The notes under the pieces were generated by a model, which saw only the letters and a list, made by a program, of their open reading frames with translations, was not told where the DNA came from and ran no database searches. Below are positions 1 through 64,000 of a stretch of DNA of 64,000 nucleotides, one piece after another (within the stretch, counting starts at the first letter, position 1; each line of letters opens with the position of its first letter). The translations under genes and the position numbers were made by a program. The DNA is taken from NCBI GenBank assembly GCA_017506865.1, contig JAFCMP010000046.1, positions 248,001-312,000 of the forward strand, written 5' to 3'. The DNA comes from Tribonema minus. Its lineage: Eukaryota > Sar > Xanthophyceae > Tribonematales > Tribonemataceae.

Positions 1-3000
1 GCCGCGCAGGCTGAACGCCGCGCGCTTCTCGCGGTACGCCGCGGCGCGCTTGCGCGGGCACAGCGGCGCCTTCTCCTTCCCCTTCTCCGCCGCCCCATCC
101 GCTGCCGCCGCGTGCTCACCCCCCTCCCCCTTCCCCGCCCCCTCAGCCCCCTTTTCAGCCCCCTTCCCGTCCGCCTCCGCGCCGGCATCGGCGGCATCAT
201 CGGCAGCATCGTCCTCTTCTTCTTCTTCGGCGTCGGTTGCGCTGCCCGTAACGGCTTTCTCCATCTGCGACGAGCCGAGGCAGCGCTCGGCGGCCCTGTC
301 GATGTCGTCGTCGTCGTCGCTTGCGTACGCGGTGGTCTGGCGGATGCGGCGGCGGTTGCGATGGCGGTGACAGCGGCGAAAAGGGCCACGTCATCAGCCT
401 TGCCGCGTGTACATGTGGTGACGCGCGCTCTATGGTTACGGTGGGCAGAGCAACACTTAAACATGCCGTGCCGCCAAGCACAAACGTCATGACATCTGTG
501 ACGCAGCTGCACTCAAGCGCCAGCTGTCGCCAGCAGCCGCTGCTGCCGCCATCAACACGCACGCACATGCGCACTGCATCACCGCCGAGCAAGCGCTGCC
601 GCAAGCTCTGCACTCACCAGGCTGCTGCCGCTGCCGCCGCTGCCGCCGCCGCCGCTGTCGCCCGCGCTCGTGCCGTCGCGCCACAGGTCCAGCGCAGCGC
701 GTGCGCGGCCGCCGCCGTGCTCATCGGCCAGCGCAGCAGCAGCGGTCTGCCGCCGGCTATCGCTCGCCGCTGCCGCCGCCACCGCAGCAGCGGCGGTCGC
801 GCTGCCGTTCGCGTCGGCTGCTGCGCCGCCGCTGTGCGCGCTCGCGTAGGCAGAGGCGGCGGCGTTGCGCACCGTGGCGAAGGCGGCGGCGGCGGCGGCG
901 GCCGCGGGCGTGTGTGCGCGCGCGTGCACCTCTGCTGCGCGGCGGCGGCGGGGCGAGGCAGCGCGTGAGATAGGGCTGCGGGTGCGAATGTTGCATGCAA
1001 AGTGAGCGTGCGCGCTGTCGCTGCGGCGGCGTCGCAGCCTGCCCATCACGCTTGCGCGCAGGGGCGACGGTCGTGGTGGTGCGGAGCGCACGGTGCAGTG
1101 TCCACGTCTGCGTGGGTGCCTTGTGAACCTGCGCACTGCAGAACCCGATTCAGGCAGTGGCCAGCATGGCGTGCGACGCACGCAGCGCTGCCGCGGCACG
1201 CACCTGAGAGCGGCGCGCTGCTGCTGCTGCTGCTGCCGCTGCTGCCGGTGAAGCTGCCGCTGGCGCGCTTCGCGGACGCGGCGCCGTCGCCTTTCCCCAA
1301 CGGTTCCGCGGGCGTGTTGGGAGCGCTGCCGCCACCGCCGCTGCCAGCCGCCGCCGCCTGCCAGCACATGACACGAGCGGCATCAGGCACGCCAGTTAGA
1401 TTGAGATTGTGAGACTGCGACATTTGACAGAATACGCCACCTGATTGTGTAGACCGCGGCGCTGCCGGCGCAGCTGCTGCGGATGAGTGGTGCGCGGCAG
1501 CCGTCGTCGGTGGCGTCGGCCGGGCTGACCACGTGTGTTCTGCGTGCGAAGCTAGCAGCAGCGTGTGTCAAGCTGTAGCGGCGCTCTTCGGTGCGCACGT
1601 TTCAATGCATGCACGCAATGCATGCCCTTGCAACCACACCCTGAGTGCAAGCAAGGCTGACACAGTCCTAAGACAAAAAAGGGTGCGTGTGGCTCCTGTG
1701 ACACCAATGCTGCCTTCAGCCGGCTGTGATGCGCCGTCAGACAAGCGCCGCATTCTGTCATGAGATTCTCAAACGAACTGCGGCAATGCAGCGATGGACT
1801 AAAGCGCGCAGGGCACGCCCTCGCCCCAGATCTACGATCACGCCTGATAACGTAGAGTAGCAACTGACCTTGCCATTTGCATGGCGCGATGCGCCCTTGG
1901 CGATGCCGTTCAGGGCACCTATGCGCGTTTGCCCGCGCCCGATGTCTGTCGGCGCGCGGCGCCGGTGGGCCTGCTGGGCCCTGTTGCGCACGCGAGCGGT
2001 GCGCGCAGCAGCAGCAGCAGCGGCGGCAGCATTAGCGGCGGCTACCATTGCAGCAGGTGTAGCAGCAGCAGCAGCAGCAGCAGCGCCAGCATCAATACGT
2101 GTCTGCCTCGGCAGAGCCATGGTGATGGCGATCGCGCAGCGTCAGCGACTGTGGCAGCGCCAGCTACCATGGCTGCAGCAGCAACGGCAGCAGCAGCAGC
2201 AGCACGCACACGCAGTGGCGCCGGCTGCTGCAGTCACCTGCGGCCTGTTTCCAACGGCGCGCAGCAACAGGCCGTTGGGCCACAGCTCGGCACGTCGCCG
2301 AAACAACAGGTGAAAAACCAGTTTCCAAAGTTCCACAACTGATTGTGTCTAAGGTAGAAGTATTATCACCAGGGGTGACAGCAAAAGAAACGCAAGGGGC
2401 AGAAGCCAACCTGCATCACCGCCAATGGCAGCAGCACTCACTCCTGCGCGCGCAGGCGCGAGCAGCATCGGCCGCCGCTCACCTCTTGTACGCCTCTGCG
2501 CGGCGGTAGTTGCCCCACACCATGCGCACAAGCCACGCGTGCACGGCGACGCACAGCAGCGACGGAGCTGCCAGCAGGACCATGAGGATCGCCCACCACT
2601 TGAGCGTAGTCAGCGGCGACACGCAGCCCTGCGTTTGGAATGGTGAGAGCACACGTGCTTCAGTGTAATGCTGTGGGCAGTGGCACTCGGTCAAAACGTG
2701 CACTCTACGGCAACTCCTGCCGTGTGCGAATGATGTGTTTGCAACGAACGGCGCCGCGGTGCGCACGCTGCGGCAGCGCTCAGATGCTTGAACCACGTCG
2801 TCGACGGCGCGCAGCGCAGCGAGAGGGGTTCACTGCTGCGTTGAGCCGCAACTTGAGCGTTACTGCACGAGCTGTCGACAGTGCCACGAGGTGTCCACGG
2901 GGCGTGCACCGGCCGGCCGCACACGGGGTGCGCGCAAGCACTCGTACACGCATGAACACACACCTGCACGCACATGCATGCGTGCAGCCGCGCCCACGTC

Positions 3001-6000
3001 TCTCAAAGGGCAGCAGCAGCAGCGTGCGGCGCACCTGCACACGTACCCACGTACATGTGCTCTCACATACACGCAAAAGCACCCATTAAAACCTCAGGCA
3101 GCGGCAGCAGCAGCGCACCTGCACGTCGTCGACCGCGCGCAGCGTCGCGACGTACGGCGCCATGAGTCGTACGCGCAGACCTTCATGCGCATGCATACAC
3201 GAATACGTATTCGACCCATGCCCACGCATAGATGCCTGCCTGCACATGCTAAACTGAATACATACCCACGTCCATGCGTGCATACGTGGCAAGATGCATA
3301 TGCGGCAGCGGCGCGCGGCGCACCTGCACGTCATCGACCGCGCGCAGCGCCGCGACGTACGGCGCCATGCACATGTATACACAAAGACATACCCTACCCG
3401 TGTCTATGCATGCATACCTACCACATGCTAACTTGAATGCATAGTATGACATACACACGTACACATGCATGCATGCATGCAAACGCCCCCACGCCTCAGA
3501 CAGCGGCGGCAGCAGCGGCGCACCTGCACGTCGTCGACCGCGCGCAGCGCCGCCACATACAACACGAGTTCAATTCCTACGGGAAGCACAATGTGAACAG
3601 TACAAAACAACTAGGCAGCAGCAGCAGCAGCAGCAGCAGCAAAAGCGCACCTGCACGTCGTCGACCGCGCGCAGCGCCGCGACGTACGGCGCCATGAGCG
3701 CCCACAGCCGCTGCAGCTTGCGCGCGAGACGGTTCGGCGAGAACACCTCGAGGCTCGGCTGGTACGGAGCATCTGGCCACAGGTGGCTCACGAGGTACGC
3801 GTCGCGCGCGACATCGAGCCGCAGCTGCAGGTGCACGAGGCCTAGCGGCGCAGCAAAGCCGGCGGCGCCGCTGCCGCGGTGGTGGAAGAGCAGCGACGGC
3901 ATGTGCAGCGCGGCGGCGAGGGGGCTCGCGTGCGCGCCGCGCTGCTGCTGCTGCGCCGCGGAGGAAGAGGACGTCGGCGTGCGCAGCGGCGGCGTCCGCG
4001 GCAGCGGCTCCGTGGCCGCCTAGAAGAGCATATGCGTGGGCAGCGGCGGCAGCAGCGGCGGCGGCGACGCAGTGAGCGGCGCCGTGCGGGGCTGGAGGCG
4101 AAGGTAGTGTAAGGTACAGTGTCAGGGGTGGCGGAGTGTGCTGCTGAGCTGTGGATGCTGTTGGCATGGGCCGCAGCAGCGAGCATCTGGAGACGTCCGT
4201 GCAGTGGCGACCATCGCCTTACAGTACAGCCTCATTGTCGGGGACCTCAAGTGTTGCATGTTGCGCAGCGCGGAGCAAAGTGTGGCCGCCGCCGCCGCCA
4301 TCACCACTGCTTCCGCGGCGTGGCGGAGGGCATGTGGAACAGGGCCAGATCAACTGACCAGCGGAATCTGCGGATGTGGCTGCAGTACAAAAGTGGGGCC
4401 ATATCATCTGCAGCGGCGGCGACAGCAGATCTGCGCATCGTGACAGACGTTTTTACGGGTCACCGCCGTGTCTCCGCCATGCGTTGTCTGCACAAGCCTG
4501 CACCGCGCAGCACACTACCATGTAAGGCATCAGCATCGTGTCCACGCCATGCGTTGTCTCCACAAGCCTGCACCACGCAACACAATACCATGTAAGGCAT
4601 CGGCATCATGCGCCACCTGCCGTCACACGCTGCACGTGCTCGTTCAACTGCAGCTGCCATTTCCCGACTACGCCTGCCAACGATAGTAGCGCCAATATGC
4701 ACGCCGATACACTCGCACCTGCTGCAGCCGCGGCGGCGGTGGCGATGCGAGCGGGTGGTGGTGCTGCTGCGCGCTGCTGCCGCCTTTCGCTCCGCCGAAG
4801 CTGCTGCCGTGCCGTGCAGACGTCAGGCTCGCTTCCGACGCCGTGTCGCTGCCGCTGCGCGCATAAGCAGCATGTGCAGACTTAGACCCCACCCTGCCGC
4901 CGCCACCGCCGCCGCCGCTGCTGCTGCTGCTGCCGGCCAGCGTTTTGCGCAGCTTGGACAGGCCGAGCGATGGCAGGCGGCGCGTTGGCGCCGCCGCCGC
5001 CGCTGCTGCTGCGGAGGGGCTTGCGGGCTCGCTGAGCCGCCGCATCGGCGGCGACGCCATCATCAGGGCCTGCGAGCGCAGCGCAGCGGCGCAGCATGCA
5101 CGTATGCGAGGTCACACGCGGCACTCAGAGGGGATGGCGCTGTCCACCACAGCGGAGTTGCCGTGCGGCAGTCAAAGGGAATGGCACTGCCCATCGCTGA
5201 GTCGGTGCGATGGCGATGGCCGCGCCAGCAGGGCCGGCGACACAGCACCAGAGGGATCGAAGGCGGCGCCGCCCGCTCAAAGGCACATGGCCAACATGGC
5301 AGAAGGTGGCGTGCACCAAAACAAATCCCAGATACAGCATGTACTCCTTGTGTACTGTAAACGCGATTCACAGTCCATGCGCGCACGGCAGCAACTGCCG
5401 TCTCACCTGCGACCCCACGGAGTGCGCCGCGCGCGAGCCCCGCGGCGGCGGCGACGGCGCCCTGTCGTCCCCAATGATGCCCGGCGCGCCGCCGCCGCCC
5501 GCCGTCCTCCGCGCCGCCGCCGCCGCCGCCGCCGTCGGCACCAGCGCCTGCGCCGACGTCGAGCGCGGCTGCGCGATCACCTGCCCTGGGCGCTGCTGCT
5601 GCTGCTGCTCGCTGCGGCCGCGCTTCTTCGCCGCCGCCGGTGTCGACCCCGCGCTGAAGCTGCCGCCGGCAGCAGTGGCGCCGTTGGCGGCAACAGCGGC
5701 GGCAGCGGCAGCGGCGCAGTTGGGCAGCTTGCCGCCATGGCGCGCGCGGCGCACGGCGGCGTGGGGGAGGGGGACCGCGGGGCAGGGGGGAGGGGGGAGC
5801 GCCGGCTGAAGGGGGTACCAGCGGTCGATGGTTGCGCCGGAGAGGAGCTCCTCGTCGAGGGTGATCTCGAGGCAGCCGAGGAGGTCGTCGGCAGACGTCA
5901 GGTCCTTGTCATAGAGCAGCACCTGTGAGGGGCGGGGGGATGGGAGGGGGGGAGTGGGGGGGGGGGGGGCACCCATTTGGAAGAGGGGGAGGGGAGGGGG

Positions 6001-7936
6001 CAGCGGCTGAATGTGTGCCTTTTGGCGAGCATGCAGAGGTTCCGTCGCAGAGAAACATGTATGCGGGCTGCCGCAACCTTCCAATCTAAGGTGCAGTCCA
6101 TAAGCAGTGTGCGGTGTTGCTATCCATACTGAACACTGCTGTCCGAAGCGAATCCGTCACAGGTTATGCTCCACCGCAGACTCGGCGCCCCCTCCGCGCC
6201 CCCCTCCGCGACCCTTCAACTTCAACCTCAAGAGCTGGCCGACACCGACGGAGCGTCGCCAGCGCGTGCGCGCGCCCACCTGCAGGCGCGCGCCCGCGCG
6301 GCGCACGGGGAACGCGAACGTCTCGTTCCACTCCGGGTGCAGCGTGAACATCTTGACGGCGGTGCGGCGCGTCACGCGCGCCTCCGGCGGCCACTCCTGC
6401 GCGTGCGAGAGGTAGCGCCCCGTCATCACCAGCACCGCGTACGGGTCGCTGCGACCGTTGAAGTCCGCGGCGCGCAGGCCCCTGTGGCAGCGGCGGCGGC
6501 GGCGCGCGCGCGATGGGAGCAGCGCGGTGTGAGATGCGTCGGCATTGACGCGGCGAACGAAAGACGGGTGCAATTCAGACGCAGTATAGAGTTGAAGCGG
6601 TGAACGGAATACAGGTACAGGTGGCCCGTGGGTGGCTGTTTGCTGCGCGTGCGAGAGCGACGCCGCGCGCGTCTGCAGCGCTGATGGCAATCAGCGATTG
6701 TGGCACGCGCGGTCACCGGGCAGCCGGCGCGCACACCAGCGGCAAATGCTGCGTGACGCCTGTGGTACTTCAACAAGCTGTGTGCTGCACAATCTTTCAT
6801 TGTTTGAGTTTGCATCACGCCAACAAGCGCTATGACACAGGGGTCTAGCCCTCAGCCGCTTGTTGTCATCGTCATTACCACGGGCCGGACAGATATGTAC
6901 TGCTGGCAAACCAGAGGCTTTCAAGCAGCCTCACTGCACCTGCAAGCGAGTGTTGTCATTGGTGACGCCTACTTTCGCCCTCCCTGCTTCAAGGCATATG
7001 AATATATAGGCGTGGACAGCACAGCAATCTCCACCAATCGCGCTGCCGATGCCAATTATCGCAGTAGTAAGATGCAGCGTGATGACTACGCCTGACGTCG
7101 CTCAGCTCCATGCTTGACGACCGCATCAGCAGGAAAAAGCCATGGCATTTACGGCCATGGTCCCAAGAAATGCCAAGTTACACTGCTCATGAGGTCGGCG
7201 ACGGCGACGAGCCCCTGGACCTAGACAGCTGGGTTGTCGGACTGCTTCAGATGCGGCCGCTTGCACACGCGGCAGCATCGCGCTCTGCTGCTGCTGGCGC
7301 ACCTCGCCTCGACCACATCCACCGTCAGCTCCCCAACGCTCATGTCGGCGTGGACTTCCTGGTGCAGGAAGGGCGTCAGCAGCGCCAGCCGACTGGAGTC
7401 GTGCCGGAAGTCCAGCGGCTTGCTGCTGCTGCTGCCGCGCTCATCCGCATCCTGCGACCGTGACACGTGCGCAAGCGCAAGATTTGGCAATCTGGATAAT
7501 ATGACACGGTTCCCGCCGCGTGCACACATCGCGCAACGGATGACCAGCTACTTGCCTGCATCGCTGGCGTGGACAACACATCACAGCTGATGCGAGACTA
7601 GAATAACTGCTCAGGACCATCAACGACCAGAACTCAAAGTTGAAGTTGAAGGCATTTTGTAAACCAGGTTTGTGTGTTGGCGCGTTTGACTGGTGCACCC
7701 GCAGGCTCATGGCAATAGTCTGAATTGGTAACTGCAACTGCTCTTGCCTCCAGAGTCTTGCCAGATGATTCGCCGCCGTTGGCATCTCCTGACGCGTCTG
7801 ACGCCTTACGCCCTCCCCTGAATGGAAGCACGCCGAGCAGCTTCTTGTAGGGAATCAGCTTCACAACAGCATTCCTCGCGGTGACGAAGGTGTTGGCGGC
7901 GCCCTTGCCGTCATCGGCCTTTTTCCTGGCGATCAT
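1..7936 (-). CDS. MCTP-like C2 domain and membrane-anchored protein (3' partial)
   Basis: Nine exons join in phase: 7936-7748, 7451-7303, 6481-6280, 5922-5407, 5069-4719, 4019-3651, 2628-2483, 975-618, 336-1 (872 codons, no stop before the edge). Exons 2-4 build one C2 domain: GELTVDVVEARGLRAADFNG, then the Ca-binding type loop NGRSDPY, HPEWNETFAF and VLLYDKDLTSADDLLG. A long disordered Ala/Gly/Ser/Gln linker follows. Exon 6 carries a C-terminal segment resembling the region before the membrane anchor of multiple-C2 transmembrane proteins (FSPNRLARKLQRLWALMAPY, AALRAVDDVQ), and exon 7 a hydrophobic span (WWAILMVLLAAPSLLCVAV) followed by basic residues. The tail is low-complexity and acidic, then Lys/Arg-rich. 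Such proteins tether membranes and bind lipid with Ca2+; that role is inferred. Only one C2 domain is visible, so 'MCTP' may be too narrow. The first junction uses a GC donor (GAG|GCAAGA) and is the least sure. Confidence 0.6.
3016..3695 (-). repeat. Tandem copies of the exon 6 3' edge plus donor site
   Basis: The last codons of exon 6 (encoding APYVAALRAVDDVQ) and its GTGCGC donor at 3651-3695 recur at 3521-3558, 3321-3368 and 3116-3164, with a donor-only remnant near 3018-3048. Spacing is about 135-205 bp. Copies stay in the gene's orientation and each keeps CAG|GTGCGC. Between them lie diverged CA-rich sequences with ACATGCATAC-like stretches. Confidence 0.85.
4467..4606. repeat. 70-bp tandem duplication in an intron
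   Basis: Two adjacent copies of a block containing CCATGCGTTGTCT and CACAAGCCTGCACC, ending in ACCATGTAAGGCATC. They differ at a handful of bases and lie in the intron between exons 5 and 6 of the MCTP-like gene. Confidence 0.85.
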
Positions 7937-8281
7937 ACTTTCTTCCTAAGCTCTCTGCTCACAGTCAACATTCAGGTACAGAGTTCATGGGCCTTCGTGC
8001 GGCTTGCGCGCACAATAGAGTTGGTAGGAGACACATCGTCGGCGCCCCGGCTACAGCTCCCCCTCAAGTGGCACAACCCGCAACTTCCCAGGCTTCTCAT
8101 GGGCCGATCTTGAAGTTACTCTTATCGCGTCATCCTGCGCTGAGTGTGTTGTTTGCTTTTCATGCTGTAAGCGGACAAGGACGCAGAGCGAGCAAGCTGC
8201 AGCAGAACAGAAGCTTACGCACGCACCTACCAACAGGCTGTGCAACAGACTTTCCTGCTGCATCTCGTGTTCTGAAGATCC
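7937..8281. promoter_or_regulatory. Divergent intergenic region, MCTP-like / HIBCH
   Basis: 345 bp between two start codons pointing away from each other. It should hold both promoters. No TATA box or other clear element stands out, and GC content is lower than in the flanking exons. Confidence 0.5.
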
Positions 8282-11200
8282 ATGCTGCTGGGTCGACTGC
8301 CAAGCAGCAGGATCGCATCATCGTCCAGTCACAGCGTTACGCTCAGCTTGGCTCGTTGCATCACGCATTGCCGCGCCATGAGCTCCGCCGGCAGCGGCAG
8401 CAGCACTGTCCTAACGGACCGCCAGGGAGGAGTAGCCACCCTTATCATGAACAGGGAGCGCGCCCTGAACGCTCTTTCCTTAAAGATGTGCACCTCGATG
8501 CACGATGCCCTTAAGCTATGGCTGCCGGATCCTTCGCTCAGGTGCTTGATCCTGAAGGGAGCGGGCACGAAGGCCTTCTGCGCAGGTGGCGACGTGAAAA
8601 GCATTGCCACGGAACAAGGGGCTTTCACACCAGGGCAGCCTGGCACTCTGAGATGTGACTTCTTCAGAGAGGAGTACAAGCTGGACTGGGCTCTGGCACG
8701 GGCCAAGGCGGTGGGTTCCAAGACGGAGGAGCCCGGTCATGTGTCCCAGGTCAGTGTAGATCCCCTTGTGCGTCAACAGCAGGCATGTGATCTGGATCAC
8801 CTGGCAGGCTGATGTGGGCGCATGTGGACAAGGAAGCAAGCAGCGGCCTACATGTGCAGACTTGTCAATGCAAGGCAACTGAGGGGTCGTGTGTCCAGTG
8901 CTGCTGTCTGCGGGCATGTCGCATTTGATGGGTGACTCGATGGTTGGCACTACAGATGGCCTGACAACCAAAACACACATGTCACCACACAGTCAGCGCA
9001 GCCGTGATTGGTAGCTTAGAACACGGCAGGTGTATCCTACCACCAACAGCCATGCCCGCATGCTGAAGACCCGGCTTGAACGTTGCGCCATCGTGGTCCG
9101 CTGTTGCACCAGTCATCAAGGAGCACTGACATCCACGATATCAGAGCAGCTGGAGGAACAGACGTGGTGAGGCGTGAAATGCCTCGCCACGGAAGCCCAA
9201 CTTCATGCACCACGCAGAACGATCCTGCGCGGCGCCGCACATTGCATCTTGCCGCTTCCATCTTGTGCTCCCTCGAGTCCTGGCAATGACGACCGCCACT
9301 GCTCTGCAAGATTTTGCACTGCAAGTCCCGTCATCACTCTACTCCTACCTTGCCGTCTTGTATGCCCCCCCCCCCTCCCAAGCATTCAACTGTCAGCTTA
9401 GCGTGCCCCCCCCCACCCCACCCCCCCCACCCACCCCCACACACACCCGCAGGTCTCCCTCTGGAACGGCATAGTCATGGGCGGCGGCGTGGGCGTCTCC
9501 ATCCACGGCGCGTTCCGCGTGGCGACGGAGACCACGCTGTGGGCCATGCCGGAGACCGCGATAGGGCTCTTTCCGGACGTGGGCGCGTCGTTCGTGCTCG
9601 CGCGCCTGCCGGGGGGGCTGGGGGCGTATATTGCGCTGCTGGGCGCACGGCTGCGCGCGTGCGACCTGCTGTACGCGGGCCTCGCGACGCACTGCGTCGC
9701 CGCGGACAGGCGAGTCACCGCGGCGCGCTTGGGTGTTAGGGTTAGGGTTAGCGCTTCTCGCGCCTTGTTCCGCCCGGGGCGCATATGCAGAGCGCGCCCG
9801 CCTGCCTCACGAGGTAGAGGGCGGCTCACAAACGTCTGACAGCGGCCGCGTGATGACTGCGTGGTTGCGGGCAGCGCGCTCAATTGGACGGGCGCAGTGC
9901 TCATGCGTCCCTTCAATGGGCTCAAATCCAAGCTCCCGGCGCTGGGAGCAGTGCTCAGCGGCGCGGTTGCGGCAGCCGCCCTCAGCTGTGCTCCGCCACT
10001 TGCGACTACATATGTGCTGCAGGCGCGCTTCACCGCGGCCGCAGCGGACGCCGACGCGGTGCTGTACAGCTGCGGCGGACGCGCCAACACAGACCTGCGC
10101 ACGCGCGCGAGCGTCACCATATTGGTCCCCCGGAAGGCTGTCAGGTGCCGGAGCGCTGACACGCACGCGAGCGTTGCAGCAGCTGCGCGGTGTCTGATGC
10201 GGCGTCCTGAGCTGTAAAGACCTGCTTTACTGCAATCTGCCTGACCAAACTTTTGATGCCGTGGAAGTCATGCGGTTACCGCGCCGCTCCGCCGCACGCA
10301 GGCTGCCGGCGCTGGAGGCGGCGCTGATAGACGCGGACGGGCGCGACGCGCCAGACATACTAGCGCGATTCAGCACCAATCGTTCACCACTATCCCCTGC
10401 TGCCGGACCTCCGATAGGCAGTCCTTTGCCAGGGCGCTGACACGCACGCAAGAGTCGCAGCAGCAGCTGCGTGGCGTCTGGCGCAGCGTCGCCGCTCCGC
10501 CGCGCGCGGGCTGCCGGCGCTGGAGGCGGCGCTGATAGACGCGGACGGGCGCGGCGTGCCGGACATCACGAGCGTCGCACTCCTCAGTTTCTTCTGGTCC
10601 CCGAACATTACGAGCGTCGCACTCCTCAGTTTCTTCTGGTCCCCGAACCCCTGATAGGCAGTCGGCTGCCGGGGCGCAGAACTTGCAGCAGAAAGCTCCG
10701 CAGCATCTGACGCAGCGCCGCCACGTGCCGCTCCGCCGCGCGCAGGCTGCCGGCGCTGGAGGCGGCGCTGATAGACGCGGACGGCCGCGACGTGCCGGAC
10801 ATCCTCGCGCGTTTCAGCAGCGCGCCGCCGCCGCCGCCCAAGGGCGGGCCCGTGCTGGAGCCGCACCGCGACGCGATAGACCGCTGCTTCGGCGGGAAGA
10901 ATGGTGTGGAGGGCGTGGTGGCGGCGCTGCGCGCGGAGGGCTCGGAGTGGTCGCGCGCGACGCTGGAGGCGCTGTTGAAGATGAGCCCGACGGCGCTCAA
11001 GGTGCGCAGTCATCTGTTGTACATTCTGTAGAAACGTGAAGCTTGTGCGCGATGTTGAAGATGAGCCCGACGGCGCTCAAAGGTGTGCGCATGTGTGTGT
11101 CGCATGGTCTGTAGAAGCTTGAGACTTGTGAGCTGGACGCGCTGTTGAAGATGAGTCCGACAGCGCTCAAGGTGTGTGCAAGTACATGTCGTTGAACCTT

Positions 11201-12002
11201 GTGAACTTCTGCAAGGCCAGTCACATTGTGATGGCTCGTGGGGGACGGATGGGAGTGTAACGATCTTGTGACTCGCCGCCTGTGGCATGTATCCGAGGCA
11301 CGCCTATCGTAATGGCACAATACGTGCCCCTCAGGCACCCGCATGTTTTTCAACGCTATCGGTCTGAGTTACAACTGTTGCGCTGCCGCTGCACTACAGA
11401 ATCTGCGCCCACCGGTGTGAGGGTGGCAGGGAGCTTGATCTTGAACACAGATACTTTCGTGCCGCATCAACGCTTTCTGTACAGCAGCACACTCTTTGGT
11501 GCAGTAGTCGCCAGCGCATGCCTCTACTGTGTGTCCCAGAGGCATGCTGTTTCACTGTCGCAGCTTGCAGAGCACCGGTCACGACCGCTGCAGGCGCACT
11601 CGCCGCAGCATGCGCAGGCGCGCACAGCATCGTGCAGGGCAGAGCACGTTGCTCCGTCCATCCCGTACCAAGCGCACTGGTCCGCCGTCAAGCGCGACCC
11701 GCTCCCGCGCCGCCTCATCTAAACTTCAACTTCATCCTCGCCCGTTCGTCCCGCAGGTGACGCACCACCAGCTGTCGCTCGCGCGCGGCCTCAGCCTGCG
11801 CGGCTGCTTCGTCAACGACTTCCGCGCGTCGCAGCGCCGCGCCGCCGCGCCCGACTTTGTCGAGGGCGTGCGCGCGGTGCTCGTCGACAAGGACGGCGCG
11901 CCGCGCTGGCGCCCCGCGGCGCTCGAGGACGTCAGCGCTCAGGACGTGGAGGGGCACTTTGCGACGCTCGGCGCGCACGACCTCGTGCTGCCGCCGCCGT
12001 GA
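8282..12002 (+). CDS. HIBCH: 3-hydroxyisobutyryl-CoA hydrolase, mitochondrial
   Basis: Four exons join in phase to 408 aa: 8282-8749, 9453-9709, 10746-11001, 11757-12002 (TGA). The enzyme hydrolyses 3-hydroxyisobutyryl-CoA in valine catabolism. The crotonase fold is clear: [18 protein letters not shown], oxyanion-hole segment [23 protein letters not shown] with [16 protein letters not shown] carrying the catalytic Glu/Asp region, [10 protein letters not shown], and the family C-terminal [16 protein letters not shown]. Length fits (the human protein is 386 aa). The N-terminus, [19 protein letters not shown] and on, lacks acidic residues and is Arg/Ser-rich, as expected of a mitochondrial presequence; a second Met (MSSAGSG) lies 32 codons in. 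The exon 2 donor is GC (GACAG|GCGAGT). A poly-C tract precedes the exon 2 acceptor. Exon 3 has repeated copies of both its edges in the flanking introns. Confidence 0.93.
9735..9751. repeat. Interstitial TTAGGG repeat
   Basis: GTTAGGGTTAGGGTTAG lies in HIBCH intron 2, about 25 bp after the GC donor. Confidence 0.9.
10302..10815 (+). repeat. Three copies of the HIBCH exon 3 acceptor edge
   Basis: The exon 3 start (encoding [15 protein letters not shown]) is at 10746. Partial copies start near 10302 and 10510, each with the preceding CGCCGCTCCGCCGC stretch. The first copy keeps an AG acceptor and the same reading phase. The second reads CGCGGG where AG should be, so its acceptor is lost. Only the 10746 copy runs on into the rest of the exon. 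Confidence 0.9.
10568..10648. repeat. Perfect 39-bp tandem repeat
   Basis: A 39-bp block starting ACGAGCGTCGCACTCC occurs at 10568-10606 and again, identical, at 10610-10648. It lies between the second and third exon-edge copies in HIBCH intron 2. Confidence 0.93.
10970..11172 (+). repeat. Three copies of the HIBCH exon 3 donor edge
   Basis: The exon 3 end (encoding [10 protein letters not shown], then AAG|GTGCGC) recurs at 11052-11083 (with one extra A before the donor) and 11136-11172 (AAG|GTGTGT). Period about 85 bp. Both copies sit inside intron 3. Confidence 0.9.
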
Positions 12003-12684
12003 GGTAATTGGCTCCCCCGCCCCCCCCTCTCCCCCTCGTCTCGGTCTCCCCCCCCTTCCCCCCCTCTCAGCGCTGCCTCAGTGTGGAGTGTGGTGATGTA
12101 ACTATACGAAGGCTCATGATCATGCTCACAGGGGGTTGTCGGGCATACGCAGTTGCGTCGGCGAACAAGTGGCGTCGACGTGTTGTGCTGCGCGCGGGCA
12201 GTCAGCGTGCTGTCACACAAACCCACATGGGCGCTGCTACGGCAGCAGACGACGACCCACAGAGATGTTGTTGGCGAGAAATCCGGAACTGCAGTGCTCA
12301 GCAGCTTGCACTTGCGCTTTGCTCAGACGTTCACAGCTGCAGCATGGCCTCAGCAACGGCCGTCCCTTCTGGCATGGCAGCCTCAGTCTGCAGAGCGTAT
12401 GCAGCTGGCCTAGTGTTTGCCAAGCCTGTAGTGGGCACTGTGACACACCAAATGGTGACGATTGATCTCTGGCCCACCATGCCGCCCCATGTACAAGCAG
12501 AAGGGCAACGTCCAAGAGCCTTTGTTCGTTTTCAAAAGAATATATCACATTGATGTACAACACGACAAGTCTTTTAATAATTTCGTTGCTGATGTTCAAC
12601 TTGAACCCTGCACTGGTGACTCCCACTCTTGAAAGGTGCTCGAAGGAACACCAAAACCTGAGATGCCTTTTAGCATCATCAGTC
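12003..12684. other. Intergenic region after HIBCH
   Basis: Starts with a C-rich stretch (12011-12070) directly after the HIBCH stop, probably its 3' UTR. Base composition then falls. The frame entering the next gene is open from 12550, so the promoter or 5' UTR of that gene probably lies here. No further gene recognised. Confidence 0.5.
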
Positions 12685-14296
12685 ATGTTTGATGGCATGC
12701 GGGGGCGGGAGCGGCAGCCTCTGCTGCCGGTGAAACATCAGCACGTGCACGATCAGCAAGGCGTCGGCCAGAAAGCCTGGTGGCGACGAGCTAGTTCTGT
12801 TCTGGGTTGGCCAGACCCAGAGCAAGAAGAGGATACAACAACGCCATGGCCAGACGTCGCATCGGGCAGAGGTTTTTCCAATGTCTACAACCCTAATGTT
12901 TCTGCAGCGCAACCTCCTGTTGTTGCGGATCTGGAGCAATTTGCAGAAGCAATGCGGCTGCTAGGCGAGGCTACACAGGCTCTGGAGTCGACCGTAACAG
13001 ATGCTGCAGACAGACAGGTGGGTGGGATTCATTTGATTCCTATACTTAATCAGCGCACAGAGCACTCCCACATGTTCATGAACAACAAAAAATGCAAATG
13101 CTTCGCAGCACAGACACTTGATTGTTGCGCAAACGACTTGTTGATGTTGGGTGAGCGAGCGGTCGGTTGAAGCTACCTCTGTAGAACTTTGTTGGTGCGT
13201 GCTATGCACTTTCTCCTGCACAAAATTAATACGATAATCTTCGGCCTGTAACATTGTATTCAGAATGAAGCACCCGCAGCTCTAGCTCTGCACAAGAAAT
13301 TCCCGTGATCGTGACCAGAGGGTGCAATAGCGCCAACAGCTTTCGGTTGCCGCCACCGGGTGATACTGTTGTGTGCGCCTCACACTTTCTCGCCGGTCCA
13401 GGCGAGATGGCTGTTTGCATGAGTGTCTGATATATTTCGGTCACCTGCTGAAATTGTGAGACTTTGAGATGGTGTACACACCACCATTACCTTGCAGCCA
13501 AGCAGTACTGTGTTATGTAATAGGAGTACATTACCAGCATGGCAGGCCACAGGTGTGCTCCACTGACACTGCCGCATAGCATAGCAGTTCTGTCAGGCAT
13601 CAGCTTCGGTTACTTGCCAAGAGCTGGGGTGGGGTACATCAACGGCTTGCTTACCTTGCATGTGGTTGATATTAGATCCCATGGCCAAGATCCACGCTGT
13701 GCCTGCATCAGTCATTGCTAAGAACGCCGTGGCACAGGCAACCATCTTGTTTGTTTGCCTCTCTGGGCGCCTTGTTGGTGGTGAAAGCGGGCGACAGGGC
13801 TTGGTGAGTGCACTGGTGCTAGAGGGATGGAGTCAACACTTTCAACCAGCACTACTTACATATGGCTTGATGACGAAGACACACTGCATCATGGGGTCAG
13901 CTTTTTTCATGAAATCTGCCTTGGGGCAGTGTATACAAATGATCATGCTGCGGAAAACAGACTGCTGTAGGTCTGGCATGCCATGCTTGCATGTGACGAG
14001 TGCTTAGAGCATACAACGGCCCTTGCGCTCTTGTGTCAAACTTTGCTGTGCGCGTAGGCGAGCACTGCTGCCGCTCCCGCAGAGACCTGCTTGCGTGTGG
14101 GCGTCCACAGCGCGCACAGGTGCTCAAGTGTACTCAACCAGTGCGCGCGTGAACTGCTGCGTGCACTGAGGTGAGCGCTGCTGCCTGCCCCCCGCAGGAA
14201 GTCGCCGCGCTCCTGCGCGACTGGGCGACGCTCCTGCACCAGGAGTTCATCGAGGCGAAGCGGCAGCGCGACGCGCAGTGCAGTGCGCGCGTGTAG
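12685..14296 (+). CDS. Small unrecognised protein, two exons
   Basis: Exon 12685-13017 ends CAG|GTGGGT and joins in phase to 14198-14296 (TAG), giving 143 aa. The start at 12685 is one of several in-frame ATGs (12550 and 12697 are alternatives). The N-terminal half is polar, with RERQPLLPVKHQ and a Trp/Asp-rich WWRRASSVLGWPDPEQEED. The C-terminal half is predicted helical and heptad-like: DLEQFAEAMRLLGEATQALE, then EVAALLRDWATLLHQEF. I do not recognise the family. The amphipathic helices suggest a coiled-coil subunit of a larger complex, which is inference. Additional exons in the 1.18-kb intron cannot be excluded. Confidence 0.4.
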
Positions 14297-14560
14297 CGAA
14301 GCGTGCATACATGCACCGCCAGAGAATGCGCGCTTGTATGCTGGCGAGGCGAAGTGGCAGCACGACACGCAGAGGGGGATGCGCGCGTAGCGTTGCGTGC
14401 ATACATGCACCACCAGAGGCCGCGCGCTTGTACACTGGCGTATAGGGTAGTCCCGCCACATGCACTAAGTAGGGGTCCTTCGACCCCTGCCTCCGAAGTC
14501 TTAAGGGAGGGCCTTTCTTGTACACTGGCGTATAGGTGTACCATGGGTGCTCTGTGTTGA
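14250..14560 (+). repeat. Degenerate tandem copies of the last exon edge
   Basis: The final coding stretch GAGGCGAAGCGGCAGCGC and the bases after the stop recur at about 14345-14440 (GAGGCGAAGTGGCAGCAC...). A remnant sharing CTTGTACACTGGCG lies near 14517. Period about 90-100 bp. Here the copies are 3' of the stop codon, in the presumed 3' UTR. Confidence 0.8.
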
Positions 14561-15673
14561 TGTGCATACATATTGGGGCGGCTGGTACATGTATCCTATA
14601 GGCAGAGGCGCGCATCACAGCGGAAGCGTCCAGGTGGCGTATCACTGCACGTAGTGCAACGCCTCACGGGTGCACTCATTGGTGTCATGCGTGTTAATAT
14701 GAGAGTCCTTGCGCGAGGCGACATCTGCGGCTGGTGTCAACTGGTCCTGTTGGTGTGTCAATGTACGATTGGAGAGTTGGTGTGTTGCGCTTTTGCGGGG
14801 CCTAGGCTACGGCTGTGTCCACTGTGGTAGCATTGCTCATCTGCCTCGACTACAGCAACTTTCTGTCATTGGCAGTGGTTAAAGTCAATCAGAATGTACC
14901 AATTCCAGTCGCTGACATTGACTGCCTCTCTCTGTAGCACCCATTGCATGCGCTTCAGAAGCGAACAGTGACTCATTCTTTCCGCCCTATGATGCTGGCC
15001 ATATGGCCTTGCTGAGATGTGGGGATATTGTTCATCATTCGGCAAGTCTGATGAGCAATGTAGCGCCCAAAATCAACGATAACACTCAGCGCCCCGCATG
15101 ATCAGAACAGGTCACTGGTGCTGCGAGGGCCATGTGACATGTGGGGCTGCATCACACACAACAAAACATTGTGTCAACAACGAGCGATACACACACGAAA
15201 GTGAGCATTGTGTACACGTCAACAGTTTTGCCATTCCGGCATTTCATTCCAGGCAGCGGTCAACATTCGTAATGACGCAAGCAATCGTGTGTCCAAAGTG
15301 AGCGCACGGCATCACGAAGATCCAGCGAGACAAGACCAGTAGTTAGGTAGCCCCCGCTCGTGAGCGATCAAGGGGGGTGGGGGGGGGGGGGGGGGGGGGG
15401 GGGGCGAAGGCGGGGGCGACAGGCCAGTGACCGTCGCTCGCACAGACGTGCTCGCTTGCAAGCAGCGAGCCAGCTGTGCAGTGCCGCGCACACAGTGTCC
15501 CCACGCAGGCGTGTGCATCACAGGTGGTTTGAGCGTGTCGTTATCAGACTCTATGCTGGCAGGAGAGCAGCGGGCTTGCCGAGGGCTGTGCTCCCGCTCA
15601 CACGCCGTCAATAACCAGCGTCGAAAGGGGGCGGCAAAAGGCGACGGCGGGCGGCCGCACTGCGGGACAGGAC
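14561..15673. other. Convergent intergenic region with a poly-G tract
   Basis: About 1.1 kb between the unknown gene (+) and the kinase gene (-), whose ends face each other. It contains a near-pure G run at about 15370-15404 interrupted once by T. No coding exon is supported. Confidence 0.6.
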
Positions 15674-21727
<6,054 letters not shown>

Positions 21728-22050
21728 GACTGCCTCTGTGGCCGCAGCCTTCCTCTCTCCCGTGCTGTGATTGCTGTTGCTGGCAGATGTGTTGGCAGGA
21801 TGTGATCGCTTCTTGGGCTCACCGAATGCGATGTGAGCGGCCTCGCGGTCTGCCGTGTGAGGAGCAATTTTTCAAGGTCTGTTCTGCTGCAGCGCAGGCT
21901 GCCGCCTCTGCACTGCCAGCTCCTGTCCTTGCCTTGCTTGCGATGAAATTTCTAAAGCGGGCCAGGAGCTGTTTCAAGCCTGATGACCTGTTGAAGTTGG
22001 TTTGCTCACAGGAGTGAGTGGGCAAGCGGAAGGCGGCAGGCGCAGCGGCG
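21728..22050. promoter_or_regulatory. Divergent intergenic region, PKA / TRIC-like
   Basis: 323 bp between the PKA start (-) and the TRIC-like start (+). It should contain both promoters. No TATA-like element recognised. Confidence 0.5.
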
Positions 22051-25000
22051 ATGGGGACTGACGAGATGCTGGGTATGGTGGAGAACTTCCTGCTACGGAA
22101 GTGGCCTTACGCTGGTGAGAGACAGCAGCACCTTTTCTAAGGGTGTAGGACGCGGTTGAAGCTACCGCGTGTGCTTGTAATTTGCAGCCTGCTGCAGCAG
22201 TTCGTCAGCGGTAGTGCAATAGCTAGCGCCCCAGCCTCACATAAACAGCATGCTTTGGCGTCCTTGCCTTTCAAGCTACGACGCAGCTGCTCTGTCGCAA
22301 CTGTTGACAGGGCGGCATTGCCGTAATGCCGATGCTCTGGAATTGTGCAATAGTGCCTTGCCAGGTACGGCCCAGGCACAGTCAGAGCAAGTCTGTCCCG
22401 TATTTCTGTCAGCATTGGAGCAGCCATTAGTTCTTTGCATTACTGGCTGCCCTAATAGATTCCGCTCAGGCGGACGGAAGGTTCCTGCAGCCTGGTGTCC
22501 TGCAGCCCACTTTACAGCTTCAAGATGTGGGACCTAATGAAGAGCTGATGCTTTCGTCCACCAGTTTTGCCATTAAGTCAGCGGCAGCTTTTTTGGGTGG
22601 AAGGGATCAGAATAGGGAAGCATTGAGCCCTCCAATCGGAAACATCGCCGTCGACAGAAGGCTTTTAAATCTTCTATCATACATGAATTTTTGAAAAGGT
22701 CGACGAATCAGATCCCTGCGGCCTATATGGTGCAGTCAGTTCTGGCCATACTAGCTTGCCCTTGTTTTTGCACATGGCATTTGCGCCAATTGGCTGAGCG
22801 CACCTTGAGCACTAATGGCAAAGCTGCCACTCATACTCATGAACCCTCCGACACATCCCCTCATGCTTACTCACAAGTATGCGCAACAACTCCCACTGTC
22901 ACAAAAAAAACCGGCAGTTCCCATTCGCCTGTGCTGCCACCACCTTTGACGTGCGGAGGTATCTGATCAACTCATGCAGATGCCTTCTGCTAGTAGCATA
23001 CTTCTACTGAAGTATGCGACTCGTGTGCCATCCCAAAAACTTGTTTCCTGAGCGCACATGTTTTAGCGACTGAACTGTTTGTTCAGCGACCACCAGTGGG
23101 TCGCTCACATTTCAAAACAGTCGATAGAGCCATGCTGCGTGTGGCATGCTCAGTTGCGCATTGCATCACGGTAACGTAAGCACGCAACATTGCCCCGATG
23201 GCATATGCTCTAGGCAAAGGCTGCTTCATCACAACTAGCGGGGAGGGGGGGGGGTTGGGGGCGGGCAAGTGTTGGTCGGCTCGCCTTTGGCTGCAAACAT
23301 GGGTCTTCAAGCACTTGGTGCTACCTGAAGTGTCATTCATAATCATGAAAGTGAAGCAGCTGACGCAGGATAGGTACACTGTCAGCTAGCTCTAAATCTC
23401 ACCCTTATGCAATTGGCAAGTTGGGAGCACTCATGCAAACCATGGCTCAAGGAACTAGTAGTGGGGTACCTGACGGCATTGGCCACAGGCGCCGCCAATG
23501 CTGGTAGTGAGTGCTGGCGCCACTCGCAAGATGCCACTGACACAATGTATGTAGACCTGCAGTGAAACTCCAGGCGTAGTTACCACCACCGAGGGACACC
23601 CCAGTAGCCTTGCTTCCACGCTGATACCTCGAACTGTCATCAGGTAGTGCATTCATGGCGCACTGTGGCAGCAGCCCATGAGTGCTGATTGCGCACTGTG
23701 GCAGCCGGCATGACGTTCAGCCTTCACGGGCGTCCGAGGCTGTGGCGCTCACCACTCCACTAACCCCAACATCTCCTACGCGCAATGTGTCGCCTCCTAC
23801 GGTCAGATACCTACTGATGAGGCACGTTTGTTCGTAGTAGATGACTGATTCGTCGCGCCCCTTCGCTGCGCACAGTTGTGCACAAGCCGCGCCAGCGCTC
23901 AGCAACATTGCATGACTCATACCGCCACACCCTTTACCCCACTTTCTGTGCATCATTATGAACCTACATACCCCACATGCACATACATACCCCCCCCCCC
24001 CCCCCCCCCCCCACTCCCTGCTCAGCAGTTTCATGCCTGCACGACTCACGCCACACCCCTCACCCCACCGCGCATGCTTCTTTGATGACCTGCATACCCC
24101 ACATGCACATTCATACCCACATGACTCCCACCCCACGCACACCCCACCACCCACCCCCCCCTTTCAAGTGCACCGTACCAACCTTCCCCCCCCGCGTGCG
24201 CGTGCGCGCAGGCGAGGCGTGCCTCGTGGCGCTCATCTCCACGGGCCCACATGAACCCCTGAACCTACATACCCCCCCCCCCCCCCCCTCCCCCTCACCC
24301 CCCCCCTCAAGTGCATCGTACCAACCTACCCACCGCGCGTTCTTCGCAGGCGAGGTGTGCCTCGTGGCGCTCATCTTCACGGGCCCACAGGAACCCCATG
24401 AACCTACATACCCCCCCCCCCCCCCCGTCAAGTGCACCGTACCAACCTACCCCCCCCCCCCCCGCGTGCACGCGCGCGCAGGCGAGGTGTGCCTCGTGGC
24501 GCTCATCTTCACGGGCTGCCTCAAGGTGCGCAAGGCGGACCCGGACAAGAAGATGCACCCCGTGCACGACTTTGTGCACACGTTCCTCAACACGTTCGCG
24601 ACGGGCGTCGTGGGCCCCCTGCTGGTGGGCGAGACCCCGCTGCCGCTGGTCAACGACGCCATCTTCACGCTGCTCATCGTCATCTGGCTGCTCTTCTACA
24701 GGTTTGTAGCCCCGTCGTACATACCAGTTTGTGTGTGAACATTTGTTACAGTGCATGTGCTTAGGCTTAGGGACCCTGACACTGTCCCTGACCGTCATTG
24801 GCGCAGTAGCCTCAGAGTGCTGCTGGGCGCGCAGATCTGTGAGTTGAGGGTCAGGGTTAGGGTTAGAGTTGAAGTGAGGGTGAGGGTCAGGTGCTTGAGC
24901 TGAACGTGGGCGCATGCGTCTCGTGCTTGCTCCAACTCCAATGTGATAGTGTCAGCACGTGTTTGTTGGCTGAGCACTGAGCTACGCGCGTGGACGCGCA

Positions 25001-28000
25001 ACGCCTTGCGCTTTCATCACGGGGCTCCTGTTGGTGCTAGTGGTCTAAACACAGGCGTATGTAGCAGACCTGTCCTGACCAGTCACCATATGCATTCACC
25101 GTGTCAAGGTGCTTCACGAATGCATTTGTGTAGGGATGCGTTTTTGAGCGCACGCATGCTGTCCTGGGTGAGGTTAGCGGTCGGGCTGGGGTTAGGTTGG
25201 GGACTGTCGCCCTCGTGCTGCCAGTTGAACAACAATTCAGGCCGCGTTGGCAATCTGGTCATGTTGACAAGATCCGCTCTGCCGAAGCCCCTTGCCGCCA
25301 GCGCCATGCTCGTATCAGTTTACTTCAGTGGTGAACACGCAAGCATGGCTACTACGTTACGGCAATCACATCGGCACACGCCTTCATGCAGCCAGCGGGG
25401 GCTTGTCGTGTGCTGTGCCCCCCCTCTAAATTCTATCGCTGCAACCGAAATTCGCACCGCCTGACACATAATTAATTAGCGTGCCTGCTGTGCCGCCTGA
25501 CATTCGGCTGCGATTGCAAGCTTTCAATAGCCTGTTCCATCCAATCAGTGACCTAATCCAGCTGTGGCCCTCTTTGCCCCTCTGGTGCCTCAACATTTGC
25601 GTGACCAGTGCTGGTTGTGTCATGTCCCCCCCTACACCCACTCCCCCGTACTGGCATGCCTATATTGCCCCAACTTAGGGTTAGGGTTAAACCCCTAACC
25701 CTAACCCTAATATAATCCCCAACATCAAGAGCCTCTTGCAAGCGCCCAGCGGGCTGGTTGTGCAGTGCCCCCCCATGCATAACATGGCCGCAACCTCCAT
25801 CAATACCCTCTTTCACATAACCCTAATAGTGTGTGTGCCCGTGGCCCTCATGGTGTTCTGTTGGCGCAATCACCACGGATATGCTCTTACTTCGCTGTGT
25901 CATGATGCCGCAACCACCATCAAGACGCTCTTGGCCCTCGCTGCGTTCTTTTGCCGCAATCATATGATCAACACCCTCTTTCACGTAACCATCGCGCTGG
26001 TTGTGTGTGTGGCCCTCGCCATACCCTCCTTCATGTAACCATTGTGTTGGTGGTGTCTGTGACCCTCACTGTGGTCTGTCGCTGCCACCGCCATCAATAC
26101 CCTCTTGACTTAACCATCGCGCTGGTTGCGTTTGTGATGCGCGCTGTTTGGCAGGTTCGACAAGTACCTGGTGCCCTTTGCCAGCTCTATGGGGGTGTAC
26201 CAGGTGCTGGTGTTCTTTGCGACGCTGTCGCGCGCCAACAACGTGTGCGTCTTCACGGACAAGGCCTTCAAGGTGCGTGCACACAACATCGATAATGTAT
26301 ATCACTGTTTCACTCTGGCCAATCGCTGCAGCAGCGGCGACCATGGTTATTGGTGGAAGGCATTCGTATGACGGCTAACCACACCTTGCCACCTAGAGCT
26401 CTACGATCTTTTGATTCGTTTCTATTGGAGTAGTCAAGAAGTGACTGCATGACGCGAGCAGCGCATGGGTAGTGCTGGAGAGATCTTCCGTTGCACAGAG
26501 TGTTGTTGCACTGCACAGCGCACAGAATGTTGTCGCACTGCACACAGAAGCAGGGCTGCAGGAACTCGACAGCGTGTGCGTCTTCAAGGACAAGGCGCTC
26601 AAGGTGCGCGCACACAAAATCGATCATGTATATCACTGTTTCACCCTGGCCAATCGCTGCAGCAGCGGCGACCACGGTTCTTGGTGGAAGGCATTCATTT
26701 GACGGCTAACCACACCTTGTCACCTAGAGCGCTACGATCTTTTGATTCACACACCGCAACGCATCTACCACAGCGCCATGCTGTGTATCAGTGAAGGTTG
26801 CCACGAGCAATGCATACCCTACAACTACGGCTGCCGCGCAGAGAGACTCTGACTCCGTCTCTCCTGTGCCGCCGCCGCAGCGCATCAGCAAGGTCGGCGT
26901 CTCCCCGCGCTTCTACCCCGTCCCCCTCCTCGGGCCCATCATCGTGGGCCTCATGCGCGGCGCGGGGGGTCTCTTCTTCCCCCCCGACAAGGGGCTGGGG
27001 GGTCTCAAGGCGGGGGCCCCCTTCAACGCGCAGATCGCCATCGTGTGCGCGACGCTGTGGCACCTCGCCGTCAACGACCCGTACGTGATCGGCGGCGCGA
27101 CGCGCGGCGCGCTGCAGGTGAGACTGGGGCCGTTTGTAACCGTTTTTGGTAGCTGTGGCACCTCGCCGTCAACGACCCGTACGTGCTCGGCGGCGCGAGG
27201 CGCGGCGCGTTGCAGGTGAGACCGGGGCCGTTTGTAACAGCTTTTGGTGCTTGGCTGTTTGTCGGCCACGCAGGTGAAGCCGGGGGGGGGTTAGTCGCAC
27301 CTGAGGCCCTTTGCCACTGCTTTAGGTACTTAGCTGGTTGTTGGCCATGCAGTTGAAGCCTGGGGGGGGCTTCTGCATTTGAGGTCGGTGCAATGGGCGG
27401 CGTGCAGGCCGCGTGTGACGTGCGGGCGCGCTGCGGCATGGACGTTCAACCACGTGGCCGCCTGCTGCAGGCTACGTAATTATAGTCGGCGTTACGATGT
27501 CGCCACCACTTGGAAGTATATTCGGCGGTAGGGGCCTTTGCAGCCGTCGCGCCTTGGATAGCGGCTGCCATCGACATGCACGATTGCGCCGCGCAGCGCG
27601 TGCCGCCAACGCCAGTGCAGAGCCTAACCCTAACCCTAACCCAGAGCAATGGGGGCTCGTGACTTGCAGCACCGTGGTAACGCGTGCTTTGGCATGAACT
27701 GACTGCAGCACTCCCCAACGCGCGCATCGCAGCGTTGTGAGCCGCTGCGCTGTGGTGCGTCGCTGTTGCGCTTGACAAGGCATTGAGGCAGCAACTGCGA
27801 CTCTGACCCTGCGTCCATGTTTGTTTGCATGTTGCTGAGCGCTGCAGCTGGCGACGGCCAACTACATCAAGCCCACGCCCACCGGGCTCAAGTGCGTCAT
27901 CGTGGTCTTCTTCCTCGTCATGAACGTGCTGCAGGTACGCCTAGGCACAAACGCCCGTACCTACATACCTACACATGCTTAACCCTACCCTCAACCCTAA

Positions 28001-31000
28001 GGCGTACTTCTCCAACATTGCTGGTGCCGCGCGTGACCCACTTTGGACACATGTTCAGTACTGCGGCTTGCTGAACGTGCACGTTTTCATTGTGTGTTTG
28101 CCGCCACCATCGCTCCTGACCACCGGTCACACACGGCAGTACCTTTCAGCGTGAGCCACTGCACCCTCCGTCTGGTGACTTGACATGGGGGGCGTGCACG
28201 CGCGCATGCATGCGGGCGCGAGATTGCGTGGGGAGCGGCTATAGCTAACTTGACCGTAACCCGAACCCTAAGATGTCAGCGCGCCAGGACGGAGCGGTCG
28301 CGTTTCTTGCGACGTTGCAGGCAGCAGTGAGATGGCAGTGCGGATGCAGTGCCTGCTGTGATGAGCACCATGCCATGGATGTTGTGACTTGTCGCTGTGG
28401 TCATGCGCATTTCGGCGCCTGTTGAGCATTGACAGAAGAGCACCGCGCTCAGCCACGAAACGCAGCCAGGTGTACCATCTATCAATGCACCATATTGAAC
28501 GCAGACTGATGACGCTTAACTGATGGCAAGGGCAGCTGGCGGCGGCTCACACTGACCGCTATGCTCGCCTGGCTGTGGTGCCTTGACATGACGCCATCAG
28601 CGCGTTGCATGACACAGTGCGCGGCAGTGAGGTCTGCGCAGAAGGCCAACGCAACGGCACGCCGTGAGAGCCGTGCGTGGCACACACTCGCTTTTCACCT
28701 TGAAAGAACGCAGAAAGGATTTCACTGCTGCGACTGCGATTCCACTGATGCCCAGATCTTGTCCACCTGCTGGCTACCAGTGTGCGGCAGCTGCGGCAGG
28801 GGCCGGTGCTCACGCTGCGTGTCTGCACCTGCTGCGTGTTCCCCCCTCGCTTCGCTGCAGAGCTTCAAGACCTACTCCACGGTCAACCCATTCTCGCCCT
28901 TGTGGGAGGTAAGCGCTGCGCTCTGCACGCCGCAGCCGCATTGCGCTGCAATCCCCGCCCACAACGCCGTGCGACGTTGTGCACTGCCACACAGCGCGCC
29001 GCGCTTGAGCATCTACTGCTGAGCATCATCCTCTGCAGAACATTTGCTGCGTGGCGCAGCTACTGCGCGTCCTGCCTTTTGCCGGGACGGCGCCGCGCTG
29101 TGCAGACAATTTGCGGTTGGGATGCATTGCACTCGCCGCTCACGGCGCTATTAGACATGTACACTGCCGCACAGTGCGCTGTGCTTGAGCATTCACTCTG
29201 AGCATCATCCTCCGCTGGCACGAATACTGCGCGGCGCAGCCACTGCGCTTCCTGCGCTTGGCCTCGGCGGCGCCGAGCTGTGCAAACGATATGCGAGTTT
29301 GGCATCAGCGCTCCGCTGCACGCCCACTGCGCCATGACATGTGTGCACGAGTGCTGACGCTACCACAACACGCGTATGCGCAGCATGCATCCGTCCACGT
29401 CTGGCGGCAGCGCGTTTGCGCTCGACGCCTTCTGCTGCCACGTGCATCAATTTGCACGTCCACGATTGTGAAAATCACTGCTGCGCTCTTGCAACAAATG
29501 CAGCTGCTGTACATGGCGACCGGCGTCCAGCGCTCGCCCGGGGCGGCGCCGCCGCGCTCCTTCAAGGGGCTCTACGACCTGCACCTGCGGCGAAAGGCAA
29601 GCACGCGCGGCGCGATGAGTATCACTACGCTCGCATGATGATGATGCATCACACGTTCGCATGCTGAGCGTCACCACGCACGCTCGCATGATGAGCATCA
29701 TCAAGATTGCATGATGAGCATCATTGGGATTGCATGATGAGCATCATAACGCACGCTCGCATGATGAGGATCATCACGCTCGATGAGCGTCACCAAAATC
29801 GCATGATCGTCGCCACGCTCGCTCGCATGACGAGCATCATCACGCACGCTCGCATGATGGGCTTCAAGGGGCTCTACGACCTGCACCCGCGGCGGAAGGT
29901 GAGTGCACCACAGCCCCGGTGGCTCTCAGAGTTATTTGCGAGCGTTGACATGCCGTTCAACTCGCCGCCACGCCAGCCCGCCAATGTTGTAGTTCGCTCG
30001 CGGCAGCGCGTCCGTGTACGGTTGCGCAGCCGCTTGCGGTTGGGGATCACGGGTTTGCCGTATGCGCGGGCGTCGCAGCCTGCCCCGTGCCGCGAGCGCT
30101 CGCCTGTGATGAGCACTGATGCAGATATGAACCTTCCAGGCCTGCGCCGTTAGACTGCTGCTAGCCTTGAGAGGCTGCGCCTGTTACGGGCAGGACACGC
30201 AGTGCTCACCGCGTGCTTAACGCGCTCGAGACCGTGCGGCGACTCACTCGACGTTAAGTTAGGGTTAGGGTTAGTCTAGGGGTTTAGGGTTACTGTGAAG
30301 GTCAAGCGCACTTCTCACTGCACTGCCACCCCGCCGTTGACAAAGATATCTCCACGCACCGGTGCTCGGCCGCTGTTTTCTTGGAGGCGTCTTGATTGTG
30401 AAAGAGAAAAGTCGTATCGGACATTGCAGCTGCTGCGTCTGTGGTTGCGTTCCAGTATCCCTAACCCTTGCCCTGCCTCGCAGGCCGGTGCTCGTCATTG
30501 CCAACCTTCGCCACAGGGTTAGAGTTAGGGTTAGCGTTACAGCTGCACAGGTGTCCCTGGTCCTTCGGCTCATGCACTCCCCTCCCGACGCTGTCCCTCA
30601 GACGGAGCTCGCATTCGACCTCACAAAGGGCGCGTTTATTATCGGCGTCATGACAGCGGTCGTGTACCAGTGGCTGCCAAATGACACGCTGCACGCTGGC
30701 CAGGTAAGCTGACTGTACTCGTGAAGTCTTCGAGCTTGTGCGGCGTTTTCCTGCCAATCACTTCAAAACTTTCAATAGGAGGCATAGCACATCAAAAGCT
30801 CTGTGTTGGAGTACCGATGCCAGTATTCCGATGTGTGCGCTTTAGAAGTTTGAGCCATTGGCCGTACATCAACCAGCTTCTCAGGACGTGCAAGCATTGA
30901 GCATGTGCGGCCGCAAGTGAGCAAACAAATGCACTTCCAATGCCATCCATGTAGTGTCGTGGCGCCGTGTCACCCCTTGAAGTTATAGATTCACGCGCGC

Positions 31001-34000
31001 TTCGCCGTCAGAGTTATGGTGAAGTTTTGGATTGGCCAGCTAATTCACACGAACCTGCATGGCGCTGAATGACAGGCCTCACAGCCGTCGTGGCTAGCGA
31101 AAGCCCTACCCCTAAGCTGCCGCCGTCCGCTGCAACTTAGGGTTAGGGTTAGACTCAACGCAGCATCAAAGCACCACATAAATGGTGCATCACCACAGGT
31201 CATCGCTTTCTGTTAAGAGCATATGGCAGTCACATGCTCATTGCCGTTTGCACGCCTGACGGTTACGGCAGTTTCACAAGCCGGCACACAGACCAGAATA
31301 CAAGCACTCCAAGCATCACACCACTGGCGTCGGTCTTCTGTTGCAGTGGTCACCATGATGTCTTCCCCTGTCAGTGTGGAGCAATAGGCTAGTGAGCAGC
31401 AGCTCTCTACGTTGCAACACTCCCCACCCTCAGTGCTGCCAGGCCAGCCTGGTGTGATACAGCTCTGTAGCAGGCACACACACGACGGGAAGCGGTGTAA
31501 CGTGCAGCTGCATCGACTCATTTCCAAATCGAGTCACGCGTGTGCATCGCTGCCAATTGTGCACGCATGCGCGCAATCCTGTACACCTGACTGCACGTCC
31601 GAGGTATACGTAGAAGGCCGGAAGATCTGGTGAACCCAAGCGCAGGGCGAACGTTCAAAGCGACGGCGGTTGCGGTTTTGCAGCACGAGTGGAGGTGCCC
31701 TGATCTCTCCATCGCATGTAGGAATAGATTGCTGCTTGTGGCCATCACATGTAGTTTTCCTTTGCTGAGTTTGGCGGACCATGCAGGAACGCACGGCAGA
31801 TGTAGCTTAAAGTTAACCCTACCTCCAACCTAACCCTAATCCTAAGAGCCGCTAGGACTCACACCGCGCACAACGCGCTCGCCCCCTCCCTCGAACTGTC
31901 CAGACCGCGGCACTGCTCCGTGCAGACGCGATCACACCGTGGCCCGACTGGCTGACCGTAACACTCACAACAGTTGCAGCGCAGCATGCGGAACGCCGCC
32001 TTTGTATGTGCAGAAAGCCACTGGACTCATCGCACAACGCTTCTACGTTTCCATCTCCGCTGCGCGCCCCGTTACAGGTGCTGCGTCAGGGGGACTACAT
32101 TGGCGCATGCACCCTTGCGCCGTCGCTGCGGAAGTGCACGCCGACCGTCGCCGTCGTCGAGCCGGGGCGCGTCGCCGTGTACAAGGGCAAGGTAATAACG
32201 CGCGGTGACAATTGATGCAGTGACGAGCGCCTGCGGGTGCAGTGCTCATTAGTTGTCGGCGCTTGTGAAGGCATGATGGAGGCGCATTGAAGTGATTTCA
32301 GTGCAATGCCGGCCGCTGTAGGACGCCCTGTAAAATGCTGCGAGCTGCGGTCGCGCTCTGTGTAACATGCTGAAAATCACTACCATTGCGCACACCAGGT
32401 GTTCATATGTCGAGTGCATAGCAACGCTGCTGGCCGCGTATTGGCATGTCTCTGTGTCCCAGGGGCACCCATTGGCATGTGCGCACTGCAGCATGTGGAG
32501 ATGTCCGCCGCGTGCCGCACATTTGCTGTTGCAGATAAACTCACCATCGTGAGCCGTGCAAGTCATGAACCGACATGCGCAGTGCTCAGTAGTTGTCGGC
32601 GCTTGTGAAGTTATGCACGGAGGCTGCGGAGATGCGATTTCTGTGCACTGCCGGCCGCTGTAGGATGCCCTGTGAAATGCTGTGAGCTGCGGGTGCACGC
32701 TGTGTGACATGCTGAAAATTGCTACCTGTGCGCACACCAGGCGTTTCATGTGTTGATGGCATCTAATGCCAGACTGTTGCAGACGAACTTGCCATCATTG
32801 GCCGCTCACGTCATAAACTGACATGTGCAAGTGCGTCTGTGCCATGTCAAAGGTGGAGCTCGCTCTGAGAGTGTGTGGCCAGTCTGTCTGCATCTGTGCC
32901 GAGAGGTTGTCAGTGGCATTGCTGACATACTCATTGCTCTCTTGTCTGATTGCGTGGTGATTCGCGCAGCACCCTATGGACGAGGCGAAGGAGCTGCTGT
33001 GGGCAAGGTGAGAGACGATTGCGCATAATTCAAAGTGCTTGAAGCACGCAAAACGTGTTGGTGCCAGAATTCATCTGCTTTCAGACCGCTTGAGCCTGTG
33101 AAACCAGTGCAGGCATTGAGAGGGGGTGTTGCACGCGCCTGTGAAGTGGTACAGGGGCTGATCATGCAAGCTTGAAAGTGCATTCTTCATGCACTTGAGC
33201 ACTTGATTTGCGCAAGTTTCGAGGGTACTTGGGCCCAAGTGAGCACTGCAGACCTCGCCTGCCGTTGCTCACCGCTTGTGCCATGCCACCAGCCCATGGC
33301 CATGGCGCCAGTGAACGTGTGCAGTGACAGGGGGAGGAAGCGCTGCACAACCTACATGCTGCCTTGCAATTTCCCACGGACTGAGCAGCAGTCAGTTGCC
33401 TGATTCAAACGCCCTATGCTCTCACCGCCGGTGCAGCGCCAAAGCGCAGCCCGCTAAGAGCGCCGGGGAATGGGCTGCCGTTGTGCACGACGCTCACACA
33501 CCGTCACTGCATGACGTTCCTGTCCCAATCATCATTTCGCACACAGTCCGTCAGTCAGTGTCTAGTCCTGGCCATACCCTGTCCCCCGTGCCGCCGCCAC
33601 TGCCGCCGCCGCCGCAGCGCCGAGAAGGAGCAGCCGGCCAAGAGCGCAAGCGGCTGGGTCGCCGTCGTGCGCGACGACGGCACACATTCTTCGCATTGAC
33701 GTTTCTTTTCTTTTAGGCAGTCAATGCTGACCTTGCCCCCCGCGCGCCGCCGTAACTGCAACGCAAAGAAGGAGCAGCCGGCCAAGAGCGCAGACGGCTG
33801 GGTCGCCGTCGTGCACGACGACAATTCACCATCACCGCACAATCATATCCGGGTCACCGTTTTACGGGCACAGTCATTCAGTCAGTGTTCAATCCCGACC
33901 TTGCCTGCCTCCGCGCCGCCGCTGCCGCCGCCGCCGCAGCGCCAAGAAAGAGCAGCCGGCCAAGAGCGCGGGCGGCTGGGTCGCCGTCGTGCGCGACGAC

Positions 34001-34351
34001 GGCACACAATCTTCGCATGACATTTCTTTTCTTGTAACCGCCTTGCGCACGCAGTCATTCAGTCCATTTTTCAATCCCGACTTTGCGTTGCCCCTGTGCC
34101 GCCGCCGCCGCCGCCGCAGCGCCAAGAAGGAGCAGCCGGCCAAGAGCGCGGACGGCTGGGTCGCCGTCGTGCGCGAGGACGGCACGCTCGCGCTGCAGGA
34201 CGGCGCAGACGCGCGCAAGCCCGCGTGGGCGTCCAAGCTGAGCGGCGCCGCACGGCGTGCGCGCTCGTTCATGGTGCGCGCCGTCGTGGAGGACGGTGAA
34301 CTCGCGCTGTACCGCTCCGGCGTCCTGGCGTGGTCGTCCAAGTCGGCGTGA
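22051..34351 (+). CDS. TRIC-like cation channel with bulb-lectin-like C-terminus
   Basis: Eleven exons join in phase to 467 aa: 22051-22114, 24482-24701, 26155-26272, 26881-27117, 27848-27934, 28861-28908, 29504-29596, 30551-30703, 32078-32191, 32970-33007, 34120-34351 (TGA). Exons 2-5 give about six hydrophobic spans, e.g. LVALIFTGCLKV, PLVNDAIFTLLIVIWLLFY, YPVPLLGPIIVGLMRGAGG and CVIVVFFLVMNVLQ. The order, the HPVHDFVHTF segment and the (K/R)GAGG motif match trimeric intracellular cation channels, which pass K+ across ER membranes. Exon 8 adds another span (KGAFIIGVMTAVVYQWL). Exons 9-11 hold three beta-type repeats (AVVEPGRVAVYKG, AVVREDGTLALQDG, AVVEDGELALYRSGVLAWSS) like bulb-type lectins, with the mannose motif degenerate. 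The exon 7 donor is GC (AAG|GCAAGC). All phases agree, but exons 8-11 could be a separate gene. Confidence 0.6.
23987..24470. repeat. Poly-C rich intron segment
   Basis: Several C runs of 10-24 bases (24000-24012, 24274-24310, 24410-24426, 24452-24464) alternate with ACCTACATACC and ACATGCACATACATACC blocks. They form extended pyrimidine tracts before the repeated acceptors of exon 2. Confidence 0.9.
24206..24530 (+). repeat. Three copies of the TRIC-like exon 2 acceptor edge
   Basis: GCGCAGGCGAGGTG and the following codons (encoding EVCLVALIFTG) begin at about 24206, 24346 and 24476. Each is preceded by CATACCCCCC-type poly-C and by CAAGTGCACCGTACCAACC. Only the third copy continues into the full exon. 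The first two still have CAG acceptors in the right phase. Confidence 0.9.
24851..24868. repeat. Interstitial TTAGGG repeat
   Basis: TCAGGGTTAGGGTTAGAG lies in intron 2 of the TRIC-like gene, with degenerate GAGGGT units on both sides. Confidence 0.8.
25675..25710. repeat. Head-to-head interstitial telomere repeat
   Basis: TTAGGGTTAGGGTTAA runs directly into ACCCCTAACCCTAACCCTAA: G-rich units then C-rich units on the same strand. This is the orientation expected of two fused chromosome ends. It lies in intron 2 of the TRIC-like gene. Confidence 0.92.
26241..26751 (+). repeat. Tandem duplication of exon 3 donor edge plus R1 repeat
   Basis: The end of exon 3 (encoding NVCVFTDKAFK, then AAG|GTGCGTGCACACA) and about 160 bp of intron recur at about 26563-26751 (encoding SVCVFKDKALK, AAG|GTGCGCGCACACA). 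Each copy contains a shortened R1 element (26297-26430 and 26628-26750), so R1 was present before the local duplication. Confidence 0.9.
27055..27225 (+). repeat. Tandem duplication of exon 4 donor edge
   Basis: The 3' end of exon 4 (encoding LWHLAVNDPYV and GALQ, then CAG|GTGAGA) and about 35 bp of intron are repeated at about 27152-27250 with few differences (period about 97 bp). Two further remnants with TGAAGCCGGGGGGG-like sequence follow to about 27375. Confidence 0.9.
27623..27642. repeat. Interstitial CCCTAA repeat
   Basis: CCTAACCCTAACCCTAACCC in intron 4 of the TRIC-like gene. A degenerate CCCTAA stretch also occurs at 27979-28000. Confidence 0.9.
29562..29900 (+). repeat. Copy of exon 7 donor edge and GATGAGCATCAT array
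   Basis: The exon 7 end (encoding SFKGLYDLHLRRK) is followed by an array of about 24-bp units containing CATGATGAGCATCATCACGC (29633-29860). A second copy of the exon edge then encodes GFKGLYDLHPRRK at 29862-29900. The true exon end uses a GC donor; the copy has the canonical CGGAAG|GTGAGT. Confidence 0.88.
30258..30291. repeat. Interstitial TTAGGG repeats
   Basis: GTTAGGGTTAGGGTTAG and a nearby GGGGTTTAGGGTTA in intron 7. Another short tract, GGTTAGAGTTAGGGTTAG, sits at 30517-30534, just before the exon 8 acceptor. Confidence 0.88.
31137..31152. repeat. Interstitial TTAGGG repeat
   Basis: TTAGGGTTAGGGTTAG in intron 8. A degenerate C-rich counterpart (AACCTAACCCTAATCCTAA) is at about 31827-31846 in the same intron. 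Confidence 0.88.
32226..32825 (+). repeat. Two diverged tandem copies of about 340 bp in intron 9
   Basis: Both copies begin with GCAGTGCTCA(T/G)TAGTTGTCGG and share GCCGGCCGCTGTAGGA, CATGCTGAAAAT and GCGCACACCAGG, ending with a GTTGCAGA(T/C)(A/G)AACT block. Copy 1 is about 32238-32575, copy 2 about 32578-32825. No exon is included. Confidence 0.85.
33430..34190 (+). repeat. Five copies of the terminal exon acceptor edge
   Basis: GCCGCAGCGCCAAGAAGGAG and the following codons (encoding KKEQPAKSADGWVAVV) occur at about 33436, 33618, 33755, 33938 and, as the true exon, 34120. Spacing is about 135-185 bp. Copies 1, 2 and 4 keep a CAG acceptor; copy 3 reads GTAACTGCAAC there. Each early copy reads through GWVAVV(R/H)DD and then diverges. 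Intervening DNA shares GACGTTTCTTTTC-like and CAGTCA(A/T)T blocks. Confidence 0.92.
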
Positions 34352-36104
34352 GATGGTGATGAGCAGAGGGTTGAGGAGCGCGGGGGGTGCAGGGGGGGGG
34401 GAGTCTGCCCGCGTGTGCGCACCAACCCCCCTGCTACAGTAATGCGGCAGAGGGGTCTGTCTGGTAGCATGTGCTGCTGGCGGCTGCTTTATGCAGGGTA
34501 GGCGGCGGCGTTTGGCTCACGGGGCAGTCCGCACGGCAGCAACATGTACCCAACCGTTTGGACTGCAAGTGTGACCCGTACTTCCTTTGGGAGGTGGGGT
34601 GAGGGGGACGACTGGTTGTCAACAGCGGCACACCAAGTTACTGCAGGCGTACCGTATGTGCGTGTCCTCGTGCGTTCAACGAGAGGATTGTTCTCTGAGC
34701 ACATTCCAGCCTGCATCGTATCACACGTGGATCATGACAATGACACCAATGGCACATTTGCCAATTAGAGCAGCGAACGATTTGCCATGCAAGTTAGCTT
34801 TGACGATGGCATTGCCAGTGTTGTCTGCTGTGACAGTGCTCCCCATTTACGTGTTCAAGCCTTTGGCGCACCTGCATTCACTGTGTTGCGTCAAGGACAC
34901 TCTTTGTGCAAACTGCAAACATCCCTCGAGATGCGCATTCGCCACCTGGTGTGCTCACGTACAGTGACAGGTGTATTATACAGCCTACCGAACACGTGAG
35001 ACCTTTCCAATACTGAACACCCATGCCTCGAACGCTAAAAGCTTGCACACAAAGTCTTTTGACTGGTGGATACGGTGGTACTGTTTGACTCGTGGCCAAT
35101 TGCTGCAACAGCGGCGACCACGGTTATTGGTGGAAGGCACTTGCGGCTAACCATCCCTTGTCACCTAGAGCTCTACGATCTTTTGATTCGTTTTCATACA
35201 GGCATGCATGACCATATTGCCCAGATGCCCAACAACAGGTTCTGTCTGATCAGAGATCATCTCCAGCACCCTATCTGAATTGCATGAATGCGGAAGCTAC
35301 ATGCACAGAATGACCAGCTTTCAGTGCAGCGTTGCATGTGGGCAGGTGGACTTCCTACTTTGCTCACAGAGCATGACGCAAAACTCATTGATGAGGGCAG
35401 CGGAAGCACATTCAACTGACCACAGGATTGGGGTGGCGTTAGTGACCATGTGATTTTAAAAAGTACCAAAGTGGACATCAGCTCTGACGGCCCGTTGCCC
35501 ACTGCCTGTTGATTGCCCGTGCGGCACGAGGCGAGGCTGCACTTCACGGTGCGTCAGAACCAGTGCGTGTGGCGCCGGCCGCTGGATCTAGGCGAGGCAC
35601 AATCAGCCGCCCCCATACCCCCCCTGCACCTTGTAAGCTTGGGGGCAGGAAGGGGGGTACAGTGGCAGCGGCAATCATAGCTGCACACAACCTCGTGTGA
35701 CACAACCACACCACCGCACCCCCCCAGCACGATCATGCACGTGCGCCAGCGCACCATCCGCAACCGCGCGGCTCCGCTCCCGCCACGCGCCGCGCTGCGC
35801 TGCCCTGCCCCGAACCGCGCTGCCGCTCGCCGCACCACTGTTGTTTGGAGGTTACGCCTGTAACTGTAACTGGTGAGACTCATCGATAGGGATGTCATTC
35901 CGCGGCAAATGTCACCGCCACGCATCGACGGCGCGCTCCCCTGCCCCCGACAACCGCGCTACCGCTCCCCTCGCCACCGCTGAAGCCACAACTGTTACAG
36001 CTGTAACAGTCGCGCCTCAACAACGACGCCAATCACTACCGCTCCCCGCACCACTCTTGAAGCCTACGACTAGAGTTGCCGCCATCATCAATCCATTAGT
36101 GATG
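34352..36104. other. Convergent intergenic region
   Basis: Lies between the TRIC-like stop (+) and the dihydroorotase stop (-). It holds a copy of repeat R1 (35024-35197). At 35755-36065 it has three degenerate repeats sharing ACCGCGCT(A/G)CCGCTC and CGCCACCAC-like text. No gene is supported. Confidence 0.6.
35024..35197 (+). repeat. Dispersed repeat family R1, copy 4
   Basis: Full-length copy beginning TGCCTCGAACGCTAAAAGC and ending CTTTTGATTCGTTTTCAT, about 85-90% like the copy at 17521-17700 by eye. Confidence 0.88.
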
Positions 36105-39100
36105 TCATTCGGCGGCGGGCGGCCTGCGCCCCTCGTCCGCGATCTGCCACGCGACGTGCTCGCCCGCGCGCAGCGGCACGACCTCGCTCGCACCAAAGGC
36201 GTAGCTGGCGGGCACGCGCCACGGCTCGCGCGCGAGCGTCACGGTCGCGGCGTTGCGCGGCAGCCCGTAGAAGTCTGCGCCGCGCTGCGAGCAGAACGCG
36301 CCGAACTGGCGCAAGTAAGGGAGAGGGGGGGCAAGGGGGCGGGGGGGGGAGGGGGGTATCAGGCAATAGAGGTAGTATTGGTGCATGCATATCGGGCGAT
36401 CGATGAGCGTGGGCGTTGCGCGGCAGCCCGTAGAAGTCTGCGCCACGCTGCGAGCAGAACGCGCCGAACTGGCGCCGACAACGGACAGGGGGGGAAAGAG
36501 GGGGGGGGATTGTCAGGCAAAAGTATTGGACCGAGCGATCGACGAGCGTGTGCATTGCGTGGCAGCCCGTAGAAGTCGGCGCCGCGCTGCAAGCAGAATG
36601 CGCCGAACTGGCGCCGATAAGAGAGAGGGGGGAGGGGGGAGGGGGCGGGGGGGGGGATGAGGCAAAAGTATTGGTGCATGCATATCGGGCGATGCATAAG
36701 CGTGGGCGGAGGAGCGTTGTCGGCAGGGTTGCGGAAGGACACATCAAGAACCTTTTGTTTTTGCACCAAAAATGTGATTGGCCGCAATGCCGGCCGCAGA
36801 TCACATGGCATGCGCAGGTTGTACGCCTTACTCGTGCATCGCCATGCATCACCATTTGAGAACATGCCTGCAACAGCACCATGCGCACACAAATTGACCG
36901 ATCACACAAACACACCCGCAGGGGCCCCTGCGCGTCCGCCCCCAGCCCCACACTGACGGCGCAGGGCGCACACAAGAAAGCGCACACAAGCACCGGCGCA
37001 GCGCGAACTCGACCACTACATAGCACGATTGCAGGACACGCGAGCACAGCAGCGCTCAGCACGCGCAGCGCTCAACAGCGCTCGGCACGTGCGGCAGCGT
37101 TTGGTGGAAGGCACTTGCGGCCAACCACGCCCCGTCACCTAGAGCTCTACGATCTTTTTACACGTTTCCAGCGTATAACTTCAAGTATACTCCTGAAAGT
37201 AGTACTTGAAGTGCACGTCCGTTTCCATGAGTGGCAGCGCTCAACATACATGCGGCAGCGCTCAGCCATTCTCACCGAGTCCAGCGCTCCCGCCGCGTCA
37301 AACACCTCCGCGTAGAGCTCGAGCGCGGCGTGGCCGGAGAAGATGCCGGCGCAGCTGCAGCGCGCCGCACACATGCACAGCAGACACAAGCAAAGGCAAG
37401 GTGGTGTTAAGACAGGTGTTTGAAAGAAGGCCCGGCGCACCTGCGGCGGCGCGCCGCGCGAATGCGCGGCCGACACGGGCGGAGGACAATGTGTAGTCAG
37501 ACAGGTGGTTGACGGACGGCGTTGATGGAGGGCCGGGCGGCTTCACACCTGACATGCGGAGGACAAGGGGTGTTTGGACAGGCGTCTGACGGACGGTGTT
37601 GAGGGGCGGTAACTGCCATTGACTGTGCAAGGTACATGGCGGCTGGTCTGCCTGTGGGCCACGAGTTCTCCAACTGTGTGCTGACCAGGGTCAGAGCATC
37701 GCCTATTCTGGAGTGCGGTGTGACAGCCCGAAGCAGGATATCTGAGAAAAACGCGCTTGACGTCCCGCTACAGCCTGCGCACAGCGTGGACCAGCGTGCT
37801 GCAGCAGCAGAGCTATGCGTATATACGCGGAGAGCACAGCCATGTGCGTCTGAGTACGTGTATTCGCCACCTCTCCAGCCGCCATGCCTGGAGGTACAGA
37901 TTCAATTTTGCACGCGCGCGTTTGGCATATCATGTGCCTGTGCTGCTGCGCGAGCGAGAGTCTGGCGTGCACAGGCCGCAGCGCCACGCTCGTGGTCTGC
38001 GCTTCACCTAACCCTAACCCTAACCCTAACCCAAAACACGCAGCATGCAGCGCAATACGCCGTAGGTACACAACACGAGCATAATCGACGCCCAAGTCAG
38101 CGCAAGCAAACGGCGGCACACGACTGCCTCCGCCCGCGACAAAGCGTGCAGATGAGTCCATGTACATGAGAAGAGCGCGAATCCTCACCCGCACGCGCTC
38201 TCCTTGGCGCCGCGCGCGTGCGGCGCGCTGTCCGTCCCGAGGAAGATCTTGGCGCTGCCGCTCGTGGCAGCGCCCACCAGCGCCAGCCGGTGCTCCTCGC
38301 GCTTGAGGATGGGCAGGCAGTACATGTGCGGCCGCACGCCGCCCCTGAAGATCTGCGGCGGCGGCGGCGGCAGCGGCGGCGGCGGCAGCGCGCAGCAGTG
38401 CTCAGCGGCGGCTGTCGGTCTTGCTTGGAGTGATGCGTTGCTACAGCGCGGCATGCGAGCGTGCTGTGTGGAAATGTGGATGGTGCGTTGCGCAGTGCGA
38501 AGCGCGGCGCGAGTGCAGCAGCGCTCAGGGGCATCAGCTGCCTATACCGCCAGTGACACGCGTAGCGGCATGGGCATTGGCGTGCTGCTTTGCCACAGCA
38601 GGTGGCAGCCGTCGTGAGGGGCAGCGTGCGCGTAGACTTGACCCGCGTGCAATAAACTGTTGACGCCATAAACGGCTGCGATACGCATATGATGAGCACG
38701 CGGCGGCGGCACATAAACGCTCTAAGATGTTTGGCGCCGCATGAGCAGAGAGAGCGCTCACCTCATTCCTGTTGTACAGGAGATGCTGCGGCGTGATCGT
38801 GGCCGCGACGTTGGGCCCGCTGCTGAGGACAAACTCCGCCGCCTGCAGCACCACAACACGCAAGCGACGCATGATTTATGAGCTGAGCGTTGCTGCAACG
38901 GCACGCATCTGTCATCACGGCAGCAGTTCTGAGCAGCGGGCACAGGCACTGGTCGATACTACCGTGCATGCGTTGAAGTATCATGTTAAAGTAATCGATG
39001 CGGTTGCGCTGTGCAGATTCCTGCGCGCACGTGCGCCGTCTTGCGGTCAAGCAACGGACACGCCGCAACAACGGCAGTCCTGTCGCTGCACTTGAGCCGC

Positions 39101-42100
39101 AGCTCTCAGCCCGGTGCCATGTGCAGCTGACGCGGTGCGTTCGCATGCAATGTGCGACCGCGAGCAGTCCCATGCAGCCATCACAATAATGTTTTGAGCA
39201 CATGTCTGGTGTCAGAAATCGCCGACATATCTTGTATCTGGTGTCAGAAATCGCTGGCATGTCTTATTGCAGTGCGCCCGGCGACTGCCTTCCATGCAGC
39301 GCATGCCTGGAAATCGGCGATTGCATTGCATGCGGAAGAAGCGATGCCGCCTGCTCACTGCTCGTTGACGAGGAGAGTCGCTCGCCTCTTTTGCGGCGAT
39401 GTGCTCCGCGCGACAACCTTGAGGTTGGGCAGTTACACACGCAACCGCAACTGCTCGCATGAGCGCTCTGGCACGTCCCAGTCGTCAGTCAGGTGTTGCC
39501 GACCTCAAGATTGTATTGCCAATCGCGCAGTGGCGACCTTGCGCATTACTGTGACCACTTCCCCGAAGAAAAGTCGATTTCACCGGCTGTTTTTTGCTTG
39601 GTGGCATAAAATGTCACTCGGCGACGGGCCTTGCGCGTCTTTCTGAAGAAATATCAAAGGTCACCGGCCGACTGTGTTTCTTGCTTGGTGCACGGGGAGA
39701 GTCACTTACCTCTTTTGTGGTGATGTGCTCCGCGACGACCTTGAGGTTGGGGAAGCGCGCCACCAGCGGCCCCAGCACCTCCTCCACGAAGCGCGCCTCC
39801 TTGTCGAAGATGTCGACGTGCGACGCCGTCTGTGAGAGGCAAGAGCGCAAGGAAGGGCGAGGCGCGCACACCGGTCACCCATTGGCTGAAGTGAACGATC
39901 TGTCATCAACGTCTGTGAGAGGCGAGAGCGCAACAGGGGCGCAGCATACATGCCGGTCACCGATTGCGGCGGCTGGAGGAAGACAACCCTGCCAGAAAAT
40001 TTAACTTGAGGTGCCGTGCAGTGGAGCGTCCCCAGCGATCGGTTGGAGTAAGAACGCAGCGCACTTCAACTGGCGAATGTTATACAGGCTGTGGGCTGGG
40101 GTGCGACGGGGGCGCACCGCATAGTAACCTTGTCATAAACGGCAAAACGGCCTGCGGCCGCCATTTCGGAAATTGACTGTTAGAGTATGGAAGGGCTGTT
40201 GGCGCGGAACCTGCAGCACTGCACCGCACAAGACGTATACCTACCTCCGTGCATGCTTATGCAACGCAGTGCTCAATTACAGCATCATACCCGCTGTGAA
40301 GCGACGTGATGCTTGTGTTCGCACCATGCCACCGCCACACCCATGAAACTACGGCATCACTCAGGCGGCAGCGCTCACCACTTCGCCGTGCACCAGCAGC
40401 GCTCAACAGCTGCATCACAGCGCGCAGGCAGCAGCAGCGCTCAGCTCACCACTTCGCCGTGCACCAGCAGCGGCATGCCGACCTCCGCCATGGCCTCCAG
40501 CACAGGGTACACCTGCAGTAAGCAGAGTGCAGCAGCAGTGCAGCAGCGCTCAGTCCATAAGGCGATGATGCTCAACGTTGGTGTCATGATGTGTTGCGCG
40601 AAGCGCAGTAGCAGCACCCTAAGGCCAGGCACTGCGTGGCGGAGCGGCAGCAGCACCCGGAGTGAGGATTTCGCCGGCATGAAATGAACCGTCCATCAAC
40701 TGGCAACAGCGGTCATGCTATGCGTCCTCCACGCTCTGTCGACCACAACGCAAGGCCAGCGCTGCCACCTACATACAGAGGTGAAGTCGGTGGGCAACGG
40801 CAGCATTCCCAGGAACCGAATCTCGTTTGCACAGCGGCTGCAAGGCGCAGCAGCACCAGCGCCTGGACATCCTGAAGGTCCATCGTGACACACTGCATCG
40901 CCGCCGACCGACTGACCGCACCTTTGCAAGGTCCGTGACCCCGGAGTCACTGTTCGTGGTGGCGCCCGCGGGGTACAGCTTGACGGCGTGCACGTGGCCG
41001 CTCTTCCGCGCCTGGTGAATCTCCTCAGCGTCCGTATGGTCCGTCAGGTACAGCGTCATGAGCGGCTCAAACTCCACGCCCGGCGGCACGCACGCCAGTA
41101 TGCGGTCCCTGGCACGGCGGCGCACGAGTCAAAACACGCGGCATTTTGTTTTCAGAGCGCGCGACATACGGCTGGTGAGAAGAGCTTCGTTGTGCAGAAG
41201 TTTAACGCGCGGGGGTGCTGAGGGGCCGGCACCAGAGCGCAGGTGCGCGCATGGCCGCAGACTCTCAGCAGGCGCGCTATCGTGCGCGTACACATTACAT
41301 GGACGGTGAAGGGCCAGGATGCGGTCCCTGGATACTAACGAGCCGCATCATTGTTGCGTGTGCAGCATGGATGGTGAAGGGCGTCCTTGTGCAGAGGCAT
41401 GATAGACAGAGGTGCGGGATGGCAGGCACAAGTGCGCAGACGTGCACTTGTCTGCAGACCGGGCGTGCTAGTGTGCGCATACTGAACCTGCGAGTTGCAT
41501 CATGCAGGAACAATGCGTGCGTGTTTGCAGAGGTGTGTGGGGGAAACCAGGGATGCGAAGACACGCAGAAGCAGACGCACCTGTAGGCAAGAGCCTCTGC
41601 CGTTGTGGTCACAGGTGGCTTCAAGTTAGGCATGGCGATCTGCGAAAACAGAGGTCAAAAAAAGGACATGTGAGCAACTTCAAGGCCATCTCACGACGAA
41701 TTTATGCACTTCATGCGCCCGCAGCGAAAGTATGATGATGCAAGCTGCACTCACTGACCATGTAATATAGTCGCTGCTCACGCCCTTTGAATGCAACTGC
41801 ATGAAGTGATCTTTTTCAGATCTTCAAGATCCACACATGAACTATTAAGCACGAATACATCAGCCAGCGAGCTTACAGCGACTGCGCTGCACGATAAAAA
41901 AACTAATCTTCATAGCGCCAACCACGAAATTGCGCTGAGCCTTCACTCACCGCCCTCCGAAACATCCTGGCAGCGTGAGGCACCGTGTGTTGAAGGACAT
42001 CGCCATCTCTGAAGTGATGGTGGAAGTCATCTGCAACCGCAATGGTCAGGCGAGAAGTAGCAGCTGCAGCCATGCTCAAGCTTCGCCTCGGTACCCCCAG

Positions 42101-42115
42101 CGCTCGCAGCAGCAT
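36105..42115 (-). CDS. pyrC: Dihydroorotase (PyrC type)
   Basis: Nine exons join in phase to 372 aa: 42115-41951, 41639-41581, 41108-40922, 40512-40450, 39829-39710, 38842-38762, 38352-38189, 37354-37276, 36305-36105. It closes carbamoyl-aspartate to dihydroorotate in pyrimidine synthesis. Every metal ligand of the bacterial/plant monofunctional type is visible: HxH in [11 protein letters not shown], the carboxylated Lys in [17 protein letters not shown], His in MPLLVHGEV and in VAEHITTKE, Asp in [10 protein letters not shown]. The remaining sequence follows E. coli PyrC closely ([48 protein letters not shown]). E. coli PyrC is 348 aa; the extra length is N-terminal ([15 protein letters not shown], alternative start at 42073) and may be a short organelle-targeting segment, plus a Pro/Ala tail. 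Exons 4, 5 and 9 have duplicated edges in adjoining introns. Confidence 0.95.
36244..36640 (-). repeat. Three copies of the dihydroorotase exon 9 acceptor edge
   Basis: The exon 9 start (encoding [20 protein letters not shown] on the minus strand, acceptor CAG at 36306) recurs near 36420-36475 and 36556-36620. Each is followed on the plus strand by a G-rich run (GGGGGGAAAGAGGG type) and TGCATGCATATCGGGCGAT. Period about 140-150 bp. Both copies keep the AG. Confidence 0.9.
37098..37171 (+). repeat. Dispersed repeat family R1, partial copy 5
   Basis: Shares TTGGTGGAAGGCACTTGCGG, then CACCTAGAGCTCTACGATCT with the other copies; the 5' half is missing. Confidence 0.85.
37475..37615. repeat. Tandem duplication of about 75 bp in intron 7
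   Basis: Two copies containing GGCGGAGGACAA / TGCGGAGGACAA, GACAGG(T/C)G and TGACGGACGG(C/T)GTTGA. They lie on the upstream (sense) side of dihydroorotase exon 8. Confidence 0.75.
38007..38032. repeat. Interstitial CCCTAA repeat
   Basis: Four perfect CCTAAC units (CCTAACCCTAACCCTAACCC and on) within the intron between dihydroorotase exons 7 and 8. It is the longest uninterrupted single-orientation tract in the window. Confidence 0.92.
39206..39437 (-). repeat. 32-bp tandem repeat and a copy of the exon 5 donor edge
   Basis: CTGGTGTCAGAAATCGC opens two 32-bp units at 39206-39237 and 39238-39269. At 39366-39437 the plus strand repeats CTCTTTTG(C)GG(C)GATGTGCTCCGC and CCTTGAGGTTGGG, a diverged copy of the exon 5 end (true edge 39710), with its donor region altered to CGCTCGCC. 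Confidence 0.8.
40371..40402 (-). repeat. Copy of the dihydroorotase exon 4 donor edge
   Basis: CTCACCACTTCGCCGTGCAC on the plus strand is identical to the true exon 4 end and donor at 40445-40464. It lies about 75 bp further into the intron, so two identical donors compete. Confidence 0.88.
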
Positions 42116-43782
42116 GCACTGCGTACTTCACTTTTACCAGATGCATGGTTCAACTTTCAGATGAAGTTTGAAGTTTGTCAACGAAGGTTGCTGAGCCCTG
42201 TGTTGCAGACCCCTAAACACGAATTTTATCACGGCACACGATTCGCTGTATTCGACATGCCTGCTCATCGTGCGGGCCGAAATGCGCTTTCACATATGTA
42301 TGATGCTGTGCACATCCCCCGCGCCGCGCCGGCTGGCAGTTCCCAGAGGTAACACTGCTGCGTACGCAGCGCTCTGTACCCAGCAAGCACAATTATTCGG
42401 GCCTAGGGGCGTGTGACTCCTGCATTCTTTTCTGGACAAATCATTGGGTGGATACATGGTGCGCTTCGTAGAATGCACACTGCGACGTGAACTGCGAAAT
42501 CGAGTGGCTCAACTTCGGCACCAAAAGGGTCTCGACAGGCACATCTCAAGACGCGTCAGTTATGACGAGGCACCGCTGGTTGGAGGCGGTTGAATCACCT
42601 TGCCACCTCTTCTGGCCAGAACTGTGACATCTAGCGCCGCAGCGTCATCCAAGCAGGCTAATGAGCTGACGCTGCGAGCGACAACATTCCCCTCTCAAAC
42701 ACTTAAGATGATCACCTGACAGGCCAGCCAGTGAATAGACAGCTACAATCAAAGTCCATGCCTTCTTCGTGCAAGGGAGAAACGTAGGGGCACATTACCA
42801 CCGATTGACTCAGTATTCACACTGGACAGCACGATAGCGTGGTCCGAGTCACTGTGAATGTGGAACCGACATACTGCTGCCTGCCGCTGTGTTTCCTGAA
42901 GCATAGCGACATATCTGAGATCAATCACTGCGCACTTCAGGCACCAATTGAAGACTGCTCGTCACTTCCTTCTGTTGACAGGACAGAATTGTGTCGCAGC
43001 ATCACAGAAGTCCTGGCAGGTATGCAACCAAAGCTGACGACTGGAACTTCAAAAAGGCATCAAACGCACAGACAAGCCAGGGCTGTGGAGGACAAAGTCT
43101 CACACTCCAGAGCTCTGATATTTTCAACTGCAAAGAATCTGCGGCGACGCCTTGAAGGTTTTAGGAAGTGCCGCATTGATGAAGGAGTAGCAGCTCAGTA
43201 GCTCTGCCAGTCATGACATGACTGCACTGTTCTGTTGTTGCCCACTGAGAGGCAAACAGCGCAGAGACTAGTACTGTTCAAACTCGGCGACAATACCCTT
43301 GACGCCATTGCGAAGCTCCTCTCATCGCCTACAGTAGCATGGAACACGCCCTCTCAACTTCGTTAAGCAGCATCTTGAAGGATGTCATGCCAGGTGGAAA
43401 GCTGCAGACAGAGCCAATTGCCTTCAACCTGCGGTGTCTCGAAAGGCTAGCTGAGTTTTGCGTGCTTGCAATTCGTCGCCATGTCCCTCGCATTTTTCAA
43501 TGCGGCCAACTTGACCCAGCTTTTACCTCTCGCGCGGTACCAAGCCCGTTACTAGAACGCGTAAGGCATGGACAGAGTTCACAGCGTGTTCATCCGCTGC
43601 CGCACTCTGCAAATAAGAAAGTCCGCGGGCCCGGTGGCCCTACCGTGACAGGTCAGATTTAACCCTGAGAGTCTGCTCAGCGGTTGCATCCGAGGAGCTC
43701 GAAGGACCGCAGCTACGACGGCAACTATACCACTCTTTCACCGTAGGGGAGGGCTGACACCTGGCTAGACGGTGCCGACAGC
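42116..43782. other. Divergent intergenic region, dihydroorotase / RGS
   Basis: 1.67 kb of lower GC content. Open frames at 42839-43201 (120 aa) and 43339-43662 (107 aa) on the plus strand carry no recognisable domain and lie in different frames. They could be exons of an unknown gene or chance. Promoters for both flanking genes should lie here. Confidence 0.5.
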
Positions 43783-45324
43783 ATGGCGTTGCTGCAGAAA
43801 TGGTGGTGCGAGGCATCCTGGTGGAAGGACTCGCTGCTGCATGGCGGGGGGCAACACCCAACTCGGAGCAGGAACGGCAGCAGCAGCGGGAGTAGCGACA
43901 GCTCGAGGAGCAGCCGGAGCGGCAGCATTAGTGACATAGACGCCGGGGCGTTAGAGCTGGATGTCGCCCTGCGCGTACCGCTGGTGTTGGCGCAGTTCCA
44001 GGCTTACTGTGAGCGCACACACTGCACAGAGTCGCTGGAGTTTATCCTGAGGGCCGATGGCCTGAGCCGCCTGCAGGCGGGGTCAGAGGAGCTCATCTGC
44101 GAGCTTCAGACCATAGCCATGGAGTTTTGTACGCCAGGAGGGGATAAGGAGATCAATGTGGGGTCCAGCACTAGGGAGCAGGCTCTGGAGTTGGTGGAGA
44201 AGAATGATGCCTCAGCGTTTGCCGCCTGCTACTTGCAGGTATGTGGTTGCAATGCAGGCAGTCGGCTCGCCAACATCATGTGGTGCTGTCACATGATACA
44301 GTAAGGGTGTACATCTTGTTGGCACACCGACAGGCAAGGGCTATGATAGTTGTTGAAGCCGTGTCAATTGCCTCGAGCTCAAAAGGCGACAGCTGCAGGC
44401 TCCACAGGCACATGGTATGCCAGTGCAGGAGGTTTGCAGCACATGTATTTCCTGTCTGCAGCATCCAATGACTTGCCATAAAGTGCCAAGTGCCTTACAA
44501 AGTACATATAGGTAGGTCTCTTTCAAGGGCGCAAATAGCAGGTCGCCGAGCTTGCACATGAGCTGTTGCACTAAAGCCCCACAGGCGCACCAGCAGCAGG
44601 TGGCTTCGCTGAAGTTATCAGCAGAAGCACCAGCATGCCAATGGCCAGCAAGCGGCATTGAGAGTAACAACTTTGGCATTGATCTGATGCCACCTGTGGC
44701 GGCGTATTCAGCTGCGGTGTTGTTGCATTCAACAAACGCCACAAGGCGTTCACCTCGGCGCGACCTCGGCATTCATTCGAGCAAATGCACGCAGCGATGC
44801 TCAGCCAGCAAAGCACGGCCTGCACATCAACTGCATGAACCAACAGTCTGAGTGCTTTCGTTGTCAACATTTCACCGCCGGCGCACATTGAGGCATGTGC
44901 TGATGTCAGGTCGAGTGCGATGAAGTGCAGCGTACTTCAAGTTGTATCGCCAGTCCCTCAGCAAAGCCAGTCATCGCCACCGATGTCCAACGCATTACCG
45001 TGTCACTTTGCACACGCATTCGGTACCAAGCAGCGCTGAATCAGCCGGCATGCGCACCTCGCGCGCATGCAGCTCTGGTGTCTTCATTCCCTGTCGCCCC
45101 CCCCCCCCCCCCCCCCCCCCTCCCCCCCACGCGCACGTGCGCAGGTGTACCACATGCTCGCCTCCGGCGTCTGGCCGCGCTTCCTCGCCAGCCCGGAGTG
45201 CCTCAAGGTGCACATCGGCAAGCACGTGCTTGCAGCCGAGTCGCGAACCGCGGAGCCGTCGCCCAGCAGCAGCTCGCACTCGCTGGACGCATTCGGCGCG
45301 CGGCAGCCGAGCGGCACTCTCTGA
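43783..45324 (+). CDS. RGS-domain protein
   Basis: Exon 43783-44238 ends CAG|GTATGT and joins in phase to 45145-45324 (stop), giving 211 aa. After a Ser/Gly-rich N-terminus, residues about 65-180 fit an RGS domain: VPLVLAQFQAYCERTHCTES, LEFILRADGL, a long helical middle, INVGSSTREQALELVEKND for the helix that packs against Galpha, SAFAACYLQ, and VYHMLASGVWPRFLASPECL for the last helix (family pattern ...L..D.yprFl.S). RGS domains speed GTP hydrolysis by Galpha; a G-protein target is inferred. The tail is Ser-rich and ends ARQPSGTL. A C run of about 30 bases (45097-45127) precedes the exon 2 acceptor. Confidence 0.8.
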
Positions 45325-47824
45325 GCGCTGCTGTCGATACGGCGCGCTGCTGCCAGTACGGCGCGCTGACTTCGGCCAGTGAAGGAAGCGACACTCATTG
45401 GTGATGGTCATCGGGAGGCGCGGCAGCGGCAGAAGCGCGCTGTGCAGGGGCGACGGGCAGCCGCATCCAGCAGTTTGGGGTGTGTGTGTGTTGTGCACGT
45501 ATCGGTAGCTTACGGGGGGGCGTCTTTGACGAAGTTACCCGTGTCGGGGGAAGTACGGCGGGCGACGCGGTATGGCAGCCGTGAGTCTCGCGTTTCGGTC
45601 TCATGGTGTTTTGAGTTGAGCAGTTTGGATTGGGCAGACCAAGAGGTCTGCAAGGTTTGTATTGTGTCGTGGCGGTGGTGCTTGCCGTTCTGTGGCGTTG
45701 CTGCGATGCAAGTCTGCCGCAGGCAACTGGCGTGCTTACACAGAGTCGTAGCGCGACACTACCCAGAGTCGTTGTGCGGCGTGTACATATGCCAAGAGAA
45801 TTCATTTGAAGTGCCGTCAGTGCCCGCCCTGCATGAGCAGCTCGGCATCTGATTGCATATGAGGAGCGTCTCCGTCCGTCTGTGCGACTAAAACAACAAC
45901 TGGCTGAGATGCCGGTACGCCGCGATACCCCATCCCTCATTTACACATAGAGCGGGCGTGCACCTTACATCTCAATGTCACTGGAGTATATGTTATTCAG
46001 TGTTGCCAGCATCACAAATGGTATGTGTGTTGCGTGCTTGCTGTTGGCTGCTGGGCCAGTGTGCTTGCCGTTGGCTGCTGTTTCACCGGCCCATGCATGC
46101 TTTAACGCATGACTGTCGAGCCGCTGCCTGTGCCATGCCAGCGCGACAACTTCCTTGCAGTTATTTGTTGCTGGTGCCCAGGTCATTGCTCAGTTCGCAC
46201 ATGGGCAGCCGCCAGCACCAGGTCATTGCCTGTTTGCATTAATGCCGGCAGCATGCGCACTGAGCAAGAAAAGCACTTGAACATGAAACCTGAAAAGCGC
46301 CCTGAACCCCCTAGCCGACGCCTACATGGATAAGATCTTCAACGTCATTCCACAAGCCCACTTGACATATGGCAGCACATGACAAATGGCACAAATGTGG
46401 GCCTCATATGCTATTCCTTCAAACTTAATGAAGGTGCGCAAATGCCATGAGGTACGTATGGACTTGTTTTTATAAAGGCCCAAGGGAGGCCGGGTTGCCT
46501 ATGCAATCGAAAAGCTTGCGTCAACGCAGCAGCCTAGTCTGCGCTGAGGTACTGTACCCCCCTTGTGCGTAGGAGCACGCATACACATTCACATTCCTCA
46601 AGCTTCTGACGGTGCAACAAAGTGATGTGCACTTGCCAGTCAGCATGTGTGTAATACTACAGCGGATCACATGTCCCTCATGGCGATCCAGATGGCATGG
46701 CGTCAGATGCGATCTGATGACACAGCGTGCGTCTACAGTGCCTGACGCAAATACAATCAACCGCAATGACGAGCTACAGCACTTTTTAGCTGTGACGGCA
46801 AGGCAACCTGATGTGTCATGTAGCCATGCACATGCAGCATCACAAATTGATCAATATTGCCAGGACACATTATGCCTTTGTTGGCATGGCAATGGCGGCA
46901 CATCATCAGACAGGCAGCGAGCAGAGCAAGGGAACAAAGGCTGGCAAGATGGGGTAAATGTCGGCAATCAGTTTGGCATTACTGTGAGTCACGAGGCCTC
47001 TGCCACTTCCATGGCATTGCGGACAGCCAATGCCTGCTTCATGCGTGCCCTGTGTGAGATCCTGCGGTTGCAGTAGTCTTTCCTCATGCTCGCCTTCGGT
47101 GCATCACGCGCGTTGCTGCAGCTATGTGCTGGGCAGCAACGCCTGGTATAAGCATGCGCAATCAGTACATACTCTGGTCCATCCCAAGAGAAGCGGGGCT
47201 TGGCGTCGTCCTAGGGCACCCATAATGCATCCGCAAAACGGCAGTGCGGCGCTGCGTGACCAATCGCCTGTGCATATGCACGTCGTCGTCTGGCTGTGCA
47301 GTGAGCATATTGACGCTGCTGAATGTGCATCAAATTGCATCAAGAGCACAATTTGACTTGACCGCAATTCTCCCGTGCTGAAACAGCTGCATGAATGTTT
47401 CAAGGTGCCTTATGGCTTGCACAATGCGGTGTCACCGCTTACGCGATGCGATGCAACCTGATGCGGGGTCTGATGCTGCCCAGCCAGTGCGTCGGCTTAC
47501 CGGATCAGCAGTTGAGCACTGTCACAAAGCCACGCCCCCCTTTCTGTCCCATGAGGCAAAACACAGCTGGGCCTAAGTGGAGCTGATCAGTCGTGCAGTG
47601 GCTGCTGTTGATGCACACTGAAGCCTCAGCAGAGACCAGCAGCATGAAGAAATGGCTGCGTCTGCCGGTGCAAGCACGCCCCAGGCACCGGTCATGCACC
47701 TAGGGGGCGCTGCTGGGGGCGCTTCTGGACATGACGCGCCGTGATGCAGGCCCCGCAGCTGACAGCCAGCGTGCACATGATGCAACCGAATGAGCACCTT
47801 CGTTTACACTCCGTCAGGCGCGCT
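45325..47824. other. Convergent intergenic region
   Basis: 2.5 kb between the RGS and neurochondrin stops, with lower GC content. Short open frames on both strands (for example 46612-47076 plus, 154 aa) show no domain, low-complexity bias or splice structure matching the genes around. I see nothing supported here apart from 3' UTRs. Confidence 0.55.
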
Positions 47825-47925
47825 TCACAAACGTCGGCTGCGGCGCGCCTCGGCGAGCGCCCCCAGCAGCTCCGCGCGCACGACGCCTGCCCGCACAAAC
47901 GCGTTGTTGCCCGCCGCTCCGCCGC

Positions 47926-47965
<40 letters not shown>

Positions 47966-50900
47966 CATCAGCTCCTCCGCGCTCTCCGCGCACCATTGCC
48001 ACATAGAACCCTCCTCGTAGCCCATTTCTTCCTCCGCGGCAGCGGCGGCAGCGCGTGCGCCCACGGCGTGCGCCACTGCTGCGGCCCATTCCACCCACCC
48101 AGGGCCGTCCGCCGGCAGCGCCAGCGGCGCTGCGCTGCCGACGCTGTCGCTGCTGCCGTGCGCGCGCGCGAGCTGCAGCAGCACGCACGTCGCGTACGCC
48201 AGCAGCAGGCGGCACTCTGCTGCTGCGGCTGCGGCGATGGGCAGCGCGTCCGCCGTGTCCAGCGCTGCCGCGGCGGCAGTGGCGGCGGCTACGAGGTCGC
48301 GTAGCGCGCAGGGGAGGGCGCGCGTCATGGCGGGGTGCGTCGTGATTGCGAGCAGCGGCTCGGCGCCGTCGAGCTCTGCTGCGGGCGAGTGGCCGCCGCG
48401 AGCGATGGCGTTGAGCAGCACGGCGCATGCCAGCCGCGCAGCGCTGGCCTTGGTAGCCACCGCCGCCGCCGCCGCTGTCGCACCTCCTGCTCCCGCAGCC
48501 TCAGGTTCGCCTTCGGGCTCCAACGCCATTGCCGCTGCTGGCACGGCTGCGGCCGCCGCTGCCCCTGCGAGTTGCTCGGCCAGGGAGCCAAGGAGCGCGA
48601 CACCGCGCAGTGGCACTGCCGCCTCGGCAAGCCCCTCCAGTGCGATATCGTCGTACGAGAGCGCAACCAGTCCGCGCAGCAGCGGCAGCAGCGACTCGCC
48701 GCGTGCCGCCGCCGCGGCCGCCGCTGCTGCCGCTGACTCAGCCGACCTGACGCCTGCAGTCGACATCTCCGCTTCAACTTCATCGTCGGAGTCAATGTCC
48801 TGCTCCATTGGACGCGGCGGGCTGCCGCCAGGTGCGACCGCTGCTTCTGCAGCCGCTGGCTGGTCGCTGCTGCCGTCGAGCAGCGCCAGTATCGTCGGCA
48901 GCGCCAAATTAAATTCCGTGCGCAGGCCCTCCGGGTCCTCCGCGACCCAGGCACCCAACGCGTCGGCGCACGCCGCGCCGATGCGCCGCAGCCGCGCCAG
49001 CGCCGCCGGCGGCAGCACCGCCGCTGGTGCCGTGTCCGCTGCAGCAGCTGCCGCAGCGTCTGCGCGCGCGCGCTTCGCGCCGACGTACGGCGCGAGCTCG
49101 CGGAAGAACTCCAGCACGACGCTGAACGCCTCGTCGAGCGCGGACTTGATGTCCAGCAGCGTCTCGCCCGGCAGCGACCGCCACAGCTGCGCCGCGTCCT
49201 CCTCGTCGTCGCCGCCGCCGCCGCCCGCGTCGCTGCCGCCGGCGCCGCCGCGGCCGCCGTCGCCTTCGTCGCCGCACAAAAACTGCACCGCGGACTCCAG
49301 TATGCCCAGCGCCACTGGCAGCATGCGCTCGGCCCGAGCGGCGCGCTTCTCCGCCGCTGCCGCGCGTGCACACGCCTGAGCCGCGCTGCTGCTTGCGCAA
49401 GCAGGCCCGGCTGGTGTTGGTGCTGCTGCTGCTGCTGCTGTTGCTGCTGCTGCCGCCAGCGGGTCTGGTGGTCTCGCCGTGTTGGCGTCAAGCAGTGCCT
49501 CTTCGCTTTGTGGTACACCTCTCCAGGGGCCCTGATATATGCAAGTCAGATGATACATCGTGCGTGTGAGCAATTATGCAAGGAAGCGACTTCAAACCTT
49601 TGTGACGGCAAAACATCAAAAGCAATGTTCCCAAACGTGTGTGCACACAAACCCATACACCTTCCTCCTCAACATGAACGTACAGGGCGGCTGGGTCCAC
49701 TCTTGCTGCTTGAAGTTCCAGGTTATCCAGTGGAACATTTTGTAGAGATGGCAATACTGCTTACTAAGTAGGATCAGTGCACGCTGTGAGCAGACAGGCA
49801 GGCATGAATGCTTTTGGATTGTTTCCAACTCTTTTTTGCACAAGTGCTACAAGCATTGATTCCAACGGCTCCACTTGCGCTTGTTGACAAAGAACACCCT
49901 AGAGCTGCCACTTTAATTCATATAGGAGTACTGTTTAAGCAATCAACCATGACTCATAGAAACCCATAAGTGAAGGATCCAGTAATCACTCGCTCACCTG
50001 TGCTTTGCCCTCAATGGGCGTGGTGTCCGGCAGCAGCAGCACCCCGAGAGCCTCGTCCAGCAGTATCCGCACCTCGTTGCCCGCAGCGCGCGCGGCGAAC
50101 CTCACAAACGTCCCCCTCTTCACCCCCGCCCCCTCCCCCTCGACCGCCCACCGCTCCCCCAGCGCGCGCAGCAGCGCCGCCAGCAGCGTCAGCGCCGCGT
50201 CGCGCGCAGCCTCCGCGGCTGAGCCGTGCAGCGCGCGCAGCAGCCCGCTGCGCACGAGCCCCGCGAACTCGCTGCCGCCCTCCAGCGCGTGGTCGCGCTG
50301 CGCGCCGCCGCCGCCGTGGCTGCTGCCGCCGCGCGCCGCCGCCAGCGCCGTGGCCCAGTGCAGCAGCGCGCGCGCCGCGTCGCGGGAGCGCGCGCCGCTG
50401 GGGTCGCGCGCGAAGACGAGGGCGAGCGCGGCGAGGTCGGCGGCGCCGAGGCATGCGCCGCCCGTCGCGTCGACGCAGCACTCCAGGCAGCGCAGCGCGG
50501 CGGCCTCGAACTCCACGCGCTGCTCCGAGGCTGCGCCGCCGCTCGCGCCAGCGGTTGCTGCCTCACTCGCAGCAGCGTCAGCGGGGACATCGCCACCAGC
50601 AGCAGCTGCCGTGGGCTGCATAGGCTTCGTTGCAGGTGCGCCTGCTGCTGGTTGGACCTTCGCACTGGCTTCTGCGGCTTTCGTGAGGGAGCGCAGACGC
50701 TGTGCTATGGCGGAAGGAGCGCGTGCGCGCACGAGGCGACCGAGGCCCTCCAATGTGGTGCTGAGCGCGCCGAGGCACGCTGCTGCATCGCTGAGGACCT
50801 GCATTGCAGCAGCGTGTAGCATTGCGGTTCGCGGTGTACCAGTTACACTATGATCAGTGTCGCGCGCCAACCTGCTGGTTTGTGTTATATTGCTTGGTGA

Positions 50901-51580
50901 CAGGTATGAATAAGCACAGCCTGGTGGGGCAGCAGCTGTGGCAGGCAGACACATGTTAGCAAATTGGCATGTGCTCGACTGCAGCTGCACATTCGCCCTG
51001 GTCAGCTGCAACTGATAAAGCAGCACGCACTTACACGCTCTTCCTGCTCGCTACCAGGCTATAGTCGCTTGTTCAGTGTTCGATGAGGGCACATAACACA
51101 CAAGCGAAGGCTTACCTGAGGACTCCGAGCCAACTTCAGCAGACCCACTAGCGCCTGCGTGTGAGGTGCCACTGACTGCAGAAGCAAGGAAACATCCCCA
51201 CACCTAGCTGCAGCAGCTAGCACTCCAGCGGCGATCCCCTGGTACATGCTCACGGCACCACCCTCCCCGGCTGTGCGAAGCAGCCTCCGGACGAAATCCG
51301 GTCCCATAGCGCCCATGACCGCAGTCATGGCCGCTGTCGCAGTGGCTGTGTCGAGCGCTTGCACGTGCTTGGCCACCATGACCAGCCCAGCAAACTTGTG
51401 CTCGTCGCTTTCCCCATGGAGCAGGGCCAGGCAGCGAGACAGTACAGTGGATGGATCTGGCGCGGTAGATGGTGCTCCGTCCTGTTGCTGCTGCTGCTGC
51501 TGCTGCTGCTGAAGCGGCAGCGGTTCCGACTTTACTGCTGGCGGACCGCTCATTGTTGGAAGTGCTTTAGGTCTGAGCAA
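47825..51580 (-). CDS. Neurochondrin family protein
   Basis: Three exons join in phase to 990 aa: 51580-51116, 50798-49998, 49531-47825. The family signature lies near residue 50: SRCLALLHGESDEHKFAGLV, then MVAKHVQALD. Neurochondrins are armadillo-like helical proteins found in animals, plants and algae, bind membranes and signalling partners, and are about 700 aa, so this one is enlarged. The increase comes from Ala, Gly and Gln runs: a Gln tract near residue 25 (CAG/CTG repeat at 51483-51511), an acidic SDAGGGGGDDEED-type patch, a nuclear-signal-like AKRARAD segment, and a Gly run near the C-terminus (47936-47967). A second possible start is 51553 (MSGPPAV). Conserved helical text persists to the end (EEEMGYEEGSMWQWCAE). 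Biological role in this organism unknown. Confidence 0.85.
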
Positions 51581-51685
51581 GCCAGGCAGGCTGGCAGGAT
51601 GGATCCTCAGAGCATCTTATTAGACGATGTCGAACATCAAGTTGATGTTGAATTTCTGGAGGGGTGAACAAGATCTCAAAAAGCC
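51581..51685. promoter_or_regulatory. Compact bidirectional promoter with palindrome
   Basis: Only 105 bp separate the neurochondrin and downstream-gene start codons. The centre holds AACATCAAGTTGATGTT (about 51632-51648), a perfect 8-bp inverted repeat around one G. This is a candidate site for a dimeric regulator serving both genes. Confidence 0.6.
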
Positions 51686-54600
51686 ATGCCAGCCGCTGCC
51701 GCTGCTGCTGATGTGAATGCAGGCCTGGTGCCGCCGCCGCTTGCGCTGCGCAACGATGGTCCTCCAACCGTCTTTGAGGTTCTGGCTCCGCTGCTGGAGT
51801 TTGCTGCCAGGAAGGCCATATCCGAAGCGCAGCCCGGCATCGTGCCCGAGGCGCGCCTCACCCTACGCATTCGACAAGCGCTCAGTCAGGTGAGATCAAT
51901 GAGTCGTTCTGATTGGATGCAATGCAAGGAGCGCCGATACCTGGAGTTGGCCTCAGGTTGTTGCAAGATACGCATGCGCAAATCACCCCATCCGTATGTG
52001 ATCCAAGAAACTGTGATGGTGCGAAACTGTCATCGCAGCATTGTGAATCACTTTCAAACTGGTGGCTCGTCTCTTTTCCTGATCAGGACGCCGAGGCTGG
52101 CACTGTGCTGGAGGCTGTGGTCGTGGACAACGGGTCCAGCGGCGCCTCCGCCATCTGCGCGCTTGCCTCCAGCGCTGCGGTCACAACCGCTGCCGCTGTC
52201 ACCGCAGATGACTTCGCGCATGCGCTGCCACTGCAGCTGAGGGCAGTCTGGCACGCTTTCATGTCCTGCAATGCTGCGCCGATTCGGGCGACAACTGCAA
52301 TTGCGGGGGCGGAGTTTGCCACCCTAGCAGAGTACCGCATGGACCCAGAGAGCGGAAGGCCAGCTGCCACGTCGCCCCGCGCGCAGATGCCAAAGCCCGC
52401 GCCGGCGTGCGGCACGACGGTGCAGGTGACGCTGCCCTTCGGTCCTGAGGAACTTGAAGGAGCGCTGCCACTGCTATGCGGGTACATGCGCGGGTGAGAG
52501 CTGGCAATCCGCATGCGCAGTGCCGACTGACGCCATTTCTGTGTGTGGCTGCATTTCGCAGCTCACCTTTGTCGCAGCTGTTTTTCAGGCAGTGCTCTTC
52601 TTCTCCCTCGTGAGTGAGCATTAGCGTAGGGCGCGGTCTAAGGCGGTTTTGACAAAAGGGAGCACGCGCCCCAAATCACCTTGCGCGAAGGAAGCGCAGT
52701 GCTGCATGCACATGTGCATTGTGTCGCTGCACATTGCTGCAAAGTCATTGCGGGCCTGAGCACCCGTGTGACCGTGCGCAATTGTGCTGCTGCTATGTTT
52801 TCGCATGGCGCCTGTCATCTCTGCGCACGGACTCTTTGCTGCAGTCATCTGGCCTTTGCATGACCCCCTCGCTCGTCTGCATCATCAATGCCATCGAACT
52901 GATCAAGTCAGACGCGTCGTGTACGTGCGCCGCGCGCAGATTCCACTGGATCGCAGGCAGCAACATCAAGTTGAGCCTCACCTCACCCGACAGCCACATG
53001 TTTGTCGCAGTGCCCCACATGGCGACAGCGAACAGGCTTATGGAGAACGGCGAGCTTAACGCGGCAGTGATGGGGCGCGCTGCAGCGGAGTGCCTGCAGC
53101 GGACCATACGCGTGAGTTGCTGAGCTGTGGTCAGGGCTTTCTTGCATGTCTCTGTAACCTACTATCATGTGGCAACAGCGTCTTCGTTTGATTGACATTG
53201 AGCAAATGTGCTGTGAAGTTTAAGCCTGCTTGTGACTATCTCTGCCAAATGCAATGCACAGGCAAGTACATCAACCACCATGAAATCTTGAAGTGCTTGT
53301 GTGCCATTGCGTGAAGATCGCGGATCTTACAGTCAAGACAGTTGACAATGTACGGACGGTGTCAAGTATCAGCAGTGCTGCTCGTCGTGAGGCAGCGCAT
53401 GGAATACCCTATGTTATCATTCACTTCAGTTCGCAATGGGCAAGTCCGCCAGCGGTTGCTCACGGTGTGAGGTGCTGTCGCTTGGCCGCATGGCAGGTGC
53501 CCGATGTCGCAGTCGCCGAGACGGAGTGGATTGGGGGCATGCAGATGCAGGTGAGCACTGACGCATCACTTGACACTTGCGCATGCTAATAAGGTGACTG
53601 GCGCTGTTCATGCCTCCAGTACTTCTGTCTGGCAGCTTTTCTTGAGAAAAGTTATTGCGGCTGCGAGCTACACCATTATGTCAGCAGCATTCATCACATG
53701 TCAGATCACGATCCCTGCTGCGTTACAGGTGGCGATGATTCTGCAGCGGGAGGACGCACCAGCGCCAGGCAATGGCGACGCTGCAGGCCCAGCAAGGTGA
53801 GATTTGTGGATATGAGTGCTGCTTCAAACAGTGTGCACACAATGAAGGGCACGTCACGCATTCCAGCAAAAGTCACAGACTCAACGCTGACGCAATTCAC
53901 CCGCCTGCTGATAATTACGCAGCTTGCTTGGAGAGTGCTTGTCATTGGCAACAAACCTCGCGCAACGAGCCACTTTTTACCATCATACACAAATTCTGTC
54001 AAGATACACAGTGCTGTACTGGATAGAGGGCGGCCTTGTGACACACAGGTATGACACAACAGGCTGGCATCACCACTCTGTCACGTCATTGTCGAACTTT
54101 GACCAATTGCTGGCGGCGGTCTGTCATTGCATGCATGATTTACGCGTTTGCCACATCTGCATGATGCTCAAGGCTGTTCATATCACCACGCTGGAACTCC
54201 TCTTCGACTCCATCTACTTCCAGTTGACATCCGTCAATGTTCTGCCATCGCCGCCCAACTGCAAGCAGGAGCGTGCCGCTGCTGCTGCACGCGCTCGTTG
54301 ACAGCCAGCCGCTGCTGCTGCCGCCCGGCGCCGCCGCCGCCGCCCTGCTCGCCGCCGCCGCCGCCGCCGTGCAGTGGCGAGCGCAGCTAGGCGTCGACTT
54401 CTCCCGCCGCGCCGCCCACCGCGCCAACGGTCATCACGTCGGCGGCAGCACTCTGCAGCTGACAGCGCCGACCGGCAGCGGGCTGCTGCTAGGCGTGGAG
54501 GCGGTGCACGTCGTGTGCAACGCGATCGGCGCCAGCGGCGGAGGGGAGGGGGGGGGGGGGGCGCAGGGCCCCGAGCTGGCGGACGGGGGTTTGCTGCAGC

Positions 54601-57526
54601 TGGGGCGGGGCAGCGTCGCGGTGCCGTACGCCGCGCTGCTGGAGGAGGCGTGCGCTCCGCGCATGTGCTACATTGCGCAAGTCAGGTGAGGGGGGTCCGT
54701 CGGCAGCGCTTCGTGATGGACGTTTTTGGTGGCAGGTGCGCGGTGTGCTGCCGCTGCGTCTGTCGGTATCTGGCTGGCTGCCGTTACAGCTGCCGCGGCT
54801 GGTCATGGCGCCGATCGCCAAGGCGGCAGCAGCAGCAGCAGCAGCAGCGTTGGCGCATCACGAACGCGGGTTTCAGCACGCTGCCCAGCAGTACAGCGGC
54901 AGACCCTGACGGCGACGCGGCTGATCATAGAACCAATCACCAAGGCTGCCGCGGCAGCTCTGGTAGCAGGAATTATTCGCCGTCGCTGTCGCCATCCGCG
55001 CTTTGCTGCTGGGCGGCGCCGCCGCTGGCGCTGCCTGCGGCTTGGCCGTCGGCGCATGGGTGAATGTGGACGCTGCGTGAGCGGAGCCCCTGTAACTACT
55101 GCTGCAAGCGTCACTGCATGGGGGGCATGCACACGATGCATGTTGGTGCACGTTAGGCAGCCGCCTGCGGAATTGTCCGCAGCAACGCTTTACGACGCAT
55201 TTTGTCGTCATGTGCTGCGCCATTGTCAACTCTTTGGAATCGCCAACTCCTGGTAACTGAGGGGCAGTATGGTGTGCTGTGCTGTTTTTAGCACTGCAAT
55301 GTCAGCGCTCATAATATTTCTTCTCCCTGCGCCTTAAGCTGCATAAATCACATAGACAGTCCTAGCCTGCCATCATGTCAATGCCAGTGCATGCAAGCGG
55401 CCCTATGCTGCTCCCATGCACCCTTGTTATGTCTGATGAATGGTCTTACAATGAGACAGTTGGACTGTGAACCAAAAAAGTAGCCTATGTGCAGGGCGAT
55501 TGGTGCGTGCACTCTACGTAATTCTTCCTGGCGGTGGTGGACCTCTTCAAAGTGTGCCAAGCAACTTGTGGCTGCGTCGCGACCCAGCTCTGACCGCAGC
55601 AAATGATAGTGCTTTCCAGCATGCGTCGCGACCCAGCTCTGACCGCAGCAAATGATAGTGCTTTCCAGCATGGGCCGGTTTCCCCTGTTCTGGCACTGTT
55701 GCACGCTGCAATGCGCTGTGTGCTGTCGTGGAGGAGTTTGCCTAACAGCCATCGGCGCACCACGGCAACAGGGAGCGCAGAGCAATGCTGCCGCGGCCAA
55801 TGTCAATGTGCGCGCGCTGCGTTCTTGCATGCGCGGTGCGCAAATACCACACTTATCATCCGCCCCGCACGCTGCCGACGCGTTGGACATGCTTTCACGC
55901 AGGGAGGCCATATGGGGCTGCGGGCAGCGGCCTTCAGCGCCCCGCTATGCAAGGGGCGCTGAGCGCTGCTGCAGCCATCCCCCCCCCCTCTGCGTACAGC
56001 ATGCACGCAGTTTATCTTCCGCTCTGCGCAAGTGCTGTGCTCTCGCCCCCCTGCACGCCCAACTTGGTTAACACACTGATGCGTTCATGTGCCTGGACAC
56101 AGGGCTGCCATTGAGGGGTGCGCGCAGCAGCTGTCGGCGCGTGGCGGCGGGGGCGGGGGCGGGCGTGGAGCGCTGCAGCGGCGCGCACCGAGCACCGCGT
56201 TCACGCGCCACACGCAGCCCGCGCAGCAGGAGAGCGAGCAGGTACAAGGGGTATGTATGTTGCTGGACACGCTTGTCTGTGGGCAAAGCGTCGATAGTGT
56301 GCCTGAGCGTCTAGTTGCCTTCGGGAACCTCCATGCCTGACATGTTGCGTGATGTTGCATATGCATCGCAACCTGCGTCCATGTACTTTGTGCAGAAGTG
56401 GGGCGTGCTCCTGCAGTACCGGTTATGTGTCTTACAGTGCGTAAAGCACAAGGACTGCGAATGCTGTGGCACCAGGCCAGCGCGAGTAGGATTGCTCACA
56501 CAGCACAGTGACGGCGGCAACAGTTGGGCTTTCAAAGCCGTACATTGTGCAGAGCGCCGACGACGCCTCAGAGTGCTAGTAGGCAAAGAATGGTGGCGAC
56601 ATTACGGTCGCAGTGGATTTCATGTTTGTTTCTACCAGGTGAAAGTTTTTCACAATTTCTAAAGTATGCTTTACTACAATGACATGCTTTGAGCAACAAG
56701 CTATGCAGTAGTATCGTGACAGCGCATTCTTGATGTCAAGCCGCACATGAAGGTGTCAAACAACCTTGGCACATATGCATTGGACCAAATATGTGTAGGA
56801 ATTATGTCTGACACTGCCGCTCATTTGTGTCCCCTGCGGTTCACGCGCTGCAGCTCCTTGCGGGCATCGCGCGCAACATGGCGGCTTGCATCGTTGGGAG
56901 TCGCAGCGCTGGGCACAAGGCGGAGATCATGGACGTGAGTCCGCATTGCCATACGCACAAATGTCAACTGCTGCATTAGCATCAGTATTTTTCTGGTTCA
57001 ACCAATAGAGGGATGGGCGGCTGCTTGCTGAATTCACATCCGTGTCGGCCACAGAGACATCATGACAACGTGCTGCGGCATGTGTGTAGTATTGCGGGTT
57101 TGTCCTTGTGCGGTGGCTGAGCTGCTCGAACACAGCCCTTGCTTAGCTTTGCAAAGCTCTTGTATGGGCCTGGAGCATGCGAGGGTAGCAGTTGCTTCAC
57201 CAGATATCAACATGACCAAAGCTTTGAGGCTCAATCGTACGAGTTGGCATTGTATTTACATACAGTGCTTCTGCATGACTGAGCACTGCAACTTCTACCG
57301 GCACGACATTATGCAAAGAGACACAGCAGTAAAACACGCGCGTGTACTCAACCCCTCAATACTATCCTACCCGATTGCGCAGCTGCTGAACATCGATGAT
57401 GCTGGCATGGAGCCGCGGCGCCTGGCGCGCGAGCTGCAGCAGCGCCTCACAACGGCCGTTCACATGGCAGAGGAGGCTGCCGAGCGGCGCAACCGCCGCG
57501 GCGCTGACGCGGCGGCGGAGGAGTAA
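51686..57526 (+). CDS. Unrecognised multi-exon protein
   Basis: Proposed exons: 51686-51889, 52087-52493, 52845-53111, 53497-53550, 53729-53796, 54269-54680, 54736-54890, 56103-56241, 56854-56934, 57383-57526 (stop), about 640 aa. Phases agree at every junction except exon 2 to 3: ending exon 2 at CAG|GTGACG (52425) would restore it, at the cost of LPFGPEELEGALPLLCGYMR. Exon 6 ends CAA|GTCAGG. Landmarks: PPTVFEVLAPLLEFAARKAI, SLVCIINAIELIKSDASC, FHWIAGSNIKLSL, MATANRLMENGELNAAVMGR, Ala-rich helices, and a helical acidic end (GMEPRRLARELQQRL). No transmembrane span or known catalytic motif is visible. The head-to-head arrangement with neurochondrin suggests co-regulation. I do not recognise the family; an adaptor or complex subunit would fit its helical, motif-poor make-up. 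Confidence 0.5.
55574..55671. repeat. Perfect 49-bp tandem duplication
   Basis: GCGTCGCGACCCAGCTCTGA opens two identical 49-bp units at 55574-55622 and 55623-55671, inside the intron between exons 7 and 8 of the unrecognised gene. Confidence 0.95.
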
Positions 57527-60324
57527 GGCTGCACACAGCACGCGCCAACTGTGCTGTGGACAGCTGGCGTTGTGTAATGCGCGCGGTGGGAGTGGGGGAG
57601 GTAGGGCTACGCACGGCGTGCGCCGACTGCTGCTGTGGAGAGCTAGCGCAATGTGTCCAGTGAGCGCGGTCGGGGGGGCGGCGTGGCGGGGTGGGGGGGT
57701 CACGAGCCAGCTGCGCAGGTCTGCCGTTTTCAGCACCTCATGATGGCTGTGCTGATGGCGCAGGCGATTGCTGAGCGGTGCCACTGCCGCGGCACCTTGT
57801 CGACGGGTGCTGCGCTGCCCTCGTGTAAAGCCACGCGCTGGACTTGCCACAGTTGAAGTGCTCAGAGCTCTACAGGGGGAGTCGTGGGGGCTGATCGAGC
57901 TGCAGAAGCGGCGGTTGAGCATTGCCATCGCTGCCACGTTGCTGATACCAAGGAGGACTCATGCAGCGCTGTACGCCGAGCGAGCAACTGATGCAGCACC
58001 ATATCATGGAGTGCTCTGTGCAGCGCCATGCTGCATCTCGTCAGCGCACAGTGATGACAGTCAACGTGATGATTCAGCGGTGAGCGCTGTTGCCACAGCA
58101 CATGTGCTGCAGAGATACTGGATTAGGACGTGGTCACCTTTGAGCGCTGCCGCAGGGCAACTGTTTTGGAGCATCGTGTTGGTGAACGACGCCGCACTTG
58201 TCTGAACACTGCCGCCACAGCCACTTGTACGACGGTGGTGATGCTGTGGGGGCAGTGTTACTCATCAAAGGTTTGAGATGCCGACATGTGTACGTGATGT
58301 CTGACACTGGGAGGGTGGCACTGGTACAAAGCTCACTGGCGGCGACAGCAAAATGTCATGTCAATATCGCAGGATGCATGCAGGACCCAGGCACTTGGAC
58401 AAGGCAATGTGAAACGCAGCGGTGCAGTGGCTGTGCAGCGTGTAATCCTTTTGTTGCACCTGCGTGTTGTCATAGGCGGATGCCGCCCAGAACTGCTGCA
58501 TACCTCTGTGCCGTGTGCAATGCCAACAATGTCAGACAGCAAGGCCTTCCCTCCACACATTATATCTGCTGAAGGGCTAGGGTCAGGGTTAGAATCTCTG
58601 CAACCATGGTAAATGTGGCTGATGCTCAGCTCAGAGCTGAAGACTGTTGACCCTTACTTGACTTCTTCACAAATGTCGATGTACGCATACATACGCACAT
58701 TCATTGTTGGTTTGGCAGCATCCAACAAGCAAGGAACTTCGCAACAGTTCCAGCTGGAACATGATAAGCATGTGCTAATCACCATTGCGACGTAGAGTGC
58801 TGTGGACATGGTCATTCGAGAGATGCTGATTCAAGCAGCCCTTCGAAGGGGGGGAGCAGCGGCAAGAAGTGTGGATACAGGCGCCATCATCCAGTGCAGC
58901 ACAATTCCACAATGATGCCTCAAGCTGCTTCTCAAAGTGCGCAGTGCAATGAGCATCGCCAAGCGCTCACGTGCAGAAACCCAGACAGTACATCCCGGTC
59001 GGTATGATTCAGATAGAATGCGATTGTATTTTGTGTTTGTCTTCAGCGGAAGCTGGGTGTGCGGCTCCACCTGTGCTCAATATGCATCTCAGGAAGCGAA
59101 GCCTCCACCATCTGTGCAGGCCACATGACTGTCGGCGTTCAACGCCGCATGTTGAAGGCCGGGCGCTGAAACAACCAAAGCAGCGCCAGGGCGGCAGCCT
59201 GTGGGAGCAGAGCGCAACAGGACATGCACTGAAAACCTTGAGCTATACATTGCAATGTGTGTGCACAAATATGTAATGTTGATGTGTGCGTTGTGTGCTT
59301 GGGCCAGAGCTACACAAGCGCAGCAACCGGCGACGCTTCAACCTGGACCAGCATCCGCCTGACACAACCCTGCAGTACCAAACAGCATGCACCTTGCATA
59401 TTTCAAACTGTCACATGGCCGTTCTGCAGTTATCATTGCATCGCAACACAACGCGTATATTGTGCCCTATGTAAGGGCTTCCGTCACATTGCCACTGAAG
59501 TGCTCCAGAACGCATTAGCTGTGTGATATGTGGGACCCAATGTCAGGCTCACGACGAACTTCCTGGTTTGTAATTCCGGCACCCATACGCCATGGCGGTT
59601 ATTGTGATGAAACACCATTCATTGTGATTCCAAATGCTGGATGAGGCCTTGCTGGCCCAGTACTGGGCATCATCAATACCTACCTGTGACCCTGGCTCGT
59701 TAGCGTCGACTCAAGTACGCTCAAGGTTGCCTACAATGAGTACTGGTTTTGATACTATTGCATATACCGCACATACGTACCGGTGTCTGGATGTCTGACG
59801 ACGCCCAGTTCACCATACAACATGATGCGCATTATGCGAGCGTTGACAATGAATACGTGCTGCAGTGATATTTGGGTCGATTGCAGGCAGTAGCTGTACA
59901 CACCGGGATTTATGGTCGGAATGAACGTATATTCCTTCAACAACACTTGTGTCCTTGTCACTGCGACTGCGTGCAGTCAACTTGCCACAGTATGATGACT
60001 CGTTTCTCCATGATTCTCGCTGCCAATGACAGAAAGTCAGGGGTCAAGGATACAATCTGCTTCAAGTGCTCAGCCAAAGAGGTGCAGCAATGATCCCATG
60101 TGCTCAACGAAGTCTAGTCATGCGTGGCGTTGAGACCAACCTTGTTGAAGGTGTTCCCTGACAGTCCTCAAGGCGGCCGTCAGGATATTTGCTAGCTGTG
60201 TCGCCTGGCTGGAGAGCATCTGCCTCGCCAATACTCGCGCCTGTTATCGCCTTCCCTGCCAAGGCAATGCATGCAAAGCAAATCATAAATGAACAAATGC
60301 TGTACTGTACTGATACCGCTTGCC
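57527..60324. other. Gene-poor region
   Basis: Directly after the stop there is a degenerate tandem duplication of about 75 bp (57535-57680; GCTGTGGACAGCTGGCG / GCTGTGGAGAGCTAGCG). The rest is of lower GC content with short open frames and no recognisable domain. A degenerate TTAGGG-like CTAGGGTCAGGGTTAG is at about 58576. Confidence 0.6.
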
Positions 60325-62095
60325 TCCCCAAACAATTTGAAGAAGGGTGCCCTGTCAGGGTATACTACATTCTCTACTGCCTGACCGCTTGCCCCCCCGC
60401 ACAATTTGCAGGAAGGTGCCTTGTCAGGGTATACTACATTCATGAGTACCTGACCGCTTGCCCCCCCGCACAATTTGCAGAAAGGTGCCTTGTCAGGCTA
60501 ACTACATTATCTACTGCCTGACCGCTTGCCCCCCCGCACTATTTGCAGAAAGGTGCCTTGTCAGGCCATGCTACATTCGTATACTGCCTGACTGCTTGCC
60601 CCCCCGCACAATTTGCAGAAAGGTGCCTTGTCAGGCTATACTACATTCATGTGTCAGGCTATACTACATTCATGACTACATTCATGAGTTGCCGACCGCT
60701 TGCCCCCCCGCACAATTTGCAGAAAGGTGCCTTGTCAAGCCATCCTACATTTGTTCGTTGGGACCTGACCGCTTGCCCCCCCGCACTACCTGCAGAAAGG
60801 TACCTTGTCAGGCCATGCTACATTCGTTACTGCCTGACTGCTTGCCCCCCCGCACGACTTGCAGAAAGGTGCCTTGTCAGGCTATACTACATTCTCTACT
60901 GCCTGACCGCTTGCCCCCCCGCACAATTTGCAGAAAGGTGCCTTGTCAGGCCATGCTACATTCATAGGGTCTGACCGCTTGCCCCCCCGCACTGTTTGCA
61001 GAAGGATGCCTTGTCAGGCCATGCTACATTCCATGAGGCTTGACCGCTTGCCCCCCCGCACTATTTGCAGAAAGGTGCCTTGTCAGGCTACACTACATTC
61101 TCTACTGCCTGACCGCATGCCCCCCCGCACTATTTGCAGAAAGATGCTTGTCAGGGTAGACAACATTACTGCCTGATGGCTTGCCCCCCCGCACTACTTG
61201 CAGAAAGGTGCCTTGTCAGGTTATGCTACATTCACGAGTACCTGACCGCTTGCCCCCCCGCACAATTTGCAGAAAGGTGCCTTGTCAGGGTATACTACAT
61301 TCTCTACTGCCTGACCGCTTGCCCCCCCGCACTATTTGCAGAAAGATGCCTTGTCAGGCCATGCTACATTCATGAGTAGCCGACCGCTTGCCCCGCCGCA
61401 CTATTTGCAGACAGGTGCCTTGTCAGGCTACACTACATTCTCTACTGCCTGACCGCTTGCCCCCCCGCACAATTTGCAGAAAGATGCCTTGTCGGGCTAT
61501 ACTACATTCATGACTACATTCATGAGTAGCTGACCGCTTGCCCCCCCGCACAATTTGCAGAAAGGTGCCTTGTCAAGCCATGCTACATTTGTCCATTGGG
61601 ACCTGAGCGCTTGCCCCCCCGCACTACTTGCAGAAAGGTGCCTTGTCAGGCCATGCTACATTCTCTACTGCCTGACCGCTTGCCCCCCCGCACAATTTAC
61701 AGAAAGGTGCCTTGTCAGGCTATACTACATTCTCTACTGCCTGACCGCTTGCCCCCCCGCACAATTTGCAGAAAGTTGCCTTGTCAGGCTATACTACATT
61801 CATGACTACGTTCATGAGTAGCCGACCGCTTGCCCCCCCGCACTGTTTGCAGAAAGGTGCCTTGTCAAGCCATGCTACATTTGTTCGTTGGGGCCTGACC
61901 GCTTGCCCCCCCGCACTATTTGCAGAAAGGTGCCTTGTCAGGCCATGCAATAGTTATTCATTGGGACCTGACCGCTTGGCCCCCCGCACCATTTGCAGAA
62001 GGATGCCTTGTCAGGCCATGCTACATTCATAGGGTCTGACCGCTTGCCCCCCCGCACTGTTTTGCAGGCAGGTGCCTTGTCAGACAATCAGGCAA
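60325..62095. repeat. Minisatellite, about 25 units of about 70 bp
   Basis: The unit contains CTGACCGCTTGCCCCCCCGC, then ACAATTTGCAGAAAGGTGCC, then TTGTCAGGC and (T/C)AT(A/G)CTACATTC. Most spacings are 67-72 bp; some units are longer, with an inserted CATGACTACATTCATGAGT or a TTGTTCGTTGGGACC segment. The first unit is the most diverged. Several frames are open across multiple units because many are 69 bp long. Confidence 0.95.
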
Positions 62096-62654
62096 GGTGG
62101 TGCCTCTCCCGTTACATCAAAGAACGACAATGAAACATGATGTCCAGCTTGTCCGACCATTCGCAGTACAACCTGAAAGGCACACAAGCCTAGCCATGCC
62201 TTCAGAGCACGATGGAGTGCGTGAGGATGCTGCAACGTGAGGCAATGCTTTACGCACGCATTACAACGCAGCACTACATGTAATCACATGGGAAAACGTA
62301 TCTGGTGGGAATGCTGCGCGATCATCCCTACACTCGTTCGCCTTCTCCAGGCAACAACGCTGGTATGGGCTCCGACCCTTCCTGCTAGCTTGCACCGGTC
62401 CCTCTGCAGCACACCTTGGCGCAGACCGGATAGTTGTGAAGCCCGCAAGACGCCTTCGGCGCAAATGCTTGCTCTGGAAGCCCCATCAACTGCCCGCCCC
62501 CTCGCCCTCGGTCTGCATCTGCACAGTGAATCGAAACAACCAGCGACGTGCGCAGCTTTGGTAGCCTCGCCGCCCACCATCCATCCTCCAGTACGCAACC
62601 TGTTTCTTGAACGCCTAGCCTCGGCCATGCCATAGCAGCAAATGCGTCCAAGAA

Positions 62655-62766
62655 TTACCTCTTTAAAAAAAGTAAACGGCTGCAGGAACTTCCTGATGAA
62701 GTTTTCCGTTTTTTCATTAAACGTCAACGTTTTAAACTCGAGAAACTGTGCTCTGCAGCTGTAGTC
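62655..62766 (+). promoter_or_regulatory. AT-rich upstream region of the ankyrin gene
   Basis: An unusually AT-rich stretch (TTTAAAAAAAGTAAAC, GTTTTTTCATTAAACG) with the inverted repeat AACGTCAACGTT just before the proposed start. Plausible promoter; inference. Confidence 0.4.
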
Positions 62767-64000
62767 ATGGCGGAGGCGCAGTTCAACGTCAACGGCATGA
62801 TTGTGGCGGAGGCGGTGGTGGTCGCAGAGGCCCAACAGGAGCCTGCCAATGGAGCGGACGGAACAGGAGAGGAGCAGGATGACGATGACCACGTGCGCCG
62901 TCAGCGTCAGCGGCAGCAAGCAGCATTTTAACATGCCGCATGCACGTTCTTCGCGAGCGCCGGTAAGGACGTGACACACTGCTTCGAACCCGTCCGCAAC
63001 TCTCGTCAGGGTTTTCTGAGCACTGAATTTACCTGACATCGCACCCAATTCAGACGCACCTGTTGGCTTCAACTACTACCGCACGCACAACTTTCGAGCT
63101 GGTGCACGAGCCCTCAAAGCCGAAGGGGACGCGCTATCAAGCTTGTTCTCCTGGGTTGACACTGACTGCTTCACAACTTCTGTCATGCTACGCATGCATG
63201 TGTATACATGTATTCATTTGCTGCTCTTGATCGTATACCACTGTGCCAACCTGATCCACGTCACACTAGCCACAACCACCACGCATGTCGCAGTAGTATC
63301 TGACCCGGTGCATGGCCTTGCATGTTTGCTTCCGATCAGGCATCACGGATGTGCTGGGGACAATCATCGATTTTGTGCACCTGACCAGGAGGTGCTTCCT
63401 TTACATGGCCCTCAACAAGCACCTCCGCCACGTCTACACCGACATGAGGGGTGCCAAGAAGATTACACACGTGCCGCTTGAGCTGCTCAAGGCAAACTGC
63501 TCAGTTCACCGCAATGCCACTGTGTGGCTGCAGCAGAAGCACGTAGTGTGGGCATTAAAGAGCGGCTGCTCTCCGGTTCACAACGATTTTGGTTCGTGCA
63601 GCCAGGCTGGGGCGGTATGAGCTTGCAGATTATATGCATCATGGCTATGGCGTACCGTTCAATCGTCAGGCCACCGCAGCGGCTGCTGAAGCCGGCCATG
63701 CGGATTACTTGAAGCAGTTGACAAATGCTGGCTGTTTGTGGAGCGGCGAAGTAGCCTTCCTCGCTGCCAAACATCGCCACTGGAACGTCCTGGAGTATGC
63801 GGAGAACAAAGGGCGCCTTGCTCAAGGCAACAACGCCTGCACCGGCGCAGTGGTGGGCGGGCACCGCGATGTGCTGAAGTGGCTCGTCAATCACGGCTGC
63901 AGCCCCGACAACACCACGACGGCCGCCGCTGCGAAGCACGGCGACTTGGAGTCTTTGCGGTACCTAGTCCAGGTTGGCGGAAGCGGCCTGTTAGGCGCGG
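62767..64000 (+). CDS. F-box-like / ankyrin-repeat protein (3' partial)
   Basis: Proposed exon 1 62767-62899 (Ala/Gln/Asp-rich, from MAEAQFNVNG) ends at a GTCAGC donor and joins in phase to an exon starting 63340. That exon begins ITDVLGTIIDFVHLTRRCFL, YMALNKHLRHVYTD, like the F-box-type N-terminus of stramenopile ankyrin proteins. Ankyrin-type repeats follow: AARLGRYELADYMHHGYGVP, AAAEAGHADYLKQLTNAGC, GAVVGGHRDVLKWLVNHGC, AAAKHGDLESLRYLVQVGG, running off the right edge. Between SPVHNDF and the first full repeat the frame shifts by one base near 63592-63598 (TTTTGGTTCG), so the gene is either slightly broken or the sequence has a one-base error. Exon 1 is the least certain part. Likely role: protein-protein interaction, perhaps ubiquitin-ligase adaptor; inferred. 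Confidence 0.65.

What the first reader, a model, noticed from the sequence alone, without database searches (positions are those of the whole stretch)
1..42115. Recurrent tandem duplication of splice junctions inside introns
In at least five independent genes, an exon edge with its splice site is repeated 2-5 times on the intron side. Seen for donors (MCTP-like exon 6, HIBCH exon 3, PKA exon 7, TRIC-like exons 3, 4 and 7, dihydroorotase exons 4 and 5) and acceptors (HIBCH exon 3, PKA exon 4, TRIC-like exons 2 and 11, dihydroorotase exon 9). Copies never include the whole exon. This implies an ongoing mechanism that targets exon-intron boundaries, lengthens introns and leaves arrays of competing splice sites. 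Tandem duplication is a known route to new introns, but this density at existing junctions seems unusual.
Basis: partly seen in the sequence, partly recalled or inferred. Interest (0 to 1): 0.9.

Follow-up and report, generated by a model that had tools for sequence, protein, structure and literature searches.

The report
Tandem copies of splice junctions
In this alga's genome about one exon-intron boundary in nine has worn partial copies of itself in the neighbouring intron, left by repeated short tandem DNA duplications that land at boundaries somewhat more often than chance would give.

Summary
Of 13 named junction duplications, 12 appear in local self-BLAST; the other (PKA exon 7 donor) is a short copy seen by eye. 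The pattern is wider than the window: 36 of 324 junctions in 344 kb carry copies at 50 bits or more, and 10 of 14 other 20-kb stretches have at least one. These are local, mostly tandem DNA duplications (periods mostly 80-331 bp). Exon-derived bases are 90.5% and intron bases 77.3% identical to the original, as for neutral copies of a constrained exon. "Targets boundaries" is only partly supported. Junction-spanning clusters number 35 of 60, against 10.1 expected from random placement in the same genes. Some of that excess is ascertainment: judged by intron bases alone it is 18 of 46 against 14.7% (P=4.5e-5; random sample 13 of 36, P=0.001), and a stricter positional count gives 12 of 46 (P=0.09). 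"Never a whole exon" was not tested: my filter drops such exons. Best reading: recurrent tandem duplication with a modest junction bias, tolerated because the first donor and last acceptor still give the normal mRNA. Use of decoy sites is untested.

The parts
3098..3698 (-). C2/MCTP-like exon (3651-4019): donor edge, real copy about 3630-3698, three more copies at about 3501-3560, 3304-3369, 3098-3166; exon part 37-48 bp
10282..10819 (+). HIBCH exon 10746-11001: acceptor edge, real plus two upstream copies (intervals 208 and 236); one copy has lost its AG
10962..11191 (+). HIBCH exon 10746-11001: donor edge, real plus two copies (period about 80-90)
   Evidence: one of the two copies also
16362..16547 (-).
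17025..17055 (-). PKA-like exon 17244-17396: short decayed copy of the donor edge, read by eye, not returned by BLAST
   Evidence: sequence
19297..19490 (-). PKA-like exon 19213-19307: acceptor edge duplicated (period 108), exon part about 11-13 bp
24131..24516 (+). TRIC-like exon 24482-24701: acceptor edge, three tandem copies (period about 138), last one real
   Evidence: sequence
26238..26748 (+). TRIC-like exon 26155-26272: donor edge, second copy 331 bp away, 92% identical; the intron part resembles a dispersed element (by eye)
27054..27369 (+). TRIC-like exon 26881-27117: donor edge in tandem (period 98)
29560..29899 (+). TRIC-like exon 29504-29596: exon edge copied 302 bp away up to the donor (real donor GC, copy GT)
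   Evidence: sequence
33425..34185 (+). TRIC-like last exon 34120-34351: acceptor edge, real plus four upstream copies (intervals 144-181; the furthest scores 43 bits)
36249..36708 (-). Dihydroorotase exon 36105-36284: acceptor edge, real plus two copies
39359..39751 (-). Dihydroorotase exon 39710-39829: donor edge, copy 324 bp away (GT in the real site, GC in the copy)
39827..39966 (-). Dihydroorotase exon 39710-39829: 3' end of the upstream intron duplicated (offset 83, 48 bits), reaching only a few bases into the exon
40373..40472 (-). Dihydroorotase exon 40450-40512: donor edge, copy 71 bp away, 29 of 29 identical
4467..4610 (.). Intron-only tandem duplication (period 70), a comparison case
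23909..24118 (.). Intron-only duplication next to the TRIC array, comparison case
25967..26136 (.). Intron-only duplication (offset 126, 45 bp aligned), comparison case
28947..29295 (.). Intron-only duplication (period 181), comparison case
32239..32762 (.). Intron-only duplication (offset 340, copies about 160 bp apart), comparison case

Best explanation
The arrays are products of ordinary short-range tandem duplication of DNA, with periods mostly of 80-330 bp, that recurs in this genome's introns and also spans exon-intron boundaries. The duplication rate at or within about 100 bp of a splice junction appears 2-4 times that elsewhere in introns. A duplication across a donor leaves the original donor first, and one across an acceptor leaves the original acceptor last, so the normal mRNA can still be made and the duplication is tolerated; duplications inside exons mostly are not. 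The extra copies then decay neutrally inside a longer intron, while the constrained real exon keeps its exon-derived half recognisable for longer. SHOWN: copies are local, many in strict tandem, of many ages, junction-spanning more often than random placement gives, with divergence ratios of neutral copies. INFERRED: that the duplications come from end joining at staggered or paired nicks, that the junction bias is mutational, and that the normal site is still used.
For: Periods and tandem layout. Spread: 36 of 324 junctions at 50 bits or more. Excess over same-gene placement: 35 of 60 against 10.1; with detection odds doubled in favour of junctions, 16.6. With exons of LLR at least 20: 23 of 45 against 5.9; without the window and the richest stretch, 9 of 18 against 2.7; without two more rich stretches, 5 of 13 against 2.0, P=0.025. 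Simulated neutral duplication with constrained exons gives 14.5-20% junction-spanning among detected. Detection by intron bases only: 18 of 46 against 14.7%, P=4.5e-5; random sample 13 of 36, P=0.001. Neutral copies: exon part 2573/2844 identical, intron part 4166/5388 identical, a divergence ratio of 2.4, stepping up at the junction. Donors and acceptors are hit alike (20 and 17). Intron-only clusters also lie close to junctions more often than expected (gap of 50 bp or less in 8 of 25, expected 2.8). End joining of breaks with protruding ends makes tandem duplications in mouse cells (PMC5730883, abstract and passages). Other traces that break repair could leave: 23 short telomere-type runs, none in predicted exons, and rbcL-like pieces in nuclear contigs.
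Against: By the stricter positional rule with intron bases only, the excess is 12 of 46 against 17.4% (P=0.09), and in the random sample alone 7 of 36 (P=0.44). With only the exons masked, coverage in the sample is 3.5% at 0-25 bp from the junction, 5-6.6% at 25-300 bp, and 1-1.7% beyond 400 bp: a broad rise near exons rather than a sharp peak. With only exons of LLR at least 40 kept, 4 of 22 against 1.9, P=0.11. Exon parts are shorter than uniform breakpoints would give (mean fraction 0.37, KS P=9e-4; simulated median 65-70 bp against 44 observed), which the explanation does not predict by itself. Donor copies keep GT/GC more than neutral decay predicts. Exon calls come from my own HMM, without RNA, and the window's exons were curated by hand after the duplications had been seen. 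CDS start and stop boundaries are hit in 2 of 43, too few to say whether splicing matters.
Confidence: 0.52

Rival explanations
1. Uniform tandem duplication plus ascertainment. Duplications fall evenly over introns and junctions; the constrained exon anchor makes junction-spanning ones detectable for much longer, and those inside exons are purged. No junction bias exists.
For: With all exon-derived bases masked and classification by position, the random sample shows 7 of 36 against 17.4% expected, P=0.44. With exons masked the junction itself is no peak. Exon parts diverge less than half as fast as intron parts.
Against: Simulated neutral decay with constrained exons does not raise the junction fraction above about 0.20. 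Doubling the detection odds still leaves 35 of 60 against 16.6. Array membership with intron-only detection gives 18 of 46 against 14.7%.
Confidence: 0.27
2. Exon-driven duplication. Exons (GC-rich, transcribed) duplicate at a high rate throughout; those inside exons are removed by selection, so mainly units reaching into an intron survive.
For: 11 of 64 clusters in the random sample are classed inside an exon despite selection, some of them with the other copy outside a trusted exon. Of the 8 sample clusters whose best pair lies wholly or almost wholly in predicted coding sequence, 7 have offsets divisible by three (read). Junctions with copies have a larger exon-intron GC step (0.130 against 0.099, P=0.012).
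Against: Units are mostly intronic: median exon part 44 bp, intron part 84 bp, and exon parts are shorter than uniform. Intron-only units are hardly GC-richer than their introns (0.594 against 0.580). Most exon-internal repeats are low in complexity (entropy column).
Confidence: 0.12
3. Selection keeps decoy splice sites. Duplications are even, but copies of junctions are favoured or maintained because the extra donors and acceptors regulate splicing or unproductive transcripts.
For: Donor copies keep GT/GC in 32 of 32, while acceptor copies lost AG in 7 of 29 (Fisher P=0.004; per array 0 of 20 against 6 of 16, P=0.004). Mismatch at donor positions -5 to -1 is 3.7% against 6-13% further into the exon.
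Against: Overall divergence fits neutral copies. Acceptor copies decay at about the neutral rate. Copies of one array are not independent, and aligned copies had to span the junction.
Confidence: 0.07
4. Assembly artefact: false tandem expansion.
For: None found; raw reads were not available. One short window copy (29 bp) is identical to its original.
Against: Pair identities at 37 junctions run from 66 to 95%, and copies carry private indels, which false expansion of one sequence would not give.
Confidence: 0.02

Closest known systems
Tandem genomic duplication as a route of intron gain (Rogers model; reviewed in PMC3443670, passages seen)
   Same: Short tandem duplication inside a gene that multiplies splice-site sequence and can leave the coding sequence unchanged.
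   Different: The model duplicates an exonic AGGT to create a new intron. Here existing introns are extended; 0 of 162 introns show the in-register donor/acceptor repeat that the model predicts.
Potato RdRp intron gained by a tandem duplication (PMC4974935, passages seen)
   Same: In the passages seen, the new intron inherited its 3' signals, branch site and flanking exon motifs from a parental intron-exon junction: the anatomy of the acceptor arrays here.
   Different: One case in one gene, and the copy became a new intron with a cryptic donor. Here copies lie at about one junction in nine of those examined, often several, and a new intron was not shown.
Ubiquitous internal gene duplication (Gao and Lynch 2009; not held; known here from citations only)
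   Same: Duplication within genes as a general source of gene-structure change.
   Different: I could not read the paper. The passages that cite it mention segments containing entire introns; partial exon edges left in introns as arrays are not mentioned there.
Introners (PMC9860276, abstract start and one passage seen)
   Same: Recurrent addition of spliceable sequence to genes.
   Different: Introners are transposable elements that copy themselves into many genes. These copies derive from the gene's own neighbouring junction; the one 3.4-kb array region tested has, besides itself, only 41 short matches confined to two spots of the query.
Tandem duplications from end joining of breaks with protruding ends (PMC5730883, abstract and passages seen)
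   Same: Direct tandem duplication at the break site.
   Different: Experimental Cas9-nickase breaks in mouse cells; no link to splice junctions.

Membership tests
Tandem genomic duplication (Rogers-type intron gain) | Direct tandem repeat within a gene | tested here: met
Tandem genomic duplication (Rogers-type intron gain) | New intron bounded by the two copies of an exonic AGGT (offset equals intron length, both junctions covered) | tested here: not met
   0 of 162 introns; donor-window against own acceptor-window scores no higher than with shuffled partners
Junction-spanning tandem duplication (potato RdRp type) | Unit contains a splice junction with flanking exon and intron sequence | tested here: met
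   36 of 324 junctions at 50 bits or more
Junction-spanning tandem duplication (potato RdRp type) | Copy is spliced as a new intron or exon | not testable with these tools
   no RNA data
Introners | Many similar introns dispersed through the genome | tested here: not met
   one array region only: 1 self match and 41 short matches (about 43-74 bp) to two spots of the query, 29 of them within the first 700 bases of a contig
End-joining tandem duplication | Duplication at a break, unit = protruding segment | tested here: inconclusive
   tandem layout seen, but some copies are spaced; breakpoints were printed and microhomology was not scored
Assembly artefact | Copies (near) identical | tested here: not met
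   exon part 90.5%, intron part 77.3% identical over 70 copies

The most novel reading that the evidence does not exclude
A mutational process in this alga is directed at exon-intron boundaries: splice junctions, donors and acceptors alike, are duplication hotspots several times hotter than the rest of the intron. It feeds introns with tandem decoy splice sites of all ages, of which the donor copies are kept functional, and so is a standing supply of raw material for alternative splicing, intron growth and intron gain.
Probability: 0.33. Interest if true: 0.8.

Novelty: new variant of a known kind. Interest (0 to 1): 0.52.

Why it matters
If about one junction in nine carries decaying duplicates of itself, this genome is a natural series of the first steps of intron lengthening, alternative-site birth and possibly intron gain by tandem duplication. 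It would let one ask directly whether splice junctions are mutational hotspots, how cells choose between near-identical competing sites, and how fast decoy sites are lost. If the excess proves to be ascertainment, it is still a warning: constrained exon edges make neutral intronic duplications look targeted.

Tried and rejected
Rejected or superseded: (1) The first distance profile counted array copies as originals and gave a falsely flat curve; replaced by the unit-level profile (sample, exons not masked: junctions 26 of 236; intron coverage 11% at 0-25 bp falling to 1.1-2.4% beyond 200 bp, before correcting for exon-anchored detection). (2) The first placement null used the aligned length as the unit, which understates it; replaced by period-based nulls. 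(3) The first gene finder, strands decoded apart, fused genes; replaced by the joint-strand model. (4) Introns born by tandem duplication: none in register among 162. (5) GC-driven duplication: intron-only units are hardly GC-richer than their introns. (6) A long coding exon of the window found one hypothetical protein only, with 7994 candidates scored, so it did not name the organism. (7) No Rfam match at gathering score and no ARAGORN tRNA in the window. (8) Literature: the listings of searches (titles and starts of abstracts) and the passages I read of seven papers (PMC3443670, PMC4974935, PMC4202315, PMC9860276, PMC10946897, PMC9756366, PMC5730883) show no description of junction-centred duplication arrays. 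I read no paper whole.

Rows dropped before counts: of 343 HMM exons, 142 were not trusted; the filter drops exons lying wholly inside a duplication, so whole-exon duplications could not be counted and clusters there pass as intron-only. Duplications with trinucleotide entropy under 3.6, under 50 bits or further apart than 1500 bp were left out. Clusters that touch a trusted exon without spanning a junction, or with a period over 500 bp, were left out of the 60. The 69-bp array at 60315-62083 was left out of the intergenic coverage. The TRIC exon 24482 acceptor (first exon of the model) and exon 29596 donor (alignment ends at the edge) are not in the 41 junctions. Dinucleotide counts use 61 of the 70 copies, those at 50 bits or more, with two window junctions shifted by one and two bases to their true site.
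Full report
WHAT WAS GIVEN. The window is G000:C46:248001-312000 of a eukaryotic genome of 158.2 Mb in 554 contigs. Two short stretches in other contigs match the large subunit of RuBisCO. Read by eye they look like red-type (form ID) plastid rbcL fragments in otherwise nuclear sequence, so the host is probably an alga with a red-derived plastid; a haptophyte is my guess from recalled sequences, not a test. A published Pavlovophyceae genome has 165.4 Mb and 55.2% GC (PMC9756366, table seen), which is similar but proves nothing. Three attempts at an 18S search did not complete.

GENE MODELS. With no annotation, I wrote a 13-state splice-aware hidden Markov model, seeded with exons read by eye and trained on the window plus 200 kb of the same genome (a first version was dropped), then applied it to 80 kb more. 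The joined exons give an unbroken 260-aa kinase (PF00069, 1.8e-58), HIBCH (PF16113, 4.4e-84, exons 2-4), a C2-domain protein (PF00168, 1.4e-21), and a TRIC-like and a dihydroorotase-like protein whose Pfam scores fall just under cut-off (PF05197 24.9 of 25.9 bits; PF04909 23.6 of 26.4). The trained sites are AG|GTGMG donors, 21% of them GC, and a GCAG| acceptor. Of 343 exons, 201 were trusted, giving 162 introns with a median of 849 bp. The window's exons were then curated by hand, after the duplications had been seen; the 280-kb sample was not curated.

THE OBSERVATION. Local self-BLAST confirms 12 of the 13 junctions named; the thirteenth is a copy of about 30 bp visible by eye. Aligning each junction with its own intron in 344 kb (window and 14 stretches of 20 kb), 41 of 324 junctions carry at least one copy (70 copies in all), 36 of them at 50 bits or more; 10 of the 14 stretches hold at least one. 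Donors and acceptors are hit alike (20 and 17). Nearest-copy offsets run from 80 to 331 bp with one of 735; arrays have up to six extra copies. In several arrays the copies share nearly the same exon-side end (for example 52-55 bp in L017_L018, 61-66 bp in the last TRIC exon), as if one duplicated unit was then amplified; in others they differ, and some copies are spaced rather than adjacent. Median exon part is 44 bp, median intron part 84 bp.

NATURE OF THE COPIES. Against the real junction, exon-derived bases are identical in 2573 of 2844 and intron bases in 4166 of 5388. The divergence, 9.5% and 22.7%, differs by a factor of 2.4 and steps up at the junction. That is what neutral copies give when one partner, the real exon, is held by selection. 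It also supports the placing of the junctions and argues against false assembly.

IS THE JUNCTION TARGETED? The raw excess is large. With each in-gene cluster placed at random in its own gene, keeping its period and forbidding units inside exons, around whole exons or over more than one junction, 10.1 junction-spanning clusters are expected of 60 and 35 are seen; doubling the detection odds for junction-spanning ones raises the expectation to 16.6. The excess survives stricter exons (LLR at least 20: 23 of 45 against 5.9), removal of the window and the richest stretch (9 of 18 against 2.7) and of two more rich stretches (5 of 13 against 2.0, P=0.025), and weakens to 4 of 22 against 1.9 (P=0.11) when only exons of LLR at least 40 are kept. 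A simulation of uniform tandem duplication with neutral decay and constrained exons yields 14.5-20% junction-spanning among detected. Coverage by single units falls from 11% at 0-25 bp to 1.1-2.4% beyond 200 bp in the random sample; with exons masked the same profile reads 3.5% at 0-25 bp, 5-6.6% at 25-300 bp and 1-1.7% beyond 400 bp, a broad rise near exons.

THE BIAS TEST. A conserved exon edge helps detection, so I masked all exons of the model and the exon-derived parts of the 70 copies and repeated both search and simulation. Classified by position (alignment reaching within 15 bp of a junction), 12 of 46 clusters are junction-spanning against 17.4% expected: P=0.09 overall, P=0.019 in the window (5 of 10) and P=0.44 in the random sample (7 of 36). 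Classified by membership of a known junction array, 18 of 46 against 14.7%: P=4.5e-5, and 13 of 36 in the random sample, P=0.001. I take this as a real but modest bias of about two- to four-fold, with some doubt left. Intron-only clusters also sit within 50 bp of a junction more often than expected (8 of 25 against 2.8). Boundaries of coding sequence that are not splice sites are hit in 2 of 43, too few to decide.

That no copy holds a whole exon I could not test: the trust filter drops exons lying wholly inside a duplication. Random placement would in any case give only 0.4-0.7% of such units. Exon-interior copies in introns are rare (2 pairs, both in junction arrays), which tandem geometry nearly requires. 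Exon parts are shorter than uniform breakpoints predict (mean 0.37 of the possible length, KS P=9e-4; simulated median 65-70 bp). Either the process sits at the junction, or long exon copies are selected out.

DECOY SITES. At 50 bits or more, donor copies keep GT or GC in 32 of 32 (one of them changed from GT to GC), while acceptor copies have lost AG in 7 of 29; per array 0 of 20 against 6 of 16 (Fisher P=0.004). With about 10% change per base, some six donor losses would be expected. This is unexplained. Copies of one array are not independent, and alignments had to span the junction.

MECHANISM. Local and mostly tandem layout, many ages, both kinds of junction and no dispersed relatives of the one array region tested beyond short repeat matches point to local DNA duplication rather than introners or RNA copying. 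End joining of breaks with protruding ends makes such duplications in mouse cells (PMC5730883, abstract and passages). The genome shows other traces that such repair could leave: 23 short telomere-type runs, 19 in introns, 4 intergenic and none in predicted exons, and the rbcL-like pieces. Why junctions should be hit more is not known; junctions with copies have a larger GC step (0.130 against 0.099, P=0.012). Microhomology at the breakpoints was not scored.

COMPARISON. Intron gain by tandem duplication is known (PMC3443670, passages), and the potato RdRp case (PMC4974935, passages) has the anatomy of the acceptor arrays. No intron among 162 here shows the Rogers signature. The listings of searches and the passages read show no description of junction-centred arrays at this density; Gao and Lynch 2009 was not readable, and most subscription papers are not in the library.

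Noticed in passing
window 17516-17705; look-alike pieces near 26290-26417, 26640-26748, 35127-35196, 37101-37170 (by eye; the last two pair): A dispersed element of about 185 bp: besides itself, the 39 other scored copies in the genome are 88-92% identical (2087 first-look candidates, 40 scored); no Rfam or tRNA match in the window.
   Followed up: partly
window 9736, 25675, 25693, 27628, 30259, 31137, 38012 and 16 more runs in the sample: Interstitial telomere-type runs (TTAGGG/CCCTAA, 12-24 bp): 19 in introns, 4 intergenic, none in predicted exons; none in one Markov sequence of 344 kb.
   Followed up: partly
L033 1501-1689 and L034 1501-1650: Pieces that read like red-type plastid rbcL in otherwise nuclear contigs, apparently inserted plastid DNA.
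   Followed up: partly
junction copies in window and sample: Donor copies keep GT/GC (32 of 32) while acceptor copies lose AG (7 of 29): unexplained asymmetry.
   Followed up: partly
window plus 200 kb of sample: About 21% GC donors and a strong GCAG acceptor in the trained splice model, which itself allows only GT and GC donors.
   Followed up: no
contig pairs C90/C179 and C144/C223 (C278): Kinase hits recur with like scores, in the same order and with similar spacing: probably haplotigs or recent duplications, useful for comparing array copy numbers.
   Followed up: no
window 60315-62083: Array of a 69-bp unit, about 20 copies in its main block plus about 5 just before it, outside predicted genes.
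   Followed up: no
L031 about 5088-5162 and 5241-5286: Two short stretches of a junction array, rich in degenerate CCCTAA-type sequence, match 41 other places, 29 of them within the first 700 bases of a contig: telomere-like repeats within a gene region.
   Followed up: no
L015_L016 9868-10139 and L011_L012 17030-17379: Duplications in which the HMM calls coding sequence in both copies: possible whole-exon or larger duplications that my exon filter partly hides.
   Followed up: no
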